Shown: positions 1-64,000 of the stretch, in pieces
How the letters are laid out: every line of letters begins with the position of its first letter
Position numbering within the stretch: the first letter of the stretch is position 1
From: Pseudomonas pisciculturae
GTDB taxonomy: Bacteria > Pseudomonadota > Gammaproteobacteria > Pseudomonadales > Pseudomonadaceae
NCBI RefSeq assembly: GCF_015461805.1
Contig: NZ_JACVZE010000006.1
Location: 310,001-374,000 of the forward strand
Direction: 5' to 3'
DNA: 64,000 nt
Made by a program: the position numbers and the translations under genes
The notes under the pieces: model-generated
What the model was told of the DNA's origin: nothing
Database searches by the model: none
The model's input: only the letters and a program-made list of their open reading frames with translations

Positions 1-251
1 ACATTGCCGACATGCCGGGCCAGGTTCACTTCGGCGAGCACGCAGGTGCCCAAGTGGACTCGTGTACGGTCGAGCACCGCAGTGTAGTGATGAATGACGC
101 CTTCGCGCTCGAGATCTTTCAGGCGTTTCCAGGTCGGCGAAGTGGATAAGCCAATCTTTTTGCCCAGGTCCTGAACGGTCAAACGGCCATCCGTCTGCAA
201 CTCGGCGAGAATTTTCAGGCTGTAAGTATCCAGCAGATTATTTTTTTCCAT
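1..251 (-). CDS. Lrp/AsnC family transcriptional regulator (partial, C-terminus outside window)
   Basis: Only the first 83 codons are inside the window; the gene runs off the left edge. The translation begins MEKNNLLDTYSLKILAELQ and continues through a winged helix-turn-helix with the family pattern LGLSxSPxxxRxKxLExEGVI (here KKIGLSTSPTWKRLKDLE). This fits the DNA-binding half of an Lrp/AsnC regulator, a family that normally senses amino acids through a C-terminal RAM domain, which cannot be seen here. The gene is divergent from the 2-oxoacid dehydrogenase/aminotransferase genes that start at 498, so control of those genes by an amino acid is the simplest inference. The start is the ATG at 251-249. 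Confidence 0.85.
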   Translation of the reverse strand, partial: MEKNNLLDTYSLKILAELQTDGRLTVQDLGKKIGLSTSPTWKRLKDLEREGVIHHYTAVLDRTRVHLGTCVLAEVNLARHVGN

Positions 252-497
252 TTTTTATAATGTCCGGAAAATAATTTCGTAGTTTGGCGACTGTGCAGAT
301 TTTCAGCATCGCTTTTCAAGGTCTGTTTTTTATAAAGCATAATTTTTCACGGTTATGCATTTATCGAGAATATATTACTTTTAATTGAATGATTTTGATC
401 AATTGAAAAAGCACTTTTCGGGTGCGCAATTTTAAGCTCGTCAGCACATGAGTAAGGCCTTTATGCCTGCTCTTTCGCTCGCGAGGATAACAATAAA
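252..497. promoter_or_regulatory. Divergent intergenic region with an inverted repeat
   Basis: These 246 AT-rich bases separate the Lrp-type regulator from the E1 gene and must hold both promoters. An imperfect inverted repeat (TTTTAATTGA at 379-388, TCAATTGAAAA at 399-409) lies about 90 bp before the E1 start and is a candidate Lrp/AsnC operator. No PaaX-like GYGATAC motif was seen here, so this operon is probably not under PaaX. Confidence 0.45.
489..496 (+). promoter_or_regulatory. Candidate Crc/Hfq catabolite-repression motif at the E1 start
   Basis: AACAATAA matches the AAnAAnAA motif bound by Hfq/Crc in Pseudomonas. It lies between the AGGA ribosome-binding sequence and the ATG at 498, where binding would block translation. 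Confidence 0.5.
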
Positions 498-2585
498 ATG
501 TCCGCTCCACGCCGTAAAAGCCTTGACGTAAAAAACCCGGATAACGCGGTTTCGACCGTGAACTGGCCGCGCATTGCCTATCTTCTGCACGTGTCCAGGG
601 CTTTGGATGAACTGGAAGAAAAGACCCTGGTGCCGGAAAAAAAGGTGCTCTATCAATTTTCTGCGCGAGGGCATGATTTAGCGCAAATTCTGCTTGGCTC
701 AAAACTCACTAATCGCAACGACGCCGCTTGCGGCTACTACCGTTCACGGCCGCTGCTATTGGCGATGGGCGTGGACATGGCGGATGCCTTGGGATCGTCC
801 ATGGCGCGTGCGGGTGGCTACTCGGATGGCCGGGATATTGGGGTGGTGTTCAATTACCCCAACCCTGGCGGCCCGACGGCGTTGCCAATGTGTGGGGGCG
901 TTGGTGCGCAGTACACGCCCACGGCAGGCTGGGCGCAGGCCATCGAATACCGCAGCAAGGTTTTGAAGGATGCGTCCTATGACACCGCGATCAGTGTGGT
1001 GCTAGGTGGTGACGGCTCTGTCGCCACCAACGGTTTCTGGGCGGCGCTGACCATTGCGACCACGCAAAAGCTGCCGATGCTGTTCTATATCGAAGACAAC
1101 GGTTATGGCATTTCCGTACCGTCGACCTTTCAAACCCCCGGTGGTGATATCGCAGCCAACCTCAGCGGGTTCCAGAACCTGCACATCCTCAGCGGTGACG
1201 GTTCCAATCCTGTGCAGAGTGCCGAGTTGGTCGAGCAGGCGGTGGACCACGTTCGCACTCATCAAGGGCCATGTTTGTTACGCCTGAAGGTGCCGCGCCT
1301 GCAAGGGCACAGTTTCCAGGACACCCAGACCTACAAGTCCGCGGACTTCATCAAAATGGAATGGGCCCGTGACCCGCTGCACAAGTTGCGCGACTTCCTG
1401 GTGCCCGACCGCATGACTGCCAGCGAGTGGGATGAGCTGGGTGAAAACGCTCGCGCCGAGGTCAATGCATCACGCATTGAGGCCGAAGCCCGGCCAGTCA
1501 GTGACCCTGCTCGCGTCACACACCACGTGTTCCATGAAGGTGAAATGCAGGCGCGGGGCGGGCAGTGGTCGGAGGGATACACGCCATCGGCAACCACGTT
1601 TATTCCGCTGCAGGAAGGACAACGGCTCAATATGGTCGCGGCCATCCGACGCACCTTAGACCGCGAGTTGGAGGTCAACCCACGTGTGGTGCTGTTTGGT
1701 GAAGATATCGGCCCCAAAGGTGGCGTGCATGCGGTCACCTTGGGCTTGCAGGAAAAGTACGGCGAGGCTCGGGTGTTTGATACCAGCCTTTCCGAAGAAG
1801 GGATCATCGGTCGTGCTGTGGGTATGGCCGTCGCCGGACTCGTGCCTGTCCCGGAAATCCAATTCCGTAAATACGCCGATCCTGCCGTTGAACAATTGAA
1901 TGACTGCGGTACCATGCGCTGGCGTACCAACAATCGCTTTGCAGCGCCGATGGTGGTGCGCATTGCCGGTGGCTTCTTCAAGTGCGGTGATCCATGGCAT
2001 AGCCAGACCAACGAAGTGCAGTTCGTGCATTCGCCAGGTTGGCAGGTCGCGGTACCGTCCAATGCCGAAGACGCGGTAGGTTTACTGCGCAGTGCCATGC
2101 GCGGTAACGATCCTGTGATCTTCTTTGAACACCGCGCCATGCTCGACTCTGCGTCGGCTCGTCGGCCGTACCCGGGCGATGATTTTATCGTGCCCTTTGG
2201 CAAGGCCCGCAGCGTTGTCGAGGGTAATGACCTGACGATTGTGACGTGGGGAGCGATGGTTGAGCGCTGTGAAAAGGCGGCGGAAGGGCGCTCGGTCCAT
2301 GTGCTCGATCTACGTACCCTGATGCCTTGGGATCGCGAGGCAGTGCTGGCCTCGGTGCGCCGAACCCACCGTTGTTTGATCGTGCATGAGGATCTGGGCA
2401 CCGCTGGCTTCGGTGCAGAAATTGCGGCCGTAGTAGCAGATGAGGCCTTTATGAGCCTGGATGCCCCGGTCGCTCGACTGACCATGCCGGATATTCCGAG
2501 TCCGCACCACCCTACGTTGCTCGAACACGTGCTGCCGTCTGTAGACGCTATCCGCAGCAAAATCGACTACCTGGTGGGCTTCTGA
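498..2585 (+). CDS. Thiamine-diphosphate 2-oxoacid dehydrogenase E1, fused alpha and beta subunits
   Basis: This 695-residue protein joins both halves of a heterotetrameric E1 in one chain. The E1-alpha part has the thiamine diphosphate motif GDGSVATN near residue 171 and the following ENDNGYGIS-type segment (EDNGYGISVP). The E1-beta part starts around residue 377 (LNMVAAIRRTL) and contains VVLFGEDIG and the conserved PVPEIQF segment. It would decarboxylate a 2-oxoacid and pass the acyl group to the lipoyl domain of the E2 encoded 1 bp downstream. No E3 gene is linked, so a shared lipoamide dehydrogenase is expected. Substrate cannot be read from sequence; the aminotransferase next door and the paa genes beyond suggest an aromatic 2-oxoacid such as phenylpyruvate, but branched-chain 2-oxoacids remain possible. 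Confidence 0.85.
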   Translation: MSAPRRKSLDVKNPDNAVSTVNWPRIAYLLHVSRALDELEEKTLVPEKKVLYQFSARGHDLAQILLGSKLTNRNDAACGYYRSRPLLLAMGVDMADALGSSMARAGGYSDGRDIGVVFNYPNPGGPTALPMCGGVGAQYTPTAGWAQAIEYRSKVLKDASYDTAISVVLGGDGSVATNGFWAALTIATTQKLPMLFYIEDNGYGISVPSTFQTPGGDIAANLSGFQNLHILSGDGSNPVQSAELVEQAVDHVRTHQGPCLLRLKVPRLQGHSFQDTQTYKSADFIKMEWARDPLHKLRDFLVPDRMTASEWDELGENARAEVNASRIEAEARPVSDPARVTHHVFHEGEMQARGGQWSEGYTPSATTFIPLQEGQRLNMVAAIRRTLDRELEVNPRVVLFGEDIGPKGGVHAVTLGLQEKYGEARVFDTSLSEEGIIGRAVGMAVAGLVPVPEIQFRKYADPAVEQLNDCGTMRWRTNNRFAAPMVVRIAGGFFKCGDPWHSQTNEVQFVHSPGWQVAVPSNAEDAVGLLRSAMRGNDPVIFFEHRAMLDSASARRPYPGDDFIVPFGKARSVVEGNDLTIVTWGAMVERCEKAAEGRSVHVLDLRTLMPWDREAVLASVRRTHRCLIVHEDLGTAGFGAEIAAVVADEAFMSLDAPVARLTMPDIPSPHHPTLLEHVLPSVDAIRSKIDYLVGF

Positions 2586-2586
2586 C

Positions 2587-3882
2587 ATGAATGACATGAC
2601 CATCAAACCTGGCAGTTTGAACATCATTGCCCCACTGGAGCAGGAAGGTACCAAAGCAGTCGTCCGCACTTGGTTGAGGAAAACTGGCGATACAGTCCGT
2701 AAACATGAACCGGTGGTCGAACTGGAAACCGACAAAGTCGTGGTTGAGATTGCCGCGCCGGCCGATGGAACGTTGGAGATTATCCTGCGCGAGGACGCGG
2801 ACGCCGAGCCCGGTGCCGTATTGGGCGTGATTAACGCAGGCGGCGTGCAGGAGCCGTCTGCCCCCGTGCTGGAACCTCTTATCGAGTCGCCAGCAGACTC
2901 GTCAGTGGTGTTCGACCCTGAGTTGCGTTTATCGCCTGCGGTGCGCAGGCTGTTAAGGGAGCACAATGTTGCGCCGACGGCCGTTGCTGCAACGGGAAGA
3001 GGCGGGCGGTTGACCCGTGAGGATGTGCTCGCGTTTGTGCAGGCAGAACCGGTAAAACAGGCACTTTCCGTGCCCTTGCCGGCTCCCAAGCCCCAGGCAA
3101 AGGCAGTGCCTGCGCCGGCCACGAAAGCGCAGGCCGCTCCCTCGGCCGTCGTGCCCGCTTCAGGTGAGCGTGGCCCACGTGTGAGTGCTCACGTTCCTCA
3201 TAGCAGCATGCGCCGCAAAATCGCCGAGCACATGCAGCACTCCGTGAGCACGGCACCCCATGTCACCTCTGTGTTTGAAGCAGACTTCAGCGCGATCATC
3301 GCGCACCGCAAGAAGAACAAAAAACTGTATGCCGACCAGGATGTGAACCTGACTTTTACGACTTATTTTGTGGCCGCTTCGGTGCAAGCCATGTTGGCGG
3401 TACCGAATGTAAACAGTCGCTGGCATGACGACTACCTGGAAGTCTTCAAAGACATCAGTATCGGCATCGGCACCGCGCTGGGCGAGACCGGTCTCATTGT
3501 GCCGGTGATCCAGCGAGCCCAGGAGCTGAACATCCTCGGCATCGCTTCGCGGCTACAGGAGCTGACCATGGCAGCCCGCAACGGCAAGCTCAAGGCGGCG
3601 GACGTGCAAGGCGGCACGTTCACGATTTCCAACCACGGTACTTCAGGCTCCTTGTTCGCCTCGCCGATCATTATCAATCAGCCGCAATCGGCGATTCTGG
3701 GTATTGGTGCGCTGGAAAAGCGCGTGGTGGTTCGAGAAGTCGACGGCGTCGACAGCTTCCAGGTTCGGCCCAAGGCCTACGTGTCCTTGACGATCGATCA
3801 CCGGGTGCTGGATGGCAGTGTCACGAATGCCTGGTTGAGCCGTTTCGTGGAGGTCATCGAAAACTGGCCTTTGGAAGGCTGA
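2587..3882 (+). CDS. Dihydrolipoamide acyltransferase (E2) of a 2-oxoacid dehydrogenase complex
   Basis: This 431-residue protein has the standard E2 layout. One lipoyl domain has its acceptor lysine in ELETDKVVVEI near residue 49. A peripheral-subunit-binding domain spans about residues 115-150 (SPAVRRLLREHNV). A low-complexity Ala/Pro linker follows, and then the catalytic acyltransferase domain from about residue 195 with the active-site motif DHRVLDG near residue 405. It accepts the acyl group from the fused E1 encoded just upstream (1-bp gap, certainly co-transcribed) and forms an acyl-CoA. Length and single lipoyl domain resemble branched-chain and acetoin-type E2s more than the multi-lipoyl pyruvate E2 of pseudomonads. 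Confidence 0.88.
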   Translation: MNDMTIKPGSLNIIAPLEQEGTKAVVRTWLRKTGDTVRKHEPVVELETDKVVVEIAAPADGTLEIILREDADAEPGAVLGVINAGGVQEPSAPVLEPLIESPADSSVVFDPELRLSPAVRRLLREHNVAPTAVAATGRGGRLTREDVLAFVQAEPVKQALSVPLPAPKPQAKAVPAPATKAQAAPSAVVPASGERGPRVSAHVPHSSMRRKIAEHMQHSVSTAPHVTSVFEADFSAIIAHRKKNKKLYADQDVNLTFTTYFVAASVQAMLAVPNVNSRWHDDYLEVFKDISIGIGTALGETGLIVPVIQRAQELNILGIASRLQELTMAARNGKLKAADVQGGTFTISNHGTSGSLFASPIIINQPQSAILGIGALEKRVVVREVDGVDSFQVRPKAYVSLTIDHRVLDGSVTNAWLSRFVEVIENWPLEG

Positions 3883-3896
3883 TTGCAATTGAACAG

Positions 3897-3922
3897 AAAA
3901 CGCGACGTTGTCGCGTTTTTTT
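3897..3922 (+). terminator. Rho-independent terminator after E2
   Basis: The arms AAAACGCGAC and GTCGCGTTTT enclose a 3-base loop and run into a T tract. It lies between E2 and the aminotransferase gene, so the latter may depend on read-through or its own promoter. Confidence 0.8.
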
Positions 3923-3971
3923 ATGGAGTGGGAAACACGTGGTCTGAACACCAATTGACGGGAGTCTAACT

Positions 3972-5168
3972 TTGCCAACTTTTAATACTTTGCAGTTGTT
4001 GCCCAACGATCCGATCCTGGGTCTTGCCGATACGTTTGCCCAGGATACCCGCAGCAATAAAGTCGATCTGGGTATTGGCGTATACAAGGACGTTGCGGGG
4101 AAAACGCCGGTGCTGGCCTCCGTGCAGGCGGCTGAAGAGTGGCTGCTGGAACATCAGGTGAGCAAGGCTTACTTGGGCTCAGAAGGGTTGCCCGCATTCA
4201 ACCAGGCCATTATCCGGCTGGTGTTTGGCGAAGCTTCGGATGCGCGCTTGGCTGATCAATATGCAGGGGTACAAACACCCGGTGGCACCGGGGCCCTGAG
4301 ACTGATGGCCGAATTTCTAAAGCGCACGGCGGTACGCAACATCTTGGTTCCAGTGCCCACTTGGGCGATTCATGAAGAGCTGTTCCGACGCGCCGGAATG
4401 TGTGTGCAGACCTGCCAGCACCTTACGTCCGAGGGTGCGTTCAATCTAGAGGCGCTGCTAACGGCGCTCGAAGGCTTGTCAGAGGGCGATGCCGTTCTGC
4501 TGCATGCCTGCTGTCATAATCCAACCGGAATCGATCCGGATGCGGATCAATGGCGTTCGATTCTTGAGGTCGTGAAAAGGAAAGGGTTGCTGCCATTATT
4601 TGATATGGCCTACCAGGGTTTTGGTGAAGGGCTGGAAGAAGATACCTGGGCACTGCGTTTGTTTTGCGCTGAGCTTCCTGAAGTGATGACCAGCATTTCC
4701 TGCTCGAAAAACTTCGGGATCTATCGGGAGCGTACGGGTGCTTTGCTGATCAGCTGTATCGAAAGCGCAACCTTGAAAGCGGTCAAGTCTCAAGTGATCG
4801 ATACCGCGCGCTGCCTCTGGTCCATGCCGCCGGCGCATGGCGGGGCTGTCGTCTCACATATTCTCAGTACCCCGGTGCTCAAGGCGCAGTGGCATCAAGA
4901 AGTGCTGGAAATGGCCGAGAGGATTAAAACGTTACGGGCGGGCTTGTGCGAAGAGCTTCGAAAAATTGACGCGTATGACGAATTCAAGAGCATTGAGTTG
5001 CAGAAAGGTATGTTCTCTCATCTCAATCGCACCCCTGCCTATGTTGAGCACCTGCGTGAGCGCAGTGGGATATACCTGGTGGGGAACGGCAGAATAAACA
5101 TCTCCGGTCTGCCGCTTGAGAGGTTGGACGAAGTTGCTGCTGCCTTGAAGTCCGGTTTGACGGTGTGA
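3972..5168 (+). CDS. Aromatic/aspartate-type aminotransferase (class I PLP enzyme)
   Basis: This is a 398-residue fold-type I aminotransferase of the AspC/TyrB group. The PLP lysine lies in SCSKNFGIYRERTG near residue 245, and the CCHNPTG motif (HACCHNPTGID) and the LDMAYQGF-like segment (FDMAYQGF) are present. Length matches the family (about 397). The start is a TTG at 3972 preceded by ACGGGAGTC. The enzyme would convert an aromatic amino acid (or aspartate) and 2-oxoglutarate into the 2-oxoacid and glutamate. Its place behind E1-E2 suggests that it supplies the 2-oxoacid for that complex, although a terminator lies between them. TyrB-like substrate range is an inference. Confidence 0.85.
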   Translation: MPTFNTLQLLPNDPILGLADTFAQDTRSNKVDLGIGVYKDVAGKTPVLASVQAAEEWLLEHQVSKAYLGSEGLPAFNQAIIRLVFGEASDARLADQYAGVQTPGGTGALRLMAEFLKRTAVRNILVPVPTWAIHEELFRRAGMCVQTCQHLTSEGAFNLEALLTALEGLSEGDAVLLHACCHNPTGIDPDADQWRSILEVVKRKGLLPLFDMAYQGFGEGLEEDTWALRLFCAELPEVMTSISCSKNFGIYRERTGALLISCIESATLKAVKSQVIDTARCLWSMPPAHGGAVVSHILSTPVLKAQWHQEVLEMAERIKTLRAGLCEELRKIDAYDEFKSIELQKGMFSHLNRTPAYVEHLRERSGIYLVGNGRINISGLPLERLDEVAAALKSGLTV

Positions 5169-5184
5169 CACGCCTGTTTTAAGT

Positions 5185-5225
5185 CATCCCCCCGGTGTAG
5201 GGGGGATGCTGAAGCAGGGTTTTTT
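5185..5225 (+). terminator. Probable terminator after the aminotransferase gene
   Basis: A strong hairpin (CATCCCCCC at 5185-5193 with GGGGGGATG at 5200-5208) is followed 11 bases later by a T run at 5220-5225 that touches the end of the convergent paaZ. The distance to the T run makes this a less typical terminator. Confidence 0.5.
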
Positions 5226-7287
5226 ACGCGTTGGTTTCTTCGCGTTTTACAACCAATGTCAAAATGTCATAGCTGGCAACCAACTCGCCCAGCTGATTGG
5301 TCACCTCCACGTCCCATGCCACCACACCTTGCGGGCTGCCCTGTGAACTCTTCTTGCCCTGGTCGATCTTGCGCTTGCAGGTCAGGCGCGCCTGAATAGT
5401 GTCACCGATGCCGACCGGATTGATGAAGCGCAAGGTATCGAGGCCGTAATTGGCCAGTACCGGGCCAGGCGCCGGCGAAACGAACAGCCCGGCGGCCGCT
5501 GACAGCACGAAATAGCCGTGGGCAATGCGCTTGCCGAATTGCGATTCCTTGGCGGCGATGTCGTCGAAGTGCATGTAGAAGTGATCGCCCGACAGGCAGC
5601 CGAAGTTCACCAGATCGGCTTCGGTGACGGTACGGCGGTGAGTCAGCAGCGACTCGCCGATTTGCAGGTCCTGGAAGAAGCGACGGAACGGGTGCACTTC
5701 GGTTTCAATGACCTTGGCGCCGCGCACATATTCACCGGTTACCGCTGCCAGCATGGTTGGTGAGCCCTGTACCGCTGCGCGTTGCAGGTAGTGCTTTACT
5801 GCGCGCAGGCCGCCAAGCTCTTCACCGCCGCCTGCACGTCCAGGCCCGCCGTGTTTGAGTTGCGGCAGCGGTGAGCCGTGGCCGGTGGATTCGGCGGCGG
5901 ACTCGCGGTCCAGTACCAGCAAGCGGCCATGCCAGGCGGCGGCTACCGGGATCGCTTTGGCGGCAATCTGTGGGTCTTTGGTGATCAGGCTTGCCACCAG
6001 GCTGCCTTTGCCACGAGCGGCCAGGGCCAGGGCTTCGTCCAGGTCGTCGTAAGCCATTAGCGTGCTCACCGGGCCGAACGCCTCGATATCGTGAGCGCCG
6101 CCTTCGGCGTGTGGGTCGCGTGATTGCAGCAGGGTAGGGGCGAAGAACGCGCCCTGGCCGACGTTTTCACCACGCGGTTCAAAACCATCGCGAGCGCCGA
6201 ACAGCAGGTCGCTACTGTGCAGCAGGGCTTCCAGGCGTTCAGCCACATCTTTTTGTTGATCGTGGGACGCCAAAGGTCCCATGCGCACACCTTCTACCGA
6301 CGGATCGCCGATCACGACTTTGGCCAGTCGCTCACGCAGGCGCGAAGCCACGGCGTCGATATGTTTGCCTGGTACGATTGCGCGGCGAATGGCGGTGCAT
6401 TTCTGCCCGGCCTTGACGGTCATTTCACGCGCGACTTCCTTGATGAACAACTCGAACTCCTCGTCGTCCGGCGTCACGTCCGGGGCGAGGATCGCGCAAT
6501 TCAGCGAGTCCGCCTCGGCGTTGAACGGCACCGAATTACGGATCAGGTTCGGGTTCACCCGCAGTTTGGCGGCAGTGTCGGCGGAGCCGGTGAATGTCAC
6601 CACATCCTGGCCTTGCAGGCGATCCAACAGGTCTCCCGTGCTCCCGATGATCAATTGCAGGCTGCCTGCCGGCAGCAAGCCGGACTCGTCCATCAGGCGC
6701 ACCACGGCTTCAGTCAGATAGCTGGTGGCGCTGGCTGGTTTGACGATGCACGGCATCCCGGCCAGAAAACTCGGTGCGAATTTCTCAAGCATGCCCCAGA
6801 TGGGGAAGTTGAAAGCATTGATATGCACCGCCAGGCCGCCACGCGGAACCAGAATGTGCGTGCCGGCAAAGCTGCCTTTTTTGCTCAATTGCATCGCCGG
6901 ACCTTCGTGGACGATGTTGCCCGATGGCAGCTCCCGCGAGCCCAGGCTGGCGTAAGTGAACAGGGTGCTGTTGCCGCCCTCGATATCTATCCAGCTGTCA
7001 GTACGAGTGGCGCCGCTGTGATGGGAGATCGCGTAGAGCTGTTCCTTGCGCTCGCTCAGGTACAGGGCCAGTGCCTTGAGGCGCTGTGCCCGTTGCTGGA
7101 AGTCCAGCGCCATCAGGCCGTTTACGCCTTGGCTGCGGCCGTGGGCAACGGCTTCGGCGAAGTCCAGGCGTTCTTCGTGGGTGCGCGCAATCTCATGGCC
7201 GTCAATGGCACTGCGCAGTACTTGTGCGCCGTGTTGGCCGATCCAGCGACCGGCGATGAAACTTTGCAGAGTAGGGGCGTGAGACAT
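5224..7287 (-). CDS. paaZ: PaaZ: bifunctional oxepin-CoA hydrolase / 3-oxo-5,6-dehydrosuberyl-CoA semialdehyde dehydrogenase
   Basis: The 687-residue protein joins an N-terminal aldehyde dehydrogenase domain (catalytic cysteine in GQKCTAIRR near residue 296) to a C-terminal MaoC-type hydratase from about residue 522, with SGDHFYMHFD carrying the hydratase acid/base residues. It opens the oxepin-CoA ring made by PaaABCE and PaaG and oxidises the resulting aldehyde. The start is set at the ATG at 7287, which has GGAGGAACC just upstream and gives the family N-terminus MSHAPTLQSF; the frame is open 19 codons further but without a ribosome-binding site. It is the last gene of the minus-strand paaA operon, 31 bp behind the symporter gene. 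Confidence 0.95.
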   Translation of the reverse strand: MSHAPTLQSFIAGRWIGQHGAQVLRSAIDGHEIARTHEERLDFAEAVAHGRSQGVNGLMALDFQQRAQRLKALALYLSERKEQLYAISHHSGATRTDSWIDIEGGNSTLFTYASLGSRELPSGNIVHEGPAMQLSKKGSFAGTHILVPRGGLAVHINAFNFPIWGMLEKFAPSFLAGMPCIVKPASATSYLTEAVVRLMDESGLLPAGSLQLIIGSTGDLLDRLQGQDVVTFTGSADTAAKLRVNPNLIRNSVPFNAEADSLNCAILAPDVTPDDEEFELFIKEVAREMTVKAGQKCTAIRRAIVPGKHIDAVASRLRERLAKVVIGDPSVEGVRMGPLASHDQQKDVAERLEALLHSSDLLFGARDGFEPRGENVGQGAFFAPTLLQSRDPHAEGGAHDIEAFGPVSTLMAYDDLDEALALAARGKGSLVASLITKDPQIAAKAIPVAAAWHGRLLVLDRESAAESTGHGSPLPQLKHGGPGRAGGGEELGGLRAVKHYLQRAAVQGSPTMLAAVTGEYVRGAKVIETEVHPFRRFFQDLQIGESLLTHRRTVTEADLVNFGCLSGDHFYMHFDDIAAKESQFGKRIAHGYFVLSAAAGLFVSPAPGPVLANYGLDTLRFINPVGIGDTIQARLTCKRKIDQGKKSSQGSPQGVVAWDVEVTNQLGELVASYDILTLVVKREETNA

Positions 7288-7318
7288 CACGGTTCCTCCA
7301 GGGTAGAAAACGAGTGGG

Positions 7319-8965
7319 TTAGTGTTTGCTGGCGCCAGCGGCACCGATTCCGGTCATGGAACGGATGAACTGCGCCAGGTAACGGCCGCGTTCAAGGGCT
7401 GCACGCGGTGAGGTGTCGGTGACGGAAAACAGCCAGGCACTGAAAAACGCCAGGCTCATGGAAAACAGCGCCGGGTTGGAATACGGGAACAGCGCGTTGT
7501 CGTGATGCAGCACGTTGACCCACACCGCCGGGCTAAGCACCAGCAGCACAATCGCCGAGACCAGCCCGGCCAGGCTGCCTGCCACGGCGCCACGGGTGGT
7601 CAGGCCCTTCCAGTACATCGAAAGGAACAGCACCGGGAAATTCACCGACGCGGCGATCGCCAGCACCAGGCCGGACAGGAACGCAATGTTCTGCGACTCA
7701 AACAACAAGCCAAGGATGATCGCCAGCACGCCGATGCACAGCGTGGCGATGCGCGATACGCGGATCTCCTGCTGTTCAGTGGCCTGGCCTTTGCGCATGA
7801 CGCAGGCATACAGGTCGTGGGACACTGCCGACGCACCGGACAGCGCCAGCCCAGCCACCACCGCCAGGATCGTGGCAAACGCCACCGCTGAAATGAACCC
7901 GAGGAACAGGTTGCCGCCCACCGCTTGCGCCAAGTGCACGGCGATCATGTTGCCGCCGCCGATGATCGCACCGCTGGCATCACGGAAGGTTGGGTCGGTG
8001 CCCACCATGACAATGGCGCCAAAGCCCACCACGATCAGCAGCAGGTAGAAGTAGCCGATAAAGCCGGTGGCGTAGAACACGCTCTTGCGGGCTTCCTTGG
8101 CGTCGCTGACGGTAAAGAAACGCATCAGGATATGCGGCAGCCCGGCCGTGCCGAACATCATGCCCACTCCCAGGGAAATCGCGTCGATAGGGTTGGACAG
8201 CAAGCCCCCCGGCGCCATGATCGCGCTGCCCTTGGCATGCACGGCGGCGGCCCCGGCAAACATCGCCTCGGTGCTGAAACCGAAATGCTTGAGCACCATG
8301 AACGCCATGAAGGTAGTGCCGAACAGCAGCATCACCGCCTTGATGATCTGCACCCAGGTGGTCGCGAGCATGCCGCCAAAGGTCACGTAGAACACCATCA
8401 GCACGCCCACCAGCATCACCGCGTACAGGTAGTCGATGCCAAACAGCAGCTCGATCAACTTGCCCGCGCCGACCATCTGCGCCACCAGGTACATCAGCGC
8501 CACGGTCAGGGTGCCGAAGGCCGAAGTCAGGCGCACCGGGGTTTGTTCCAGGCGGTACGAGACCACATCGGCAAAGGTGTACTTGCCCAGGTTGCGCAGG
8601 CGCTCGGCGATCAGGAACAGGATGATCGGCCAGCCTGCCAATACACCCAGGGCATACAGCAAACCGTCGTAACCATTGAGGAACATCATCGCCGAGATGC
8701 CCAGGAAGGACGCCGCCGAGATCATGTCACCGGCAATCGCCAGGCCGTTCTGGAAACCGGTCATGCCGCCGCCAGCGGTGTAGAAGTCACTCGCCGAACG
8801 GGTGCGTAACGCCGCCCAGCGCGTCACACCGAACGTAAACAGCACAAACACCAGGAACATGCCGATGGCGTTCCAGTTCAGGGGGCGCGCCGCGTCATCG
8901 GCGGCGATGGCCAGGTCGGTGGCCAACGCCAGGGGCAACAGGAACCACGCAATCAACCGGCTCAT
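7319..8965 (-). CDS. paaL: Sodium:solute symporter, probable phenylacetate permease
   Basis: This 548-residue membrane protein belongs to the sodium:solute symporter family, close to the acetate permease ActP. It has a hydrophobic leader ([19 protein letters not shown]), then many membrane spans, with the family segment [20 protein letters not shown] near residues 55-75. The real start is the ATG at 8965, which overlaps the stop of the DUF485 gene by 4 bp, matching the yjcH-actP arrangement. The frame is open further upstream but only through that neighbour. Because it lies inside the paa operon, phenylacetate (PaaL-type) is the likely substrate; acetate or another short carboxylate is the alternative. 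Confidence 0.85.
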
Positions 8966-9270
8966 GCGGCGCACTCCTGCTTGAGCTTGTCGTTGAGCGG
9001 GTCGATCACATGGTTGGCGCGGTGTACGTAAAAACCGGTCAGCGCGAACGCCAGCAACACAATCACCACACCCACCAGCATGCCCACCGTGGTCACACCG
9101 CCGCTCAGGGATTGCCCGAGGGTGGCGGGGGAGAACGCCACCAACAGCACAAAGCCGAAATACACCACCAACATGATCAGCGACAGGGACCAGTACAGGC
9201 GCTGTTTGCGCCGTACCAACTGGATAAAGTCGGGATGCCGGTGGATACGTTCGATATCGTCGGGAGTCAT
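8962..9270 (-). CDS. DUF485 small inner-membrane protein, partner of the symporter
   Basis: A 102-residue protein with a short charged N-terminus ([20 protein letters not shown]) and two hydrophobic segments, around residues 26-48 and 60-85. This is the DUF485/YjcH pattern, which is almost always encoded directly before ActP-type symporters. The start at 9270 has AAGGA at a good distance; the frame is open 14 codons further but without a site. It overlaps the symporter gene by 4 bp, implying translational coupling. Its role in transport is not established. Confidence 0.85.
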
Positions 9271-9284
9271 GGCGGTGGTCCTTT

Positions 9285-9292
9285 TTATTGTT
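9285..9292 (-). promoter_or_regulatory. Candidate Crc/Hfq motif before the DUF485-symporter pair
   Basis: On the minus strand the leader reads CAACAATAAAAAGGA: an AAnAAnAA motif touching the ribosome-binding site of the DUF485 gene, a position typical for Crc/Hfq repression of uptake genes. Confidence 0.55.
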
Positions 9293-9315
9293 GTGTTGGG
9301 GTGTGGCGGCACGCG

Positions 9316-10392
9316 TCAGAGTTGGTCGAAGTCCAGCACCACCTTGTCGCTGATGGGGAATGCCTGGCACGACAGCACGTAGCCGGCAGCTACTTCGTAG
9401 TCTTCCAGGGCGTGGTTGCTGTCCATTTCCACTTCGCCTTCGATCACCTTGCATTTGCAGGTCGAGCACACGCCGGCCTTGCACGAATACGGCAATTCGG
9501 CGCCCTGGGCGTTGCCCGCGTCGAGGATGCTCTGGCTGTTGCGCGGCAGGTCGAAGGCCAGGGCGCGGCCGTCGCTGATCACGGTGATCTGGCTGACGGC
9601 GGCGTCCAGTTCGCGGGCGGCTTCGCGCGCCTCACGCTTTTGCTGGCTGCCGGCGGCGGCGAACAGTTCGAAGTGAATGCGTTCAGGCTGCATGCCGCGG
9701 GCCTTGAGGCTGTCGCGCACGGTCTCGGTCATTTCCTGCGGGCCGCAGATGAACGCAGCATCGAGGGTTTTGACGTCCAGCCAGCGGGAGAACAGTTGTT
9801 CGCATTTGTCGGCGTTGATGCGGCCGTTGTAGAGGTCCACATCCTGCTGTTCGCGGCTGAACAGGAAGATCAGGTTCAAGCGCTGCAAATAGCGGTTTTT
9901 CAAATCTTCAAGCTGCTCGCGAAACAGCGCGCCGGAGCTGGAACGGTTGCCGTACAGCAACGTCACGCGGCTATGGGGCTCGGTTTGCAGGGTGGTCTTG
10001 ATGATCGACAGGATCGGCGTAATGCCGCTGCCGGCCGCGACGGCCAAATAGTTGCCGTGGCGCGCAGGGTCCAGTTCAACATGGAAATGCCCGGCGGGCG
10101 GCATCACCTCCAGGCTGTGCCCGGCCTTGAGCTGTTCATTGGCAAACGCGGAAAAACGCCCACCGGCCACACGCTTGATGGCGATGCGCAGTTCACCGTC
10201 ATTCACGCCGGTGCAGATCGAATAGGAGCGGCGCACTTCTTCGCCATCCAACTGGGTGCGCATCACCAGGTGCTGGCCCTGGGTGAAGTGGAAGCTGTCT
10301 TGCAGGTGCTGGGGGATCTCGAAGGCGATGGACACCGCGTCACGGGTTTCGCTGCGTACGTCCTTGATCACCAGGCTATGAAATTTGCTCAT
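9316..10392 (-). CDS. paaE: PaaE: reductase subunit of phenylacetyl-CoA 1,2-epoxidase
   Basis: The 358-residue protein has an N-terminal ferredoxin-NADP reductase module: the FAD-binding segment RRSYSICTG, the nucleotide-binding GSGITPILS, and CGPQEM near the end of the module. A C-terminal plant-type [2Fe-2S] ferredoxin domain follows, with cysteines in CKAGVCSTC near residues 303-312 and a fourth in VLSCQ. It passes electrons from NADPH to the PaaABC epoxidase. It lies 33 bp behind paaD and 45 bp before the DUF485 gene. Length and domain order match known PaaE proteins. Confidence 0.95.
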
Positions 10393-10399
10393 TGTTATT
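10392..10399 (-). promoter_or_regulatory. Candidate Crc/Hfq motif at the paaE start
   Basis: On the minus strand AATAACAA runs into the paaE ATG (its last A is the A of the start codon), directly after GGGAG. It matches AAnAAnAA. Confidence 0.45.
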
Positions 10400-10425
10400 C
10401 TCCCACCGAGACGGCCAGTGGCCCC

Positions 10426-10950
10426 TCAGATGCACTTGAAATAGTCGAACGGTTCCAGGCACTCACGGCAGCGGTACAGCGCCTTGCAGGCGGTGGAGCC
10501 GAACTCGCTGAGCACTTCGGTGTGGCTGCTTGCGCAGTGCGGGCATACCACCACCGGGCTTTCACCGAGCAGGCTGCGCTTGCTGGCGCTGCCCTGGGGC
10601 GGTGCGATGCCGTAGGCGCGCAGGCGCTCGCGGCCACCTTCGGTGATCCAGTCGGTGGACCAGGCCGGGGTCAACTTGCGCTCCAGGTGCGGCGCACGAA
10701 AACCAGCCTGCTCCAGCGCATCGCGGATATCGCTCTCGATCACTTCAGTGGCCGGGCAACCGGAGTAGGTGGGGGTGACCACCACATGCAGGTGGCCCGC
10801 CTGCCAGTCGAGATCGCGCACGATGCCCAGGTCGACCACGCTGACCACCGGCACTTCCGGGTCCATCACCTGGGCGAGGGTGGCCCAGGCGGCGGCCAGC
10901 TCGGTGGGCTGTGCCGGGCGGTCGCTGGCGATCAGCTCACCAGGTCGCAT
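10426..10950 (-). CDS. paaD: PaaD: maturation factor of phenylacetyl-CoA epoxidase
   Basis: The 174-residue protein has an N-terminal MIP18/DUF59 domain (MDPEVPVVSVVDLGIVRDL, then TPTYSGCPA with the conserved cysteine) and a C-terminal zinc-ribbon-like part with CPHC and CREC pairs. PaaD proteins are needed for epoxidase activity in vivo, probably through iron-sulphur cluster handling. The start is taken at the ATG at 10950 (MRPGELIAS), which overlaps the end of paaC by 14 bp; the frame is open 26 codons further, inside paaC. Order A-B-C-D-E is the usual one. Confidence 0.93.
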   Translation of the reverse strand: MRPGELIASDRPAQPTELAAAWATLAQVMDPEVPVVSVVDLGIVRDLDWQAGHLHVVVTPTYSGCPATEVIESDIRDALEQAGFRAPHLERKLTPAWSTDWITEGGRERLRAYGIAPPQGSASKRSLLGESPVVVCPHCASSHTEVLSEFGSTACKALYRCRECLEPFDYFKCI

Positions 10951-11698
10951 CGGGGTACGCTCGGGGCAAAAACTGCATCTCGGCCAATAGAATGCCCAGG
11001 TGCTCGGTGTGCAGGCCGCGCCGGGCATTCAGGTAGAAGTAGCTCGCGGCGGGCGGCACGGGCAGGGTGGCGCTGGCGAAGAGTGCGCTCACCGTGTTCT
11101 GCCAGGCGGCGGCTACCTGCGCGGCATCCGGGGTAATACCGGCGGCGCACAGGCGCTGCTCGCTGTCGTCGGCGCTGGTCAGTTCGACGGTGAAGCGCCA
11201 TACCTCGGGGATCGCCGCGAGCATGCGTGCATGGCTGTGCTCGGTGCCGTCGCCCAAACGTTCCACCCATTCGCCGGAGCGGCGCAGGTGATAGGTGACT
11301 TCCTTAACCGCCTTGGCGGCGATCCCGGCGATGCGTTCGTCGCTGGACTGGCTCAGGCCCGTCAACACCGGCAAGTGCCAGGCGTCGTACAGGAACTGCT
11401 TGAGGATGGTCACCGCATAGTCGCCGTTGGGTTGCTCCACCAGCAGCAGGTTGCGGTAGGCGCGTTCATCGCGGCGGAAGGCCAGGTCGTCGGCGTCGCG
11501 GCCGTCGTCCAGCAGTTCGGCGGCATAGTCCAGCCAGTTGCGGGCCTGGCCCACCAGGTCAAGGCCGACGTTCATCAACGCCAGTTCTTCTTCCAGCGCC
11601 GGTGCGTGGCCGCACCATTGGCACAGGCGCTGGCCCTGGATCAGGGCGCTGTCGCCCAGGCGCAGCAGGTATTCGATCAAATCGGTTTGCGTGTTCAT
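10937..11698 (-). CDS. paaC: PaaC: structural subunit of phenylacetyl-CoA 1,2-epoxidase
   Basis: A 253-residue protein of the PaaA/PaaC ferritin-like family, with the recognisable segments YLLRLGDSALIQGQRLCQW and WCGHAPALEEELALMN near the N-terminus. PaaC pairs with PaaA to form the epoxidase core but lacks a working diiron centre. The start is the ATG at 11698; a GTG four codons upstream is in frame but overlaps the GAGG that serves this ATG. The gap to paaB is 8 bp. Confidence 0.95.
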   Translation of the reverse strand: MNTQTDLIEYLLRLGDSALIQGQRLCQWCGHAPALEEELALMNVGLDLVGQARNWLDYAAELLDDGRDADDLAFRRDERAYRNLLLVEQPNGDYAVTILKQFLYDAWHLPVLTGLSQSSDERIAGIAAKAVKEVTYHLRRSGEWVERLGDGTEHSHARMLAAIPEVWRFTVELTSADDSEQRLCAAGITPDAAQVAAAWQNTVSALFASATLPVPPAASYFYLNARRGLHTEHLGILLAEMQFLPRAYPDATW

Positions 11699-11706
11699 GG
11701 TCGACC

Positions 11707-11988
11707 TCACATGTGCCCGACTTCGGCCGGCAACTCGTAGAAGCTGGCGTGGCGGTAGACCTTGTCGTCGGAAGGGTCGAACAGCGGGTCTTTTTCATCC
11801 GGCGACGAGGCGGTGATCAAGGCCGAGGGCACTACCCACAGACTCACGCCTTCGCTGCGACGGGTGTACAGCTCGCGGGCGTTCTCGATGGCCATGGTGG
11901 TGTCGGCGGCATGCACGCTGCCCACGTGTTTGTGGTTCAGGCCGTGCTTGCTGCGCACGAAGACTTCAAAAAGGGTCCATTCAGACAT
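11707..11988 (-). CDS. paaB: PaaB: small subunit of phenylacetyl-CoA 1,2-epoxidase
   Basis: A 93-residue protein starting MSEWTLFEVFVRSKHGLNHK, the standard PaaB N-terminus, with the expected family length. PaaB bridges PaaAC heterodimers in the epoxidase complex. It lies 15 bp behind paaA and 8 bp before paaC, plainly within the same transcript. Confidence 0.96.
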   Translation of the reverse strand: MSEWTLFEVFVRSKHGLNHKHVGSVHAADTTMAIENARELYTRRSEGVSLWVVPSALITASSPDEKDPLFDPSDDKVYRHASFYELPAEVGHM

Positions 11989-12003
11989 AGCGGCAACTCC
12001 GGA

Positions 12004-12993
12004 TCAGGCAGCGTTCTTATTGTGTTTTTTACGGGCGTGGGCCACGGCGGCTTCGCGCACCCAGGCCCCGTCTTCAATGGCTTTGCGGCGAGTGGCCACG
12101 CGTTCCTGATTGCACGGGCCGTTGCCCTTGAGCACTTCGTAGAACTCGTTCCACTGGATCTCGCCGAAGTCGTAGTGGCCGCGCTCGGCGTTCCACTTCA
12201 AGTCCGGGTCGGGGCAGGTGCAGCCCAGCAGTTCCAGTTGCGGGATGGTCTGGTCGATAAAACGCTGGCGCAGCTCGTCGTTGCTCTGGCGCTTGATCTT
12301 CCAGGCCATGGATTGGGCGCTGTTGGGCGAGTGCTCATCGCTTGGGCCAAACATCATCAGCGACGGCCACCACAGGCGGTTGATCGCGTCCTGCACCATG
12401 TCTTTTTGCGCCTGGGTGCCGTGACGCATCATGGTCAGCAGAATTTCGTAGCCCTGACGCTGGTGAAAGCTCTCTTCCTTGCAGATGCGCACCATGGCCC
12501 GGGAGTAGGGGCCGTAGGAGGTGCGTTGCAGCACCACCTGGTTGACGATCGCAGCACCATCCACCAGCCAGCCCACGGCGCCCATGTCGGCCCAGTTCAG
12601 GGTCGGGTAATTGAAGATGCTCGAATACTTGGCCTTGCCGCTGTGCAGCTTGGCGATTTCTTCATCGCGGTCGGCGCCCAGGGTTTCCATCGCGCTGTAC
12701 AGGTACAGGCCGTGGCCGGCTTCGTCCTGGATCTTGGCCATCAATTGCAGCTTGCGCTTGAGGGTCGGTGCGCGGGTCACCCAGTTGCCCTCGGGCAGCA
12801 TGCCGACGATCTCGGAGTGGGCGTGCTGGGAAATCTGCCGGATCAGGGTCTGACGGTAGGCGTCGGGCATCCAGTTCTTGGCTTCGATCTTGATTTCGGC
12901 ATCGATCTTTTCCTGGAAGTGGCGCTCCTGCTCGGACATCTCCGACAGGTCCTTGATGCGCTTCACTCCGGTTTCTACAAGCTGTGCGTACAT
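12004..12993 (-). CDS. paaA: PaaA: catalytic diiron subunit of phenylacetyl-CoA 1,2-epoxidase
   Basis: The 329-residue protein is the ferritin-like oxygenase subunit. Iron ligands are expected in [11 protein letters not shown] (ExxH-type) and [11 protein letters not shown], both present. It inserts one oxygen atom into phenylacetyl-CoA to give the 1,2-epoxide. The start is the ATG at 12993 (MYAQLVETG), with GGGAG upstream; the frame is open 30 codons further through AT-rich promoter DNA and is not used. It is the first gene of the paaABCDE-DUF485-paaL-paaZ operon, and its promoter region carries two PaaX-like motifs. Confidence 0.97.
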
Positions 12994-13042
12994 GGTGAGT
13001 CTCCCGCCGTGAATCTGTTTAAAGGCATGGAGAACTTTATAA

Positions 13043-13100
13043 GTGATACAGAAATATTTATCAAACACAAAATAACGTGTCATTAATATTTTTGTATCGC
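13043..13100. promoter_or_regulatory. Candidate PaaX operator pair before paaA
   Basis: GTGATACA at 13043-13050 and its inverted counterpart TGTATCGC at 13093-13100 lie 50-107 bp before the paaA start in AT-rich DNA. The same GYGATACR motif recurs before paaF and paaY, which links the sites to a common regulator, most simply PaaX encoded at 20360. Binding itself is inferred. Confidence 0.55.
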
Positions 13101-13127
13101 TTTGGGCTTGCCGGTTTTCCTGCGGGC

Positions 13128-13155
13128 AAAAAAAAGCCCCGCCAGAGCGGGGCTT
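13128..13155 (-). terminator. Rho-independent terminator after paaK
   Basis: AAGCCCCGC (13134-13142) and GCGGGGCTT (13147-13155) form a 9-bp stem; on the minus strand it is followed by a T run (A tract 13128-13135). It ends the paaK transcript before the paaA promoter. Confidence 0.85.
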
Positions 13156-13167
13156 AAAGTGCAGCAG

Positions 13168-14493
13168 TCATGCTTTGGGACGGTTGTCGATCACGTGGCA
13201 GGCCTTGCCTTCGGAGCGCTTGATCGAGTGCATAGGCTGCAACACGATACGGGTACTGATACCGATATAGGTCTTGATGTGCCGGCTCAGCTCGCCCGCG
13301 ATTGCCTTTTGCTGTTCGTCGCCCAGGTGTTGATGTTCGGCCTTGAGTTCCACATGCACGTCAACGCTGTCCAGGTTGCCATTGCGATACAGATGGATCT
13401 CGTAGCACTCGCACAGCTGTTTGACTTTGAGTACCTGCTCCTCGACCTGGGTGGGGAACACGTTGACCCCACGGATGATCAGCATGTCGTCGCTACGCCC
13501 AGTGATCTTGTCGATGCGCCGCATTGGCCGTGCGGTGCCGGGTAGCAGGCGCGTGAGGTCGCGGGTGCGGTAGCGGATCATCGGCAGCGCTTCTTTGCTC
13601 AGGGAGGTGAACACCAGCTCGCCCATCTGCCCGTCCGGCAGCACCTCACCGGTGACCGGGTCGATGATTTCGGGGTAGAAGTGGTCTTCCCAGATGGTCG
13701 GGCCGTCCTTGGTTTCGGCGCATTCCATGGCCACGCCCGGGCCCATGATTTCCGACAGGCCGTAGATGTCCAGGGCGGTGATGCCCAGGCGATGTTCGAT
13801 GGCGCTGCGCAGCTCGCCCGTCCATGGTTCGGCGCCGAAGATGCCCAGGCGCAGGGCGAGCTTGTGCGGGTCGAGGCCCTGGCGCTCGATTTCATCGGCG
13901 ATGTTGAGCATGTAGGACGGCGTTACCATGATGATGTCCGGCTGGAAATCCTTGATCAGTTGCACCTGTTTCTCGGTCTGCCCGCCCGACATCGGGATCA
14001 CCGTGCAGCCCAGGCGTTCGGCACCATAGTGGGCACCGAGACCACCGGTGAACAGGCCGTAGCCATAGGAGATATGCACCTTGTCGCCACGCCGCCCACC
14101 CGCTGCGCGGATCGAACGGGCGACCACGTTGGCCCAGGTGTCGATGTCGTTCTGGGTGTAGCCGACCACGGTGGGTTTGCCGGTGGTGCCGCTGGACGCG
14201 TGCAGTCGCACCACGTCGTGCATGGGCACGGCGAACATGCCGTAGGGGTAGTTGTCGCGCAGGTCGGACTTGGTGGTGAACGGAAACTTCGCCAGGTCTT
14301 CCAGGCAGGTGATGTCGCGCGGGTGCACGCCCAGCGCATCGAAGCGCTGGCGGTACAGCGGCACATTGTTGTACGCGAGGTTGAGGCTCCAGCGCAGGCG
14401 GTCCAGTTGGTGCTGGCGCAGCTCGTCGATGCTGGCGGTTTCCAGCGGGTCCAGCACAGGTTCAAGCACGGTTTGGGCAATTGGCATGTTCAT
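13168..14493 (-). CDS. paaK: PaaK: phenylacetate-CoA ligase
   Basis: A 441-residue AMP-forming ligase with the phosphate-binding motif HASSGTTGKPTVVGYT near residue 100 and later adenylation motifs (ALDIYGLSEIMGPG, RTRDLTRLLPG). It activates phenylacetate to phenylacetyl-CoA at the cost of ATP, the entry step of the pathway. The frame starts MNMPIAQTV; the first ATG has GAGTGAAG in front and is preferred, the third codon is an alternative. It lies 105 bp behind paaJ, enough for a separate promoter, and ends at a strong terminator. Confidence 0.96.
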   Translation of the reverse strand: MNMPIAQTVLEPVLDPLETASIDELRQHQLDRLRWSLNLAYNNVPLYRQRFDALGVHPRDITCLEDLAKFPFTTKSDLRDNYPYGMFAVPMHDVVRLHASSGTTGKPTVVGYTQNDIDTWANVVARSIRAAGGRRGDKVHISYGYGLFTGGLGAHYGAERLGCTVIPMSGGQTEKQVQLIKDFQPDIIMVTPSYMLNIADEIERQGLDPHKLALRLGIFGAEPWTGELRSAIEHRLGITALDIYGLSEIMGPGVAMECAETKDGPTIWEDHFYPEIIDPVTGEVLPDGQMGELVFTSLSKEALPMIRYRTRDLTRLLPGTARPMRRIDKITGRSDDMLIIRGVNVFPTQVEEQVLKVKQLCECYEIHLYRNGNLDSVDVHVELKAEHQHLGDEQQKAIAGELSRHIKTYIGISTRIVLQPMHSIKRSEGKACHVIDNRPKA

Positions 14494-14506
14494 GACTTCA
14501 CTCGAA

Positions 14507-14514
14507 TTATTTTT
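14507..14514 (-). promoter_or_regulatory. Candidate Crc/Hfq motif in the paaK leader
   Basis: On the minus strand AAAAATAA matches AAnAAnAA and lies about 13 bases before the paaK start. The flanking GGAACACAAAAAT also loosely resembles the PaaX-like GCGATACAAAAAT, so this stretch may serve either purpose. Confidence 0.4.
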
Positions 14515-14598
14515 GTGTTCCAGCCCGGTTGCACCAGGGCTTTGAGTGCATGCCCCAAGGATACCGCTCGGCTCCCTGGGAATTGGGATTATTTGGTC

Positions 14599-15804
14599 CT
14601 ATAGACGCTCGATGACCAGCGCGATGCCCTGGCCGACGCCGATGCACATGGTGCACAGCGCGTAACGGCCTTGGCGTTCCTCCAGTTCGTGCAGGGCGGT
14701 GGTCACCAGGCGCGCGCCGCTCATGCCCAGGGGATGGCCCAGGGCGATGGCGCCGCCGTTGGGGTTGACCCGTGGGTCGTTGTCGCCCAGCCCGAGTTCA
14801 CGCAGCACCGCCAGGCCTTGGGCGGCAAAGGCTTCGTTGAGCTCGATCACGTCCATGTCCGCCAGGCTCAGGTTGGCCAGCTCCAGCACCTTGTGGGTCG
14901 CCGGTACCGGGCCGATACCCATGATGCGCGGCTCCACGCCGGCGGTGGCCATGGCGACCACCCGGCCACGTGCCTTCAGGCCATAGCGTTTGGCGGTTTC
15001 GGCGTTGGCCAGCAATAGCGCGCACGCCCCGTCATTGACCCCGGACGCATTGCCGGCAGTGACGCTGCCGCCTTCGCGAAATGGCGTGCCGAGCTTTTGC
15101 AGTTGCTCAAGGGTGGTGTCGCCGCGCGGGTGTTCGTCCTGCTCCACGCGCTTGGCGGGGCCTTTGCGCTGGGGGATTTCAACGGCGACGATTTCTTTGC
15201 TCAGGCGCCCGTTGGCTTGCGCTGCGCCAGCCCGTTGCTGGCTGCGCAGGGCAAACGCGTCCTGGTCGGCGCGGGAGATATTGAACTGCGCGGCGACGTT
15301 CTCGGCGGTCTCCGGCATGGAGTCGATGCCGTAGGCCGTTTTCATCAGCGGATTGACGAAACGCCAGCCGATGGTGGTGTCATGGACCTCAGCCTGGCGC
15401 GCAAACGCCTGCTCGGCCTTGCCCATCACCAGCGGTGCGCGGGACATGGATTCCACGCCGCCCACCAGCATCAAGCCGGCTTCACCACAGCGAATGGCGC
15501 GGGCGGCGCTGCCGATGGCATCCAGCCCGGAGCCGCACAGGCGATTGAGGGTGGTGCCTGGCACGCTCACCGGCAACCCGGCCAGCAGCGCCGACATGCG
15601 CGCCACGTTGCGGTTGTCTTCACCGGCCTGGTTGGCGCAGCCGTAGATTACATCGTCCACGGTGCTCCAGTTCACGTTGGGGTGACGGCGCAGCAGCTCG
15701 CGCAGCGGCACTGCGCCGAGGTCGTCGGCGCGTACGCTGCTCAAGGCTCCGGCGTAGCGGCCAATCGGGGTGCGCACCGCGTCGATGATCAGGGCGTCAT
15801 TCAT
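14599..15804 (-). CDS. paaJ: PaaJ: 3-oxoadipyl-CoA / 3-oxo-5,6-dehydrosuberyl-CoA thiolase
   Basis: A 401-residue thiolase. The acyl-accepting cysteine is in [13 protein letters not shown] near residue 90; the second active-site histidine and cysteine are in [12 protein letters not shown] and [10 protein letters not shown]. It performs the two thiolytic steps of phenylacetate degradation, releasing acetyl-CoA and finally succinyl-CoA. The start is the ATG at 15804 ([16 protein letters not shown]); upstream in-frame codons lie inside paaI. It overlaps paaI by 8 bp. PcaF of the beta-ketoadipate route is very similar, so the assignment rests partly on context. Confidence 0.94.
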
Positions 15805-16246
15805 TCGGGGTCTCCTGCGCCAGCACCGGGCCGCGCACTTTGTAGGATTTGCCATGGAACAGGGCGATCAACTCGCCCCGTTGGTTTTCGATACGCACGT
15901 CGTAGTTGCCGGTGCGGCCGGAGCGGCTTTGCTCGATGCAGTCGGCATTTAGGGTGTCACCCAGGCGGGCCGGGGCGATGTAGTCGATGCTGCAGCCCAT
16001 GGCCACCGTGGCCTCGTTGTAGCTGTTGCAGGCCAGCGCAAAGGCCGAATCGGCCAAGGCGAACAGGTAGCCGCCATGGCAGGTGCCGTGGCCCTGGAGC
16101 ATGTCGGCGCGCACGTTCATGCCCACGCGGGCGGTGCCTGGGGCGGCTGAAAGCAGGCGCATGCCCATGCCTTGGCTGGCGCTGTCGCGTTCGAACAGGG
16201 CTTGGGCGCAGGCACTGGCCAGGCGGTTGGCGTCGTGGTTAGTCAT
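15797..16246 (-). CDS. paaI: PaaI: hotdog-fold acyl-CoA thioesterase
   Basis: A 149-residue hotdog thioesterase with the family core GHGTCHGGYLFALADSAFAL. In the pathway it removes dead-end hydroxyphenylacetyl-CoA esters and so frees trapped CoA. The start is the ATG at 16246 (MTNHDANRLA), 8 bp inside the end of paaH; the frame is open upstream only as a shadow of paaH. It overlaps paaJ by 8 bp, so H-I-J are translationally coupled. Confidence 0.94.
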   Translation of the reverse strand: MTNHDANRLASACAQALFERDSASQGMGMRLLSAAPGTARVGMNVRADMLQGHGTCHGGYLFALADSAFALACNSYNEATVAMGCSIDYIAPARLGDTLNADCIEQSRSGRTGNYDVRIENQRGELIALFHGKSYKVRGPVLAQETPNE

Positions 16247-17756
16247 GCAAACTTCTCCCTTCGGCCACGCGGCGGCGCAACAGCAGCGACGGCCGGTAGC
16301 GTTCTTCGCCATAGCTGGCGTACAGGTGTTCCAGCACGCGCAGCACATGGGCAGGCCCAATGGCATCGGCCCAGGCCAGCGGGCCTTGGGGGTAATTGAC
16401 CCCGGCGCGCATGGCCAGGTCGATGTCGGCGGCCGAGGCCACGCCTTGCAGTTGGGCGTCGGCGGCTTCGTTGGCAAGCATCGCCACCGTGCGCAGTACG
16501 GCCAGTGCCGGGCTGTCGCTGAGTAGGCTGACGCGCAGCCCGGCTTGTTGCAGCAGGGCCACACCGTCTTCAAAGGCGCCAGGGTCGATGCCCGCCGCAC
16601 AACTGATAGCGATGCGGCTCGCGGTGCCGTAGTCGAATGCCAGGTCCAGCAGGATCAGGTTGCGCAGGCCATCTTCCTGGGCGCGCTGGCAGGCCATGCG
16701 CCCGTCGCTCAGGGCCAGCACCGCATCGCCGACCCGCAGTAGGCCTTGGCCGTCGCGGTGGATGACGTCGATGGCGTGTTCGCGCAAGCGTGGGAGCAAT
16801 GCGTTGGCGATACCCAGGTCACCCTCGACCACGCAGGTGGTGACGGCTCGCTGGCTGAGTGTGGTTTTCGCCGTTGGCCGCTCGGCGCCGTCTGCATAGC
16901 TGTAGAAGCCCTGGCCGCTCTTGCGCCCCAGGCGCCCGGCGTCTACCAGGTCTTTTTGGATCAGCGAGGGCTGGAAGCGGTTGTCGCCGTAGTAGGCGTT
17001 GAACACCGAGCAGGTCACCGCATAGTTGACGTCGTGGCCGATCAGGTCCGTCAGTTCGAAGGCGCCCATGGCAAAACCACCCGCGTCGCGCATCAGCGCG
17101 TCCAGTGTTGGGCAGTCGGCAACGTTTTCCTGCAGCAGGCGCAGGCTTTCGGCGTAGAACGGGCGGGCCACGCGGTTGACGATAAAGCCCGGCGTCGAAC
17201 GGGTGTGCACAGGTTTTTTACCCCAGGCCTTGGCGGTGGCGTACAGGCAGTCAGCAAGGGCTGGGTCACTGGCCAGGCCGGAGACGACTTCCACCAGCGC
17301 CATCACCGGCGCCGGGTTGAAGAAGTGCAGGCCCAGCAGACGCTGCGGGCGCTCCAGTTGGGCGGCGATGCTGGTGATCGACAACGACGAGGTGTTGCTG
17401 GCCAGGATGCACTGCTCGCCGCAAATGCCTTCCAGTTGGCGGAAGAGGGCGCGCTTGACCTCCAGGTTCTCGACAATGGCCTCAATGACCAATGCGCAAT
17501 CGGCCAGGGCGTCGATGGACTCCACCGCCTGCAAGCGGGCGATGGTGGCCGTGCGGGCGTCGGCCGAAAGCTTGCCTTTTTCCACGCGCTTGCCCAACTG
17601 CCGGTCGATCCCGTCGATGGCTTGGGCGGCGGCGCCGGGGCGGTTGTCCAGCAGCAGCACGAGGTGGCCGGCCTGGGCCGCAACCTGGGCGATACCGGCG
17701 CCCATGGCCCCGGCGCCGATCACGGCAATACGTGCAGTGGTGTTCAGTGCGGTCAT
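16239..17756 (-). CDS. paaH: PaaH: 3-hydroxyadipyl-CoA dehydrogenase
   Basis: The 505-residue protein has an N-terminal NAD-binding fold (AVIGAGAMGAGIAQVAAQAG near residues 11-30) and two 3-hydroxyacyl-CoA dehydrogenase C-terminal domains in a row, as is usual for PaaH-type enzymes. HFFNPAPVM, with the active-site histidine, follows near residue 145. It oxidises 3-hydroxyadipyl-CoA to 3-oxoadipyl-CoA with NAD+. It sits 3 bp behind paaG and overlaps paaI. Confidence 0.95.
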   Translation of the reverse strand: MTALNTTARIAVIGAGAMGAGIAQVAAQAGHLVLLLDNRPGAAAQAIDGIDRQLGKRVEKGKLSADARTATIARLQAVESIDALADCALVIEAIVENLEVKRALFRQLEGICGEQCILASNTSSLSITSIAAQLERPQRLLGLHFFNPAPVMALVEVVSGLASDPALADCLYATAKAWGKKPVHTRSTPGFIVNRVARPFYAESLRLLQENVADCPTLDALMRDAGGFAMGAFELTDLIGHDVNYAVTCSVFNAYYGDNRFQPSLIQKDLVDAGRLGRKSGQGFYSYADGAERPTAKTTLSQRAVTTCVVEGDLGIANALLPRLREHAIDVIHRDGQGLLRVGDAVLALSDGRMACQRAQEDGLRNLILLDLAFDYGTASRIAISCAAGIDPGAFEDGVALLQQAGLRVSLLSDSPALAVLRTVAMLANEAADAQLQGVASAADIDLAMRAGVNYPQGPLAWADAIGPAHVLRVLEHLYASYGEERYRPSLLLRRRVAEGRSLHD

Positions 17757-17759
17757 GGC

Positions 17760-18551
17760 TCAGCGCCCCTTGAAGCTTGGCGTGCGTTTTTCCATGAAGG
17801 CGCTGACGCCCTCACGGTAGTCCTCGCTGCGCCCGGCCAGGCGTTGCAGGTCTTTTTCCAATTCCAGCTGGTCGTCAAAGGTGTTGCTTAGGCTGGCGTT
17901 GAGGCTGCGCTTGATCAGCGCCAGGCCGTAGGTCGGCTGGGTGGCCAGGTGGCGGGCCAGGGTCAGCGCCTCGTTGCGTAACTCGGCGTCGTCTACGCAG
18001 CGGTAGATCAGCCCCCATTGCTCGGCCTGCTCGGCGCTCAAGCGGTTACCCAGCAAGGCCAGTGCCTTGGCCCGGGCCATGCCCACCAGGCGTGGCAAGG
18101 TCCAGGTACCACCAGAGTCGGGGATCAGGCCGATCTTGCAGAACGCTTGGATAAAACTGGCCGAACGCGATGCCAGCACCAGATCGCAGGCCAGCGGAAT
18201 ATTCGCCCCAGCCCCGGCGGCCACACCGTTCACCGCGCAAATCACCGGCATCGGCAGGTCACGCAATTGGCGAATCAGCGGGTTGTAGAACTTCTCGATG
18301 GACTCGCCCAGGTCCGGCGCGCTACTGCCCGGCGCGACGTTGCGGTCGCTGAGGTCTTGCCCGGCGCAAAAGCCGCGCCCCTCACCGGTCAGCAACAATA
18401 CGCGCACATCCGGGCTCTGGCGCACTTGCTTGAGGGCTTCTTTGACCTCGCCGTGCATCTGCGTATTGAAGCTGTTGAGTTGCTCAGGCCGGTTGAGGCT
18501 GAGCAGGGCGACGCCAGCGTCGATGGAAAACAGGATGTGTTCGAAGGTCAT
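17760..18551 (-). CDS. paaG: PaaG: 1,2-epoxyphenylacetyl-CoA isomerase
   Basis: A 263-residue crotonase-family protein with the oxyanion-hole segments GRGFCAGQDL and NGVAAGAGANI, and a conserved aspartate region (GLIPDSGGTWTLPRLVG). It isomerises the ring epoxide to oxepin-CoA and later shifts a double bond. The C-terminal FMEKRTPSFKGR is typical of this subfamily. It lies 29 bp behind paaF and 3 bp before paaH. PaaF and PaaG are told apart by the crotonase acid residues: this protein lacks the hydratase glutamate pair. Confidence 0.93.
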   Translation of the reverse strand: MTFEHILFSIDAGVALLSLNRPEQLNSFNTQMHGEVKEALKQVRQSPDVRVLLLTGEGRGFCAGQDLSDRNVAPGSSAPDLGESIEKFYNPLIRQLRDLPMPVICAVNGVAAGAGANIPLACDLVLASRSASFIQAFCKIGLIPDSGGTWTLPRLVGMARAKALALLGNRLSAEQAEQWGLIYRCVDDAELRNEALTLARHLATQPTYGLALIKRSLNASLSNTFDDQLELEKDLQRLAGRSEDYREGVSAFMEKRTPSFKGR

Positions 18552-18580
18552 GGTCAGGGGGCTCTCTGGGAATGCTGGGG

Positions 18581-19354
18581 TTACTGGCCGGTGAAGGTCG
18601 GCGTGCGTTTTTCCTGGAAGGCGCGGATGCCTTCTTCGCGGTCGCGGGTGCCGGCCAGCACGGTGAAGGCATGGCGTTCAAAGCGCAGGCCGCTGGCCAG
18701 GTCGGTGTCCATCGCCTTGAGCAGCGCTTCCTTGGCCAGGCGCACGGCCAGCGGGGCTTTGCCGGCGATGTTGCGGGCGATCTGCAGGGCGCGTTCGACG
18801 GTGAGTTCGGGTTGGGTCACTTCACTGACCAGGCCGGCGCGCTGGGCGTGGCGGGCGCTGATGGGCTCGCCGGTGAGCACCATCTGCATGGCCATGGACT
18901 TGCCCACCGCTCGCAGCAGGCGTTGGGTGCCACCGGCGCCGGGCATGATGCCCAGGTTGATTTCCGGCTGGCCGAAGCGGGCGTCTTCGCCAGCAATAAG
19001 AATGTCGGCATGCATTGCCAGTTCGCAGCCGCCACCGAGGGCGAAGCCGTTGATCGCTGCGATCAGCGGTTTGTTGAAGTGGGTGATGGCCTGCCAGGCG
19101 GCCTGGCGTGGGTCATTGAGGATGCCCACCAGGTTGCGCTCGGCCATTTCATTGATGTCGGCGCCGGCGGCAAAGGCTTTGCGACTGCCGGTGAGGACCA
19201 CGGCACGGGTGTTGTCGTCCGCTTGGGCATCGGCCAGTTCGGCAGCCAGTTCGCTCAACAGCTCGGTGTTGAGGGCATTCAATGCCTGGGGACGCTGCAG
19301 GGTAATCAGGCGCACGCCCGGTGCAAGGAATTCGACGGCAAGGGTCTGAGGCAT
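18581..19354 (-). CDS. paaF: PaaF: 2,3-dehydroadipyl-CoA hydratase
   Basis: A 257-residue enoyl-CoA hydratase with the crotonase motifs RKAFAAGADINEM and NGFALGGGCELAMHAD, and the second acid region NLGIMPGAGGTQRL, so both hydratase glutamates are present. It hydrates 2,3-dehydroadipyl-CoA to 3-hydroxyadipyl-CoA. The start is the ATG at 19354 (MPQTLAVEF), with GAGGGC upstream; eight upstream codons are open but have no site. It is the first gene of paaFGHIJ(K), and its promoter region faces paaY. Confidence 0.94.
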   Translation of the reverse strand: MPQTLAVEFLAPGVRLITLQRPQALNALNTELLSELAAELADAQADDNTRAVVLTGSRKAFAAGADINEMAERNLVGILNDPRQAAWQAITHFNKPLIAAINGFALGGGCELAMHADILIAGEDARFGQPEINLGIMPGAGGTQRLLRAVGKSMAMQMVLTGEPISARHAQRAGLVSEVTQPELTVERALQIARNIAGKAPLAVRLAKEALLKAMDTDLASGLRFERHAFTVLAGTRDREEGIRAFQEKRTPTFTGQ

Positions 19355-19683
19355 GGCGGATGCCCTCGGTGCACGCACGGCTTGGGTGCCGGCTCATTAT
19401 TGGATCGGCCGCAGGTGGCCGGTTTTGCCAGAGTATAGCTTTAACGCGATACACAAAATCAAGTATGAAATTGAATTAACGTGTCCTATTGTGGGTTTGT
19501 TATTTTCAATATTCCCGCGTTTTCGGTCTTTATATCCCTATTTGATTGAGATTATTGGCGTTTTAGAAGCCCGCTTGGCCGGCGCTTAAAAGTGATACGG
19601 TTTTTTGTGCTTTGTGTGAGATAAGTGATGTGATACAAAATAAGTCTGCATGCGCATCGCTTTGCGCTTTCAAGGAATTCTCT
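19355..19683. promoter_or_regulatory. Divergent paaF-paaY control region with PaaX-like motifs
   Basis: The 329 bp hold the paaF promoter (leftward) and the paaY-paaX promoter (rightward). Three copies of the GYGATACR motif are present: GCGATACACAAAAT at 19446-19459 near paaF, GTGATACG at 19592-19599, and GTGATACAAAATAAG at 19630-19644 near paaY. The last two are 38 bp apart in direct orientation. The middle of the region is AT-rich with no open frame of note. A PaaX role, including autoregulation, is inferred from position. Confidence 0.6.
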
Positions 19684-20280
19684 ATGACGTGCTACAGCCT
19701 CAATGGCCTCACCCCGGTAGTCGACCCCACAGCCTATGTGCATCCATCGGCCGTGCTGATTGGCGATGTGATCATTGGCCCGCACTGCTATGTCGGCCCG
19801 CTGGCCAGCCTGCGCGGCGACTTCGGCCGTATCGTGCTGGAGGAGGGCGCCAATATTCAGGACACCTGCGTGATGCACGGTTTCCCGGAGAGCGACACGG
19901 TAATCGAGCGCAACGGCCATATCGGCCATGGCGCGGTGTTGCACGGTTGCCGCATTGGCGAGGACGCCCTGGTGGGCATGAATGCGGTGGTCATGGACGG
20001 CGCGCGCATTGGCCCGCGGTCATTCGTATCCGCCACGGCGTTCGTCAAGGCCGGTTTCGAATGCCCCGGGCAATCCCTGGTAATGGGCACGCCGGCCAGC
20101 GTCAAGCGCAGCCTCAGCGATGAAGAAGTGAGCTGGAAACAAACCGGCACCCGCGAGTACCAACAATTGGCCAAGCGTTGCCTGGAACAGATGCAGGAGT
20201 GCGAGCCCCTTGATGCCGTCGAACCCCAGCGGCCACGGGTCAGCGACAGCGGCCTGCGGCCCAAGGGCGCAACGCTGTGA
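19684..20280 (+). CDS. paaY: PaaY: hexapeptide-repeat (gamma-carbonic anhydrase fold) thioesterase
   Basis: A 198-residue left-handed beta-helix protein with repeated hexapeptides ([50 protein letters not shown]), including the histidines that bind metal in gamma-class carbonic anhydrase-like proteins. PaaY acts as a thioesterase that clears a toxic pathway by-product. The start is the ATG at 19684 with AAGGA upstream; an in-frame ATG 24 codons earlier lies in operator DNA. paaX follows after 79 bp. Confidence 0.94.
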
Positions 20281-20359
20281 GCGTGCATTGCATGCGCAGG
20301 ATGGTCACAAGGCCCGCTCGCCGGGTATATTTCAGCCTTTTTTCCTGTCCGGTACGCCC

Positions 20360-21283
20360 ATGTCGTCCCTAGCCCCGTTGAATTCCCTGATCACGCGCTT
20401 CCAGGAGCAGACGCCGATCCGCGCCAGTTCGCTGATCATCACCCTGTACGGGGATGCCATCGAACCCCATGGCGGCACCGTCTGGTTGGGTAGCCTGATC
20501 CAGTTGCTCGAACCCATTGGCATCAATGAGCGGCTGATCCGCACCTCGATTTTCCGCCTGACCAAAGAGGGTTGGCTCACCGCCGAGAAAGTCGGGCGGC
20601 GCAGCTACTACAGCCTCACCGGTACTGGCCGCCGACGTTTCGACAAAGCTTTCAAGCGCGTGTACAGCTCTACTGTACCGGCCTGGGATGGTTCCTGGTG
20701 CCTGGTGATGCTTACGCAGCTGGCTCAGGACAAGCGCAAACAGGTGCGCGAAGAGCTGGAATGGCAAGGTTTTGGTGCGATCTCGCCCGTACTGTTGGCT
20801 TGCCCGCGCAGCGACCGCGCCGATGTGAACGCCACCTTGCAGGACCTGGGCGCCCTCGAAGAAACCATCGTCTTCGAAACCACCGCCCAGGATGTACTGG
20901 CCTCCAAGGCCCTGCGTTTGCAGGTGCGCGAAAGCTGGAATATCGAGGAACTGGCCACCCACTACAGCGAGTTCATCCAACTGTTCCGACCGCTCTGGCA
21001 AGCCCTGCGCGAGCAGGAGAACCTGTTGCCGTCCGACTGCTTCCTGGCACGGGTTCTGCTTGTGCATGAGTACCGCAAATTACTGCTACGCGACCCCCAG
21101 TTGCCCGACGAGCTATTGCCCGGTGATTGGGAAGGTCGCGCCGCACGACAGTTGTGCCGCAATATCTACCGTCTGATCTTCGCCAAGGCCGAAGAATGGT
21201 TGAACAGCGCACTGGAAACCGCCGACGGGCCCTTGCCGGATGTCGGCGAGAGTTTTTACCGACGCTTTGGCGGGCTCAAATAA
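20360..21283 (+). CDS. paaX: PaaX: phenylacetyl-CoA-responsive repressor
   Basis: A 307-residue PaaX-family regulator. The N-terminal winged helix covers about residues 20-100 (SLIITLYGDAIEPHGGTVWL, RLIRTSIFRLTKEGWL) and is followed by the PaaX central and C-terminal domains (YSSTVPAWDGSWCLVML; FLARVLLVHEYRKLLLRDP). In known systems PaaX represses the catabolic operons and releases DNA when it binds phenylacetyl-CoA. The ATG at 20360 is chosen because the family N-terminus begins here; the frame is open back into paaY. The GYGATACR motifs in this window are its likely targets. Confidence 0.95.
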   Translation: MSSLAPLNSLITRFQEQTPIRASSLIITLYGDAIEPHGGTVWLGSLIQLLEPIGINERLIRTSIFRLTKEGWLTAEKVGRRSYYSLTGTGRRRFDKAFKRVYSSTVPAWDGSWCLVMLTQLAQDKRKQVREELEWQGFGAISPVLLACPRSDRADVNATLQDLGALEETIVFETTAQDVLASKALRLQVRESWNIEELATHYSEFIQLFRPLWQALREQENLLPSDCFLARVLLVHEYRKLLLRDPQLPDELLPGDWEGRAARQLCRNIYRLIFAKAEEWLNSALETADGPLPDVGESFYRRFGGLK

Positions 21284-21365
21284 CCCGCCATCAACCCAGC
21301 AACATGCTCTCCGTTTTAGCGTGGATCGACGTAGATAATAAAAATAAGCCTGCGTGAGGCCTCAC

Positions 21366-22280
21366 ATGACTTCAACATTTGCACAGCGCCGTGATGGGTT
21401 CGACCAATGGCTCCACCAGATCAACCAGATCTGCGGTGCCTTCAACGCACAAACCCTGGGCGATGAGTTTTCCGGGCAGATCCGCGAATACCACAGCGGT
21501 GCACTCAAACTCAGTTTCGTCGACGCTTGCCAGGCGCGGCTTTACCGCACGCCACGGGAAGTCGCGGCGGGCGAGGGTGGTAAGTATTTTGCGGTGTTCC
21601 AACTCGAAGGCACGGCCAACATGGCCCAGGGCGAGAACCGGGTGGCGTTGTCTGCCGGGGATATCACCCTGATCGACGCCTCACAGCCCAGTGACTTCAC
21701 CTACAGCGAAAGCTCCCGGCAGTTGTCATTGATCTTGCCGTACCCGCTGGTGGAACAGTCCCTGCGTTTCAACCCGGTCAAGTGTGGGCACCGGATCGCC
21801 GCCACGTCGCCTATCGCCACGCTGTCCCACCACTTGATACTGGACGCCACGCGCCAGGCCAACCTGAGCCAGCAGGAAAGCGAAGCCACGTTGGACGCGG
21901 TGGTCAGCCTGCTGCGCCCGGCCATCACCCAGTGCGAAGGCGCGGATGATCCCCACGAGCGCATCTTTCGCAAGACCCTTGGCTATATCGATGCGCATAT
22001 TCGCTCGGAAGACCTGTGCCCTGAGTTGCTGGCACGGGAGGTTGGCGTGTCGATGCGTGGGCTGTATCGGATGTTTGCGCGTAAGGGGTTGGTGGTGGCG
22101 CGCTATATCAAGAACCGTCGGCTGGATTTGTGTGCTGAGTCGCTGCGCCAATCCCGTGCCGAGCAGAAGTTGTCGGCGTTGGGGTATTCGTGGGGGTTTT
22201 CGGATTCGAGTTACTTTTCTACGGCGTTCAAGTCGCGGTTTGGCATTTCGCCGGGGGAGTACCGCAAGCAATTCGGTTGA
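21366..22280 (+). CDS. feaR: FeaR: AraC-family activator of phenylethylamine catabolism
   Basis: This is a 304-residue AraC-type activator. The N-terminal sensing domain resembles FeaR (QWLHQINQICGAFNAQ, HSGALKLSFVDACQARLYRT). The C-terminal pair of helix-turn-helix motifs spans about residues 205-304 (LAREVGVSMRGLYRMFARKG and GFSDSSYFSTAFKSRFGISP). The ATG at 21366 is used; an in-frame GTG lies four codons upstream. The neighbours tynA and feaB are its known targets in E. coli, and two half-sites of the FeaR type lie before feaB. It follows paaX in the same direction after 82 bp, so some co-transcription is possible. Confidence 0.88.
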   Translation: MTSTFAQRRDGFDQWLHQINQICGAFNAQTLGDEFSGQIREYHSGALKLSFVDACQARLYRTPREVAAGEGGKYFAVFQLEGTANMAQGENRVALSAGDITLIDASQPSDFTYSESSRQLSLILPYPLVEQSLRFNPVKCGHRIAATSPIATLSHHLILDATRQANLSQQESEATLDAVVSLLRPAITQCEGADDPHERIFRKTLGYIDAHIRSEDLCPELLAREVGVSMRGLYRMFARKGLVVARYIKNRRLDLCAESLRQSRAEQKLSALGYSWGFSDSSYFSTAFKSRFGISPGEYRKQFG

Positions 22281-22283
22281 TAC

Positions 22284-22320
22284 AAAAAGCCCCTGTCACG
22301 ACGGTGACAGGGGCTTTTTT
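22284..22320. terminator. Bidirectional terminator between feaR and tynA
   Basis: A long perfect stem (AAAAAGCCCCTGTCAC with GTGACAGGGGCTTTTT, loop GACG) flanked by A and T runs serves both convergent genes. Confidence 0.92.
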
Positions 22321-22329
22321 GCGCGTGGG

Positions 22330-24618
22330 TTATTTAGGTGAATTAAGGTTCAGCGTCGGCGTTTCATCAAAGAAGTTCCACGGCTTGAGCAGCACGTGCA
22401 CCCACTCGGTCGGCATGATCGGCCACTCTTCGGCACGCGCAATGTGGGTGGTGCCGGTGGTCAGCCACACCACGTCGTCGCTGTTTTCGATGGACTGGTC
22501 GTCCTTGGTGAACTGCCCCAGGCCGGTGTCGCTTTGCGAGCGGTTCGGGTACTTGCCTTCCGGGTACTTTTCCTCCGGGTTATAGCGCGTGACCCACAGC
22601 TGCTTGTCCATAAAGCTCAGGCGGTGATAGAGCCATTCGTCCTTGCCGAAATTGGCGCCCTTGGCCACCGGGTGTGTGCCGCCGGCATAGGGGATCAACT
22701 GGTAGGAAACCGGGTTGCCGACCTTGTTTTCCTTACCGAAGTTGGTCAACAGGCGCACGGTAGACGGGTCAAACTTCTGCGCGGCCTGCTGCTCGGTGCT
22801 GACCACTCGTTGCTCGGTTTGCATGGTGCTGGTACGTGGGCCGCCACGGTCGTTCGGTGCAACCACCGGGTTCACTTCCACCAGCGAGTTGCTCTCGCCG
22901 TCGATGTCCATGTCCAGGCGGAAGTTATAGATGTGCTGGTGGGTGGTGCCGACGATGTTGTGGTCCAGCAGGGTGCCGTAGCGGGTGTCTTCCTTGGCGG
23001 TGGCTTCGTGCATGGTCTTGGACTTGACGCCCTTGACCGCTTCGATACCGGTGGCGCCGGCGTCGATACCGATGGTGCCGTTCTGTTGGAAGACCCAGTC
23101 GAAGATGTAGTCGTAGTTGCCCACGGTGCTGACCCAGCGGATCACCAGCTCACGCCGTTCGGCACTGAGGTTGGGCTGGCCCATTTCCTGGTGTTTGTAT
23201 TCGGGGCCGGCGTAACGCTCGAACACCGCGATGGCGTGGGGGATGGTGGTGGGGGCGCCGGTGTAGTCGGCGATGGTGGCATCCAGCAGCACGGCGTTTT
23301 CCGGGGCGTCTTTGCCGCGGGCAATCGGCGAGGTGAGGGTGCCCATGCCGTAGTCGCCCGAGTCCAGGTAGGCCTTGAAGTACCAGCCAGCGTCCGGGTC
23401 GCCGTAGGGCACGATCATGCCGCCCAGGTTGCCTTCGTACATGATCTTGCGTTTCTTGCCCTTGTCGTCATAGGTGACGGTGGACAGGATCGGCCCCACG
23501 CGCGAATCCAGGCGCACGTGGAAGTCCCAGTTCTGCCAGTGGATGCTGTTGCCGGTGATGGTGTAGTTCTTGCCTTCGGGCTCGATGATCTCCAACGGCT
23601 TGAGCGCCACGCCCTTGCGGCCGCGGCCGTCATAGGGGGTGGGTTTCATCGGCACCGGGACCACCGCGCCGTCTTCGATCTTGATCAGTTTTTTCTGTTC
23701 AAGGTCGACCACCGCCACCAGGCCTTCAATCGGGTGTGCCCAGTAGTTGCCGTCGCCAACGTCGAGGTAGCTGACGATCTTCAGCAGGCGCTTGTCCTGG
23801 GTCAGCCCGTCCTTGCCATCGAAGTAGCCGACGGTCAGCGGCGTGGTCACCACCTTCTTGATATCGGTGATGCCGCGCTTGGCCAGCGCCTGGGCGTAGT
23901 CAGCGCTGGTTTCGATCACCGACTGCACGGTGGCGAAGTCATCCAGCAGCACCATGCCATGGGCGCCTTCAATCGGCTTCCAGGACAAGAGGGTCTTGCT
24001 GTCCAGGTCGACCTGACCTTCGATCACATGCTTGCCATCGAGCACCACGATATTGGCCTGGCGCGACTGGGTGGGTTTTTGCCCGCTGTAGATGAAATTC
24101 CACACCTGATCCTTGGGCGGCGTGTGTACGGAAATTTCGGTGAAACGAAAACCAGGTTTGTAGTTTGCAGACTGTTTGATGATCTCGACCGCACTGTTGA
24201 TCTCATCCGCGCTCAACGGGTTGAGCGGGCTGGGGCGGGTCTCGATGACAAAGGTCTTGTCCAGGCCGGACTGGAACACCTGGTTGATAAAGTCTTTGGA
24301 CATGTAGGCCGTCTTGCCCTTGAACACCACCGGCACCGGCAACTCCATGCGCTTGCCATTGAGCACAGCCACCTTGCTGTCGGGTTTGACCTTGACGTAG
24401 GCCCCGTCCTTGGCGATCACGAATACGTTAGCGTAGTCGTCCCATTTGACCGTGGCGCCGAACGCTTCAAGGGTCGACTGCAGCGGCACCATTTCGGCAG
24501 CGCCGCCATGGGCTTGCGCAGTGGGCTGCAAGCCAGGCAGGCCGAAGGTGCCTAGGGCGATGGCCAGCGCGAGCCGCGCAAGGGGCGTTCTTTTGAGCAA
24601 AGCGGTGGGCGAGAGCAT
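22330..24618 (-). CDS. tynA: TynA: periplasmic copper-containing primary amine oxidase
   Basis: The 762-residue precursor begins with a signal peptide (about residues 1-36, ending PTAQA) and the small N-terminal copper amine oxidase domain. The catalytic beta-sandwich domain contains the NYDY motif near residue 501, whose tyrosine becomes topaquinone, and the HQHIYNFRLD copper ligands near residue 559; a third histidine is expected further on. The enzyme oxidises phenylethylamine or tyramine to the aldehyde with release of ammonia and hydrogen peroxide in the periplasm. Length fits E. coli TynA (757). It is divergent from feaB and convergent with feaR. Confidence 0.95.
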   Translation of the reverse strand: MLSPTALLKRTPLARLALAIALGTFGLPGLQPTAQAHGGAAEMVPLQSTLEAFGATVKWDDYANVFVIAKDGAYVKVKPDSKVAVLNGKRMELPVPVVFKGKTAYMSKDFINQVFQSGLDKTFVIETRPSPLNPLSADEINSAVEIIKQSANYKPGFRFTEISVHTPPKDQVWNFIYSGQKPTQSRQANIVVLDGKHVIEGQVDLDSKTLLSWKPIEGAHGMVLLDDFATVQSVIETSADYAQALAKRGITDIKKVVTTPLTVGYFDGKDGLTQDKRLLKIVSYLDVGDGNYWAHPIEGLVAVVDLEQKKLIKIEDGAVVPVPMKPTPYDGRGRKGVALKPLEIIEPEGKNYTITGNSIHWQNWDFHVRLDSRVGPILSTVTYDDKGKKRKIMYEGNLGGMIVPYGDPDAGWYFKAYLDSGDYGMGTLTSPIARGKDAPENAVLLDATIADYTGAPTTIPHAIAVFERYAGPEYKHQEMGQPNLSAERRELVIRWVSTVGNYDYIFDWVFQQNGTIGIDAGATGIEAVKGVKSKTMHEATAKEDTRYGTLLDHNIVGTTHQHIYNFRLDMDIDGESNSLVEVNPVVAPNDRGGPRTSTMQTEQRVVSTEQQAAQKFDPSTVRLLTNFGKENKVGNPVSYQLIPYAGGTHPVAKGANFGKDEWLYHRLSFMDKQLWVTRYNPEEKYPEGKYPNRSQSDTGLGQFTKDDQSIENSDDVVWLTTGTTHIARAEEWPIMPTEWVHVLLKPWNFFDETPTLNLNSPK

Positions 24619-24808
24619 TTCTGAATTCCTTGAGGTGAACCGAGGACAGTGTCAGGTAGCACTTTGCTACAGCGCAGAAAGGGATGCTTTTGGATTCTCG
24701 CCAAAATCCTTGTGCTGCGTGCCTGAATGGATCATAGGGCCAGGCAGCGGCGGCAAAAAGGTCAGGTGGTTGCCAAAGCATTGAATGTGGCTGCCAGCGA
24801 GGTCGGTT

Positions 24809-24845
24809 TGGCAGCGCCGAAAAAACATCTGGCACGCAGGGAAAA
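24809..24845 (+). promoter_or_regulatory. Two FeaR-type half-sites before feaB
   Basis: The pattern TGNCA-N8-AAA, reported for FeaR in E. coli, occurs twice in the same orientation, at 24809-24824 and 24830-24845. The starts are exactly 21 bp apart, as AraC-type direct repeats usually are. They lie 70-106 bp before the feaB start, inside the 296-bp tynA-feaB interval; I saw no matching pair facing tynA. Confidence 0.6.
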
Positions 24846-24914
24846 TCTGCCGCTAAAGCGTACGCGGACAATCACGCCACCTCCCTGCTAAATCATTCGA
24901 ACAAAAGGTGAATC

Positions 24915-26405
24915 ATGAGCAACGTTGAGATTTTGCCCCGGGTTACTGCATTCCTGGACCGTCGCCACGGTTGCTTTATCGACGGCCAGTGGGTGTTTGG
25001 CGAAGGGCAAACCATCGCAGTGCTCAACCCGGCCACCGGAGAGAGCCTGTGCGAAACCCTGGATGCGCCGGTGGAACTGGTCGAGCGGGCCGTGCAGTCA
25101 TCCCATGCCGCGTTCAAGGCAGGCGTGTGGTCTGGATTGCGCCCGGCTGACCGTGAACGCATTCTGCTGAATTTCACCCGTCTGGTGGAAGAACACGCCG
25201 AAGAACTGGCCCAGCTCGAAACCCTGAGCCAGGGCAAGTCGATCAATATGGCGCGGGCCCTGGACCTTAACGCCACCGTGGAATTTATGCGTTACATGTC
25301 CGGTTGGGCCACCAAGATTGAAGGGCAGACTTTCGATGTGTCGATCCCACTGCCGCCGGGTGCCAAGTTCACTGCTTTTACCAAGCGCGAACCGGTGGGC
25401 GTGGTGGTGGGTATCGTGCCGTGGAACTTCCCGCTGATGATCGCGGCATGGAAGCTCATGCCGGCCCTCGCCACCGGCTGTACGGTAATCATCAAGCCAG
25501 CGATGGAAACACCGCTGACCGCCATGCGCCTGGCTGAACTGGCCATTGAGGCAGGCATACCGGCCGGTGTGTTCAACGTTGTCACCGGGGGCGGTGCTTC
25601 GGTTGGCGGCGCGCTGGCTAGTCACCCGTTGGTGAGCAAGGTGTCGTTCACCGGTTCAACCGCCGTAGGCAAAAGCGTCGGTGTGGCGTGCATGCAGAAC
25701 ATGACCCGCTTTGCCCTGGAGTTAGGCGGCAAGAACCCAATGATCGTGCTCGCCGATGCTGATATCGGCAAAGCCATCCAGGGCGCGATCCTCGGGGGCC
25801 TGCTGAACAACGGCCAGGTGTGCGCGGCGGCGTCGCGGTTCTACGTGCATCGCTCGATCCACGACCATTTTGTCGAAGGTCTTGCAGCGGCGGTCTCGGC
25901 ACTGCCAATTGGCGCCGGCTTGGATGATGAAGCGGTAATTAACCCGCTGGTGTCACGCAAGCAACAGCAAAGCGTGCTCAAGCACATCGAACTCGCGCGC
26001 CAGCAAGGTGCACGGGTGGTGGCGGGAGGTGAGTTGATTGAGGGGGACGGTTTCTACGTGCAGCCGACAATCCTGGCTAACGTGGACCACAGCATGGCCG
26101 TCGCCCGAGAGGAAGTGTTCGGTCCGGTTTTGGCGGTGATTGCGTTTGACGATGAAGACACCGCCATTGCACTGGCCAACGACAATCAATACGGCCTGGC
26201 TGCCAGTCTGTGGACCAATGACCTGACCAAAGCCTTAAACCTGGTGCCGCGCATCGAAGCCGGCACCGTGTGGATCAATGCTCACGTGGTACTCGACCCG
26301 GCGATGCCGTTTGGCGGTGTCAAGGCGTCCGGTATGGGGCGCGAGTTTGGACGCACTGTGATTGAGGCTTATACCGAGCTTAAATCCGTGTGCATCGCAC
26401 ACTGA
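24915..26405 (+). CDS. feaB: FeaB: phenylacetaldehyde dehydrogenase
   Basis: A 496-residue NAD-dependent aldehyde dehydrogenase. The catalytic glutamate is in FALELGGKNP near residue 270 and the cysteine in NNGQVCAAASRFYV near residue 302; PWNFPLMIAAWKLMPAL and GSTAVGKSV form the cofactor site. The context of tynA and feaR identifies it as the enzyme that oxidises phenylacetaldehyde to phenylacetate, which then enters the paa pathway. It begins at the ATG at 24915 with AAAGGTG in front. A similar general aldehyde dehydrogenase activity cannot be excluded from sequence alone. Confidence 0.9.
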   Translation: MSNVEILPRVTAFLDRRHGCFIDGQWVFGEGQTIAVLNPATGESLCETLDAPVELVERAVQSSHAAFKAGVWSGLRPADRERILLNFTRLVEEHAEELAQLETLSQGKSINMARALDLNATVEFMRYMSGWATKIEGQTFDVSIPLPPGAKFTAFTKREPVGVVVGIVPWNFPLMIAAWKLMPALATGCTVIIKPAMETPLTAMRLAELAIEAGIPAGVFNVVTGGGASVGGALASHPLVSKVSFTGSTAVGKSVGVACMQNMTRFALELGGKNPMIVLADADIGKAIQGAILGGLLNNGQVCAAASRFYVHRSIHDHFVEGLAAAVSALPIGAGLDDEAVINPLVSRKQQQSVLKHIELARQQGARVVAGGELIEGDGFYVQPTILANVDHSMAVAREEVFGPVLAVIAFDDEDTAIALANDNQYGLAASLWTNDLTKALNLVPRIEAGTVWINAHVVLDPAMPFGGVKASGMGREFGRTVIEAYTELKSVCIAH

Positions 26406-26419
26406 TTTAAGCCGTGCGG

Positions 26420-26444
26420 GTGGGGCGCACCGTTGCGCCTCCAC
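26420..26444. terminator. Hairpin between convergent feaB and oprD genes
   Basis: GTGGGGCGCA and TGCGCCTCCAC pair with one bulged base and a 4-base loop (CCGT). No T run follows, so this is only a candidate termination structure for the convergent genes. Confidence 0.35.
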
Positions 26445-26464
26445 CAACATCGCGGTGCGACAGA

Positions 26465-27805
26465 TCAAAAAATCTTGATGGGCACGTTAACGATCAGCCG
26501 AAACTCTTCGACGTTGCCTTCCGCCTGGTACTGGCTAGCGCGATGCCAGACGTAGCCGCCGAGCACATTGGCGCCCTTTAAATTGCCGGACTGGATGACG
26601 TAACTGGCGAATGTGCCCACCTCGTAGTGGCTTTCGTTGTCTTGCTTGATTACTGAGGAATAAATACCGTTGGTGCCGCCGTCATAGTGCGTGCCATCGA
26701 TGCCCCAGCCTTTGATGTACCAGAGATTGGTTTTAAACCCCGGTAATCCATAGGCGGCGAAGTCATTGATGTAATTGATTTGGAATGAGCGTTCGTTGGG
26801 ACCGTTGTAAAGCGACAGTTGTGTGTTTGGCAAGTTGATCGCATTGGACTCGGCCACAAAGTCGAAGTATTCGTCTCCCTTGATTTGCTGAACGGTGAGT
26901 TTCAACGTGTGGTTTTTATACTTGGGTGTGAAGGTCAGGCCATAGGCCTGCTGGTCGATATTGCCGGCAGTTTTGCGCCCGCTCGCCTGGGTGTAGTAGA
27001 AGTCGAATTGCAAGTCACTGGTGATCACGTCCCCGTTGAACTGTCGTCCCAGCCCTACGTACTGGCGGTCCCAGATATCTTCAAATCGCGAGGCGTAGGC
27101 GCTGGCACGCCAGCCGCTCTTGGCAACGTAATCAGCGCCGAGATATCCGATGCCGTCGCTGGTGACCAGGCGCGAGCCAAAGGTCGGGCTCAAGTCCTGG
27201 CTGCCGGCCCCGGTGCGCGGTGTGCCTTTGTCGAAGTAGCCAGACTTGATCGTCAGACCTTCAATGTCATGGCTTTCCAATGACGCACCATCATAGGAGG
27301 CTGGAAGCGTTCGTGTATCCGAGTAGTTCATCACTGGCGTCCTGACCTGGTGCCGGCCAATCTTGATGACGGTGTCGGATATTTTGAACTTCAGGGCCGC
27401 GACACCCGCCTTGGCCCAGTCGTCGACAACGTTGCCATCCTTGTCTGCCAGCAGACGATTGCTACCGCCGGCAGTGGCCAACTTGCTGCGTTCCAGTGAA
27501 ATAGCCGAATACAATGAGACATCCAGACCAAAGCCGACCATGCCTTGGGTAAAACCGGAGACATAGTCGAGCTTTAAGCCCTGCAGCCACGCGGTGCGGT
27601 CATGCACGTTACGCACACCGTCGGAAGTTTGAGCACGATAAAAGTTGGCCTTGCGGGCGATCTCGTGGGAGTACCACTGACGGGTATTGAGGGTCAGCGA
27701 ACTGTCTTCGATAAAGCCGGCTTCCTGGGCCTGGGTGGTAGTGGGTGTCAGAAAAAACACAGCCGAAAGCCCTACGGCCACTTGGGTCGAACGCACGATT
27801 TGCAT
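26465..27805 (-). CDS. OprD-family outer-membrane porin (copy 1)
   Basis: The 446-residue precursor has a signal peptide (MQIVRSTQVAVGLSAVFFL to about residue 26, TTTQA/QEA) and then the OprD pattern beginning GFIEDSSLTLNTRQWYSHEI. It ends in phenylalanine, as outer-membrane barrels do. It should form an 18-strand channel for a small carboxylate or amino-acid-like solute. It is the near twin of the porin at 32721-34061: same length, the same N-terminal and C-terminal sequences, and a conserved leader. It has its own upstream region, 155 bp behind the M14 gene. The substrate is not known. Confidence 0.92.
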   Translation of the reverse strand: MQIVRSTQVAVGLSAVFFLTPTTTQAQEAGFIEDSSLTLNTRQWYSHEIARKANFYRAQTSDGVRNVHDRTAWLQGLKLDYVSGFTQGMVGFGLDVSLYSAISLERSKLATAGGSNRLLADKDGNVVDDWAKAGVAALKFKISDTVIKIGRHQVRTPVMNYSDTRTLPASYDGASLESHDIEGLTIKSGYFDKGTPRTGAGSQDLSPTFGSRLVTSDGIGYLGADYVAKSGWRASAYASRFEDIWDRQYVGLGRQFNGDVITSDLQFDFYYTQASGRKTAGNIDQQAYGLTFTPKYKNHTLKLTVQQIKGDEYFDFVAESNAINLPNTQLSLYNGPNERSFQINYINDFAAYGLPGFKTNLWYIKGWGIDGTHYDGGTNGIYSSVIKQDNESHYEVGTFASYVIQSGNLKGANVLGGYVWHRASQYQAEGNVEEFRLIVNVPIKIF

Positions 27806-27898
27806 AACTTGCTTCCTATAGAGGACTTTATTGTTGTTTTGGCAGTGCAGTTACATCGAACGCTTACTTCATCGTTATTGTTTTATGGCTTCATAAAG
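27806..27898 (-). repeat. Leader/promoter segment shared by the two oprD genes (copy 1)
   Basis: The 93 bases before porin copy 1 match the 82 bases before copy 2 (34062-34143) closely. Shared parts include TTACATCGAACGCTTAC (27851-27867), GGCAGTGCA, and AACAACAATAA on the minus strand at 27828-27838. The last is an extended AAnAAnAA Crc/Hfq motif just before the ribosome-binding site. The conservation outside the coding region implies that both genes were duplicated together with their controls. Confidence 0.7.
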
Positions 27899-27960
27899 TG
27901 GCGGCTATGCGGCCAGGGTGAAGCTGGGGCAATACCGCCGGGTTGAACTAAAAAGTGCGG

Positions 27961-29052
27961 TTAACCAGCGCTGAGCCCTTGCAGGGTTTGCAGCAGTACC
28001 ACTCGCATCTGGCCGAGAATCGAGCCCTTCCAATAGTCGTGGTCGCAATAGAAACCGCTGTACAGGTCCTGGTGAATGGCGCGTCGTTGCGATTCGCTGG
28101 CGTGCGGGTTGTTGCGTACCCATTGATCGGCACGTAGGCGATCGAGCATCACCATGTCCGGCAAGGTGCCGAACTCCAGCCCCATGGACGTCACCGCTGC
28201 CGAAGGGCATTCATCGTACGCGACGCTGACGATCGGCCCGGAGACATCCGGCGAAACAGAGTCGCCTTCAAATGGCGCGAACACATCGGTGCCCCACCAA
28301 GCGCGTGCACGTTGCAGGCCATCCGGGCGGCCCGGGTAGATTTTTTCGCCGTGACCATGCGGGCCCAGTCCCGTATGAACATCAATCCAGGCGATATCAG
28401 ACACGCCGCGGGAATGCTCGCGGATGATCGAGCGTACCGTCAGATTGCTCCACGCCGGTGCTTGGCCACCGTAAAACATGCCTTCGGGCATCTCGTACTG
28501 CCCCGAGCACAGCGCCGTGCGGTAACCGCGCTCACCGTGTTGCTCGATGTACGCAGCCCTGGCTGCTTCCTGTTCGGGGGTGGGCGGCCAGTCAGCGGGG
28601 AGTACCACGGTGTGCACTTCTGGATAGCCAGCGTTCTCTGGCAGTGGTTTGGAAAAATCAATGTGGTTACGGTTCAGGTCGACGTTGTCTTCGTTCGTAC
28701 GTCGGACATGGGAGAAACCGTATGGGTTGACGGCATGGATCAGCAGCAAGCGCACGTCTGCCTTCTCAAGGCGCGCCAGCAGATCCGTGTCGTTTAATGC
28801 GGCGACCTGGCAGCCTGAGCCACAGAACCCTTCGGGGCCGTGGGTGCCGGAGGAGACGACCAACAGTTTTTTTGCATCGGCATTGCCCAGCACGGCAACG
28901 TCCATCGCCAAGGTTTCACCAAACGCACCTTGATAGCCATTCAATTCAAACGACTGGATATGAGCGCTTTGTTCTGCTGCTGCATCCAGGAATTTACGCC
29001 GCGCTTCGGCGTAGCTGGAGGAAAAAAAGCGCGAGGGGGAGTGAGCTTGCAT
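27961..29052 (-). CDS. M14-like zinc hydrolase of the DUF2817 family
   Basis: A 363-residue protein with the zinc-carboxypeptidase pattern of DUF2817: HGPEG near residue 70 (HxxE ligands), NPYGFSHVRRTNEDNVDLNRN (substrate arginines/asparagine) and WIDVHTGLG near residue 222 (third ligand). There is no signal peptide, so it is cytoplasmic. M14 relatives include carboxypeptidases and aspartoacylase-like amidases; the substrate of this family is not settled. The gene lies 33 bp behind the MFS carrier and is co-transcribed with it, which suggests hydrolysis of an imported amide or peptide-like conjugate. The start at 29052 has GGAAGG upstream. Confidence 0.8.
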   Translation of the reverse strand: MQAHSPSRFFSSSYAEARRKFLDAAAEQSAHIQSFELNGYQGAFGETLAMDVAVLGNADAKKLLVVSSGTHGPEGFCGSGCQVAALNDTDLLARLEKADVRLLLIHAVNPYGFSHVRRTNEDNVDLNRNHIDFSKPLPENAGYPEVHTVVLPADWPPTPEQEAARAAYIEQHGERGYRTALCSGQYEMPEGMFYGGQAPAWSNLTVRSIIREHSRGVSDIAWIDVHTGLGPHGHGEKIYPGRPDGLQRARAWWGTDVFAPFEGDSVSPDVSGPIVSVAYDECPSAAVTSMGLEFGTLPDMVMLDRLRADQWVRNNPHASESQRRAIHQDLYSGFYCDHDYWKGSILGQMRVVLLQTLQGLSAG

Positions 29053-29085
29053 AATTGCCTTCCGGTCCGTTTCAAGAAAAGGGGG

Positions 29086-30414
29086 TTAAGCGACGGCGTT
29101 TGCCACTTCAACGTCGACGTCCACGGGTGCCTTGTCGATATCGACGCCGGTGTGGTCCTTCAGCCACAGCAACCCCAACAGCGAAACCAGGGTCGCCGCG
29201 AGCAGATACCAGGCAGGGGCCAACTTGCTGCCGCTGGCATTGACCAACCAACTGCTGATAAACGGCGCGAAGCCACCGAACAGCGAAACGCCGACGCTGA
29301 ACACCAGCGACATGCCGCTGGCTCGCACATGCTTGGGAAACATTTCCGGCAACATGGTGAGCAGCGCGACCGATTGAAAGACCAGGCACACGCTCATCGC
29401 ACCGACCACCAGGAACAGCACGGTGGCGCTCGGTTCTGCGTTAAGCCACAGAAAGGCGGGATAGACGTGGATAGCCATGGCCAGACGGCTCCACAGGATC
29501 GGGCGCTTGCGCCCAACGCGGTCGCATAGCTGGCCCACGAACGGCGCGAGAGCAAACGAGATAACGCCGGTGATCACCGCGCCAAACAGCGCGACGGTGG
29601 GCGGTAATCCCAGTTCACGCACCGCATAGGTGGGCATATAAAACGTGATCACATACGCAGCGACCGTGCCGCCCGCCACTGCGAGGATCGCTGCCAGCAC
29701 GCGGCCGCCATAGTTGACGCACACTTCCGAGAGCGGGCTGCGGCGCTTTTGGGTCGAGGTGGCCGGTACGTCCAGCGATTCCTCAAGATGGCGACGGATA
29801 TAGGCGCCCACCGGCGCAATCAGCAGGCCCAGCACGAAGGGGACGCGCCAGCCCCAGGTTTCCATGGCTTCGGTCGACAGCGCAGCCATCAAGCCGCCGA
29901 CGACCAGCGCACCGAGCAAAATGCCCAGGCCCTGACTGGCGAACTGCCAACTCGCCATGTAAGCCCGGTTGGTTGGAGTGGCGTGTTCCACCAGCAAGGT
30001 GGTGGACGCACCCACTTCACCGCCAGCGGAGAAGCCCTGGATCAGCCGGGCGAACAAAATCAGCAGCGGCGCCGCAACGCCGATCTGCGCATAGGTTGGT
30101 GTGATTGCGATGATCCCGCAGCCCAGCGCCATCAAGCCTATCGTCAGGCTCATGGCTTTTTTGCGACCGCAGCGATCGGCATACGCGCCAATCACGATGC
30201 CGCCCAGCGGGCGCATGATAAAGCCCACGCCAAAACTTGCGACGGTCAGCAAGAGCTGGCCGTAGCTGCTGAAGGTTGGGAAGAACAGCTTGCCGATGAT
30301 CAGGGCGAGAAAGCCGTAGACGGTGAAGTCAAAATATTCCAGGGCATTGCCGATCGTGATGGCGACGATGGTTTTGCGCCGGTTGGGGGCGGGTTGCTTT
30401 GCACGGGCGTTCAT
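29086..30414 (-). CDS. MFS transporter of the metabolite:H+ symporter (MHS) type
   Basis: A 442-residue carrier with about 12 membrane segments. The opening NALEYFDFTVYGFLALIIGK and the loop GAYADRCGRKKAMSLT are the usual MHS signatures (ShiA, ProP and citrate carrier relatives). The start is taken at the ATG at 30414 (MNARAKQPAPNRRK); an in-frame start 24 codons earlier gives an implausible N-terminus. It would import an organic acid or zwitterion with protons. A 58-nt element shared with the LysR gene upstream region lies 75-132 bp before it. The M14 hydrolase gene follows. Confidence 0.86.
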   Translation of the reverse strand: MNARAKQPAPNRRKTIVAITIGNALEYFDFTVYGFLALIIGKLFFPTFSSYGQLLLTVASFGVGFIMRPLGGIVIGAYADRCGRKKAMSLTIGLMALGCGIIAITPTYAQIGVAAPLLILFARLIQGFSAGGEVGASTTLLVEHATPTNRAYMASWQFASQGLGILLGALVVGGLMAALSTEAMETWGWRVPFVLGLLIAPVGAYIRRHLEESLDVPATSTQKRRSPLSEVCVNYGGRVLAAILAVAGGTVAAYVITFYMPTYAVRELGLPPTVALFGAVITGVISFALAPFVGQLCDRVGRKRPILWSRLAMAIHVYPAFLWLNAEPSATVLFLVVGAMSVCLVFQSVALLTMLPEMFPKHVRASGMSLVFSVGVSLFGGFAPFISSWLVNASGSKLAPAWYLLAATLVSLLGLLWLKDHTGVDIDKAPVDVDVEVANAVA

Positions 30415-30488
30415 TAGGTTGACCTTTGAGGTGGTGAGCACGTCAGGTTTTTTTTGTGAGTAGCGGTCAGCTGGGGTGAGCCTCATTC

Positions 30489-30546
30489 ATGCTAGGCAGA
30501 TACACTTCAGATAAAAAGACAATAATGTTGTCAGGGTGATAGCAAA
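30489..30546 (+). repeat. 58-nt shared control element, copy 1 (before the MHS carrier)
   Basis: ATGCTAGGCAG (30489-30499) and a 35-nt block (30512-30546) recur at identical spacing at 34318-34375. The core GACAATAATGTTGTC (30518-30532) is an inverted repeat GACAA/TTGTC, a plausible operator for the LysR regulator encoded at 34399. Confidence 0.65.
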
Positions 30547-30652
30547 AAAACATCGCATTGTGCGCCCTGAAACATAGCCGGCCCAGTGGGTTGAGCCGTG
30601 CCAATCATGTCCGTGTGTGGGGTGTATGCCTTAGTTGCGTGAGGCTCGCCTG

Positions 30653-32602
30653 TCAGAACCGGTAACCACGCGGATACAGAGGCGCTTGGCTGTCGTCTGG
30701 CAATGACGGAGACTGCTCACGCACCGCTGCCATTGACGAGGGCAGTTCGAACGGCAAATGCCCCTGCGGTGTGGCGCGGCCGACGATCACATCCAACAGC
30801 GCTGCGTCGCTGGCGCCGAAGTTGACCAGTAAGGCAGCCGCTTTGTCCTTGATATTAGTCAGGATCGCGGGGCGGTCGAGATACACCGACACGATCGTCG
30901 GCACTCTGGCGCTGGCGCGTTTGACGGCCTCGTAGTCGCGGTCGCCATCACGGAAGTCCAGCCGACCCTCGTGCTGACGGCGGCCGAAAAAGTGATACGG
31001 ATGCAGTATTTCATGCGGTGCGCTGATGCGGATGATGGCCAATTCTGCCGACTCGGGCGTGTCGACGACGGTGAACCCGTAGGTTTCGGCCACCGCGCGG
31101 TCCACGCCGGACAGGAACACCTTTTTGTGCGCCGGCGCGACTGGCAGCATGGCCTGGTTCTCCAGGAGTACCTGGGCCCGCCGTTGCGTAAAATCCGCTG
31201 CCTTGACGAACTGTGGATTACCCACGACCCGCTCAGCTTCCACCGGATCCACATACGGGTTCTCGAACAGCCCCAGTGCGAATTTTTGCTCCAGAATGCG
31301 CTGGGCGGAGGCGTCGATGCGCTCCACGGGTACTTCGCCGGCCTGCACCGCTGACAGCAGCGGCTGCACCGCGTCAGACCCGCCAAACTGGTCCAGCCCC
31401 GCCAGAACGCCCTTGACCAGGCGTTGCTGCAGGGTTAACGACTCCACCCCCCAGGGCATTGCGATCGATTGCGGCAGTTGTGAGTGCTCGCCACTCGGCG
31501 CACGGCAGGTATCGTCACAGTCGTCGGTGATCGCCCAATCAGACAGGATCAGGCCCTTGAAGTGGTACTTTTCGCGAAGCAGCTCAAGGAGCTGGCGATT
31601 AAAGCCTGCGCCTACTGGCTCGATTGGCTGGCCGTCCAGCGTCAGGCCGGTGACGATCCCGTAGGTTGGCATGATGGTCGAGGCATGCGCGGAAAAGGCG
31701 CCTTGAAACGCGCGCACGTGCAGGGCGAAGCTTTTCTCGTCCATGACCAAATGGCGCCCATAGTAGCTGTGTGCATCGAAGCCCTCCGGCTCTGCGCCAT
31801 AACCCACCCAGTGTTTGACCGCAGTGGCTACACTCAGCGGTCCCAGGCCATCTGGGCCCTGGAAGCCTTGCACGTAGGCTTCGACTTGATCACTGACCTG
31901 TTGCGGATCGGCACCAAACGTCGCAGCACCGCGTGGCCAGCGCGGTTCGCTCGCCAGATCAGCCTGGGGTGACAGCGCCACCCGAAAGCCGACCGCGCGG
32001 TACTCGGCGCTGGCGATCTCGGCAAACCGACGGGTTTGCGCGGGATCCTGCAGTGCTGCCAGGCCGAGTGTTTCGGGCCATTGTGAAAAGGCCACGCCCT
32101 TGACCGAGGCGCCGCTGACCAACTGGAAGTGATGGCGCGGATCGGTGCTGATGGAGACCGGAATGCCCCAACGTGTAGATTCGGCCAGCGTTTGCACCTG
32201 GTTGTTTTGCTCAGCGAGTTTTCCCGGTGCTACCGAAAGTCGCGAGATGAAACTGTTGACGTGCTTGTCCTGCACCAGGGGACGCAGCGCCTCCAGGTCG
32301 TAACCGACCGTCGAGGCACCAATCGGTGCGCCGATACCGGGCAGGGTCGAGTGGAACATCAGCCCGACTTTTTCTTCCAGGCTCATGCGACTTGCAAGGT
32401 CTGCGGCCCTGCGTTCGGGAGCCAGCCGCCAGTCCTCAAACGGCTCCAACCGGCCATTGCGATCCAAGTCCTTAAAGCGCAGTCCATTCAGCTCGATCAC
32501 CGGGGCGCTGCGCGTGCCGATGACCGGCTGTGTCTGCGCCGCGTCTGTGGCGCAGGCGTTTGCGGCCAGCGCGATAAAAAAAACAGGTAGCACGTGTCTC
32601 AT
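30653..32602 (-). CDS. Exported family 3 glycoside hydrolase (beta-glucosidase-like)
   Basis: A 649-residue precursor with a signal sequence (MRHVLPVFFIALAANACATD). The cysteine at residue 17 makes a lipoprotein possible, although the -3 residue is not the usual leucine. The GH3 N-terminal domain carries KHWVGYG near residue 230 and the nucleophile aspartate in LILSDW near residue 352; the GH3 C-terminal domain follows, with no fibronectin-like tail. It starts at the ATG at 32602 with GGAGTC upstream. It should release sugar from a beta-linked glycoside in the periplasm. It lies between porin copy 2 and the carrier gene; the substrate is unknown, and a plant aromatic glucoside is one possibility. 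Confidence 0.85.
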   Translation of the reverse strand: MRHVLPVFFIALAANACATDAAQTQPVIGTRSAPVIELNGLRFKDLDRNGRLEPFEDWRLAPERRAADLASRMSLEEKVGLMFHSTLPGIGAPIGASTVGYDLEALRPLVQDKHVNSFISRLSVAPGKLAEQNNQVQTLAESTRWGIPVSISTDPRHHFQLVSGASVKGVAFSQWPETLGLAALQDPAQTRRFAEIASAEYRAVGFRVALSPQADLASEPRWPRGAATFGADPQQVSDQVEAYVQGFQGPDGLGPLSVATAVKHWVGYGAEPEGFDAHSYYGRHLVMDEKSFALHVRAFQGAFSAHASTIMPTYGIVTGLTLDGQPIEPVGAGFNRQLLELLREKYHFKGLILSDWAITDDCDDTCRAPSGEHSQLPQSIAMPWGVESLTLQQRLVKGVLAGLDQFGGSDAVQPLLSAVQAGEVPVERIDASAQRILEQKFALGLFENPYVDPVEAERVVGNPQFVKAADFTQRRAQVLLENQAMLPVAPAHKKVFLSGVDRAVAETYGFTVVDTPESAELAIIRISAPHEILHPYHFFGRRQHEGRLDFRDGDRDYEAVKRASARVPTIVSVYLDRPAILTNIKDKAAALLVNFGASDAALLDVIVGRATPQGHLPFELPSSMAAVREQSPSLPDDSQAPLYPRGYRF

Positions 32603-32720
32603 GCGAGGACTCCGAATTCCAGGGTGTGAGCAATAGCGTTGTGGGGGGGGATAACCAACCAGCATCAAAGCGGGGCGGCGCGCGTGGCGTCCCCCCCTTA
32701 GTGCGAGCCTTATCGACTGA

Positions 32721-34061
32721 TTAGAAAATCTTGATCGGCACATTGAAGACCAGCCGAAACTCTTCAACATTGCCTTCCAATTGATGCCCGCTGCCGCGGT
32801 GCCAGACATAGCCACCAAATACATTGGCCCCCTTTAACTGACCCGATTGCAGGACGTAGCTGGCAAATGCGGCAATTTCGTGATGACTTTCATTGTCTTG
32901 CTTAAGTACCGAGGTATAGATGCCATTGGTACCGCCGTCATAATGCGTGCCATCTATGCCCCAACCTTTGATGTACCAAAGATTGGTTTTAAAGCCTGGC
33001 ACGCCATAAGCGGCAAAGTCGTTGATGTAATTGATTTGAAATGAGCGCTCATTGGGGCCGTTGTAGTTCGATAATTGGCTGTTGGGCAAAGTGAATGCAT
33101 TCGATTCGGATACAAGATCGAAATACTCATCGCCGTTTATCTGTTGGTAGGAGAGTTTTAGCGTGTGGTTTTTATACTTTGGCGTAAATGTGAGGCCGTA
33201 GGCCTGCTGGGCGATCTTGCCGGCCACTTCACTGCCGCTGGATTGGGTGTTGTAGAAGTCCACTTGCACATCAGTGGCAATGTCGAACCAGTTGAATTGC
33301 CGCCCCGCACCCAGGTACTGGCGGTCCCAGATGTCTTTGAAGCGAGAGGTGTAGGCACTGGCGCGCCAGCCGCTCTTGGACAGGTAGTCCGCACCGCCAT
33401 AGGCAATCCAGTCACTGGTGACCAGGCGTGAGCCGTACGTGGGGTGCAACGCTTCACTGCCCGCCGCGGTGCGGGGTGTACCCCGGTCAAAATAACCAGA
33501 TTTGATCGTCAGCCCTTCAATATCGTGGCTTTCCAGCGACGCGCCATTGTACGAGGAGGGCGGCATGCGGGTGTCCGAGAAGCCCATGACCGGCGTCCTG
33601 ACCTGATGCCGGCCGACCTTGGCCACGGTGTCTGCGACTTTGAATTTCAGCGCCGCGATACCGAGCTTGCTCCAATCGTCGACCACACCACCGTCGGCGT
33701 TTACCAGCAGGCGGTTTCCGCCGCCCGCGGTGGCCAACTTGCTGCGCTCCAGCGCGACGACCGAGTAAAGCGACAGGTCCAGGCCAAAACCGACCATGCC
33801 TTGGGTAAAGCCGGACACATAGTCGAGCTTGGCGCTCAGCGACCACGCAGTACGGTCATGCACCTTACGCACGCCATCAGAGGTGTGGGCGGTGTAGTAG
33901 TTGTCCTTGCGGGCGATTTCGTGGGAGTACCATTGGCGGGTATCGAGGGTCAGCGAACTGTCCTCGATAAAGCCGGCTTCCTGGGCCTGAAGTGTCATTG
34001 GAGCTAAAAAAAACACGGCCGAAAACCCTACGGCCACTTGGGTCGAACGCACGATTTGCAT
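32721..34061 (-). CDS. OprD-family outer-membrane porin (copy 2)
   Basis: The 446-residue precursor starts MQIVRSTQVAVGFSAVFFL and matures after about residue 26 (TLQA/QEA). The mature part begins GFIEDSSLTLDTRQWYSHEI and ends VPIKIF, identical or nearly so to porin copy 1 at 26465. The real start is at 34061; the frame is open another 37 codons through the conserved leader. Differences between the copies cluster in segments that should be extracellular loops, which may alter substrate choice. It is followed after 118 bp by the glycoside hydrolase gene, the DNA between holding a G8 tract and a C7 tract. Confidence 0.92.
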   Translation of the reverse strand: MQIVRSTQVAVGFSAVFFLAPMTLQAQEAGFIEDSSLTLDTRQWYSHEIARKDNYYTAHTSDGVRKVHDRTAWSLSAKLDYVSGFTQGMVGFGLDLSLYSVVALERSKLATAGGGNRLLVNADGGVVDDWSKLGIAALKFKVADTVAKVGRHQVRTPVMGFSDTRMPPSSYNGASLESHDIEGLTIKSGYFDRGTPRTAAGSEALHPTYGSRLVTSDWIAYGGADYLSKSGWRASAYTSRFKDIWDRQYLGAGRQFNWFDIATDVQVDFYNTQSSGSEVAGKIAQQAYGLTFTPKYKNHTLKLSYQQINGDEYFDLVSESNAFTLPNSQLSNYNGPNERSFQINYINDFAAYGVPGFKTNLWYIKGWGIDGTHYDGGTNGIYTSVLKQDNESHHEIAAFASYVLQSGQLKGANVFGGYVWHRGSGHQLEGNVEEFRLVFNVPIKIF

Positions 34062-34143
34062 GTTTGCTTCCTGTAGAGGATTTATTGTTGTTTTGGCAGT
34101 GCAATTACATCGAACGCTTACATCAAAAATTATTGTTTTATGG
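34062..34143 (-). repeat. Leader/promoter segment shared by the two oprD genes (copy 2)
   Basis: This is the counterpart of 27806-27898. It carries the same TTACATCGAACGCTTAC block and the same minus-strand AACAACAATAA (34082-34092) before the ribosome-binding site. The similarity stops at about 34143, where unique sequence leads towards the LysR gene. Confidence 0.7.
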
Positions 34144-34317
34144 CAGGGACGGGCAGGTATTTCTGCGCACAAGAAAGTGCTGCATTAGTTCCGCCGATTA
34201 TTGCGTCAAGCGTGCGTTTAGCTAAGGGTGTGGTGTATGGGTAATCATCTGGTTGGCCTCTGAATAGGTGCGAACATCGGTTCTTCGCGTAGCACTCAAT
34301 TGTGATGCGCTTCACAG

Positions 34318-34375
34318 ATGCTAAGCAGTTAAACTCTGCTTAAAAAGACAATAATGTTGTCAGTGCGATAGCAAA
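34318..34375 (+). repeat. 58-nt shared control element, copy 2 (before the LysR gene)
   Basis: This copy has ATGCTAAGCAG at 34318-34328 and the 35-nt block at 34341-34375, which differs from copy 1 at two positions. The GACAA/TTGTC inverted repeat is at 34347-34361, 38-52 bp before the regulator start. It lies in the 337-bp gap between porin copy 2 and the LysR gene; the rest of that gap shows no open frame of note. Confidence 0.65.
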
Positions 34376-34398
34376 CCGGCATCCCCACGAGGCGCTTT

Positions 34399-35289
34399 AT
34401 GAAACCCAACCAACTCAATGCTTTTTCAGCGGTGGCCAGCCACCTCAGTATTCGCGGCGCAGCGCGGGCCCTAGGCTTGTCTCAGCCCGGTATCACCCGC
34501 ATTGTTCGTGAACTGGAGCGCGAGCTGGACGCGCCCTTGGTCGAGCGCGGGAGCAAGGGCGTCAAGCTGACGCCGTACGGCATTGCCTTTGCCCCAAGAG
34601 CCCGGCAGTTGCTGGAGGACATGCGTCGCGCGTGCGACGAGATCGCACAGATTCGTGACGGCGAGCGTGGGCATGTACGGATGGCGGTGACTTCGTCCTT
34701 TGCCCTGACGCATTTGCCTGGCATTTTCACCGAGTTTCACGAGCGCAACCCGTCGGTGGATGTGCATTTCAGTGAGGCGGTGATGCCCGGCCTATTGCTG
34801 CAATTGCTCGATGGTCGACTGGACTTTGCAGTGGTGCACCTGGCGCCAGCCAGCGTATCACCCGAGTTCGAGACGATCCCGCTGTACACCTCGCCGCTGG
34901 TAGTTGGCATGCGCACCCATCATCCGTTGCGCAGGACGCGTTCGCTCAGCACACTGCATGAGGCCGAATGGATTTTGCCGGGGGACGGCAGCCTTAAGCT
35001 TGAATTGGTCAGGCCGATCTTCGCGCCGCTCAACCTGGAGCCCCCGGCACGCATAGTCCAGGCCCAGTCGGTGGCGGTCGCCTTGGGCCTGGTCAGTAAG
35101 ACCGACCTGATTGGGGTATTTGCCGAAGAACTGGTGGACGTGGCGTTCAAGAATCACGGGATTCGCCGCGTCGACATTCTTGAAGCCATCCCGCCCTTGC
35201 AGGTGTGCGTGGTCAAGCGCCGCGAGCGCCAGCTGACCCCCGCGGCCCAGCAGTTTGTGGATTGCATGATGAGCAACTTGAAGGCCTAG
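34399..35289 (+). CDS. LysR-type regulator, probably of the porin/carrier/hydrolase genes
   Basis: A 296-residue LysR protein. The N-terminal helix-turn-helix (LNAFSAVASHLSIRGAARAL, LSQPGITRIVRELEREL) is followed by the substrate-binding fold (RMAVTSSFALTHLPGIFTEF). It is divergent from porin copy 2, and the GACAA/TTGTC element lies directly before it and again before the MHS carrier, so it probably controls both and itself. The inducer is unknown. It is convergent with the next LysR gene, with only 4 bp between stop codons. Confidence 0.88.
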   Translation: MKPNQLNAFSAVASHLSIRGAARALGLSQPGITRIVRELERELDAPLVERGSKGVKLTPYGIAFAPRARQLLEDMRRACDEIAQIRDGERGHVRMAVTSSFALTHLPGIFTEFHERNPSVDVHFSEAVMPGLLLQLLDGRLDFAVVHLAPASVSPEFETIPLYTSPLVVGMRTHHPLRRTRSLSTLHEAEWILPGDGSLKLELVRPIFAPLNLEPPARIVQAQSVAVALGLVSKTDLIGVFAEELVDVAFKNHGIRRVDILEAIPPLQVCVVKRRERQLTPAAQQFVDCMMSNLKA

Positions 35290-35293
35290 TGGC

Positions 35294-36199
35294 TCACTCC
35301 GAGAACATCTCGAAAAACAGGTTGCGCAGCCAGATATTGCCGGCGTCCTGATGCACGCGGCGGTGCCAGAAGATATTGATCTGCGCGGCCGGAATCGCCA
35401 TCGGGTGCGGGCGCGCCACCAGGTTGAAGCGCTGCAGGGTTTGCTGCGCGAGCTTTTCCGTTACCGTTACGATCAGGTCGGTTTCACTGATGATGTACGG
35501 CACCGCGACGAAGTGCGGCACCCGCAGGCTGATCCGTCGCGGCACGCCAGAACGGGTGACCACTTCCTCGGCATGCCCGTGGCCCGTGCCTTGGGCGACG
35601 ACCACCGCATGATTGGCCTCACTGAACTGCTCCAGGCCGAACTCGCCCTTGGCCAAAGGGTGGTCGCGACGCATCAGGCACACGTAGTTCTGCCGGAACA
35701 GGCGGCGTTGATAAAACCCTGCGCCCAACTGCGGCAACAGGCCGACGGCCAGGTCGACGCTGCCGGCCTCCATTTCCTCCTTCAACGTGATGGCGGTGTC
35801 GCGCACCGTGGTCAATTGCACCCCTGGTGCCACGGCAGCCAGGCGGCTCAGCAGCCCAGGCAACAGGTGAATTTCCCCCAGGTCGGTCATGGCTACGCGA
35901 AAAGAGCGGGTGCTGGCAGCGGGATCGAAGTGGTCGTTGTGATTGATGGTGTCTTGCAGTGACGACAAGGCAAAGGCAATGGGTTCGGCGATGGCGTCCG
36001 CATAGGGCGTGGGGCGCATACCGCGTGCGGTACGTTCGAACAACTCGTCCCCCAGTGCCTTGCGCAAGCGTGCCAGCGCATTGCTGATCGCCGGCTGGGA
36101 CAGCCCCAGTTGCTCGGCAACGAGGCCGGTCTTGCGTTCGCGATACATGTGCTGGAACACCACCAGCAGGTTCAAGTCGATGTCATTCAGGCGAATCAT
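35294..36199 (-). CDS. nagR: LysR-type regulator of the NagR/NahR/DntR group
   Basis: A 301-residue LysR regulator whose opening (MIRLNDIDLNLLVVFQHMYR and GLSQPAISNALARLRKALGD) and ligand-domain features (SFRVAMTDLGEIHLLP, VDLAVGLLPQLGAGFYQR) resemble the salicylate-responsive NagR/NahR/DntR proteins. It is divergent from the oxygenase/gentisate operon that starts at 36321, the arrangement of nagR. Salicylate as inducer is inferred from this likeness. The 121-bp interval to the operon is AT-rich; I could not place a convincing NahR-type box in it. Confidence 0.82.
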   Translation of the reverse strand: MIRLNDIDLNLLVVFQHMYRERKTGLVAEQLGLSQPAISNALARLRKALGDELFERTARGMRPTPYADAIAEPIAFALSSLQDTINHNDHFDPAASTRSFRVAMTDLGEIHLLPGLLSRLAAVAPGVQLTTVRDTAITLKEEMEAGSVDLAVGLLPQLGAGFYQRRLFRQNYVCLMRRDHPLAKGEFGLEQFSEANHAVVVAQGTGHGHAEEVVTRSGVPRRISLRVPHFVAVPYIISETDLIVTVTEKLAQQTLQRFNLVARPHPMAIPAAQINIFWHRRVHQDAGNIWLRNLFFEMFSE

Positions 36200-36290
36200 G
36201 GCGGGTCTTCTTATTAGTTTTATGAATATTTTCTATTTTTGATATTGGGTGTCTCAATAACTTAGGCAGCCCTAGAGTGTCCGTCAATAC

Positions 36291-36298
36291 AAAAACAA
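36291..36298 (+). promoter_or_regulatory. Candidate Crc/Hfq motif before the salicylate/gentisate operon
   Basis: AAAAACAA matches AAnAAnAA and lies 23 bases before the GTG start at 36321, upstream of the strong AGGAGGT site. Confidence 0.4.
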
Positions 36299-36320
36299 GA
36301 CTGGATTCCTAGGAGGTAAC

Positions 36321-37310
36321 GTGGAAATTCTGGTTCAACCGCTTAACCGGCAGATCAATGTGGTGGCCGGCAGCAATTTGCTTGATGCCCTGCTTAGCCA
36401 TGCAATTCCCATCTCTTACAGCTGTATGTCAGGTCGCTGTGGCACCTGTCGTTGCAAGGTGCTGCACGGCAGCGTTGTGCATGTGGACGCCACCGCTGGA
36501 CAGCCGCCGCAACACGGCGACTACTTCCTGGCCTGCCAGTGCACCGTCCAAACCGATTGCGTCATCGAGGTGCCTGAACCTGATGAAGTGGTGATGCACC
36601 CGGCGCGTACCCTCAAAGGCACAGTCACCGCGTTTGAGGCGCTGGCGCACGACGTGCGTCGACTGCGCCTCAAGCTAAACAAGCCATTGGAATTCTCCCC
36701 AGGGCAATACGTAACCCTGCAGTTCTGGCCGGAGGCGGTGCGCTCTTACTCGATGGCCGGCCTGTGCGGCGACGATGAGCTGGAGTTTCACGTTCGTATC
36801 GTTCCGGACGGGCGAGTGACTGCCTTGCTGGATGAGCGCCTGGCGCTCGGCGCCGCGATCAAAGTCAACGGCCCGATGGGCGCTTCCTACCTGCGGCGTA
36901 AACACCTCGGCCCGATGCTCTGCATCGCCGGCGGCACGGGCCTGGCGCCGATGCTGTCGGTGATTCGCGGCGCATTGAAAAGCGGTATGCCCAATGACAT
37001 CCACCTGTACTTCGGGGTGCGCGCCGAGCGCGACGTGTATGGCGTGTCGATGCTTGAGGCGTTGGCGCGGGATTTTCCGCGCTTTCACTATCACATTGTG
37101 CTCAGTAGCCCCGGGCCGGATCAGCCCTCTGCTTATTTGACCGGCTGGGTGACAGATGTGGTCGCCGAACACTTTCCCCGCCTCGATGGCTGGAAGGTCT
37201 ACCTGGCGGGCCCACCGCCGATGGTCGAAGCCGCGAACACACTGGTGAGCCAACTGGGGGTGCCCTTCGAGCACATCCATGCCGATGCTTTTTATGCGAG
37301 TGGAGCCTGA
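36321..37310 (+). CDS. nagAa: Oxygenase reductase, NagAa-like (ferredoxin domain plus FAD/NAD domains)
   Basis: The 329-residue protein has an N-terminal plant-type [2Fe-2S] domain (CMSGRCGTCRC near residues 36-46 and a fourth cysteine in FLACQC). A ferredoxin reductase module follows, with RSYSMAGL for FAD and GGTGLAPMLSVIRG for NAD. It would pass electrons from NADH to the Rieske ferredoxin encoded at 40867. The start is a GTG with a near-perfect AGGAGGT site. It is the first gene of the operon and is separated from the oxygenase subunits by the two gentisate genes. Confidence 0.87.
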   Translation: MEILVQPLNRQINVVAGSNLLDALLSHAIPISYSCMSGRCGTCRCKVLHGSVVHVDATAGQPPQHGDYFLACQCTVQTDCVIEVPEPDEVVMHPARTLKGTVTAFEALAHDVRRLRLKLNKPLEFSPGQYVTLQFWPEAVRSYSMAGLCGDDELEFHVRIVPDGRVTALLDERLALGAAIKVNGPMGASYLRRKHLGPMLCIAGGTGLAPMLSVIRGALKSGMPNDIHLYFGVRAERDVYGVSMLEALARDFPRFHYHIVLSSPGPDQPSAYLTGWVTDVVAEHFPRLDGWKVYLAGPPPMVEAANTLVSQLGVPFEHIHADAFYASGA

Positions 37311-37312
37311 AT

Positions 37313-38353
37313 ATGTCGTTGCCTAATCTCTCAAGCGCGAACCCTCGCGCAGCGTTTTACGCGCGCCTGGATCAGCAGAGCATGGCGCCCTTATGGGAGT
37401 CGTTGCATGCGCTGGTGCCACCGCGGCCTGCTACCGAGGTCAAACCCAGCGTCTGGCGTTATGCGCAAATGCGCCCGTACCTGATGGAAGCCGGTGAGTT
37501 GATCACGGCTGCCGAAGCTGAGCGTCGGGTGTTGATCCTGGAAAACGAAGGCTTGCGCGGTCAGGCGGCCGTGACGCAAAGCCTGTACGCCGGCTTGCAG
37601 TTGATCCTGCCCGGTGAAGTCGCGCCGGCCCATCGTCACGCCCAATCGGCACTGCGCCTGGTGTTGGAAGGTGAGGGCGCGTACACCGCCGTTGACGGCG
37701 AACGCATCCCGATGAGCCGCGGCGATTTCATCATCACGCCGGCCCACACCTGGCACGACCATGGTCACGACGGCCAAGGCCCGGTGGTATGGCTGGACGG
37801 CCTGGACATTCCCCTGGTGCGTTTCATGGGGGCCGGCTTTGCTGAAAAGGCCAGTGATTCCATGCAACAGGTGACCAAACCCCAAGGTGACTCCCTGGCC
37901 CGTTACGGTTGCAACATGGTGCCGGTGGATTACCAGGCCGCCCCCGAAACGCCATCGCGTCTCTGCCATTTCCGTTATGTCGACACCCGTGCGGCCTTGA
38001 CCCAATTGTTGCGCAGCACACCCGACGTGCACACCGGCCACAAGCTGCGGTTCGTCAATCCGGCCACCGGGCGTTCGCCCATGCAGACCATCGGCACCTA
38101 CGTGCAAGCACTGCCGGCCGGATTTAGCACGGCGCCGCTGCGCAGTACCGACAGCACCGTGTATTGCTGCCTGGAGGGTCGCGGTTTGGCCCGGATCGGC
38201 GAGCTCGAAGTCGCCTTTGACGAACGCGACATCTTTGTCGTGCCGTCCTGGGTGACGGTGCAGTTGGAGGCAGCAGTCGAGTGCGTGCTGTTCAGTTATT
38301 CCGATCGCCCCGTTCAGGAAGCGCTCGGCTTGTGGAAAGAAGAGAGGAGTTGA
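37313..38353 (+). CDS. nagI: Gentisate 1,2-dioxygenase
   Basis: A 346-residue bicupin. The first cupin holds HRHAQSALRLVLEGEGAYT near residues 105-125 with the iron-binding histidines, and TPAHTWHDHGH further on. The C-terminal cupin (CCLEGRGLARIG) lacks a full ligand set, as in other gentisate dioxygenases. It cleaves gentisate between C1 and C2 to maleylpyruvate. It follows the reductase gene by 2 bp and precedes the fumarylpyruvate hydrolase gene by 4 bp. Length matches NagI-type enzymes. 1-Hydroxy-2-naphthoate dioxygenase is a relative, but the isomerase and hydrolase here favour gentisate. Confidence 0.9.
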   Translation: MSLPNLSSANPRAAFYARLDQQSMAPLWESLHALVPPRPATEVKPSVWRYAQMRPYLMEAGELITAAEAERRVLILENEGLRGQAAVTQSLYAGLQLILPGEVAPAHRHAQSALRLVLEGEGAYTAVDGERIPMSRGDFIITPAHTWHDHGHDGQGPVVWLDGLDIPLVRFMGAGFAEKASDSMQQVTKPQGDSLARYGCNMVPVDYQAAPETPSRLCHFRYVDTRAALTQLLRSTPDVHTGHKLRFVNPATGRSPMQTIGTYVQALPAGFSTAPLRSTDSTVYCCLEGRGLARIGELEVAFDERDIFVVPSWVTVQLEAAVECVLFSYSDRPVQEALGLWKEERS

Positions 38354-38357
38354 GCTG

Positions 38358-39053
38358 ATGAGTGCTTATGTATTTGCCCCGGCCGCCGTGCGCAGCCTGC
38401 CCATTACCAACAGCAAACAGCAGTTTGCCGTGCACCGGATCTTCTGTGTTGGCCGCAACTATGCCGCCCACGCCCGTGAGATGGGCCGCGATCCAGATCG
38501 CGAGCCGCCGTTTTTCTTTATGAAGCCTGCCGCCGCGCTGGTGGTGAGCAACCCCAGCGCGACGATTCCGTACCCGCCGCAAACCAGCAACTTTCACTAC
38601 GAAGCCGAACTGGTGGTGGCGATTGGCAAGGGCGGGCGCGATATCCCGTTGGCGCGTGCCCTAGAGCATGTGTATGGCTATGCGGTCGGGCTGGATATGA
38701 CCCGCCGCGACATTCAATTGCAGGCGCGTGAACAGGGGCGGCCGTGGGAGTTCGGCAAGTCATTCGCGCTGTCGGCGCCGATTGGCCCGATCTATTCGGT
38801 CAGCCAGGTCGGTTTTCTTGAGCACGCGACTATCCAGTTGCAGGTCAATGGCGTGACCAAGCAAAACTCCGATATCAGCAAACTCATCTGGTCGGTGGCG
38901 GAGTGCATTGCCCACCTGTCGACATTTGACGAGTTGACCGAGGGTGATCTGATCATGACCGGCACCCCCGAAGGCGTCGGTGCCGTGGTGCCCGGCGACC
39001 TGATGCGCGTGTCGATTGACGGCATCGGCCACATCGAAGTCAGCGTGGCCTGA
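38358..39053 (+). CDS. nagK: Fumarylpyruvate hydrolase (FAH family)
   Basis: A 231-residue fumarylacetoacetase-fold hydrolase. The opening IFCVGRNYAAHAREMG and the metal ligands in NFHYEAELVVAIG, with an aspartate in GYAVGLDMTRRD, are standard for the family, and TGTPEGVGAVVPGD ends the active site. In the gentisate pathway it splits fumarylpyruvate into fumarate and pyruvate. Size and genes next to it match NagK. It is followed by a hairpin and then the large oxygenase subunit gene. Confidence 0.9.
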   Translation: MSAYVFAPAAVRSLPITNSKQQFAVHRIFCVGRNYAAHAREMGRDPDREPPFFFMKPAAALVVSNPSATIPYPPQTSNFHYEAELVVAIGKGGRDIPLARALEHVYGYAVGLDMTRRDIQLQAREQGRPWEFGKSFALSAPIGPIYSVSQVGFLEHATIQLQVNGVTKQNSDISKLIWSVAECIAHLSTFDELTEGDLIMTGTPEGVGAVVPGDLMRVSIDGIGHIEVSVA

Positions 39054-39060
39054 CATCCCC

Positions 39061-39082
39061 GGCGATCCTGTGAAGGATCGCC
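39061..39082 (+). other. Intercistronic hairpin between nagK and nagG
   Basis: GGCGATCCT and AGGATCGCC form a perfect 9-bp stem with a 4-base loop and no T run. It is more likely an mRNA-stabilising or processing structure, setting oxygenase dosage, than a terminator. Confidence 0.5.
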
Positions 39083-39108
39083 CCTATAACCATAAGAAGG
39101 AGACTGGG

Positions 39109-40380
39109 ATGAACCTCATCTACGGTAACCCCGCCAATGCTCAAGCGCAGATGCCTGCGTGGCAGGAGGACGGCTCCAGCCGGATTCCGTTCTGGGCCTA
39201 TACCCGTGACGACGTCTACCAACGTGAGCTGGAACGTATTTTCTATGGCAAACACTGGTCCTACGTTGGGCTGGAGGCTGAAATCCCCACCCCGGGCGAC
39301 TTCAAACGCACGGTGGTGGGCGAGCGCTCAGTGATTCTGGTGCGGGCCAACGATGGCAGCGTCAATGTGGTGGAAAACGTCTGTGCCCATCGTGGCGTCA
39401 AGTTCTGTCGCGAGAAGTCCGGCAATCGCAAGGACTTCACCTGCCCGTATCACCAATGGAACTACGACCTGACCGGCAAGCTGCAAGGCGTGCCGTTCCG
39501 GCGTGGCGTCAAGCAGGACGGCAAGGTCAATGGCGGCATGCCCGCTGACTTCAAACCCGAGGAGCATGGCCTTACCCGGTTGAAGGTGGCGGTGCGCAAC
39601 GGCGTGGTGTTCGCCTCGTTCGATCACGATATCGAGCCGTTGGAGGACTACCTGGGCCCGGACATCGCCGCCTATTTCGACCGTACCTTCGACGGCCGCA
39701 AATTGAAGCTGCTGGGCTACAACCGCCAACGCATTCCAGGCAACTGGAAACTGATGCAGGAAAACATCAAAGACCCGTATCACCCGGGGCTGCTGCACAC
39801 CTGGTTTGTGACCTTCGGCCTGTGGCGCGCCGACAATAAATCGAAGTTGATCATGGATGAACAGTTCCGCCACGCCGCGATGATCTCCACCCGGGGCGAG
39901 GGCGGTAAAAGTGATGTCACCAGCGGGGTCAGCAGCTTCAAGGAAAGCATGACGCTGAACGACATGCGTTTTCTTGACGTGGAATACGAACCCTGGTGGA
40001 AGGGCCCGACCGCTGTGCTGATGACGCTGTTCCCCAGTGTGATCATCCAGCAGCAGGTCAACTCGCTGTCGACCCGGCATATACAGCCCAATGGCCCGCA
40101 CTCGTTCGATTTTGTCTGGACCCATTTCGGCTTTGAAGACGACAGCGAGGAAATGACCCAGCGCCGTCTGCGTCAGGCCAACTTGTTCGGCCCGGCGGGC
40201 TTTGTTTCGGCGGATGACGGTGAAGTCATCGAGTTTTCCCAGGAAGGCTTCAACCAGAAACCCGCGCACCGCACCCTGGTGGAGCTGGGCGGACGCGACT
40301 GCGAGCACGCCGATCATATGGTCACCGAAACGCTGATCCGCGGCATGTACAACTATTGGCGCAAGGTGATGGGGCTCTGA
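39109..40380 (+). CDS. nagG: Large (Rieske/non-haem iron) subunit of a salicylate 5-hydroxylase-like oxygenase
   Basis: The 423-residue protein binds a Rieske cluster through CAHRGVKFC...CPYH (about residues 91-112) and a mononuclear iron through the DPYHPGLLH motif near residues 221-229. It resembles NagG, the large subunit of salicylate 5-hydroxylase, in length and in the N-terminal style (RIPFWAYTRDDVYQRELERI). With the small subunit, ferredoxin and reductase it would convert salicylate to gentisate, consistent with the gentisate genes in the same operon. A related substrate such as anthranilate or another 2-substituted benzoate is possible. The start is the ATG at 39109 behind AAGGAGAC. 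Confidence 0.87.
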   Translation: MNLIYGNPANAQAQMPAWQEDGSSRIPFWAYTRDDVYQRELERIFYGKHWSYVGLEAEIPTPGDFKRTVVGERSVILVRANDGSVNVVENVCAHRGVKFCREKSGNRKDFTCPYHQWNYDLTGKLQGVPFRRGVKQDGKVNGGMPADFKPEEHGLTRLKVAVRNGVVFASFDHDIEPLEDYLGPDIAAYFDRTFDGRKLKLLGYNRQRIPGNWKLMQENIKDPYHPGLLHTWFVTFGLWRADNKSKLIMDEQFRHAAMISTRGEGGKSDVTSGVSSFKESMTLNDMRFLDVEYEPWWKGPTAVLMTLFPSVIIQQQVNSLSTRHIQPNGPHSFDFVWTHFGFEDDSEEMTQRRLRQANLFGPAGFVSADDGEVIEFSQEGFNQKPAHRTLVELGGRDCEHADHMVTETLIRGMYNYWRKVMGL

Positions 40381-40381
40381 G

Positions 40382-40858
40382 ATGAAGACTGACCAAGAGA
40401 CGTTTTTTGCCCTGGTTGCCTTGCAGGCCGACTACAGCGCTGCGCTGGATGCAGCTGACTGGGACCGCTGGCCGGAGTTTTTTACCGAACAGTGCGTGTA
40501 TAAGCTCCAGCCGCGCGAAAACCACGAACAGGGCTGGCCGCTGGCGACCCTCAGCTTTGAAAGTAAAGGCATGCTCAAGGACCGCATCTACGGCATCCGC
40601 GAAACCCTGTTCCATGATCCGTACTACCAACGCCATGTGGTCAGCCTGCCGCGCATCCTCGGCGACGACGGCACGCGTATTCAGGTCGAGACCAACTATG
40701 CGGTGTTTCGTACCAAGCCGGACGAGCCCAGCAGTGTCTTCAATGTGGGACGCTACCTGGACAGCGTGGTCAGGACACCCGATGGCCTGCGTTTGGAATC
40801 CAGGCTGTGCGTGTTTGACAGCGAGATGATCCCCAACTCGATTATCTACCCGATCTGA
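40382..40858 (+). CDS. nagH: Small subunit of the salicylate 5-hydroxylase-like oxygenase
   Basis: A 158-residue protein of the ring-hydroxylating dioxygenase beta-subunit family (snoaL-like fold), with the segments [20 protein letters not shown] and [16 protein letters not shown]. It has no metal ligands and supports the hexameric oxygenase structure. It starts 1 bp after nagG, and the ferredoxin gene follows after 8 bp. Length matches NagH. Confidence 0.88.
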
Positions 40859-40866
40859 GGTGTGCC

Positions 40867-41181
40867 ATGAATGAAGAATGGATCAACGTGGCGGCTTTGG
40901 CAGATGTCCCCGAGGACGATGTGATCGGGCTGGTGGCCAACGGCCGTGATGTGGCGCTGTACAAGGTCGAAGGCGAAGTGTTTGCCACTGACAATCTGTG
41001 CACCCACGGTAACGCGCGCCTTAGCGATGGCTTCCTTGAAGATGGCCAAATTGAATGCCCGCTGCACCAGGGGCGCTTTTGCGTGAAGAGCGGCGAGGCG
41101 CTGTGTGCGCCGCTCACCGAAAATATCCGGGTCTATCCGGTGCGGATCGAGGGTGAGCGGATCTTGCTGAACCTCGTTTGA
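40867..41181 (+). CDS. nagAb: Rieske [2Fe-2S] ferredoxin of the oxygenase
   Basis: A 104-residue Rieske ferredoxin with the ligands [11 protein letters not shown] and CPLHQGRF (Cys-x-His, Cys-x2-His), near residues 44-66. It carries electrons from the reductase encoded at 36321 to the oxygenase. Together these make a complete three-component system. In naphthalene strains the same ferredoxin is shared with naphthalene dioxygenase, but no such genes are seen here. Confidence 0.9.
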
Positions 41182-41195
41182 GCCTTGCCTACTAA

Positions 41196-41206
41196 AACAA
41201 CAATAA
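41196..41206 (+). promoter_or_regulatory. Candidate Crc/Hfq motif before the AAHS carrier gene
   Basis: AACAACAATAA, an extended AAnAAnAA run, is followed by AAGG and the ATG at 41217. It is the same string found before both oprD genes. Confidence 0.55.
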
Positions 41207-41216
41207 AGGTCCTGCC

Positions 41217-42560
41217 ATGAGTCATTCCACTGCACTAGATGTCAGTCACCTGATCGATATCAACCCCCTCAGCCGTTTCCAGATTTTGGTAATCGTGCTG
41301 TGTGGCATCGTCGCGATGCTGGACGGCTTTGATACCCAATCCATCGCCTATGTGGCGCCGGCGATTGCGGCGGAGTGGGGCCTGGCTCCTGCCAGTTTTG
41401 GCCCGGTGTTCGGTGCGGGGCTGCTGGGGCTGACGGTGGGGGCCGTGATCTTTGGGCCCATGGCCGACCGTGTAGGCCGGCGCAAAGTGATTGTGCTATC
41501 CACCGTGCTGTTTGCGGTGTTTGCGTTACTGACGGTGACCGTCCGCTCGCTGGATGAGCTGCTGCTCCTGCGATTTCTCACCGGGATCGGACTGGGCGGT
41601 GCAATGCCCAACCTGATCGCCCTGACTTCGGAATACTCGCCCAAACGCCTACGGGCGACCATGGTCACGGTTATGTTCGCCGGTTTCCCGTTGGGCTCCA
41701 TGCTCGGCGGTTTCGTCAGTGCCCAAATGATCCCGATCTGGGGTTGGCGCTCGGTATTCTTCCTTGGCGGTGTGCTGCCCCTGCTGGCGTGGCCGGTGTT
41801 GCTGCTGTGGTTGCCGGAGTCGATTCGATTCCTGGCAGCCAAGGGCAATCAGACTGACAGCGTGCGTGGCATCGTCCGCCGCTTGGTACCGGGTGGTGCC
41901 TTTGCGGCAGAGGCACGCTTTTATCTGCCGGAAACCCGGCATACCGGTTTTGCGGTCGCGCATTTGTTCAAGGCAGGCCGCTGGCGCATGACGTTGCTGA
42001 TCTGGGTAACGTTTTTCATGAACCTGTTGGTGATGTACTTCCTGGTGAACTGGTTGCCGTCCCTGCTCAAAGAAGCTGGTCTACCGCTCAAGACCGCCAT
42101 TTTGGGCACCGCGTTGCTGAACGGGGGTGGAGTGATCGGCAGCGTGATCATTGCGCGTGCAGTCGACCGCTTTAATCCCTTCAAAGTGCTGGCGGTGGCG
42201 TACACCGGGGCGGCTGTGTTTGTGGCGCTGTCAGCGATACAAAGCCTGCCGGTAACGCTGTTGCTGGCCGCGGTGTTTTTTGCTGGGTTTGGCATCGTCG
42301 GCGCTCAGTTGGGCGTCAACGCGGTGGTTGCCGATTTGTATCCAACGGCGTTTCGCTCCACCGGCATTGGCTGGGCGTTGGGCGTGGGGCGCATTGGATC
42401 GATCCTCGGCCCTGTCGCAGGCGGGATGCTGCTTGCGGTTGGTTGGGAAGGGCACTCGATTGTGATGATTGCCGCGCTGCCGGCGCTAGTGGCCGCCGTG
42501 GCGGTGACGCTATTGGGGCGCACCCGTCAACCCCGCGGTGCGTTGAACCCTCAGTCTTGA
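41217..42560 (+). CDS. MFS aromatic-acid:H+ symporter (AAHS type)
   Basis: A 447-residue carrier with about 12 membrane segments. The AAHS signature is present: MLDGFDTQSIAYVAPAIA in helix 1 with the conserved DGFD, and GPMADRVGRRKVIV in the loop after helix 2. Relatives are PcaK, BenK and GenK. Its place in the operon suggests import of salicylate or gentisate. It starts 35 bp after the ferredoxin gene. Confidence 0.88.
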   Translation: MSHSTALDVSHLIDINPLSRFQILVIVLCGIVAMLDGFDTQSIAYVAPAIAAEWGLAPASFGPVFGAGLLGLTVGAVIFGPMADRVGRRKVIVLSTVLFAVFALLTVTVRSLDELLLLRFLTGIGLGGAMPNLIALTSEYSPKRLRATMVTVMFAGFPLGSMLGGFVSAQMIPIWGWRSVFFLGGVLPLLAWPVLLLWLPESIRFLAAKGNQTDSVRGIVRRLVPGGAFAAEARFYLPETRHTGFAVAHLFKAGRWRMTLLIWVTFFMNLLVMYFLVNWLPSLLKEAGLPLKTAILGTALLNGGGVIGSVIIARAVDRFNPFKVLAVAYTGAAVFVALSAIQSLPVTLLLAAVFFAGFGIVGAQLGVNAVVADLYPTAFRSTGIGWALGVGRIGSILGPVAGGMLLAVGWEGHSIVMIAALPALVAAVAVTLLGRTRQPRGALNPQS

Positions 42561-42588
42561 ACCCTTGTTTAACACCATGGAGCATCCG

Positions 42589-43227
42589 ATGATTTTGTAT
42601 GACTACTTCCGTTCGTCTGCGGCCTATCGCGTCCGTATTGCCTTGAACCTGAAAGGGCTGAGCGCCGAGCACCACTTCGTGCACCTACGCAAAGGCCAGA
42701 CCCGCACTGCAGATTATCTTGCGATCAATCCACAAGCCCTGGTGCCCAGCCTGGCAGTGGACCAAGGCGTGGTGCGTCAATCCCTGGCGATCATCGAGTA
42801 TTTGGACGAGGCGTTTCCAGACGTACCGCTGCTTCCGGCAGATGCTTTGGGGCGTGCGAGGGTGCGCAATCTGGCATTGGCCATAGCGTGTGATATCCAT
42901 CCACTGAACAACCTGCGTGTGCTCAGTTATTTGCGCGAAACCCTGGGTCTGGACGAGGCGGCTATCAACGCCTGGTGCAAGCGTTGGATCGAAGAAGGGC
43001 TGACGGCGCTGGAGGTGTTGTTGGTGACTGAATCGCCCGAAGGGGATTTTTGCCACGGGCACCAGCCGACACTTGCAGATGTGTGTCTGATGCCGCAGGT
43101 ATTCAGCGCGGAGCGTTTTGGGTGCGACCTTGGGCAATGGCCGAGGATCCAACGTATTGCCGCGCACTGCCGCACACTCGAGGCGTTTATCCAGGCTGCG
43201 CCGGAAAGGCAGCCGGATGCCGAGTGA
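42589..43227 (+). CDS. nagL: Maleylpyruvate isomerase (GST-like zeta class)
   Basis: A 212-residue zeta-class glutathione transferase with the motif YDYFRSSAAYRVRIALNLKG at the N-terminus (catalytic SS dyad) and HQPTLADVCLMPQVF in the C-terminal half. It isomerises maleylpyruvate to fumarylpyruvate, using glutathione, between the dioxygenase and hydrolase steps. The ATG at 42589 is preferred because ATGGAG 12 bases upstream serves as its site and the family N-terminus begins there. Maleylacetoacetate isomerase is the close alternative, made less likely by context. Confidence 0.88.
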   Translation: MILYDYFRSSAAYRVRIALNLKGLSAEHHFVHLRKGQTRTADYLAINPQALVPSLAVDQGVVRQSLAIIEYLDEAFPDVPLLPADALGRARVRNLALAIACDIHPLNNLRVLSYLRETLGLDEAAINAWCKRWIEEGLTALEVLLVTESPEGDFCHGHQPTLADVCLMPQVFSAERFGCDLGQWPRIQRIAAHCRTLEAFIQAAPERQPDAE

Positions 43228-43244
43228 GGACGAGGTGCATTAGG

Positions 43245-43259
43245 TTTGATTAAGTCAAA
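43245..43259. promoter_or_regulatory. Candidate MarR-type operator before the porin gene
   Basis: TTTGATTAAGTCAAA is an inverted repeat (TTTGA/TCAAA). A related 15-mer, 12 of 15 positions equal, lies at 45474-45488 before the dehydrogenase gene. The MarR gene at 44662 sits between the two. A second inverted repeat, GCTGTTTATACAGC, is at 43314-43327. No coding frame of note lies in 43228-43443. Confidence 0.45.
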
Positions 43260-43366
43260 TATATAAAAGCGCGTAGGGTTTGTTATGAGCATACCGGTCC
43301 AGCCACATTCACTGCTGTTTATACAGCGGTGAAACAGCGGGACTTGCTCAGTCTCTGGTTTTTGAA

Positions 43367-43377
43367 AATAACAATAA
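43367..43377 (+). promoter_or_regulatory. Candidate Crc/Hfq motif upstream of the porin gene
   Basis: AATAACAATAA matches AAnAAnAA over 11 bases, but it lies 67 bases before the ATG, farther than the other copies, so its effect is less certain. Confidence 0.35.
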
Positions 43378-43443
43378 GCTGGATTATTTGCGCTGTCTCA
43401 GTGCGGATTTTAGCTGCCAATAAAATAACCTAGGAGCAAACCC

Positions 43444-44619
43444 ATGAAACGTCCTTTGTTGCGTTTTGGGGTAGGCGTGTGCCTGATCGGCAGCGCTTTC
43501 CCCGTCTTCGCGCTGCAGGTCACTGATAACCTGCAAGTTGGCGCGGCGCTACGCGCGCGGATCGATTACGACCCCGATCGTGATATTCAAAAACTAAACT
43601 TCGACACCTTTCGGCCCTACATTAATTACAATTCAGATACTTGGATTGCCTCCGCCAGATACCGTTTCTACGGTAAAGCCTACCCCTATCAATACACCCA
43701 GCGATTTGGTGATATCTCCTTCGCCGAATACGCCTGGGTCGGCTACAAGTTTGATGAGAATCGACAGGTCCAAGTGGGGTTGAACCAGGTGCCCTTCGGC
43801 ATCCTGCCGTACTTCAGCAACACAGTGACTGAGACGCTGGGCTACACCCTTGGCCTGGAAGACCTGTACGAGGTGGGCGCTAAATACAAACAGAAGCTCG
43901 GCGATTGGGACCTACAGGCGGGCTACTACATACGCCCGGCCTGGCAGGGCAAGGGCACCAGTAAAGGTGGGGTCAGCTATTCCAACGTGCCGGCCGATGC
44001 CGACAGTTATGTCGAGGACGGGTCGAATAACCAGGAGCGCAATATGATTGCGCTGCGAGTGGCGAAAACCGTCGACCTGGACGGTTGGAAAACCGAGCTG
44101 GGGGTGTCGGCGCTGACGTCGCAGCTGCAGAACCGTGACACGGACGACAACGGCCGCAGAAACGCGTTGGCGTTGCACATGACCGGCACCAAGGGCGCAT
44201 GGACCACCGGCTTGCTGGCCGCACGCCAACAAATGTCGCCGCGCAATCCCGGTAACGACGATGTGGTGACGCTGGGTGGCTATGACAGTAGCTACAACAT
44301 TGCCAGCCGTGGCACATTGTTGATGGCGGACCTGAATTACGATATCGCTGGCAAATACCTGGGTGATTGGGTCAGTGCCATTAAGCTTTATGGCAACTAC
44401 AGTACGTTCCTGAAGTCCGGTAACGGTTACGAAGATACTCAGCGTTATATTGCGGGTGCATCGTTTATGCTCGGCGAGCATGTGTTTATCGCCGGTGAGT
44501 GGATCTTCGGCAAGAACGACCCGTATGTGGGGGGGAGTAGTTACACGCAAAGTCTTGCGGCAGGGGGCTCCAATCAATGGGAGAACCAGGTGCTGGCGAA
44601 TTTTGGGTATTACTTCTAA
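43444..44619 (+). CDS. Outer-membrane porin linked to the salicylate/gentisate genes
   Basis: The 391-residue precursor has a signal peptide (MKRPLLRFGVGVCLIGSAFP, cleavage after about VFA). The mature barrel is rich in aromatic-ended beta strands (FRPYINYNSDTWIASARYRF, AEYAWVGYKF) and ends with NFGYYF, a terminal phenylalanine typical of porins. It does not look like OprD; it resembles general or phosphate-type barrel porins only in outline, so no family name is given. Gene position suggests passage of aromatic acids. It is preceded by a possible MarR operator and followed by a strong terminator. Confidence 0.78.
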   Translation: MKRPLLRFGVGVCLIGSAFPVFALQVTDNLQVGAALRARIDYDPDRDIQKLNFDTFRPYINYNSDTWIASARYRFYGKAYPYQYTQRFGDISFAEYAWVGYKFDENRQVQVGLNQVPFGILPYFSNTVTETLGYTLGLEDLYEVGAKYKQKLGDWDLQAGYYIRPAWQGKGTSKGGVSYSNVPADADSYVEDGSNNQERNMIALRVAKTVDLDGWKTELGVSALTSQLQNRDTDDNGRRNALALHMTGTKGAWTTGLLAARQQMSPRNPGNDDVVTLGGYDSSYNIASRGTLLMADLNYDIAGKYLGDWVSAIKLYGNYSTFLKSGNGYEDTQRYIAGASFMLGEHVFIAGEWIFGKNDPYVGGSSYTQSLAAGGSNQWENQVLANFGYYF

Positions 44620-44622
44620 GGT

Positions 44623-44654
44623 AAAAAAACCCACGCATGGCGTGGGTTTTTTTT
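44623..44654. terminator. Bidirectional terminator between porin and marR genes
   Basis: AAAAAAACCCACGC and GCGTGGGTTTTTTT pair around an ATG loop, with T runs on both strands, serving two convergent genes. Confidence 0.92.
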
Positions 44655-44661
44655 GCTTGAA

Positions 44662-45168
44662 TCACATGGCGTTATTGAGCGTCAGTGCATTGATGCGTAA
44701 CTTATTGATCAGCCGATCCAACTGCATCATTTCATCGTTGGACAACACCCCCAATAGCTTTTGATTGGCATCACAATACCGCTCAAACAAGCGCGTATAG
44801 AGGTCCCGGCCTTTATCGGTCAGGACGACCTTGGCAAACCGTGCGTTGTCCGGGTTGGACAGCCGGCGCAGATAACCTTCACGCATCAGGGTGCCGATGG
44901 TACGGGAGGTTTGGGCCATGTCGAGTTCGGCATGCTGGGCCAACTGACTCACCGTTGAACCCTCTGACTCGGTCAGAGAAGCAATGATGCGCCAGCGCCG
45001 ACGATTGATGCCAAATTCCTTTTTGCACAGTGTCTCGGTGACATGCCCGCAATCTCGGTAGACCAGGTACAGCCGATAATCGAGCATGTCCATCATCCGC
45101 TGAGGGTTAAAGATCCGGTCGTGCCCCGCTGGAGCAGTCGAGTAGGCCTTCAATTGTTCAACGTTCAT
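44662..45168 (-). CDS. MarR-family transcriptional regulator
   Basis: A 168-residue winged-helix protein with the MarR pattern: FGINRRRWRIIASLTESEGS, then the recognition part QLAQHAELDMAQTSRTIGTL and the wing RRLSNPDNARFAKVVLTDKG. It is convergent with the porin gene and divergent from the dehydrogenase gene at 45590. Related 15-bp inverted repeats on both sides (43245 and 45474) make it a candidate regulator of both neighbours. The ligand cannot be told from sequence. Confidence 0.9.
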   Translation of the reverse strand: MNVEQLKAYSTAPAGHDRIFNPQRMMDMLDYRLYLVYRDCGHVTETLCKKEFGINRRRWRIIASLTESEGSTVSQLAQHAELDMAQTSRTIGTLMREGYLRRLSNPDNARFAKVVLTDKGRDLYTRLFERYCDANQKLLGVLSNDEMMQLDRLINKLRINALTLNNAM

Positions 45169-45589
45169 GGGGGGATGCTCCTATTAAAGCGGTGAGCTTA
45201 ATTACTAGCAAAGCTTATGCCGGAATCGTCCTACAGCCCCGACGCATTTAAATCATGTGATTTATCTAGGTCGAGCCAGGAACGCCCAAACTGTCACCCT
45301 GACTGCGCGCCACTTATGGTAACGCCTGGCCGGGCGATGACTGGGGTAGGTGCACCTATCGTTACGTTTTGAGGCGTGCCAGCAGCGATCCAAAACGGGG
45401 CGCTAAGCATCGACTTGGCGCACTCTCCACCGATTCAAGGCTTTGTTCCCGGCATTGCTGGCATGCGCGCAGATATGACTTAGTCAAATCAACTACAGGC
45501 TCTTAAATTCGATCCATGCAAGGCGGGTGGTGTGAAACTAAAAGCGCCCCTGGTGAAGTGCTTTATGGGTTCTTTGAAGGAAGTCTGAG
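45169..45589. promoter_or_regulatory. 421-bp divergent region with several inverted repeats
   Basis: No coding frame of note. Three palindromic sites stand out: TAAATCATGTGATTTA at 45249-45264 (perfect 16-mer), TAGGTGCACCTA at 45347-45358 (perfect 12-mer), and TATGACTTAGTCAAA at 45474-45488 (similar to the 43245 site). They lie between the marR gene and the dimethylglycine dehydrogenase-like gene, and may bind MarR or a betaine-responsive regulator. Confidence 0.45.
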
Positions 45590-48016
45590 ATGAAAACGAA
45601 AACTCAAGTCGTGGTGATTGGTGGTGGTGTCATCGGTTGCTCCGTCCTTTACCACCTGACCAAATTTGGCTGGCGTGACGTCATGCTGTTGGAGCGCAAG
45701 GTGCTGACAGCAGGGTCGACCTGGCACGCCGCGGCGGGCTTTCATACGCTCAACGGCGACATGAACATGGCTCGCCTGCAGAGTTACACCATCGAACTTT
45801 ATAAAGAAATCCAGGAAGTGGGTGACCAGGATGTCGGCATCCACATTCCGGGCGGCATCAGCCTTGCCGCCACCCCGGAGCGCTGGGAGTTCCTGCGCAC
45901 CGAGTACACCCGTCACAAGTTCATGGGCATCGACTCCCAACTGATCACGCCCTCCGAAATCGCGGCGGCCTGTCCCTTGGTGGATGTGACCGATGTTCTC
46001 GGCGGCTTGTGGTTCAAGGATGAGGGCCACCTTGATCCCTATGGCTGCACCCAGGCGTATGCCCGTGCGGCGCGCAAAAATGGTGCTGAGATTCACCAGC
46101 AGACCAAGGTTGACGCGCTCAACCAGCGCCCTGATGGCACCTGGGATGTGGTGACGGATCAGGGCGTTATCCATGCCGAACACGTGGTCAATGCGGCAGG
46201 CCTATGGGCGCGGGAAGTGGGGGCCATGGCTGGAGTCAAGCTGCCCCTGATTCCGATGGAACACCATTACCTCATCACCGAAGAAATTCCTGAGCTCAAA
46301 GCCTTCGGCAAAGAAATCCCGGTGATCGCCGACCTCGACGGCGAAATCTACATGCGCCAGGAACACAATGGCGTGCTGCTGGGGGTGTACGAGAAAAACT
46401 GCCTGCCATGGGCGCTCGACGGCACCCCGTGGAGCTACGGCGAGAGCGACCTGCTGGTGCCCAACCTGGAGCGCCTGGAAGATGCCTTGCTCAAGGGCTT
46501 TGAGCGCTTCCCTCTGGTGGGCGAGGCCGGTATCAAGAAAATCGTCAACGGCCCCTTCACCTTTACGCCGGACGGCAACCCAGTGATTGGCCCGGTGCGC
46601 GGCAAGCGTAATTATTGGGTGGCGGCCGGCTGCATGGCCGGTTTCAGCCAGGGCGGCGGTATCGGCTTGGCGTTGGCCCAGTGGATGATCGAAGGTGAGC
46701 CCCATGACAACGTGTTCGCCATGGACGTTGCCCGCTATCCGAACCTTACCCAGAACTACGTGACGGCCAAGGCCAAGGAGTTTTACGGCAACCGCTTTTA
46801 CCTGGCCAAGCCCAACGAGCAATGGCCTGCCGGCCGCCCGCTGAAAACCACCCCGATCTACGAAGATCAGAAAAAAGACAATGCTATTTTCGGTGTCGGC
46901 TACGGCCTGGAAACGCCACTTTGGTTTGCTCCGCCTGGCGTTGAGGCGATAGAAATCCCGACTTTCCGTCGCTCCAATGCCTTTGAACACGTGGCCGCCG
47001 AGTGCAAGGCAGTGCGTGAGCATGTCGGTGTGTTCGATGCGGCGAGCTTTGCCAAATACGAGATCAGTGGCCCGCACGCCGCCGAGTGGCTGGACAGGGT
47101 ATTTGCCAACCGCCTGCCGGACATCGGCCGAGCACGCCTGGCGCCGTTGTTGCTGGAGTCCGGCAAGCTCAAGGGCGACCTGACCATGTTGAGGCTGGCC
47201 GAAGACCGGTTCATGGTCACCGGCTCCGGTTACCTGCAGGAATGGCATCAGCGTTGGTTCGAACAGCATCTGCCAAGCACCGGTGTGTTGATCGAAAACC
47301 GCAGCGAAACCTGGATGGCCCTGGCGATTTCCGGTCCCAAAGCCCCTGCACTGTTGCGCGCCGCGTTTGGCCCGAACGTGCTGGACGGTATGGAGCGGGT
47401 ACTCTCGGTGCGCGAGGTCGATCTGGGTTTCGCACCTGGGCGAATTGCGCGCATTGGCCTGTCGGGTGAGTTGGGCTTTGAGGTTTACGTTGAGGCGCAA
47501 TACCTGCCGAGTGTTTACAAGGCGCTACTGGCCGCGGGTGAAGCCTTTGGCCTGACTAAAATCGGGGTATGGGCCCTGATGTCGCTGCGCTTGGAAAAGA
47601 GCTACGGCATCTGGAATCGCGAGTACGCCACGGACTATACCGCTGCCGAAAGCGGGCTGGACGCCTTCGTAGATTTCAACAAACCCGGCTTTATTGGGCG
47701 TGACGCGGCCCTGCGCGAGCGCGAAAAGGGCCCGTCTCGCCGCCTGGTTACGCTGGTGGTCGACGCTGTGGATGCCGATGCATCCGGTTTCGAGCCCATC
47801 TGGCTCGGTGACCAACTGGCTGGCTACACCACGTCCGGTGGCTTCGGTCACACCGTCGGCAAGAGCATCGCCATGGGCTACGTCGATGCCGACAAGATCG
47901 ACACCGACGCTCAGTACGGGGTGGACGTGTTGGGCGATCGCCGCCCGGCACGCCTGATCCTCGATTGCACCTTCGACCCCTCTGGCGCACGCATGCGCGC
48001 AACCCTCAACGCCTGA
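45590..48016 (+). CDS. Dimethylglycine/sarcosine dehydrogenase-like flavoprotein with folate-binding domain
   Basis: The 808-residue protein has an N-terminal FAD-dependent amine oxidase domain (VVVIGGGVIGCSVLYHLTKF at residues 8-27, and GSTWHAAAGFHT, where relatives attach FAD through histidine). From about residue 430 it has GcvT-like domains that bind tetrahydrofolate (FAKYEISGPHAAEWLDRV; LRLEKSYGIWNREY). This is the layout of mitochondrial dimethylglycine dehydrogenase, unlike the DgcA/DgcB pair used by P. aeruginosa. It would remove an N-methyl group and pass it to folate and the electrons to ETF, which is encoded next. Sarcosine or another N-methylated amino acid is an alternative substrate. 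Confidence 0.85.
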   Translation: MKTKTQVVVIGGGVIGCSVLYHLTKFGWRDVMLLERKVLTAGSTWHAAAGFHTLNGDMNMARLQSYTIELYKEIQEVGDQDVGIHIPGGISLAATPERWEFLRTEYTRHKFMGIDSQLITPSEIAAACPLVDVTDVLGGLWFKDEGHLDPYGCTQAYARAARKNGAEIHQQTKVDALNQRPDGTWDVVTDQGVIHAEHVVNAAGLWAREVGAMAGVKLPLIPMEHHYLITEEIPELKAFGKEIPVIADLDGEIYMRQEHNGVLLGVYEKNCLPWALDGTPWSYGESDLLVPNLERLEDALLKGFERFPLVGEAGIKKIVNGPFTFTPDGNPVIGPVRGKRNYWVAAGCMAGFSQGGGIGLALAQWMIEGEPHDNVFAMDVARYPNLTQNYVTAKAKEFYGNRFYLAKPNEQWPAGRPLKTTPIYEDQKKDNAIFGVGYGLETPLWFAPPGVEAIEIPTFRRSNAFEHVAAECKAVREHVGVFDAASFAKYEISGPHAAEWLDRVFANRLPDIGRARLAPLLLESGKLKGDLTMLRLAEDRFMVTGSGYLQEWHQRWFEQHLPSTGVLIENRSETWMALAISGPKAPALLRAAFGPNVLDGMERVLSVREVDLGFAPGRIARIGLSGELGFEVYVEAQYLPSVYKALLAAGEAFGLTKIGVWALMSLRLEKSYGIWNREYATDYTAAESGLDAFVDFNKPGFIGRDAALREREKGPSRRLVTLVVDAVDADASGFEPIWLGDQLAGYTTSGGFGHTVGKSIAMGYVDADKIDTDAQYGVDVLGDRRPARLILDCTFDPSGARMRATLNA

Positions 48017-48034
48017 TTGTCTGGACATCACGGT

Positions 48035-48058
48035 CTGCGCTCTTTGTTAAGAGCGCAG
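48035..48058 (+). other. Intercistronic hairpin before etfB
   Basis: CTGCGCTCTT and AAGAGCGCAG form a perfect 10-bp stem with loop TGTT and no T run. It lies between the dehydrogenase and etfB genes and probably affects mRNA processing or stability rather than termination. Confidence 0.5.
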
Positions 48059-48092
48059 CGCGACCGGCTACCTGAAATACGGAATCGAACCT

Positions 48093-48842
48093 ATGAAAGT
48101 GCTAGTGGCTGTAAAGCGCGTCATTGATCACAACGTCAAGGTGCGCGTGAAAAGTGATGGCTCAGGCGTTGACCTGAACGCCGTCAAGATGAGCCTAAAC
48201 CCCTTCGATGAGATTGGTATCGAAGAAGCGGTGCGGCTAAAGGAGCAGGGTATTGCGACGGAGGTGATCGCCGTGACCTGCGGCACCGACGCTTGCCAGG
48301 ATGTGCTGCGCACCGCCCTGGCCTTGGGGGTTGACCGTGCCGTCCTCGCCCAAAGCGAGATTGAATTGCAGCCCCTGGCGGTGGCCAAGATCCTTAAAGG
48401 CCTGATTGCCCGCGAAGCCCCCGACCTGGTGATCCTGGGCAAACAAGCGATCGACGACGACTGTAACCAGACCGGCCAGATGCTCTCGGCGCTATTGGGT
48501 TGGGGGCAGGCCACGTTTGCCAGCCGCATCGAGACCGAAGAGGGCGCGGTGCGGGTCACCCGTGAAATCGACGGCGGTATGCAGACCCTGCGCTTGGTGC
48601 TGCCGGCCGTGGTGACCACCGACTTGCGCTTGAATGAACCGCGCTACGCCAGCCTGCCCAGCATTATGAAGGCGAAGAAAAAACCCATCGAAGTGATCGC
48701 CGCCGCCGAACTGGCTGCCGACCTTGCCCCTCGCATCAAGACCTTGCGCGTCGCCGAGCCGGCAACGCGCAAGGCCGGGGTGAAAGTAGCCAGCATTGCC
48801 GAGTTGATCGACAAGTTGAAAAACGAAGCCAAGGTCATTTGA
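48093..48842 (+). CDS. etfB: Electron transfer flavoprotein beta subunit
   Basis: A 249-residue ETF beta subunit, starting [20 protein letters not shown] with the usual pattern [16 protein letters not shown], then [19 protein letters not shown] for nucleotide binding. It forms a dimer with the alpha subunit encoded 12 bp downstream. It is the expected electron acceptor for the dehydrogenase encoded upstream. Pseudomonads normally have a housekeeping etfBA elsewhere, so this is probably a dedicated copy. Confidence 0.94.
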
Positions 48843-48854
48843 AGGGGAACCACC

Positions 48855-49787
48855 ATGTCTGTACTTGTTATTGCCGAGCATGATGCCGGCACGATCAAAT
48901 CCGCTACGTTCAACAGTATCACGGCCGCCCGGTTGATCAGCGCCGACGTGCATGTGTTGGTTGCCGGTTTGTCTTGCGGCGCTGCCGCTGAGCAGGCCGC
49001 AACGCTTAATGGCGTCAGCCAGGTCCTGTTGGCCGATGCCGCGTCATTGCAGCATGGCCTGGCGGAAAACCTGGTGCCCTTTATCGTCAGCCTGGCGGCG
49101 GAATACGCCCACGTGGTTTTCAACGCGACCGCCCAAGGCAAGAACCTGGCGCCCTGCGTGGCAGCGCTATTGGATGTGGCGCAAATCAGTGACGTACTCA
49201 AGGTCATCGGCGCCGACACGTTTGAACGCCCCATTTATGCCGGCAACGCCATCGCGACGGTACAGGCGACCGATGCCAAGGTGGTCATGACCGTGCGCTC
49301 GACCGCCTTCGAGGCAACGACGCAAGGGGGACAATCTGTCCCGATCCTACGGGTGGCCGGCGGCGCTGAAGCTGGCACTTCGAGCTTTATCGGCGCCAAT
49401 ACACTGAGCAGTGATCGGCCCGAACTGATTGCGGCCAAGGTCATCGTCAGCGGTGGCCGCGCACTGGGCAGCAGCCAAAGTTATCAGCAGGTACTCACGC
49501 CGTTGGCGGACAAACTTGGCGCCGCACTGGGGGCCAGCCGTGCAGCGGTGGATGCCGGATACGCACCCAACGACGCCCAGGTAGGGCAGACCGGCAAGAT
49601 TGTCGCGCCTGATCTGTACATCGCCGTGGGCATCAGTGGGGCCATACAGCACCTGGCGGGGATGAAAGATTCTAAGGTCATCGTGGCCATCAACAGCGAC
49701 CCGGATGCGCCACTGTTTGGCGTCGCCGACTACGGCATTGTCGGCGACTTGTACGAGCTGGTTCCGCAGCTCACCGCCGCCCTGTAG
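48855..49787 (+). CDS. etfA: Electron transfer flavoprotein alpha subunit
   Basis: A 310-residue ETF alpha subunit. The FAD-binding C-terminal part contains [20 protein letters not shown], then [40 protein letters not shown] and [20 protein letters not shown], all standard. It carries electrons from the flavoprotein dehydrogenase to ETF:quinone oxidoreductase, encoded at 52712. It starts 12 bp after etfB with AAGGGGA as site. Confidence 0.95.
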
Positions 49788-49857
49788 TACGCAACCTGCA
49801 AGAAAAGTCGGTATGTGTCATGCGTGATTCATTGTCCATTCTAAAAGAGGCGCGATC

Positions 49858-50898
49858 ATGAAAAGAGTGACCAAAGGCGTGAGTGTCGGGGTATTCCTGG
49901 CCGCAGGTTTGCTGGCCAACACGGCAATGGCAGCGACGGGAAACACGTGGTGCGACAACAACAAGATGGTGCGCTTCGCCGAAGTTGGCTGGGACAGTGG
50001 CAAGTTTGAAACCGAGATCATTCGGCAGTTGATGGAGCGGGGTTATGGCTGTCAGACCGAAACGGTGCCAGGGACTAATCCCATCACCATGGGGGCGTTG
50101 ATCGGCGGCAAGCTGCAACTGTTTGTCGAGTACTGGCAGGGCCGCACAGACACGATGGAGCAGGCGGCAAAAGATAAAAAAATTCAGTTTATTGGGTCGC
50201 TGGTCAAGGGCGGTGGTATCGAAGGTATCTACGTGCCCGAGTATGTGATCAAGGGCGACCCCGTCAACGGCATCAAGCCAATGGCCCCCGACCTGAAAAG
50301 CGTCGCGGATTTGCCCAAGTACCAGGCCCTGTTCAAGGATCCGGAAGACCCGAAGATGGGCCGTTTCTTGAATTGCCCATCGGGCTGGAGTTGTGAAAAG
50401 GATAATAATCAGCGTATGAAGGCCTATGGCTTGACGACGACCTACAACAACTTCCGACCTGGCACCGGGGCGGCCTTGGATGCGGCTATCGCCGGTGCTT
50501 TTCAGCGTAAACAAGCGCTGTTGTTCAGTTACTTTGAACCTTCCAGCATCCTCGGCAAGTACAAGTCCATTCGCCTGGAAGAACCCACCTGGACTGAAGA
50601 CTGTTGGAAAACCATCAACGGCAGCACGCAAGACAATCCGTGCGGCTCGGCTTCTCCGGCTACCAATTTGACCACGGCAGTCGCGATTGATTTTGCCGCG
50701 GCGAACCCCGGTCTGGTGGCATTGATCAGCAAGGTTGAACTGCCGATCACCACCGTCAACGAAGCCATCGCGGAAATGGCCGATAAGAAAATCCCGGCAG
50801 AAAAAATGGCTGAACAGTTTCTGCGCGACAACCCGTCGGTGTGGAAGGCCTGGGTGCCCGAGCAAATCGGCGCAACAATTCAAGCTTCGCTTAACTAA
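49858..50898 (+). CDS. Periplasmic substrate-binding protein of a glycine betaine/proline-type ABC importer
   Basis: The 346-residue precursor has a signal peptide (about residues 1-25, ending NTAMA). The mature protein is of the OpuAC/ProX type II binding family (VRFAEVGWDSGKFETEIIRQ; LQLFVEYWQGRTDTM; tryptophans that can form the aromatic cage for a quaternary amine). Permease and ATPase genes follow. The neighbours suggest glycine betaine or a similar betaine as ligand, for use as a nutrient. A hairpin with a T run just behind the gene may raise its expression over the membrane parts. Confidence 0.88.
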   Translation: MKRVTKGVSVGVFLAAGLLANTAMAATGNTWCDNNKMVRFAEVGWDSGKFETEIIRQLMERGYGCQTETVPGTNPITMGALIGGKLQLFVEYWQGRTDTMEQAAKDKKIQFIGSLVKGGGIEGIYVPEYVIKGDPVNGIKPMAPDLKSVADLPKYQALFKDPEDPKMGRFLNCPSGWSCEKDNNQRMKAYGLTTTYNNFRPGTGAALDAAIAGAFQRKQALLFSYFEPSSILGKYKSIRLEEPTWTEDCWKTINGSTQDNPCGSASPATNLTTAVAIDFAAANPGLVALISKVELPITTVNEAIAEMADKKIPAEKMAEQFLRDNPSVWKAWVPEQIGATIQASLN

Positions 50899-50906
50899 CT
50901 GAGTAC

Positions 50907-50941
50907 CAGGGCCAACCTTATCGTTGGCCCTGCTGCTTTTT
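50907..50941 (+). terminator. Internal attenuator-like hairpin between binding-protein and permease genes
   Basis: CAGGGCCAAC and GTTGGCCCTG form a 10-bp stem with a 6-base loop, followed 4 bases later by a T run (50937-50941). It lies only 10 bp before the permease start, so partial termination or 3' protection of the binding-protein mRNA is likely. Confidence 0.6.
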
Positions 50942-50950
50942 GGAGTGACT

Positions 50951-51823
50951 ATGGGCGGTATATTTATACCCTTGTCGGTAGAAGAGTGGATCAACCGCTT
51001 CTTCACAGCCGTCGTACAGGATTATGGAAGCTATTTCCAAGCGGTCAGCGACTTCGTCTTGGCGTGGGCCTTGTTACCGTTGGAGCAAGGCCTGCGCGCA
51101 TTACCCGCCTGGACCATTCTCGCGCTGGTCGCGGTGCTGGCCTGGCTGGGCACGCGGCGGGTCATCACCACCCTGGCGTTGGTGGGGCTACTGTACCTGA
51201 TCGGGTGCTTCGGCTTGTGGGACAAGCTGCTGCAAACCCTGGCCATCATGCTGCTGTCGACTTTTCTGACCATTGTGATTGGTCTGCCGGTGGGTATCTG
51301 GATGTCCCGTAGCCGTTGGCTGAAAGTGCTGCTGGCGCCGGTGCTCGACATGATGCAGACCCTGCCGACCTTCGTGTACATGATCCCCGTGTTGATGCTG
51401 TTTGGCTTGGGCAAGGTGCCGGCGATTATTGCCACGGTGATTTATGCGTTGCCGCCGCTGGTTCGGCTCACTGACCTGGGCATCCGCCAGGTGCCGTCGG
51501 ACATGATCGAAGCTGGCCAGGCGTTCGGTTGCACACGCAGCCAATTGCTCATCCGCGTGCAGTTGCCGCTGGCCCGGCACAGCATCATGGCCGGCATCAA
51601 CCAGTCGATCATGATGGCCTTGGCCATGGTGGTCATTGCGTCGATGATCGGCGCACGTGGGCTGGGCGAAGACGTGCTAGCCGGCATCAACAATCTGGAT
51701 ATCGGCAAAGGCATGCAGGCAGGTCTGGCCATTGTCATCCTGGCGATCGTCATCGATCGGATCAGTCAGTCCTTCGGGCGCAGCAAACGCGAACGTCGCA
51801 TCAAGTCGGGTTACGGATCATGA
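50951..51823 (+). CDS. Permease subunit of the betaine-type ABC importer
   Basis: A 290-residue ProW/OpuAB-type permease. About six membrane segments are visible, and the coupling-helix region is FGCTRSQLLIRVQLPLARHS with the consensus pattern EAA...G (here IEAGQAFGCTRSQLLIRVQLP). The start is the ATG at 50951 behind TGGAGTGACT; an in-frame ATG nine codons earlier lies in the attenuator. The stop overlaps the ATPase start by 4 bp. Confidence 0.9.
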   Translation: MGGIFIPLSVEEWINRFFTAVVQDYGSYFQAVSDFVLAWALLPLEQGLRALPAWTILALVAVLAWLGTRRVITTLALVGLLYLIGCFGLWDKLLQTLAIMLLSTFLTIVIGLPVGIWMSRSRWLKVLLAPVLDMMQTLPTFVYMIPVLMLFGLGKVPAIIATVIYALPPLVRLTDLGIRQVPSDMIEAGQAFGCTRSQLLIRVQLPLARHSIMAGINQSIMMALAMVVIASMIGARGLGEDVLAGINNLDIGKGMQAGLAIVILAIVIDRISQSFGRSKRERRIKSGYGS

Positions 51824-52647
51824 GCACTGCGGTTCTGGAAGTTAAAGATGTTTTCAAGGTGTTCGGCGACGAGCCTGCGGCTGTACGCCGGGCCATCGAG
51901 TTGGCTAAAGCAGGCCATGACAAGCAGGCGATTATGGAGGGCAGTGGTTGTACGGTGGGTGTGAACAACGTCTCTATGACCATCAATAAGGCCGAAATCT
52001 ACGTGATCATGGGCCTGTCAGGCTCGGGCAAGTCCACCTTGGTACGCCACTTCAACCGCCTGATCGAGCCCACGTCGGGGCAGATCCTGCTCCACGGCAA
52101 GAATATCCTTGAACTGTCGGACACCGACCTGCGCACTGTGCGCCGCGAACAGATCAGCATGGTGTTCCAGAGTTTTGCGCTGCTGCCGCACAAGACGGTG
52201 GTGGAAAACATTGCCTTTGGCTTGATGGTCCGCGGTGAAGACAAACGCCTGAGCGAACGCAAGGCGTTGCACTGGATCGACGGCAAGCTGGGGCTCAAGG
52301 GGTTTGGTGACAAGTACCCGGATGAACTCTCTGGCGGCATGCGCCAGCGTGTCGGGTTGGCGCGGGCACTGGTGGCTGAAACCGATGTGGTGCTGCTGGA
52401 TGAAGCCTTCAGTGCCTTGGACCCACTGATTCGCAACGAGATGCAGGACATTCTCTTGGATATCCAGAAAGAGATGCACAAAACCCTGATTTTCATCACC
52501 CACGATCTCGACGAGGCGCTGAAGATCGGCACGCGTATCGCGATCATGAAAGATGGGCGGGTGGTCCAGGAGGGCACGCCTAACGAGATCATGAACCACC
52601 CGGCCGACGACTACGTAAGACGCTTCGTGGAAAAGCGCGGCCACTGA
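51820..52647 (+). CDS. ATPase subunit of the betaine-type ABC importer
   Basis: A 275-residue ABC ATPase with Walker A GLSGSGKST near residue 65, signature LSGGMRQRV, Walker B VVLLDEAFS and the switch histidine in FITHDLDEA. It is of the ProV/OpuAA group but lacks the C-terminal CBS pair that senses ionic strength in osmoprotectant importers, which fits a catabolic rather than osmotic role. The ATG at 51820 overlaps the permease stop (ATGA); the frame is open upstream inside the permease gene. Confidence 0.93.
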   Translation: MSTAVLEVKDVFKVFGDEPAAVRRAIELAKAGHDKQAIMEGSGCTVGVNNVSMTINKAEIYVIMGLSGSGKSTLVRHFNRLIEPTSGQILLHGKNILELSDTDLRTVRREQISMVFQSFALLPHKTVVENIAFGLMVRGEDKRLSERKALHWIDGKLGLKGFGDKYPDELSGGMRQRVGLARALVAETDVVLLDEAFSALDPLIRNEMQDILLDIQKEMHKTLIFITHDLDEALKIGTRIAIMKDGRVVQEGTPNEIMNHPADDYVRRFVEKRGH

Positions 52648-52664
52648 TTCTCTCTTCCTTCAGG

Positions 52665-52706
52665 CTGCACGAGGTTTCCACTCCTTTGCTCGTGCAGTCC
52701 TTTTTT
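52665..52706 (+). terminator. Rho-independent terminator after the ABC importer genes
   Basis: CTGCACGAG (52665-52673) and CTCGTGCAG (52689-52697) pair around a 15-base loop, then a T run begins at 52701. It closes the plus-strand transcript against the convergent ETF:quinone oxidoreductase gene. Confidence 0.75.
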
Positions 52707-52711
52707 CGTGC

Positions 52712-54367
52712 CTACATGTTGGCGTAGTTAGGGCCACCTGAACCTTCAGGCGGTGTCCAGGTGATGTTCTGTGCCGGGTCCTTGATGTCGCAGGTTTTAC
52801 AGTGCACACAGTTCTGCGCGTTGATCTGGAACCTGGGCAATGCGCCTTCCACCTCGACGATCTCGTACACGCCGGCAGGGCAATAGCGTTGCGCGGGTTC
52901 GGCGAACAACGGCAGATTTTTATCCAGGGGCATGCGGGGGTCCGCCAGTTTCAAATGAACTGGTTGGTTTTCTTCATGATGGGTATTGGAGAGGAACACC
53001 GAGGACAGCTTGTCGAAACTCAGCTTGCCGTCGGGCTTGGGGTAGTCGATGACCTTGGCGTCCTTGGCCAGCTGCAGTTGTAGATGATCGGGCTGTGTGT
53101 CACGCAGGGTGAAGGGTAGCTTGCCGTTGAACAGGTTCTGTTCGACAAAGTTGTAAGCGTTGCCCAGGTACAGGCCGTATTTGTGAATCGCCGCGCCGAA
53201 ACTGCGACTGTTGTACAGCTCGTCATAGACCCAGCTCTGGCGGAATACGTCTGCGTAGTGAGTCAGTTCGGTACCGGCTGGCGTGTCTGTCACCAGCGCC
53301 TCGATGATGCACTCGGCGGCGAGCATGCCCGATTTCATCGCGGTATGGCTGCCCTTGATCTTGGAAAAATTCAAGGTGCCGGCATCGCAACCGATCAGCA
53401 ACCCCCCGGGAAAACTCATCTTCGGCAATGCATTCAACCCGCCTTTCGTGATTGCCCGGGCGCCATAGGCGACCCGACGACCACCCGTGAGGTAACGCGC
53501 GATAACGGGGTGATGTTTGTAGCGCTGGAACTCATGAAACGGCGAGAGGTAGGGGTTGCGATAAGACAGATCGACGATCAGGCCGACCACGACCTGATGG
53601 CCTTCCAAGTGATACAGGAACGACCCACCGGGGTTGCTATCGTCCAGTGGCCAGCCTGCCGTGTGCACCACTAGGCCGGCCTCGTGCAGGCTGGGGTCAA
53701 TGTCCCACACTTCCTTGATGCCGATGCCGTAGTGCTGGGCGTCGGCGTTGCGGGCGAGGTCAAAGTGTTGCTGCAGCTGCTTGCCCAGATGGCCACGACA
53801 CCCTTCGGCGAACACCGTGTGGGTGGCTCTTAACTCCATGCCCGGTGTGTACTGGCCGGGCTTGGGCTGACCGTTCCGATCAATGCCCAGATCGCCCGTG
53901 ACGATGCCGCGCACGATGCCGGCCTCATCAATGATCGCCTCCTGCGCAGTGAAACCGGGATAGATCTCAACGCCCAATGCTTCAGCCTGCTGTGCGAGCC
54001 AGCGACACAGGTTGGCCAGGGAAATAATATAGTTTCCCTGGTTGTGCATGGTCTTGGGGACGAGTACATCAGGCAGCTTTAGCGCACGTGCGGCATCTCT
54101 GAGTACGTAGAGCTCATCGCGCTTGACCGGCGTGTGCAGGGGCGCACCGGTGGACTTCCAGTCGGGGAACAGTTCGTCGAGCGCCCTTGGCTCGAAGATG
54201 GCGCCGGACAAAATATGTGCGCCTACCTCCGAGCCTTTTTCCACCACGCAGACAGACAGTGGTCTGCCCAATTGTGGTTCCATCTGTTTAAGCCGACAGG
54301 CGGTGGCCAGGCCCGCTGGGCCTGCCCCCACGATCACGACATCAAACTCCATGTGTTCACGCTGCAC
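52712..54367 (-). CDS. etfQO: Electron transfer flavoprotein:ubiquinone oxidoreductase
   Basis: The 551-residue flavoprotein has the FAD motif VVIVGAGPAGLATACRLKQ near the N-terminus, GSHTAMKSGMLAAECIIEAL in the middle, and a C-terminal [4Fe-4S] site (RYCPAGVYE, then CVHCKTCDIKDPAQNITW). It passes electrons from ETF to the quinone pool at the inner membrane. The start is set at a GTG (54367) because AGAGG lies 8 bases upstream and the protein then begins MQREHMEFD, like other family members; an earlier in-frame GTG at 54406 has no site. Linkage to the demethylation genes suggests a dedicated copy. Confidence 0.93.
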   Translation of the reverse strand: MQREHMEFDVVIVGAGPAGLATACRLKQMEPQLGRPLSVCVVEKGSEVGAHILSGAIFEPRALDELFPDWKSTGAPLHTPVKRDELYVLRDAARALKLPDVLVPKTMHNQGNYIISLANLCRWLAQQAEALGVEIYPGFTAQEAIIDEAGIVRGIVTGDLGIDRNGQPKPGQYTPGMELRATHTVFAEGCRGHLGKQLQQHFDLARNADAQHYGIGIKEVWDIDPSLHEAGLVVHTAGWPLDDSNPGGSFLYHLEGHQVVVGLIVDLSYRNPYLSPFHEFQRYKHHPVIARYLTGGRRVAYGARAITKGGLNALPKMSFPGGLLIGCDAGTLNFSKIKGSHTAMKSGMLAAECIIEALVTDTPAGTELTHYADVFRQSWVYDELYNSRSFGAAIHKYGLYLGNAYNFVEQNLFNGKLPFTLRDTQPDHLQLQLAKDAKVIDYPKPDGKLSFDKLSSVFLSNTHHEENQPVHLKLADPRMPLDKNLPLFAEPAQRYCPAGVYEIVEVEGALPRFQINAQNCVHCKTCDIKDPAQNITWTPPEGSGGPNYANM

Positions 54368-54411
54368 TGCACGTTCCTCTTGTTTTTTTTGGGTGTCGGG
54401 GCTCACCGCGC

Positions 54412-55038
54412 TCAGCTGTGGCCGAGATAACGGGAGGGTTTGAAGTTCAGAATCATCAGCACGTTAACCAGCACGCAGCCCAATAATGAGTACAGAACGG
54501 CACTCACCGGGGCGATCAGTAAGGCACTCAGGAGGATGGCTACGTCGATCGCCATCTGAGTTTTACCTGCATTGATGCGGTATTTGGCTTGCCAGTGCAG
54601 CACCAAAATGTTCACCCCGCCCAGGCTTGCACCATGCCTGAACACGATGATGAACCCCAGGCCGATCAAGCCCCCGCCCATCAGCGCCGCGAACAAGGGA
54701 TGCAGTTCGTTGAACGAGACCCAGCGGGGCAACTGGTCGGTGAGCAAGGCCAGCGAGCTGATGGCGATCAGGGTACGGATGATGAAGGCCAGGCCCATGC
54801 GTTTGTAACCCAGCCAGTAGAAGGGCAGGTTGATAGCGAACAACGCCAGCCCGATTGTCCAGCCGGTGAAGTAGTGCGTGAGCAAGGCCAACCCGGTGGC
54901 GCCTCCGGTAATCAGCGTGCATTTAGCGTACATATTCAACGCTAGTGCGATCAGCGCGGTACCGATCACGATGGCTTGCGTGTCTTCCAGTAGGGTGTGC
55001 TTGTGCTCGATGGCGGGGGTTTTAAGTGCAGCTAACAT
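54412..55038 (-). CDS. YitT-family integral membrane protein
   Basis: A 208-residue protein with five or six hydrophobic segments and the YitT/DUF161-type segments ITGGATGLALLTHYFTGW and FRHGASLGGVNILVL. The family's role is not known. The start at 55038 (MLAALKTPAIEHKH) is the first plausible ATG; the open frame further upstream contains no membrane sequence and lies in a non-conserved leader. It sits between gbcB-like and etfQO genes on the same strand, 44 bp before the latter, so a link with amine uptake or efflux is possible but unproven. Confidence 0.8.
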   Translation of the reverse strand: MLAALKTPAIEHKHTLLEDTQAIVIGTALIALALNMYAKCTLITGGATGLALLTHYFTGWTIGLALFAINLPFYWLGYKRMGLAFIIRTLIAISSLALLTDQLPRWVSFNELHPLFAALMGGGLIGLGFIIVFRHGASLGGVNILVLHWQAKYRINAGKTQMAIDVAILLSALLIAPVSAVLYSLLGCVLVNVLMILNFKPSRYLGHS

Positions 55039-55201
55039 GCGTCGACATCCGATGTATTCCGCTGGGACGGGAATAGTTGAAAGGTTCCCGGACGCTGCAC
55101 CGCCCCACGGGCGGGGTTTAGCGCGACCGGTTCTTAAGCAGTCGGTGACCAGAGGTCGAAGTCTTCTTGTCGTTGTTTGTTGGGTGGGACGGCTTATCGG
55201 C

Positions 55202-56221
55202 CTACAGCTCAATGTCCAGGTCGGTCACCGGGCGATAACAGCACGCCAGTGCCCAACCTTGCTCCAGCTCGCCATCTTCTAGCCCACCGTCATCTTGACC
55301 GGTGACTTGCCCGTGCAATATTCGGACCTTGCAGGTGCCGCATATACCGGCCTCACACGAGTAGGGCACATAGACACCGGCTTCACGTGCAGCGTCGAGT
55401 AAGGTCTGGTCACCCCGGCAATGGGCTTGCGTGCCGTCTGCGGTAAAGGTGAGGGTGTAATGTTCGCGCTGTGCCGCCTCGTCCACTTCACCGAAAGGGT
55501 GCGTGCCGACCTCGAAGCTTTCCTGCTGATAGTGCGCGTGCGGAACGCCCAGTGCATGAGCCAGGGCCTGGACATGGCGCATGAAACCATCGGGGCCACA
55601 GCACAGGACTTGACGTTCGTGCAGGTCGGGAACCTGCGTTGCCAGCCCCGCGACCGTTAGCCGGCCGTGCTCACTGCTGGATCGCAAATGCAGCGTGAAC
55701 CCTGGGTGGTGGGCGTAGCCACGCAACTCATCGATGAACAGCCACTCACTGGCTTCGCGGGCGCACTGGATGAACGCAATGTCCAGCGCGCAGCCACTGG
55801 CGACCAGCCAGCGCGCCATCGATAACACCGGCGTGATGCCGACGCCGCCCGCGAAAAACGCGTATTTTTCCGGGCGAGTGTCAGCGATATGGAACCTGCC
55901 CGCCGGGGGCAGCGCATGGATCCGCGTACCCGGCACCAGGTGCTGATGCAGCCAATTGGAGGCCAGCCCGCCGTCTTTGACCTTTACCGTAATCGCCAGT
56001 TGTTCCTGCGCGGTGTCGTCCAACGGCGCGGACGAGACGGTGTAGCAGCGGCGCACTGGCGCACCATCGATCTCCAACAGCAGGGTGATGAACTGTCCCG
56101 CCAGGTACGCGGGTAAGGTGCCGGGGATGACGGGCTTGAACGTGAACGTACGCACATTCGCCGTTTCCGGCGTGACGCCCGTGCACTCCAGCTCAATGGC
56201 GTTGGGATCAGCGACCATCAT
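55202..56221 (-). CDS. gbcB: GbcB-like reductase of the betaine Rieske monooxygenase
   Basis: The 339-residue protein has an N-terminal FAD/NAD(P)H reductase module (RRCYTVSSAP; FFAGGVGITPVLSMARWL; LCCGPDGFM) and a C-terminal plant-type [2Fe-2S] domain (CEAGICGTCKV, final cysteine in ALACCY). It would feed electrons to the Rieske protein encoded just upstream. The start is the ATG at 56221, with AAGGA before it (a second ATG follows directly); it overlaps the end of the oxygenase gene by 14 bp. The gene pair matches gbcA-gbcB of glycine betaine demethylation. Confidence 0.85.
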   Translation of the reverse strand: MMVADPNAIELECTGVTPETANVRTFTFKPVIPGTLPAYLAGQFITLLLEIDGAPVRRCYTVSSAPLDDTAQEQLAITVKVKDGGLASNWLHQHLVPGTRIHALPPAGRFHIADTRPEKYAFFAGGVGITPVLSMARWLVASGCALDIAFIQCAREASEWLFIDELRGYAHHPGFTLHLRSSSEHGRLTVAGLATQVPDLHERQVLCCGPDGFMRHVQALAHALGVPHAHYQQESFEVGTHPFGEVDEAAQREHYTLTFTADGTQAHCRGDQTLLDAAREAGVYVPYSCEAGICGTCKVRILHGQVTGQDDGGLEDGELEQGWALACCYRPVTDLDIEL

Positions 56222-57443
56222 TGAGTCCTTCGCGCAGGGCGGCCAGGTACCAATCGATAAACGCGAGTACGCCATACTCAAAATATTGCGAGTAGGGGCC
56301 TGGTCGGTAGCTGGGAGAGTTAATGCCTAACTGATTGTTCTCGGCCAGCGTGCGGTCCTGGTCGTTGGTCGCGAGCCACACCTTGGTCAGTTTTTCCAAG
56401 TCGTAATCGACACCCTCAACAGCGTCCTTGTGCACCATCCACTTGGTGGTCACAGCAGTGCGCTGGGCATCTAACGGCAGCACGCGAAACGCCAGGGCAT
56501 GGTCACCCAGCGCATGGTTCCAGGTGTTTGGAAAGTGCAGCAAGCGCACAGAACCCACGTCAAAGTCCGGCAGTTCACCCATCAGTCGTGACGAGGCGGG
56601 CTGGCCGTCCATGGTGAAGGACAAGCCACGCGCCATCGGTACCCGCACAATCTGCCAACCGCTATCGGCACCTTTGATCAGCTTATAGGGCAGGTTCTGG
56701 CCCACCCAGCGCTGTTCGTCTGCCTGGCTTTTTTGCACATAGGCCGGGCTGCATTTTGGATCGCTGGTGTCTTCCACTTCGGCAATCGTTTTGAGCAGTT
56801 CTGGGTGGCTACCGGCGCAGTGGTAGCACTCGCGATTGTTCTCGACCACTAACTTCCAGTTGGCGTTTTCAATGATGGTCGATTCGAACACCACTTTGGC
56901 GCTGGATAGCTGATGCGGCTGTAGGTAAGGCGCTATCCCGAATTTAAAGGCCTCGAACGGCGTCGGCTCAGCCGCAAAGTTGATAAAGATATAGCCCCCG
57001 ACCGACTCGACGTGAATCGGGTTGAGCCCGTGCTCGGTCTTGTCGAAGTCGTCGCCCATTTCCTTGGCAAACAGCAATTTCCCCTGACTGTCATAAGTCC
57101 ACTGATGGTACGGGCACGTCAGGTTGCGGGACTTGCCCTTGTCCGCGCTGCACAGGCGTGAACCCCGGTGGCGACAGGTGTTATGAAAGGCGCGCACAGC
57201 CCCATCATGACTGCGGATAATGATCGCAGAGGCTTCACCCAGATCCAGCTTGAACCACATCCCGGGTTCGCCGAGCTCGCATTCCAAGCCGGCGAAAATC
57301 CATTGTTTGAACCACAAGGCCTCCAGTTCGGCTTGGAACACCGTGGTGTCCTTATAAAACGCTTGTGCGAGTGAATAGCCTGGTCGATGTTCATTGATCA
57401 GGCGTTCCACAGGGGTGCCCAGGCAATCAGCGTTGGTGTTCAT
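56208..57443 (-). CDS. gbcA: GbcA-like Rieske monooxygenase (betaine demethylase)
   Basis: The 411-residue oxygenase binds a Rieske cluster through CRHRGSRLC...CPYH (about residues 88-112) and a mononuclear iron through NRECYHCAGSHPEL near residue 206. This ENNRECYHC pattern is typical of the GbcA and stachydrine demethylase (Stc2) group. It would oxidise one N-methyl of glycine betaine, giving dimethylglycine and formaldehyde. The dimethylglycine dehydrogenase-like and sarcosine oxidase genes around it favour betaine; stachydrine or carnitine-derived betaine are alternatives. The start at 57443 has AAGGAGTGAGG upstream. Confidence 0.85.
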   Translation of the reverse strand: MNTNADCLGTPVERLINEHRPGYSLAQAFYKDTTVFQAELEALWFKQWIFAGLECELGEPGMWFKLDLGEASAIIIRSHDGAVRAFHNTCRHRGSRLCSADKGKSRNLTCPYHQWTYDSQGKLLFAKEMGDDFDKTEHGLNPIHVESVGGYIFINFAAEPTPFEAFKFGIAPYLQPHQLSSAKVVFESTIIENANWKLVVENNRECYHCAGSHPELLKTIAEVEDTSDPKCSPAYVQKSQADEQRWVGQNLPYKLIKGADSGWQIVRVPMARGLSFTMDGQPASSRLMGELPDFDVGSVRLLHFPNTWNHALGDHALAFRVLPLDAQRTAVTTKWMVHKDAVEGVDYDLEKLTKVWLATNDQDRTLAENNQLGINSPSYRPGPYSQYFEYGVLAFIDWYLAALREGLNDGR

Positions 57444-57485
57444 TCCTCACTCCTTAGGCCTGGCCGGGATGCCAGGCCGTTCTGA

Positions 57486-57848
57486 TCAGCGGTAAATCAC
57501 AATGGCGATGCAGCCTGTGGCAGACCAGGCGCGATGCGGTGTGCCTCGCGGGCGAATGCAATAGTCACCGGGCTGGTAGGTGCCGTGGTCATCCTCAAAG
57601 CAACCATCGAGGACAAAGATCTCCTCGGACTGGGTGGGATGCGCGTGGGGTTCGGTGCGCGTACCCGGTTCCAGCTTCATCAGGGCGGTGCACGCTGGGC
57701 CGGACGGAGGGTGCAGGGTTGCCTGCAACACGCCGGGGGTGGCTGTCGGCAGCCATCGGGTTGTGCTGAAGTCCATGGGGGCCAATCTCGTTGCGTCTAA
57801 GGGCGTTTTGGCCACCTTAGCCAGCGAGGGCAGGTTTGTTTCAGTCAA
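57486..57848 (-). CDS. Small cupin-domain protein
   Basis: A protein of up to 120 residues with one cupin fold: HAHPTQSEEIFVLDG holds the first metal-binding set (two histidines and a glutamate) and PRGTPHRAW the last histidine. It resembles ChrR-type or other single cupins and has no known role in betaine use. It precedes the oxygenase gene by 42 bp on the same strand. The start is uncertain: the long form uses a TTG at 57848, while an ATG at 57776 (MDFSTTRW) gives 96 residues; neither has a strong site. Confidence 0.7.
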   Translation of the reverse strand: MTETNLPSLAKVAKTPLDATRLAPMDFSTTRWLPTATPGVLQATLHPPSGPACTALMKLEPGTRTEPHAHPTQSEEIFVLDGCFEDDHGTYQPGDYCIRPRGTPHRAWSATGCIAIVIYR

Positions 57849-57980
57849 ATCTGGCGGTGTGGATGCACTGGGCTTGAGCGTTAGCCGCGTGATAGCAGGG
57901 GGAGGGTGGTGGGCAGCAGGGCGCAGCGATCTAGCCGACTCGACATGGGAGAGTCATTCGTGGGATTGGCTTTGCTGGTA

Positions 57981-58679
57981 CTAGAGAAGGCTGGGGATTG
58001 CTCCCAATCTTTTATAAATGGCGCTGTCTTTCTTGATGGCGGTGGGGGCTTTGAGCCCGGCCGAATTGACCTCCAAGTACAGTTCAAGCAAGGCGTCGAG
58101 TTGCTTGGCGTTCACGGCAGGGTCGCTGTCCAGATGTGCGCCGGCATTGGCCAGGTTCTGCACGATGCTGTTTACGCACAAGGCAAACCGATGGCGTGTC
58201 AATACCGGTGCAATCTCGGGGACGCTTTGTTCCATCAGTGTATTGAGCCTGCGCAAGGCATCAGTGGCGACGCGACTGTGAGCTTCGCGCCCCGTGCTCT
58301 CTTGCTCAAATTGCAGGTGGGCAATCAAGCGGATAGCCGCGTAGCCCCATTCCTCGGTTTTCATCAGCACGATATAGGGCATTGCCCATACGCGTAAAAC
58401 GTCTTCCGTAAGGACCGGGGCCAAGCGGGCGCTGGCTTCCAGCGTACTGAGCGGGGCTTCACGTTGTGCGGTAAACCAGTCTTGGATAAAGCTGATTACC
58501 GCATCGACCAAACCCGGCTTATCGCCAAAATGATAGTGCGCAGCAGAGGTGTTCTTCTGGCCAACGGCGCGATTCACCGTGCGCAGTGAAACAGCCGCAA
58601 TACCCTGCTCCGAAAAGAGATGCAGGGCGGTCAGGATCAGGCGCAGCTTGATGTCCTGCGGTGCAACGGTACGAGCCAA
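57981..58679 (-). CDS. TetR-family transcriptional regulator
   Basis: A regulator with the TetR helix-turn-helix near the N-terminus (LILTALHLFSEQGIAAVSLR, then NTSAAHYHFGDKPGLVDAVI). The C-terminal part is helical with no family-specific mark. I set the start at a TTG (58679), because AGGAGG lies 5 bases upstream and the domain then begins at the normal distance, giving 232 residues. An ATG at 58763 would give 260 residues, but has no site. It is divergent from purU-sox genes and in line with the betaine oxygenase genes. A perfect palindrome before purU may be its operator. Confidence 0.8.
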   Translation of the reverse strand: MARTVAPQDIKLRLILTALHLFSEQGIAAVSLRTVNRAVGQKNTSAAHYHFGDKPGLVDAVISFIQDWFTAQREAPLSTLEASARLAPVLTEDVLRVWAMPYIVLMKTEEWGYAAIRLIAHLQFEQESTGREAHSRVATDALRRLNTLMEQSVPEIAPVLTRHRFALCVNSIVQNLANAGAHLDSDPAVNAKQLDALLELYLEVNSAGLKAPTAIKKDSAIYKRLGAIPSLL

Positions 58680-58870
58680 AGGTGCCTCCTGGATACGTTC
58701 GCGGCAAAGATAAGTCGCCGTCGGTGTTTTACCACGGTAGCCGCCTGAGGCGTTGTACTCCATGAGAATTGCGAACGTCAAACGTGCTTTTGCGTTGACT
58801 GAAATTAAGTCAGGTGAATTAATTGAGGCCTGGGTGAGCGCCAAGACTTTGGTCGCTCGGGCAACGATTC

Positions 58871-58884
58871 ACGTGAATTCACGT
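58871..58884. promoter_or_regulatory. Perfect 14-bp palindrome before purU, candidate TetR operator
   Basis: ACGTGAATTCACGT is fully self-complementary and ends 16 bp before the purU start, overlapping the expected promoter or ribosome-binding region. A related half-site, GTGAATTAATTGA, lies at about 58814-58826. The TetR gene is divergent 192 bp away, the common setting for autoregulation. Confidence 0.45.
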
Positions 58885-58900
58885 CATCAGGAAACCGGTC

Positions 58901-59773
58901 ATGACTGCAACGAACCATAGCGCTTCCGTCAGCTATCTCTTTACCTTCAAGTGCCCTGATCGCTTGGGCATCCTGGCCAAAACCACCGGTTTGCTTTACG
59001 ACAATGGGGCGTTTGTGTGTGAGTCCAGTCACTACAGTGATCCGGACACCGAGATGTTTTTTGCGCGGATGGTGTTCAAGTCTCACGTGTTGAAAGTCAG
59101 CCTGGATCAGCTCAATGAACTGATGGCGGGCCTGGCGGCCGAGTTGGATATGGAATTCAGCATTCGCAGCCTGGAGCAGCGTCCGAAGATCATGCTGGCG
59201 GTCTCCAAGTACGATCACTGCCTGAATGTGCTCTTGACCAAGTGGCGCTCGAATGCGCTTGAGGTGGACATTGTCGGCGTGGTGTCCAATCACGATGATT
59301 GCCGTGGGCTGGTGGAGTGGTATGGCATTCCTTACCACCATTTGCCGGTCACGCCTGCCACCAAGTCCGCACAGGAACAACAGATTCTCCAACTGATGAA
59401 CGACACCGACGCCGAAATGCTGGTGCTCGCACGCTACATGCAGATCCTCTCCGATGACCTCTGCCGTGCCCTGAATGGGCGTGCCATTAACATCCACCAC
59501 TCATTCCTGCCAGGTTTCAAAGGGGCCAAGCCTTACCATCAGGCGCACGAGCGTGGGGTGAAGATCATTGGCGCCACCGCCCACTATGTCACCAGCGACC
59601 TGGACGAAGGTCCGATCATCGTTCAGGAAGTGCGCGCGATTGATCATAAATTCCGTCCACAAGACATGGTCCTGGTAGGGCACGACACCGAATCCATTGC
59701 GCTCTCCCATGCGGTGCGCCTGCATTGCGATGGCCGCGTGTTCATGAACGGTCATCGCACCGTGATTCTTTAA
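58901..59773 (+). CDS. purU: PurU: formyltetrahydrofolate deformylase
   Basis: The 290-residue protein has an N-terminal ACT domain (FKCPDRLGILAKTTGLLYDN) and a C-terminal formyl-transfer domain with the catalytic Asn-His region INIHHSFLPGF near residue 200 and the aspartate in HYVTSDLDEGPII. It hydrolyses formyl-tetrahydrofolate to formate and tetrahydrofolate, so that folate used to accept methyl groups from dimethylglycine and sarcosine is recycled. Linkage with sarcosine oxidase genes is common in pseudomonads. It is 27 bp before soxB. Confidence 0.94.
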   Translation: MTATNHSASVSYLFTFKCPDRLGILAKTTGLLYDNGAFVCESSHYSDPDTEMFFARMVFKSHVLKVSLDQLNELMAGLAAELDMEFSIRSLEQRPKIMLAVSKYDHCLNVLLTKWRSNALEVDIVGVVSNHDDCRGLVEWYGIPYHHLPVTPATKSAQEQQILQLMNDTDAEMLVLARYMQILSDDLCRALNGRAINIHHSFLPGFKGAKPYHQAHERGVKIIGATAHYVTSDLDEGPIIVQEVRAIDHKFRPQDMVLVGHDTESIALSHAVRLHCDGRVFMNGHRTVIL

Positions 59774-59800
59774 CCCTGGCGCCTGGCGCAAGAGGTCGCT

Positions 59801-61051
59801 GTGGAAAAGTATTCGCTGCTGTCTTTGGCCAAGCATGCGCTGTCGCGGCATCGCAACTGGACGCCTGCCTGGCGTACCGTCGAGCCGAAAAAAGCCTATG
59901 ACGTGGTCATTATCGGTGGGGGCGGCCAGGGCCTCGCCACCGCTTACTACTTGGCTCACCGTTACGGCATCCGCAATGTCGCGGTGATTGAAAAGGGCTG
60001 GATCGGTGGCGGCAATACCGGCCGCAATACCACCGCGATCCGCTCCAATTACTTCTTTCCCGAGAGCACGAATTTTTTCGAGCACTCGCTGAAAATGTAC
60101 GAGGGTTTGGGCAAGGAGCTGAACTACAACGTGATGCTCAGCCAGGGCGGCGTGCTGACCCTGGCGCACACTCCACACCAGATGGACATGCTTGAACGCT
60201 GGTCGAATTCGATTCAGATGCAGGGTGTGGATGCGCAAATGATCACGCTGCAGGGCGTGCGCGAGTTTATGCCGTTGCTGGATACCAGTGCGCAGGCGCG
60301 CTTCCCGATCATGGGCGGGTTTATCCAGAATCGTGGCGGTGTAGCGCGTCACGACGCCGTCGCCTGGGGCTATGCGCGTGCCGCTGACAGCCTGGGTGTC
60401 GATATCATCCAGAATTGCGAAGTGACGGCCATTCACCGCTCGGGCAATCGCGTCACCGGGGTGCAGACCCCCTTTGGTGTGATCAAGGCCGATAAAGTGG
60501 CCATGGCGGTGGCGGGTAGTTCGTCGATACTGGCGCAGATGGTCGACCTCAAGCTGCCGATTGCGAGTATTGCCTTGCAGGCGATGGTCAGCGAGCCAAT
60601 CAAACCGGTGCTCAACGGCATCGTGGTCTCGCCGACTGTGCACGCCTATGTCAGCCAATCGGACCGGGGCGAAATACTCATCGGTGGGCGCGCGGATGCT
60701 TATCCGTCCTACGGTCAGCGCGGCACCTTGCCGGCGTTGGAAGAAACCGTCAGCGCCACCTTGAATCTGTTCCCGACCTTTAGCCGTTTGAAACTGATGC
60801 GTCAGTGGGCAGGCATTGTCGATATTTCCCCTGACTCCAGCCCCATCTTGGGCAAGACCCCAGTGACCGGCCTGTACATCAGCACTGGATGGGGCACTGG
60901 TGGCTTTAAGGCCATTCCGGCGGGGGGCGACACGCTGGCCTACACCATCGCCCACGACCGCCCACACGAGTTGATCAAACCCTTTGGTCTTGAGCGCTTT
61001 GCCAGTGGACGGTTTGTCAATGAAGCGGCCGCTGCCGGCGTGGATCACTAA
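59801..61051 (+). CDS. soxB: Sarcosine oxidase beta subunit
   Basis: A 416-residue flavoprotein with the FAD motif DVVIIGGGGQGLATAYYLAH near residue 31 and the typical GWIGGGNTGRNTTAIRSNY segment after it. It is the subunit that oxidises sarcosine in the heterotetrameric enzyme. The start is a GTG at 59801 behind AGAGGT. The order B-D-A matches known sox operons, with the delta subunit gene 11 bp downstream; the fourth subunit gene (gamma) is expected beyond the right edge. Confidence 0.95.
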   Translation: MEKYSLLSLAKHALSRHRNWTPAWRTVEPKKAYDVVIIGGGGQGLATAYYLAHRYGIRNVAVIEKGWIGGGNTGRNTTAIRSNYFFPESTNFFEHSLKMYEGLGKELNYNVMLSQGGVLTLAHTPHQMDMLERWSNSIQMQGVDAQMITLQGVREFMPLLDTSAQARFPIMGGFIQNRGGVARHDAVAWGYARAADSLGVDIIQNCEVTAIHRSGNRVTGVQTPFGVIKADKVAMAVAGSSSILAQMVDLKLPIASIALQAMVSEPIKPVLNGIVVSPTVHAYVSQSDRGEILIGGRADAYPSYGQRGTLPALEETVSATLNLFPTFSRLKLMRQWAGIVDISPDSSPILGKTPVTGLYISTGWGTGGFKAIPAGGDTLAYTIAHDRPHELIKPFGLERFASGRFVNEAAAAGVDH

Positions 61052-61062
61052 GGGGTTATGCC

Positions 61063-61389
61063 ATGTTGATAATTGAATGCCCTCACTGTGGTGCCAGGGA
61101 CGAGGACGAGTTCACCTACGGCGGGCCCTGGGATCGGGTGCGCCCGGCTACCCCCGCGCAGCTGACGGATGTGCAATGGGCCGATTACCTGTTTCGGCGG
61201 GATAACCCGCGTGGCCTGGCGCGCGAGAAGTGGCGACATACCTACGGTTGCCGCCAGTGGTTTGTGTGCGAGCGCGATACGTTGACGCATCGCATTACCC
61301 AGGTTCTGGAGCTACGTGACGTGCCGCGTTTCTCGTACGAGGCCGAGCACAACGTTCAATGTGACGGCGCACAGCAGGTCTTATCATGA
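61063..61389 (+). CDS. soxD: Sarcosine oxidase delta subunit
   Basis: A 108-residue zinc-binding subunit: CPHCGARDEDEFTYGG at the N-terminus and CRQWFVCERDTLTHRI further on, giving three cysteines and a histidine for zinc. Length and sequence match SoxD of the heterotetrameric enzyme. It overlaps soxA by 4 bp (ATGA), so the two are translationally coupled. Confidence 0.95.
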   Translation: MLIIECPHCGARDEDEFTYGGPWDRVRPATPAQLTDVQWADYLFRRDNPRGLAREKWRHTYGCRQWFVCERDTLTHRITQVLELRDVPRFSYEAEHNVQCDGAQQVLS

Positions 61390-64000
61390 CGCAATTGAAC
61401 CGATTGGCGGTGCCGGGTGCCGCTGCCAAGGTCATCAACTTCGAGTTCGATGGCAAACCCTATCAGGGTCGAACCGGTGATACGCTCGCCGCCGCCTTAA
61501 TGGCCAATGGTGTGAAGATCGTAGGGCGTAGCTTCAAGCTGCACCGACCACGCGGCCTAATGGGCAGTTGGGTGGAGGAGGTCAACGGGCTCGTTCAGCT
61601 GGAATCCGGTGGATTTGCTGAGCCCAACGTCCGCGCCACCATGGTCATGTTGTATGAAGGGCTCACAGCCCGTGGCCAGAATGCGTGGCCCAACGTGCAA
61701 CATGACTTGCTGGGGGTCATGGACCGCTTCAGTCGCTTGTTGCCAGCGTCGTTTTACTACAAGTCGATGATCTGGCCGACCTGGCACTTTTATGAGCGTT
61801 TTGTGCGGCCGATTGCCGGTCTGGGCAAGGCGCCCACGGAGCGGGATGTACAGAACTACCAAAAACAGAACCTGCACTGCGACCTGCTGATCTGCGGCGG
61901 TGGCCCGGCGGGCATCGCTGCCGCGCTGGCGGCGGCCGACAGTGGCCTGCGAGTGGTGCTGGCGGATGATCAGGAAACGTTCGGCGGTAGCTTGCGGGGC
62001 GAACGGTTGACGATTGATAACCAGCCGGCAACCGATTGGGTTGCCCGATCCATCGCCACGCTGGCGGCGCAACCCAATGTACGGTTACTGCCGGCCACCA
62101 ATGTCAGTGGTTACTACGAAAACAATTTCCTGGTGGCGTCGCAGCGCTTGCAGACTCAGGGGCCGGTGGGCACGGCCTTGCATAAACCCCGCGAGCGTCT
62201 GTGGCGAATCCACGCCAAGGAAGTGATCCTGGCCGCGGGCGCGCTGGAGCGCCCATTGATCTGCCCGAACAATGATCGCCCCGGCGTCATGCTGGCGTCG
62301 GCGGTGCGTCACTATGCCAATCGATTTGGCGTGGTCGCCGGTGAGAAGGTCGTGGTGGTGACCAACAATGACAGCGCTTACCGCACCGCGTTGGACCTTG
62401 CGGCGCTGGGCGTCAGGTCGATCACGCTGGTCGATACCCGTCGCAGCGTCGACTCGCGCTTGCGCGAGCAACTGGCCGCACAGGGCATTGTCCATGTGCT
62501 GGGGCAGGGTGTGCGGGATATCAAAGGCACCAAATGCATCACGGCGGTGCAATTGGCGGCGCATTCAGGCACGGGGCAGTTGGATAACAGCACTCAGCTT
62601 CTGGAGTGTGATGTGTTGGCGCTGTCCAGTGGCTGGACGCCGACCATTCACCTGCACAGCCAGTCGGGTGGCAGCCTGCGTTACGACGAACCACGAGCGT
62701 GCCTGGTACCCGGCACGACGACCCAGCCCTTGACTGTGGTGGGGGCCGCCAACGGCCAGATGACGCTGCAGGAATGCCTGGACGAAGGCTACAAGGCTGG
62801 CGCAGATGTCGCTCGCAAGCTCAAGCCGGGTGTTGTTATCGCGGCACGCAGCTGGACGGCGTGCGACGAAGCGCTCGCGTCGGCCATTGAGCCGTTCTGG
62901 TTCACGCGCTCGGAGCCGACCGACAAGCAATGGGTGGATTTCCAGTACGACGTGAAGGTGTCCGACCTTGAACTGGCGGTGCGCGAAAACTTCGTCTCGG
63001 TGGAGCACGTCAAGCGCTACACCACTGGCGGCATGAGCGTCGATCAAGGCAAATCGAGTAATTTCAATATCCTGGCCATACTCGCGCAGCTCACCGGCAA
63101 GCCCATCGAGAAGGTCGGTACCACCAAGTTTCGCCCGCCTTACCAGCCCGTGACCCTGGGCGCTTTCGCGGGGCCGACGGTGGGTGAGGGGTATGCGCCT
63201 TGGCAGACGCTGCCGGCCCATGACTGGCACGTGCGGCATGGGGCCAAGTTCGGCGACTACGGTTGGCAACGCCCGGATTACTACCCGCGCGGCAATGAGG
63301 ATATTCATGCGGCCACTTTGCGCGAGGTGACCGCCGCACGCACCACGGTTGGTATGTTCGACGGCTCGCCCCTGGGCAAGATCCAGGTCACCGGTCCCGA
63401 CGCGGCTGCATTTCTTGATCGCCTGTACGTCAATACCCTGTCCAGTCTCAAGGTGGGGTTTGCACGCTACGCGATGCTGACCAATGAAAACGGCGTGCTG
63501 ATCGACGACGGCGTGATCATCCGCATGGCGGATACGATGTTCCTGGTGCATGCCACCAGCGGTGCGGTGGGGCGCGTAGCCTTAATGATGGAAGAGTATT
63601 TGCAATGCGAGTGGCCTGACTTGCAGGTGCATATCAGCAACATCACCACCCAATGGGGCAACCTCACCCTCTCTGGTCCATTGGCGCGGCAGGTGATGGA
63701 ACAGCTCGATTGCGGTATTGATCTCTCGGCGCAACAGTTCGGGCATATGCAATACCGCGAGGGCGCCATCGACGGAGTGGCCGTGCGGGTGCTTCGTGCC
63801 AGTTTTACCGGTGATGTGACGTTCGAAATCGGCGTGCCCGCGCGGTACACCGAAGCGCTGTGGGACAAAGTCTTTGAGGCCGGCGCAACCTTTGGTATCA
63901 CGCCTTATGGCGTCGAAGCCTTGGAAGTGATGCGTACCGAAAAAGGCTATATCCACGTCGGCAGTGACACCGATGCGTGCTCCAACCCGTTGGACTTGGG
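61386..64000 (+). CDS. soxA: Sarcosine oxidase alpha subunit (3' end outside window)
   Basis: At least 871 codons of this gene lie in the window; family members have about 1000, so the last tenth is missing. The N-terminal ferredoxin-like part (FEFDGKPYQGRTGDTLAAAL) is followed by an NAD-binding domain (LLICGGGPAGIAAALAAADS near residue 165, and the DNDRPGVMLASAVRHY-like NNDRPGVMLASAVRHY). From about residue 630 come GcvT-like folate-binding domains (TVGMFDGSPLGKIQVTGPDA). It holds the folate site that turns the released methyl group into methylene-tetrahydrofolate. The ATG at 61386 overlaps the soxD stop. Confidence 0.95.
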   Translation, partial: MTQLNRLAVPGAAAKVINFEFDGKPYQGRTGDTLAAALMANGVKIVGRSFKLHRPRGLMGSWVEEVNGLVQLESGGFAEPNVRATMVMLYEGLTARGQNAWPNVQHDLLGVMDRFSRLLPASFYYKSMIWPTWHFYERFVRPIAGLGKAPTERDVQNYQKQNLHCDLLICGGGPAGIAAALAAADSGLRVVLADDQETFGGSLRGERLTIDNQPATDWVARSIATLAAQPNVRLLPATNVSGYYENNFLVASQRLQTQGPVGTALHKPRERLWRIHAKEVILAAGALERPLICPNNDRPGVMLASAVRHYANRFGVVAGEKVVVVTNNDSAYRTALDLAALGVRSITLVDTRRSVDSRLREQLAAQGIVHVLGQGVRDIKGTKCITAVQLAAHSGTGQLDNSTQLLECDVLALSSGWTPTIHLHSQSGGSLRYDEPRACLVPGTTTQPLTVVGAANGQMTLQECLDEGYKAGADVARKLKPGVVIAARSWTACDEALASAIEPFWFTRSEPTDKQWVDFQYDVKVSDLELAVRENFVSVEHVKRYTTGGMSVDQGKSSNFNILAILAQLTGKPIEKVGTTKFRPPYQPVTLGAFAGPTVGEGYAPWQTLPAHDWHVRHGAKFGDYGWQRPDYYPRGNEDIHAATLREVTAARTTVGMFDGSPLGKIQVTGPDAAAFLDRLYVNTLSSLKVGFARYAMLTNENGVLIDDGVIIRMADTMFLVHATSGAVGRVALMMEEYLQCEWPDLQVHISNITTQWGNLTLSGPLARQVMEQLDCGIDLSAQQFGHMQYREGAIDGVAVRVLRASFTGDVTFEIGVPARYTEALWDKVFEAGATFGITPYGVEALEVMRTEKGYIHVGSDTDACSNPLDL

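Follow-up and report, generated by a model that had tools for sequence, protein, structure and literature searches.

In plants, salicylate is stored in conjugated form, bound to glucose or to aspartate. The question raised by this locus of Pseudomonas pisciculturae is whether two adjoining gene blocks form one system that opens such conjugates and degrades the product, or whether they are separate pathways. In the window, that is, the whole stretch of 64,000 nucleotides that was analysed, the two blocks lie downstream of feaB as modules placed tail to tail, each with its own LysR gene: block 1 spans positions 26465-35289 and block 2 positions 35294-43227. The regulator genes lysR1 and lysR2 are convergent and 4 bp apart, and each is divergent from the genes of its own block. 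Profile searches confirmed all of the genes named in the original prediction, each in its predicted place. The explanation that we favour, and regard as probable rather than assured, is that the blocks are two independent catabolic modules, one for an amide conjugate and one for salicylate. It draws on the families and order of the genes, on neighbours that recur, on a predicted fold with its active-site residues and on a repeated site.

The wider site is a catabolic neighbourhood in which unrelated pathways lie side by side, and the G+C profile of the region gave no clear island signal. Nine relatives share the last part of feaB with the window, and their DNA ceases to be similar at its stop codon (26403-26406). 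In the 12-19 kb fetched beyond this point (0.9 kb for one relative), a further DNA match to the window was seen once, at locus L153, over 297 bases (14626-14922). A plasmid search at near-identity with the whole 18.3 kb returned three records, in all of which the nagG/nagH part alone was covered. Scans for promoters gave fewer hits than shuffled sequence (3 versus 7.0), and scans for terminators stayed near the shuffled level (23 versus 18.3, sd 3.5).

Genes for salicylate degradation in block 2

Judged by its protein families, block 2 is an ordinary salicylate module, for which conversion of salicylate to gentisate and a response to salicylate are predicted. On the forward strand, it starts with nagAa (36321-37310), a ferredoxin reductase gene with Fer2, FAD_binding_6 and NAD_binding_1 domains whose product is 56% identical to NagAa of Sphingobium sp. 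JS3065. It is followed by nagI (37313-38353), for gentisate 1,2-dioxygenase (TIGR02272, 494 bits, cut-off 442), and by nagK (38358-39053), for an FAA-type hydrolase (PF01557, with no NCBIfam equivalog above cut-off) that is presumed from its operon position to be a fumarylpyruvate hydrolase. The large oxygenase subunit of salicylate 5-hydroxylase is encoded by nagG (39109-40380, the start at 39109 being read from the sequence), which aligns with the solved salicylate 5-hydroxylase 7c8z at 777 bits over query residues 45-453 and is 76-79% identical to its counterparts in pXWY and JS3065. The small subunit gene nagH (40382-40858; PF00866, 56-58% identity) and nagAb (40867-41181), which encodes a Rieske ferredoxin of 104 aa and had gone unnamed in the original prediction, complete the enzyme, so that all four components (Aa, G, H and Ab) are present. 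The possibility of a nag block without a ferredoxin is ruled out by nagAb. Next come an aromatic-acid/H+ symporter gene (41217-42560; TIGR00895, 399 bits, just under the cut-off of 419; 71% to the pXWY MFS gene) and nagL (42565-43227), for a GST-type maleylacetoacetate/maleylpyruvate isomerase which, like the gentisate dioxygenase, exceeds its curated cut-off (TIGR01262, 289 bits, cut-off 171). The regulator proposed for the block is lysR2 (35294-36199, reverse strand), of NagR type by its homology to the annotated NagR of JS3065 (52.5%) and by the same layout, divergent from nagAa. The salicylate 5-hydroxylase-like oxygenase and gentisate pathway of the original prediction are thus upheld by family matches, similarity to 7c8z, nagAb and the NagR-type layout. 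At E <= 1e-150, nagG was found in one of 199 genomes of the genus sample.

In the pathway that we envisage, salicylate would be imported by the aromatic-acid symporter and 5-hydroxylated to gentisate by NagAaGHAb, and gentisate would be opened and degraded by the dioxygenase, the isomerase and the FAA-type hydrolase, all under control of the NagR-like regulator. Past nagL lies a porin gene (43444-44619, forward strand) that matches Porin_O_P weakly (PF07396, E 3e-5). DNA matches of 67-69% to it were listed for 14 same-genus genomes, with no other part of the query listed there, in a search in which two candidates were scored per genome. Because its relatives are common in the genus, this porin need not be a member of the nag set, and we doubt that it belongs specifically to it.

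Block 1 and its recurring core

The central enzyme of block 1 (27961-29052, reverse strand) is a protein of 363 aa which the original prediction had called a cytoplasmic M14-type hydrolase. The fold and the expected active-site residues bear this out, but the Pfam family does not: DUF2817 (PF10994) is its only Pfam match at E <= 0.001, and PF00246 gave none at that threshold, the two PF00246 matches of this genome both lying on other contigs. The AF2 model (pLDDT 79.5) superimposes on the carboxypeptidase-A-fold structure 2c1c in VIA-align with Z 17.3 and rmsd 3.2 over 247 residues, and Foldseek retrieves carboxypeptidases at E 3.7e-7, with TM-scores of only about 0.4. Conserved residues comprise an HxxE motif (71/74), R118, N127-R128, H226 and E293; H71 and E74 are kept in 90% or more of 21 sequences and the others are invariant. 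The two stretches 113-134 and 185-199, into which R118 and N127-R128 fall, were modelled with low confidence. By analogy with CPA, we take HxxE...H to be zinc ligands, the Glu to be catalytic and the Arg and Asn-Arg to hold the carboxylate. Membership in AstE/AspA was left aside, as there was no sequence match (Pfam, E <= 0.001); structures of the aspartoacylase/succinylglutamate desuccinylase type appeared at Foldseek ranks 41 and 50, behind carboxypeptidases. Since no signal peptide was seen by eye, we propose a predicted cytoplasmic amide hydrolase. The literature found reports no substrate for any DUF2817 protein. In a class-wide sample, two of 369 genomes had a match at E <= 1e-85, one being the window's own and the other having 45% identity and a stop within the match.

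Upstream of this gene lies that of an MHS-family metabolite/H+ symporter of the MFS type (29086-30486, reverse strand; TIGR00883, 375 bits, below the cut-off of 443), whose true start is perhaps about 25 codons downstream. Together with lysR1 (34399-35289, forward strand; PF00126/PF03466), the regulator proposed for block 1, these two genes make up a core that recurs in Variovorax: the MHS-DUF2817 pair occurs on two Variovorax plasmids with identities of 73%/65% and 71%/65%, and at a second Variovorax locus LysR, MHS and DUF2817 genes are consecutive, the LysR protein being 41% identical to that of lysR1. For a broader view, 25 DUF2817 loci were chosen from the 58 of 199 genomes with a match and from 125 plasmid records. 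Sixteen belong to the same genus as the window (the 13 top matches, leaving out the window itself, and three of a group at 35-38%, two coming from one genome, G151) and nine from plasmid records, including two from a single Variovorax plasmid, four from Caballeronia and one, L160, fetched via lysR1. With neighbours detected by tblastn at E <= 1e-8 and floors of 60-150 bits, an MHS relative was present at 13 of the 25 loci (at L136 and L138 it has no more than 32-33% identity and lies some 7-8 kb away) and absent from 12; an M20 aminoacylase relative was present at seven, four of them close Caballeronia relatives, and a C26 gamma-glutamyl-hydrolase-type gene at two, with neither M20 nor C26 at 16. 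Conversely, M20 adjoins MHS in four of six loci fetched by MHS similarity. Among solved structures, the M20 partner is nearest to ILL2 of plants, which bears the name IAA-amino acid hydrolase homolog 2. The window holds no M20 amidohydrolase, and the sole M20 match of this genome lies on a different contig, where it is paired with an MHS gene.

Two porin genes on the reverse strand flank the DUF2817, MHS and GH3 genes. The genes oprD1 (26465-27805; 446 aa) and oprD2 (32721-34061, with an ATG at 34061 read from the sequence), both PF03573, form a duplicated pair with 79.8% identical proteins, and some upstream DNA is duplicated too. The closest PDB chain to OprD2 is OpdP (361 bits), ahead of OprD (180) and OpdK (89), which places its sequence nearer OccD than OccK in what we take to be the grouping of these three porins; from its identity to OprD2, OprD1 is inferred to be OpdP-like too. 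OpdP is a porin for dipeptides (Gly-Glu). The recurrence of the core in Variovorax, the position of its parts beside ILR1-like M20 genes and the OpdP-like porins together suggest that block 1 probably takes up and splits an N-acyl-amino-acid-like amide conjugate. The amide-conjugate role foreseen for the carrier and the M14 enzyme thus finds support in relatives adjoining ILR1-like M20 or C26 genes.

Between oprD2 and the MHS gene lies that of a GH3 glycoside hydrolase of 649 aa (30653-32602, reverse strand; PF00933 and PF01915, both over cut-offs). Its open reading frame overlaps the upstream porin gene, and we place the start at 32602, not 32824, on account of an N-terminus that looks by eye like a signal peptide; the enzyme is probably exported. 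Its closest PDB chain is 9ul7, named beta-glucosidase (438 bits), and Asp355 (SDW), presumably the nucleophile, and KH 263-264 are invariant in 17 sequences. Only two of 398 genomes of the genus sample had it at E <= 1e-60; in a different genome of the genus it adjoins an MFS and a TetR gene. At one betaproteobacterial locus it accompanies a sugar-acid-type operon (SDR, MR_MLE, Amidohydro_2 and FAA hydrolase). Among the best 80 of 557 GH3 loci, four of the five from Rhizobiales have it as the last gene of a ring-cleavage operon with an MhpA-like hydroxylase, an extradiol-type dioxygenase, an MFS carrier and an FAA hydrolase, which makes phenolic glycosides plausible substrates and agrees with the earlier association of the enzyme with aromatic degradation. 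Its role within block 1 is conjecture, because it is absent from the conserved core: neither GH3 nor nagG was found at any of the 25 other DUF2817 loci.

An operator-like palindrome, GACAATAATGTTGTC, stands upstream of the MHS gene (30518-30532), and a second copy between oprD2 and the divergent lysR1 (34347-34361). Allowing up to three mismatches, the 20-mer LysR1-type site was found only twice genome-wide, both times in block 1, and was absent from the nag block. The statistics of the palindrome in the window are weak, the observed four rows being reached in 4 of 100 shuffles; its core with one mismatch gave five sites against 1.8 expected, one exact core match lies inside tynA (24247), and the inverted-repeat search returned one 9-base palindrome. 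Co-regulation of the block 1 units through this putative site is possible. In the mechanism that we propose, where substrates, transport direction, regulator binding, operon limits and export are inferred, a small conjugate resembling an acyl-amino acid or a dipeptide would enter through the OpdP-like porins, and a beta-linked sugar could be taken off by the exported GH3 enzyme. The MHS symporter would bring the conjugate into the cytoplasm, where its amide bond would be cut by the M14-fold DUF2817 enzyme. By way of the two palindromes, LysR1 would control both oprD2(-GH3) and MHS-DUF2817(-oprD1).

Relationship between the two blocks

The original prediction joined the blocks into one system. 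In the form weighed here, the GH3 enzyme would free salicylate or gentisate from glycosides in the periplasm, salicyloyl-aspartate would be dealt with by the MHS carrier and M14 enzyme, and the product would be degraded by the nag enzymes. The original prediction named linkage of the blocks in related genomes beforehand as a check, and in the samples examined they are unlinked. Beyond the DUF2817 loci already described, no nagG, DUF2817, MHS or OprD gene above 60 bits was seen at any of the best 80 of 557 GH3 loci, several of which are short contigs whose neighbours may lie beyond their ends, and neither of two nag loci carried block 1 genes. The blocks also have separate regulators, block 2 lacks the LysR1-type site, the porin is OpdP-like, not OpdK-like, and the site is one at which unrelated pathways occur together. 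These points weigh against the adjacency of the blocks, the rarity of both GH3 and nagG in the genus samples, the amide role of the block 1 core and the Rhizobiales precedent for this GH3 clade beside a ring-cleavage pathway, and we consider the joint system unlikely. We regard as about equally unlikely a plant-salicylate scavenging scheme in which conjugates with amino acids and sugars enter by dipeptide-type porins and are split by GH3 and by the M14-type hydrolase, seen as the DUF2817 equivalent of the M20 ILR1 family; the salicylate or gentisate so released would be mineralised by the adjacent NagR-controlled operon, and the plant's stored hormone pool could thereby be drained. Adjacency is what ties block 1 to salicylate, and it is possible that both blocks serve the same plant molecule.

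A more credible alternative, though one to which we give less than an even chance, is that block 1 scavenges peptides or N-acyl-amino acids while the GH3 gene is merely parked between oprD2 and the MHS gene, its product having as substrate some unrelated glycoside of plants or microbes. The GH3 gene was never met with DUF2817 or this MHS carrier at the loci compared, and its company in the betaproteobacterial locus and in the other genus genome points the same way; against this, it lies here on the same strand as the two units on either side of it, both of which carry the putative operator. This alternative is a narrower form of the explanation that we favour, with GH3 left out. That GH3 and M14 take drug-type conjugates such as salicyl glucuronide and salicyluric acid, not plant ones, seems very improbable: SN243, described as cleaving pNP-beta-glucuronide very efficiently (PMC9730296), is the second-closest solved relative of the GH3 enzyme, but the closest is named a beta-glucosidase, and the literature found describes no such cluster. 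The two-module explanation remains our preferred one.

Comparison with known systems

Our literature searches on salicylate glucoside, salicyloyl-aspartate hydrolase, salicyluric acid, salicin with gentisate, M20/MHS modules and 9UL7 found no cluster of this kind described. Block 2 resembles the nag genes of JS3065 and pXWY in its NagR-like regulator divergent from Aa, in its consecutive G, H and Ab genes and in its closely similar NagG, and pXWY shares the MFS gene after Ab. It differs in having the gentisate dioxygenase and FAA hydrolase genes between Aa and G and in lacking naphthalene dioxygenase genes. The nag genes of Ralstonia U2 are presumably a salicylate 5-hydroxylase/gentisate system of the same kind. 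Block 1 has its counterparts in the LysR-MHS-M14 and LysR-M20-MHS modules of Burkholderiales (Variovorax, Caballeronia, Burkholderia and Cupriavidus), on which the literature found holds no experimental work; regulator type, carrier (41-73%) and DUF2817 protein (up to 65%) are alike, whereas two OprD porins and GH3 are added here and M20 is absent. In the Rhizobiales aromatic operons (L065, L067, L077 and L091), a carrier and genes for ring cleavage likewise accompany a GH3 that belongs to the same clade (53% identical at L065), but their hydroxylase and dioxygenase are of another type, they form one operon instead of two, and neither DUF2817 nor nagG was seen there. The sal operon of Acinetobacter for salicylate esters pairs conjugate cleavage with salicylate oxidation, as proposed here, although by an esterase and not a glycosidase or amidase. 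NagGHAaAb clusters of root Massilia likewise degrade salicylate and, expressed in rhizobia, are reported to increase salicylate tolerance and root growth; we met no conjugate-cleaving genes in their description (PMC13215587).

If the strain did open both conjugate forms and burn the product, this would add a route by which bacteria at the root influence the immunity of plants. Whatever becomes of the salicylate link, the little-studied DUF2817 family gains a predicted fold, an M14-like set of active-site residues and recurring neighbours (MHS, ILR1-like M20 and C26), through which its function becomes directly testable.

Two blocks among catabolic regions

Block 1 (26465-35289: oprD1, a DUF2817 gene, an MHS carrier, the GH3 gene, oprD2 and lysR1) and block 2, the nag block (35294-43227), are preceded by feaB (24915-26405) in a genome of 6.22 Mb. 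After feaB, MHS-DUF2817-oprD1 and oprD2-GH3 are read leftward, lysR1 rightward, lysR2 leftward and the nag genes rightward, with the result that each LysR gene and its own block are transcribed divergently; the ends of lysR1 and lysR2 lie 4 bp apart. The feaB end is common to nine relatives, and divergence sets in at the feaB stop codon. The region at 5224-26405 holds phenylacetate-type genes (an Aldedh/MaoC fusion, AMP-binding, thiolase, 3HCDH, enoyl-CoA hydratase and PaaX), then feaR, tynA and feaB, and forms a phenethylamine-to-phenylacetate route directly ahead of block 1. On the 3′ side of the blocks there follow a MarR gene and glycine-betaine/dimethylglycine-type genes; 45590-61051 (a DAO/GCV_T protein, OpuAC, ETF-QO, a Rieske oxygenase with reductase, a formyl transferase, DAO, and two genes that, judged by eye, resemble electron-transfer flavoprotein subunits) looks like a region for the demethylation of glycine betaine, dimethylglycine and sarcosine. 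Since several catabolic pathways are found at one place, any argument from adjacency is weakened. The two OprD genes (26465-27805 and 32721-34061) are 79.8% identical, with similar upstream DNA and in direct orientation, and flank GH3, MHS and DUF2817; such duplicates are a possible route for gene loss or amplification by recombination.

The salicylate module and the GH3 enzyme

Block 2 is an ordinary salicylate module. NagG matches the solved salicylate 5-hydroxylase 7c8z at 777 bits and is 76-79% identical to its counterparts in pXWY and Sphingobium sp. JS3065, the latter annotated nagG, and the hydroxylase gene set is complete owing to a Rieske ferredoxin gene (40867-41181) that the original prediction had not named. 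Gentisate dioxygenase and isomerase pass curated cut-offs; only a Pfam match and gene position identify the FAA hydrolase, and lysR2 shares 52.5% identity with a protein annotated as NagR. Block 2 follows pXWY in its gene order (regulator, Aa, G, H, Ab, MFS), except that the gentisate genes are inserted into it. Many genomes of the genus (14 listed) contain relatives of the porin at 43444-44619, and this porin is not necessarily part of the block. NagG occurred at E ≤ 1e-150 in one of 199 genomes sampled, that of the window itself; the part consulted of a study on Massilia describes NagGH as lost in Pseudomonas within its comparison (PMC13215587).

GH3 is likewise rare, being found at E ≤ 1e-60 in the window's genome and one other (52%) among 398 of the genus. 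Among solved relatives the closest is 9ul7 (438 bits); the next, SN243 (222 bits), cleaves pNP-beta-glucuronide very efficiently according to the section consulted (PMC9730296). Among the best 80 of 557 matches, the closest relatives (up to 59%) come mostly from Sphingomonadales, Caulobacterales, Rhizobiales, Enterobacterales and Gemmatimonadetes, while actinobacterial, Chloroflexi and other ones are mostly 39-47% identical; none of these 80 loci has OprD, DUF2817, MHS or nagG above 60 bits. In four Rhizobiales loci (L065, L067, L077 and L091, about 4000-11950), GH3 follows genes for Amidohydro_2, an extradiol-type dioxygenase, an MhpA-like FAD hydroxylase, MFS and FAA hydrolase, which provides a precedent for this GH3 clade beside aromatic ring cleavage. 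The enzyme types are similar to those of flavonoid operons, as far as the source was consulted (PMC11069340), and the Rhizobiales operon possibly serves aryl or flavonoid glycoside degradation. The context in comparison locus L062, where GH3 lies inside a sugar-acid-type operon, points the other way.

A putative amide-related core in block 1

The DUF2817 gene is single-copy in the genome. By sequence its product does not match PF00246 at E ≤ 0.001; structural alignment of the predicted model (pLDDT 79.5, pTM 0.84) with carboxypeptidases reaches Z 17.3 (rmsd 3.2, 247 residues), and Foldseek gives the same ranking (best E 3.7e-7), but with TM-scores of only about 0.4. HxxE (71, 74), R118, N127-R128, H226 and E293 are conserved in 21 relatives, and we presume for them the roles known from carboxypeptidase A; active-site residues fall within two low-confidence stretches of the model.

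On two Variovorax plasmids a DUF2817 gene (65%) directly follows an MFS gene whose product shares 73% and 71% identity, respectively, with the MHS carrier; at a second locus in Variovorax, LysR (41%), MHS (53%) and DUF2817 (46%) stand in a row. Within 25 DUF2817 loci, an MHS relative was found in 13, an M20 aminoacylase relative in seven and a C26 gene in two, GH3 and nagG in none. M20 adjoins MHS in four of six loci fetched by MHS similarity, two of these four with a lysR1 relative (36-39%); the closest solved protein to the Caballeronia M20 is plant ILL2. An M20-MHS pair also lies on a different contig of the window's genome (L175 7807-10353; C1 ~755.8-758.4 kb). L134, from the same genus, joins C26, DUF2817, MHS and OprD in one locus, and oprD2 is closest to OpdP, a Gly-Glu dipeptide porin. 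From these neighbours, the ILL2-like M20, the M20-MHS pair, L134 and the OpdP-like oprD2, we read the core as a putative module for N-acyl-amino-acid or dipeptide-like amides, although 12 of the 25 DUF2817 loci show no MHS relative and 16 neither M20 nor C26. L134 (420-10869) contains, in full, asparaginase II, an amino-acid ABC transporter, LysR, peptidase C26, DUF2817, MHS and OprD; the C26-DUF2817-MHS row is also seen in Cupriavidus metallidurans CH34.

Two places, 30518-30532 and 34347-34361, carry the exact 15-mer GACAATAATGTTGTC, and the window has no further one at up to three mismatches. The four rows (two places on both strands) compare with 0.96 expected and were reached by 4 of 100 shuffles, for a pattern picked after both sites had been seen. 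The surrounding 20-mer occurs twice in the 6.2-Mb genome at up to three mismatches, with zero control hits. The core of the pattern alone, with one mismatch, has five sites where 1.8 are expected; one is an exact match at 24247 inside tynA, and none lies in the nag block. Relative to oprD2 and MHS, which are read leftward, both copies of the 15-mer have the same orientation, so the block 1 genes may be co-regulated through these putative sites, block 2 being without one.

The original prediction had both blocks jointly serving plant salicylate conjugates (the glucoside and salicyloyl-aspartate). Its gene observation stands; its interpretation holds in part. Among the other 25 DUF2817, 80 GH3 (best 80 of 557) and two nag loci examined, none was found to have both blocks, and the link of block 1 to salicylate is one of adjacency only. 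An amide hydrolase system in block 1 is now more likely than before, and GH3 is possibly a phenolic glycosidase.
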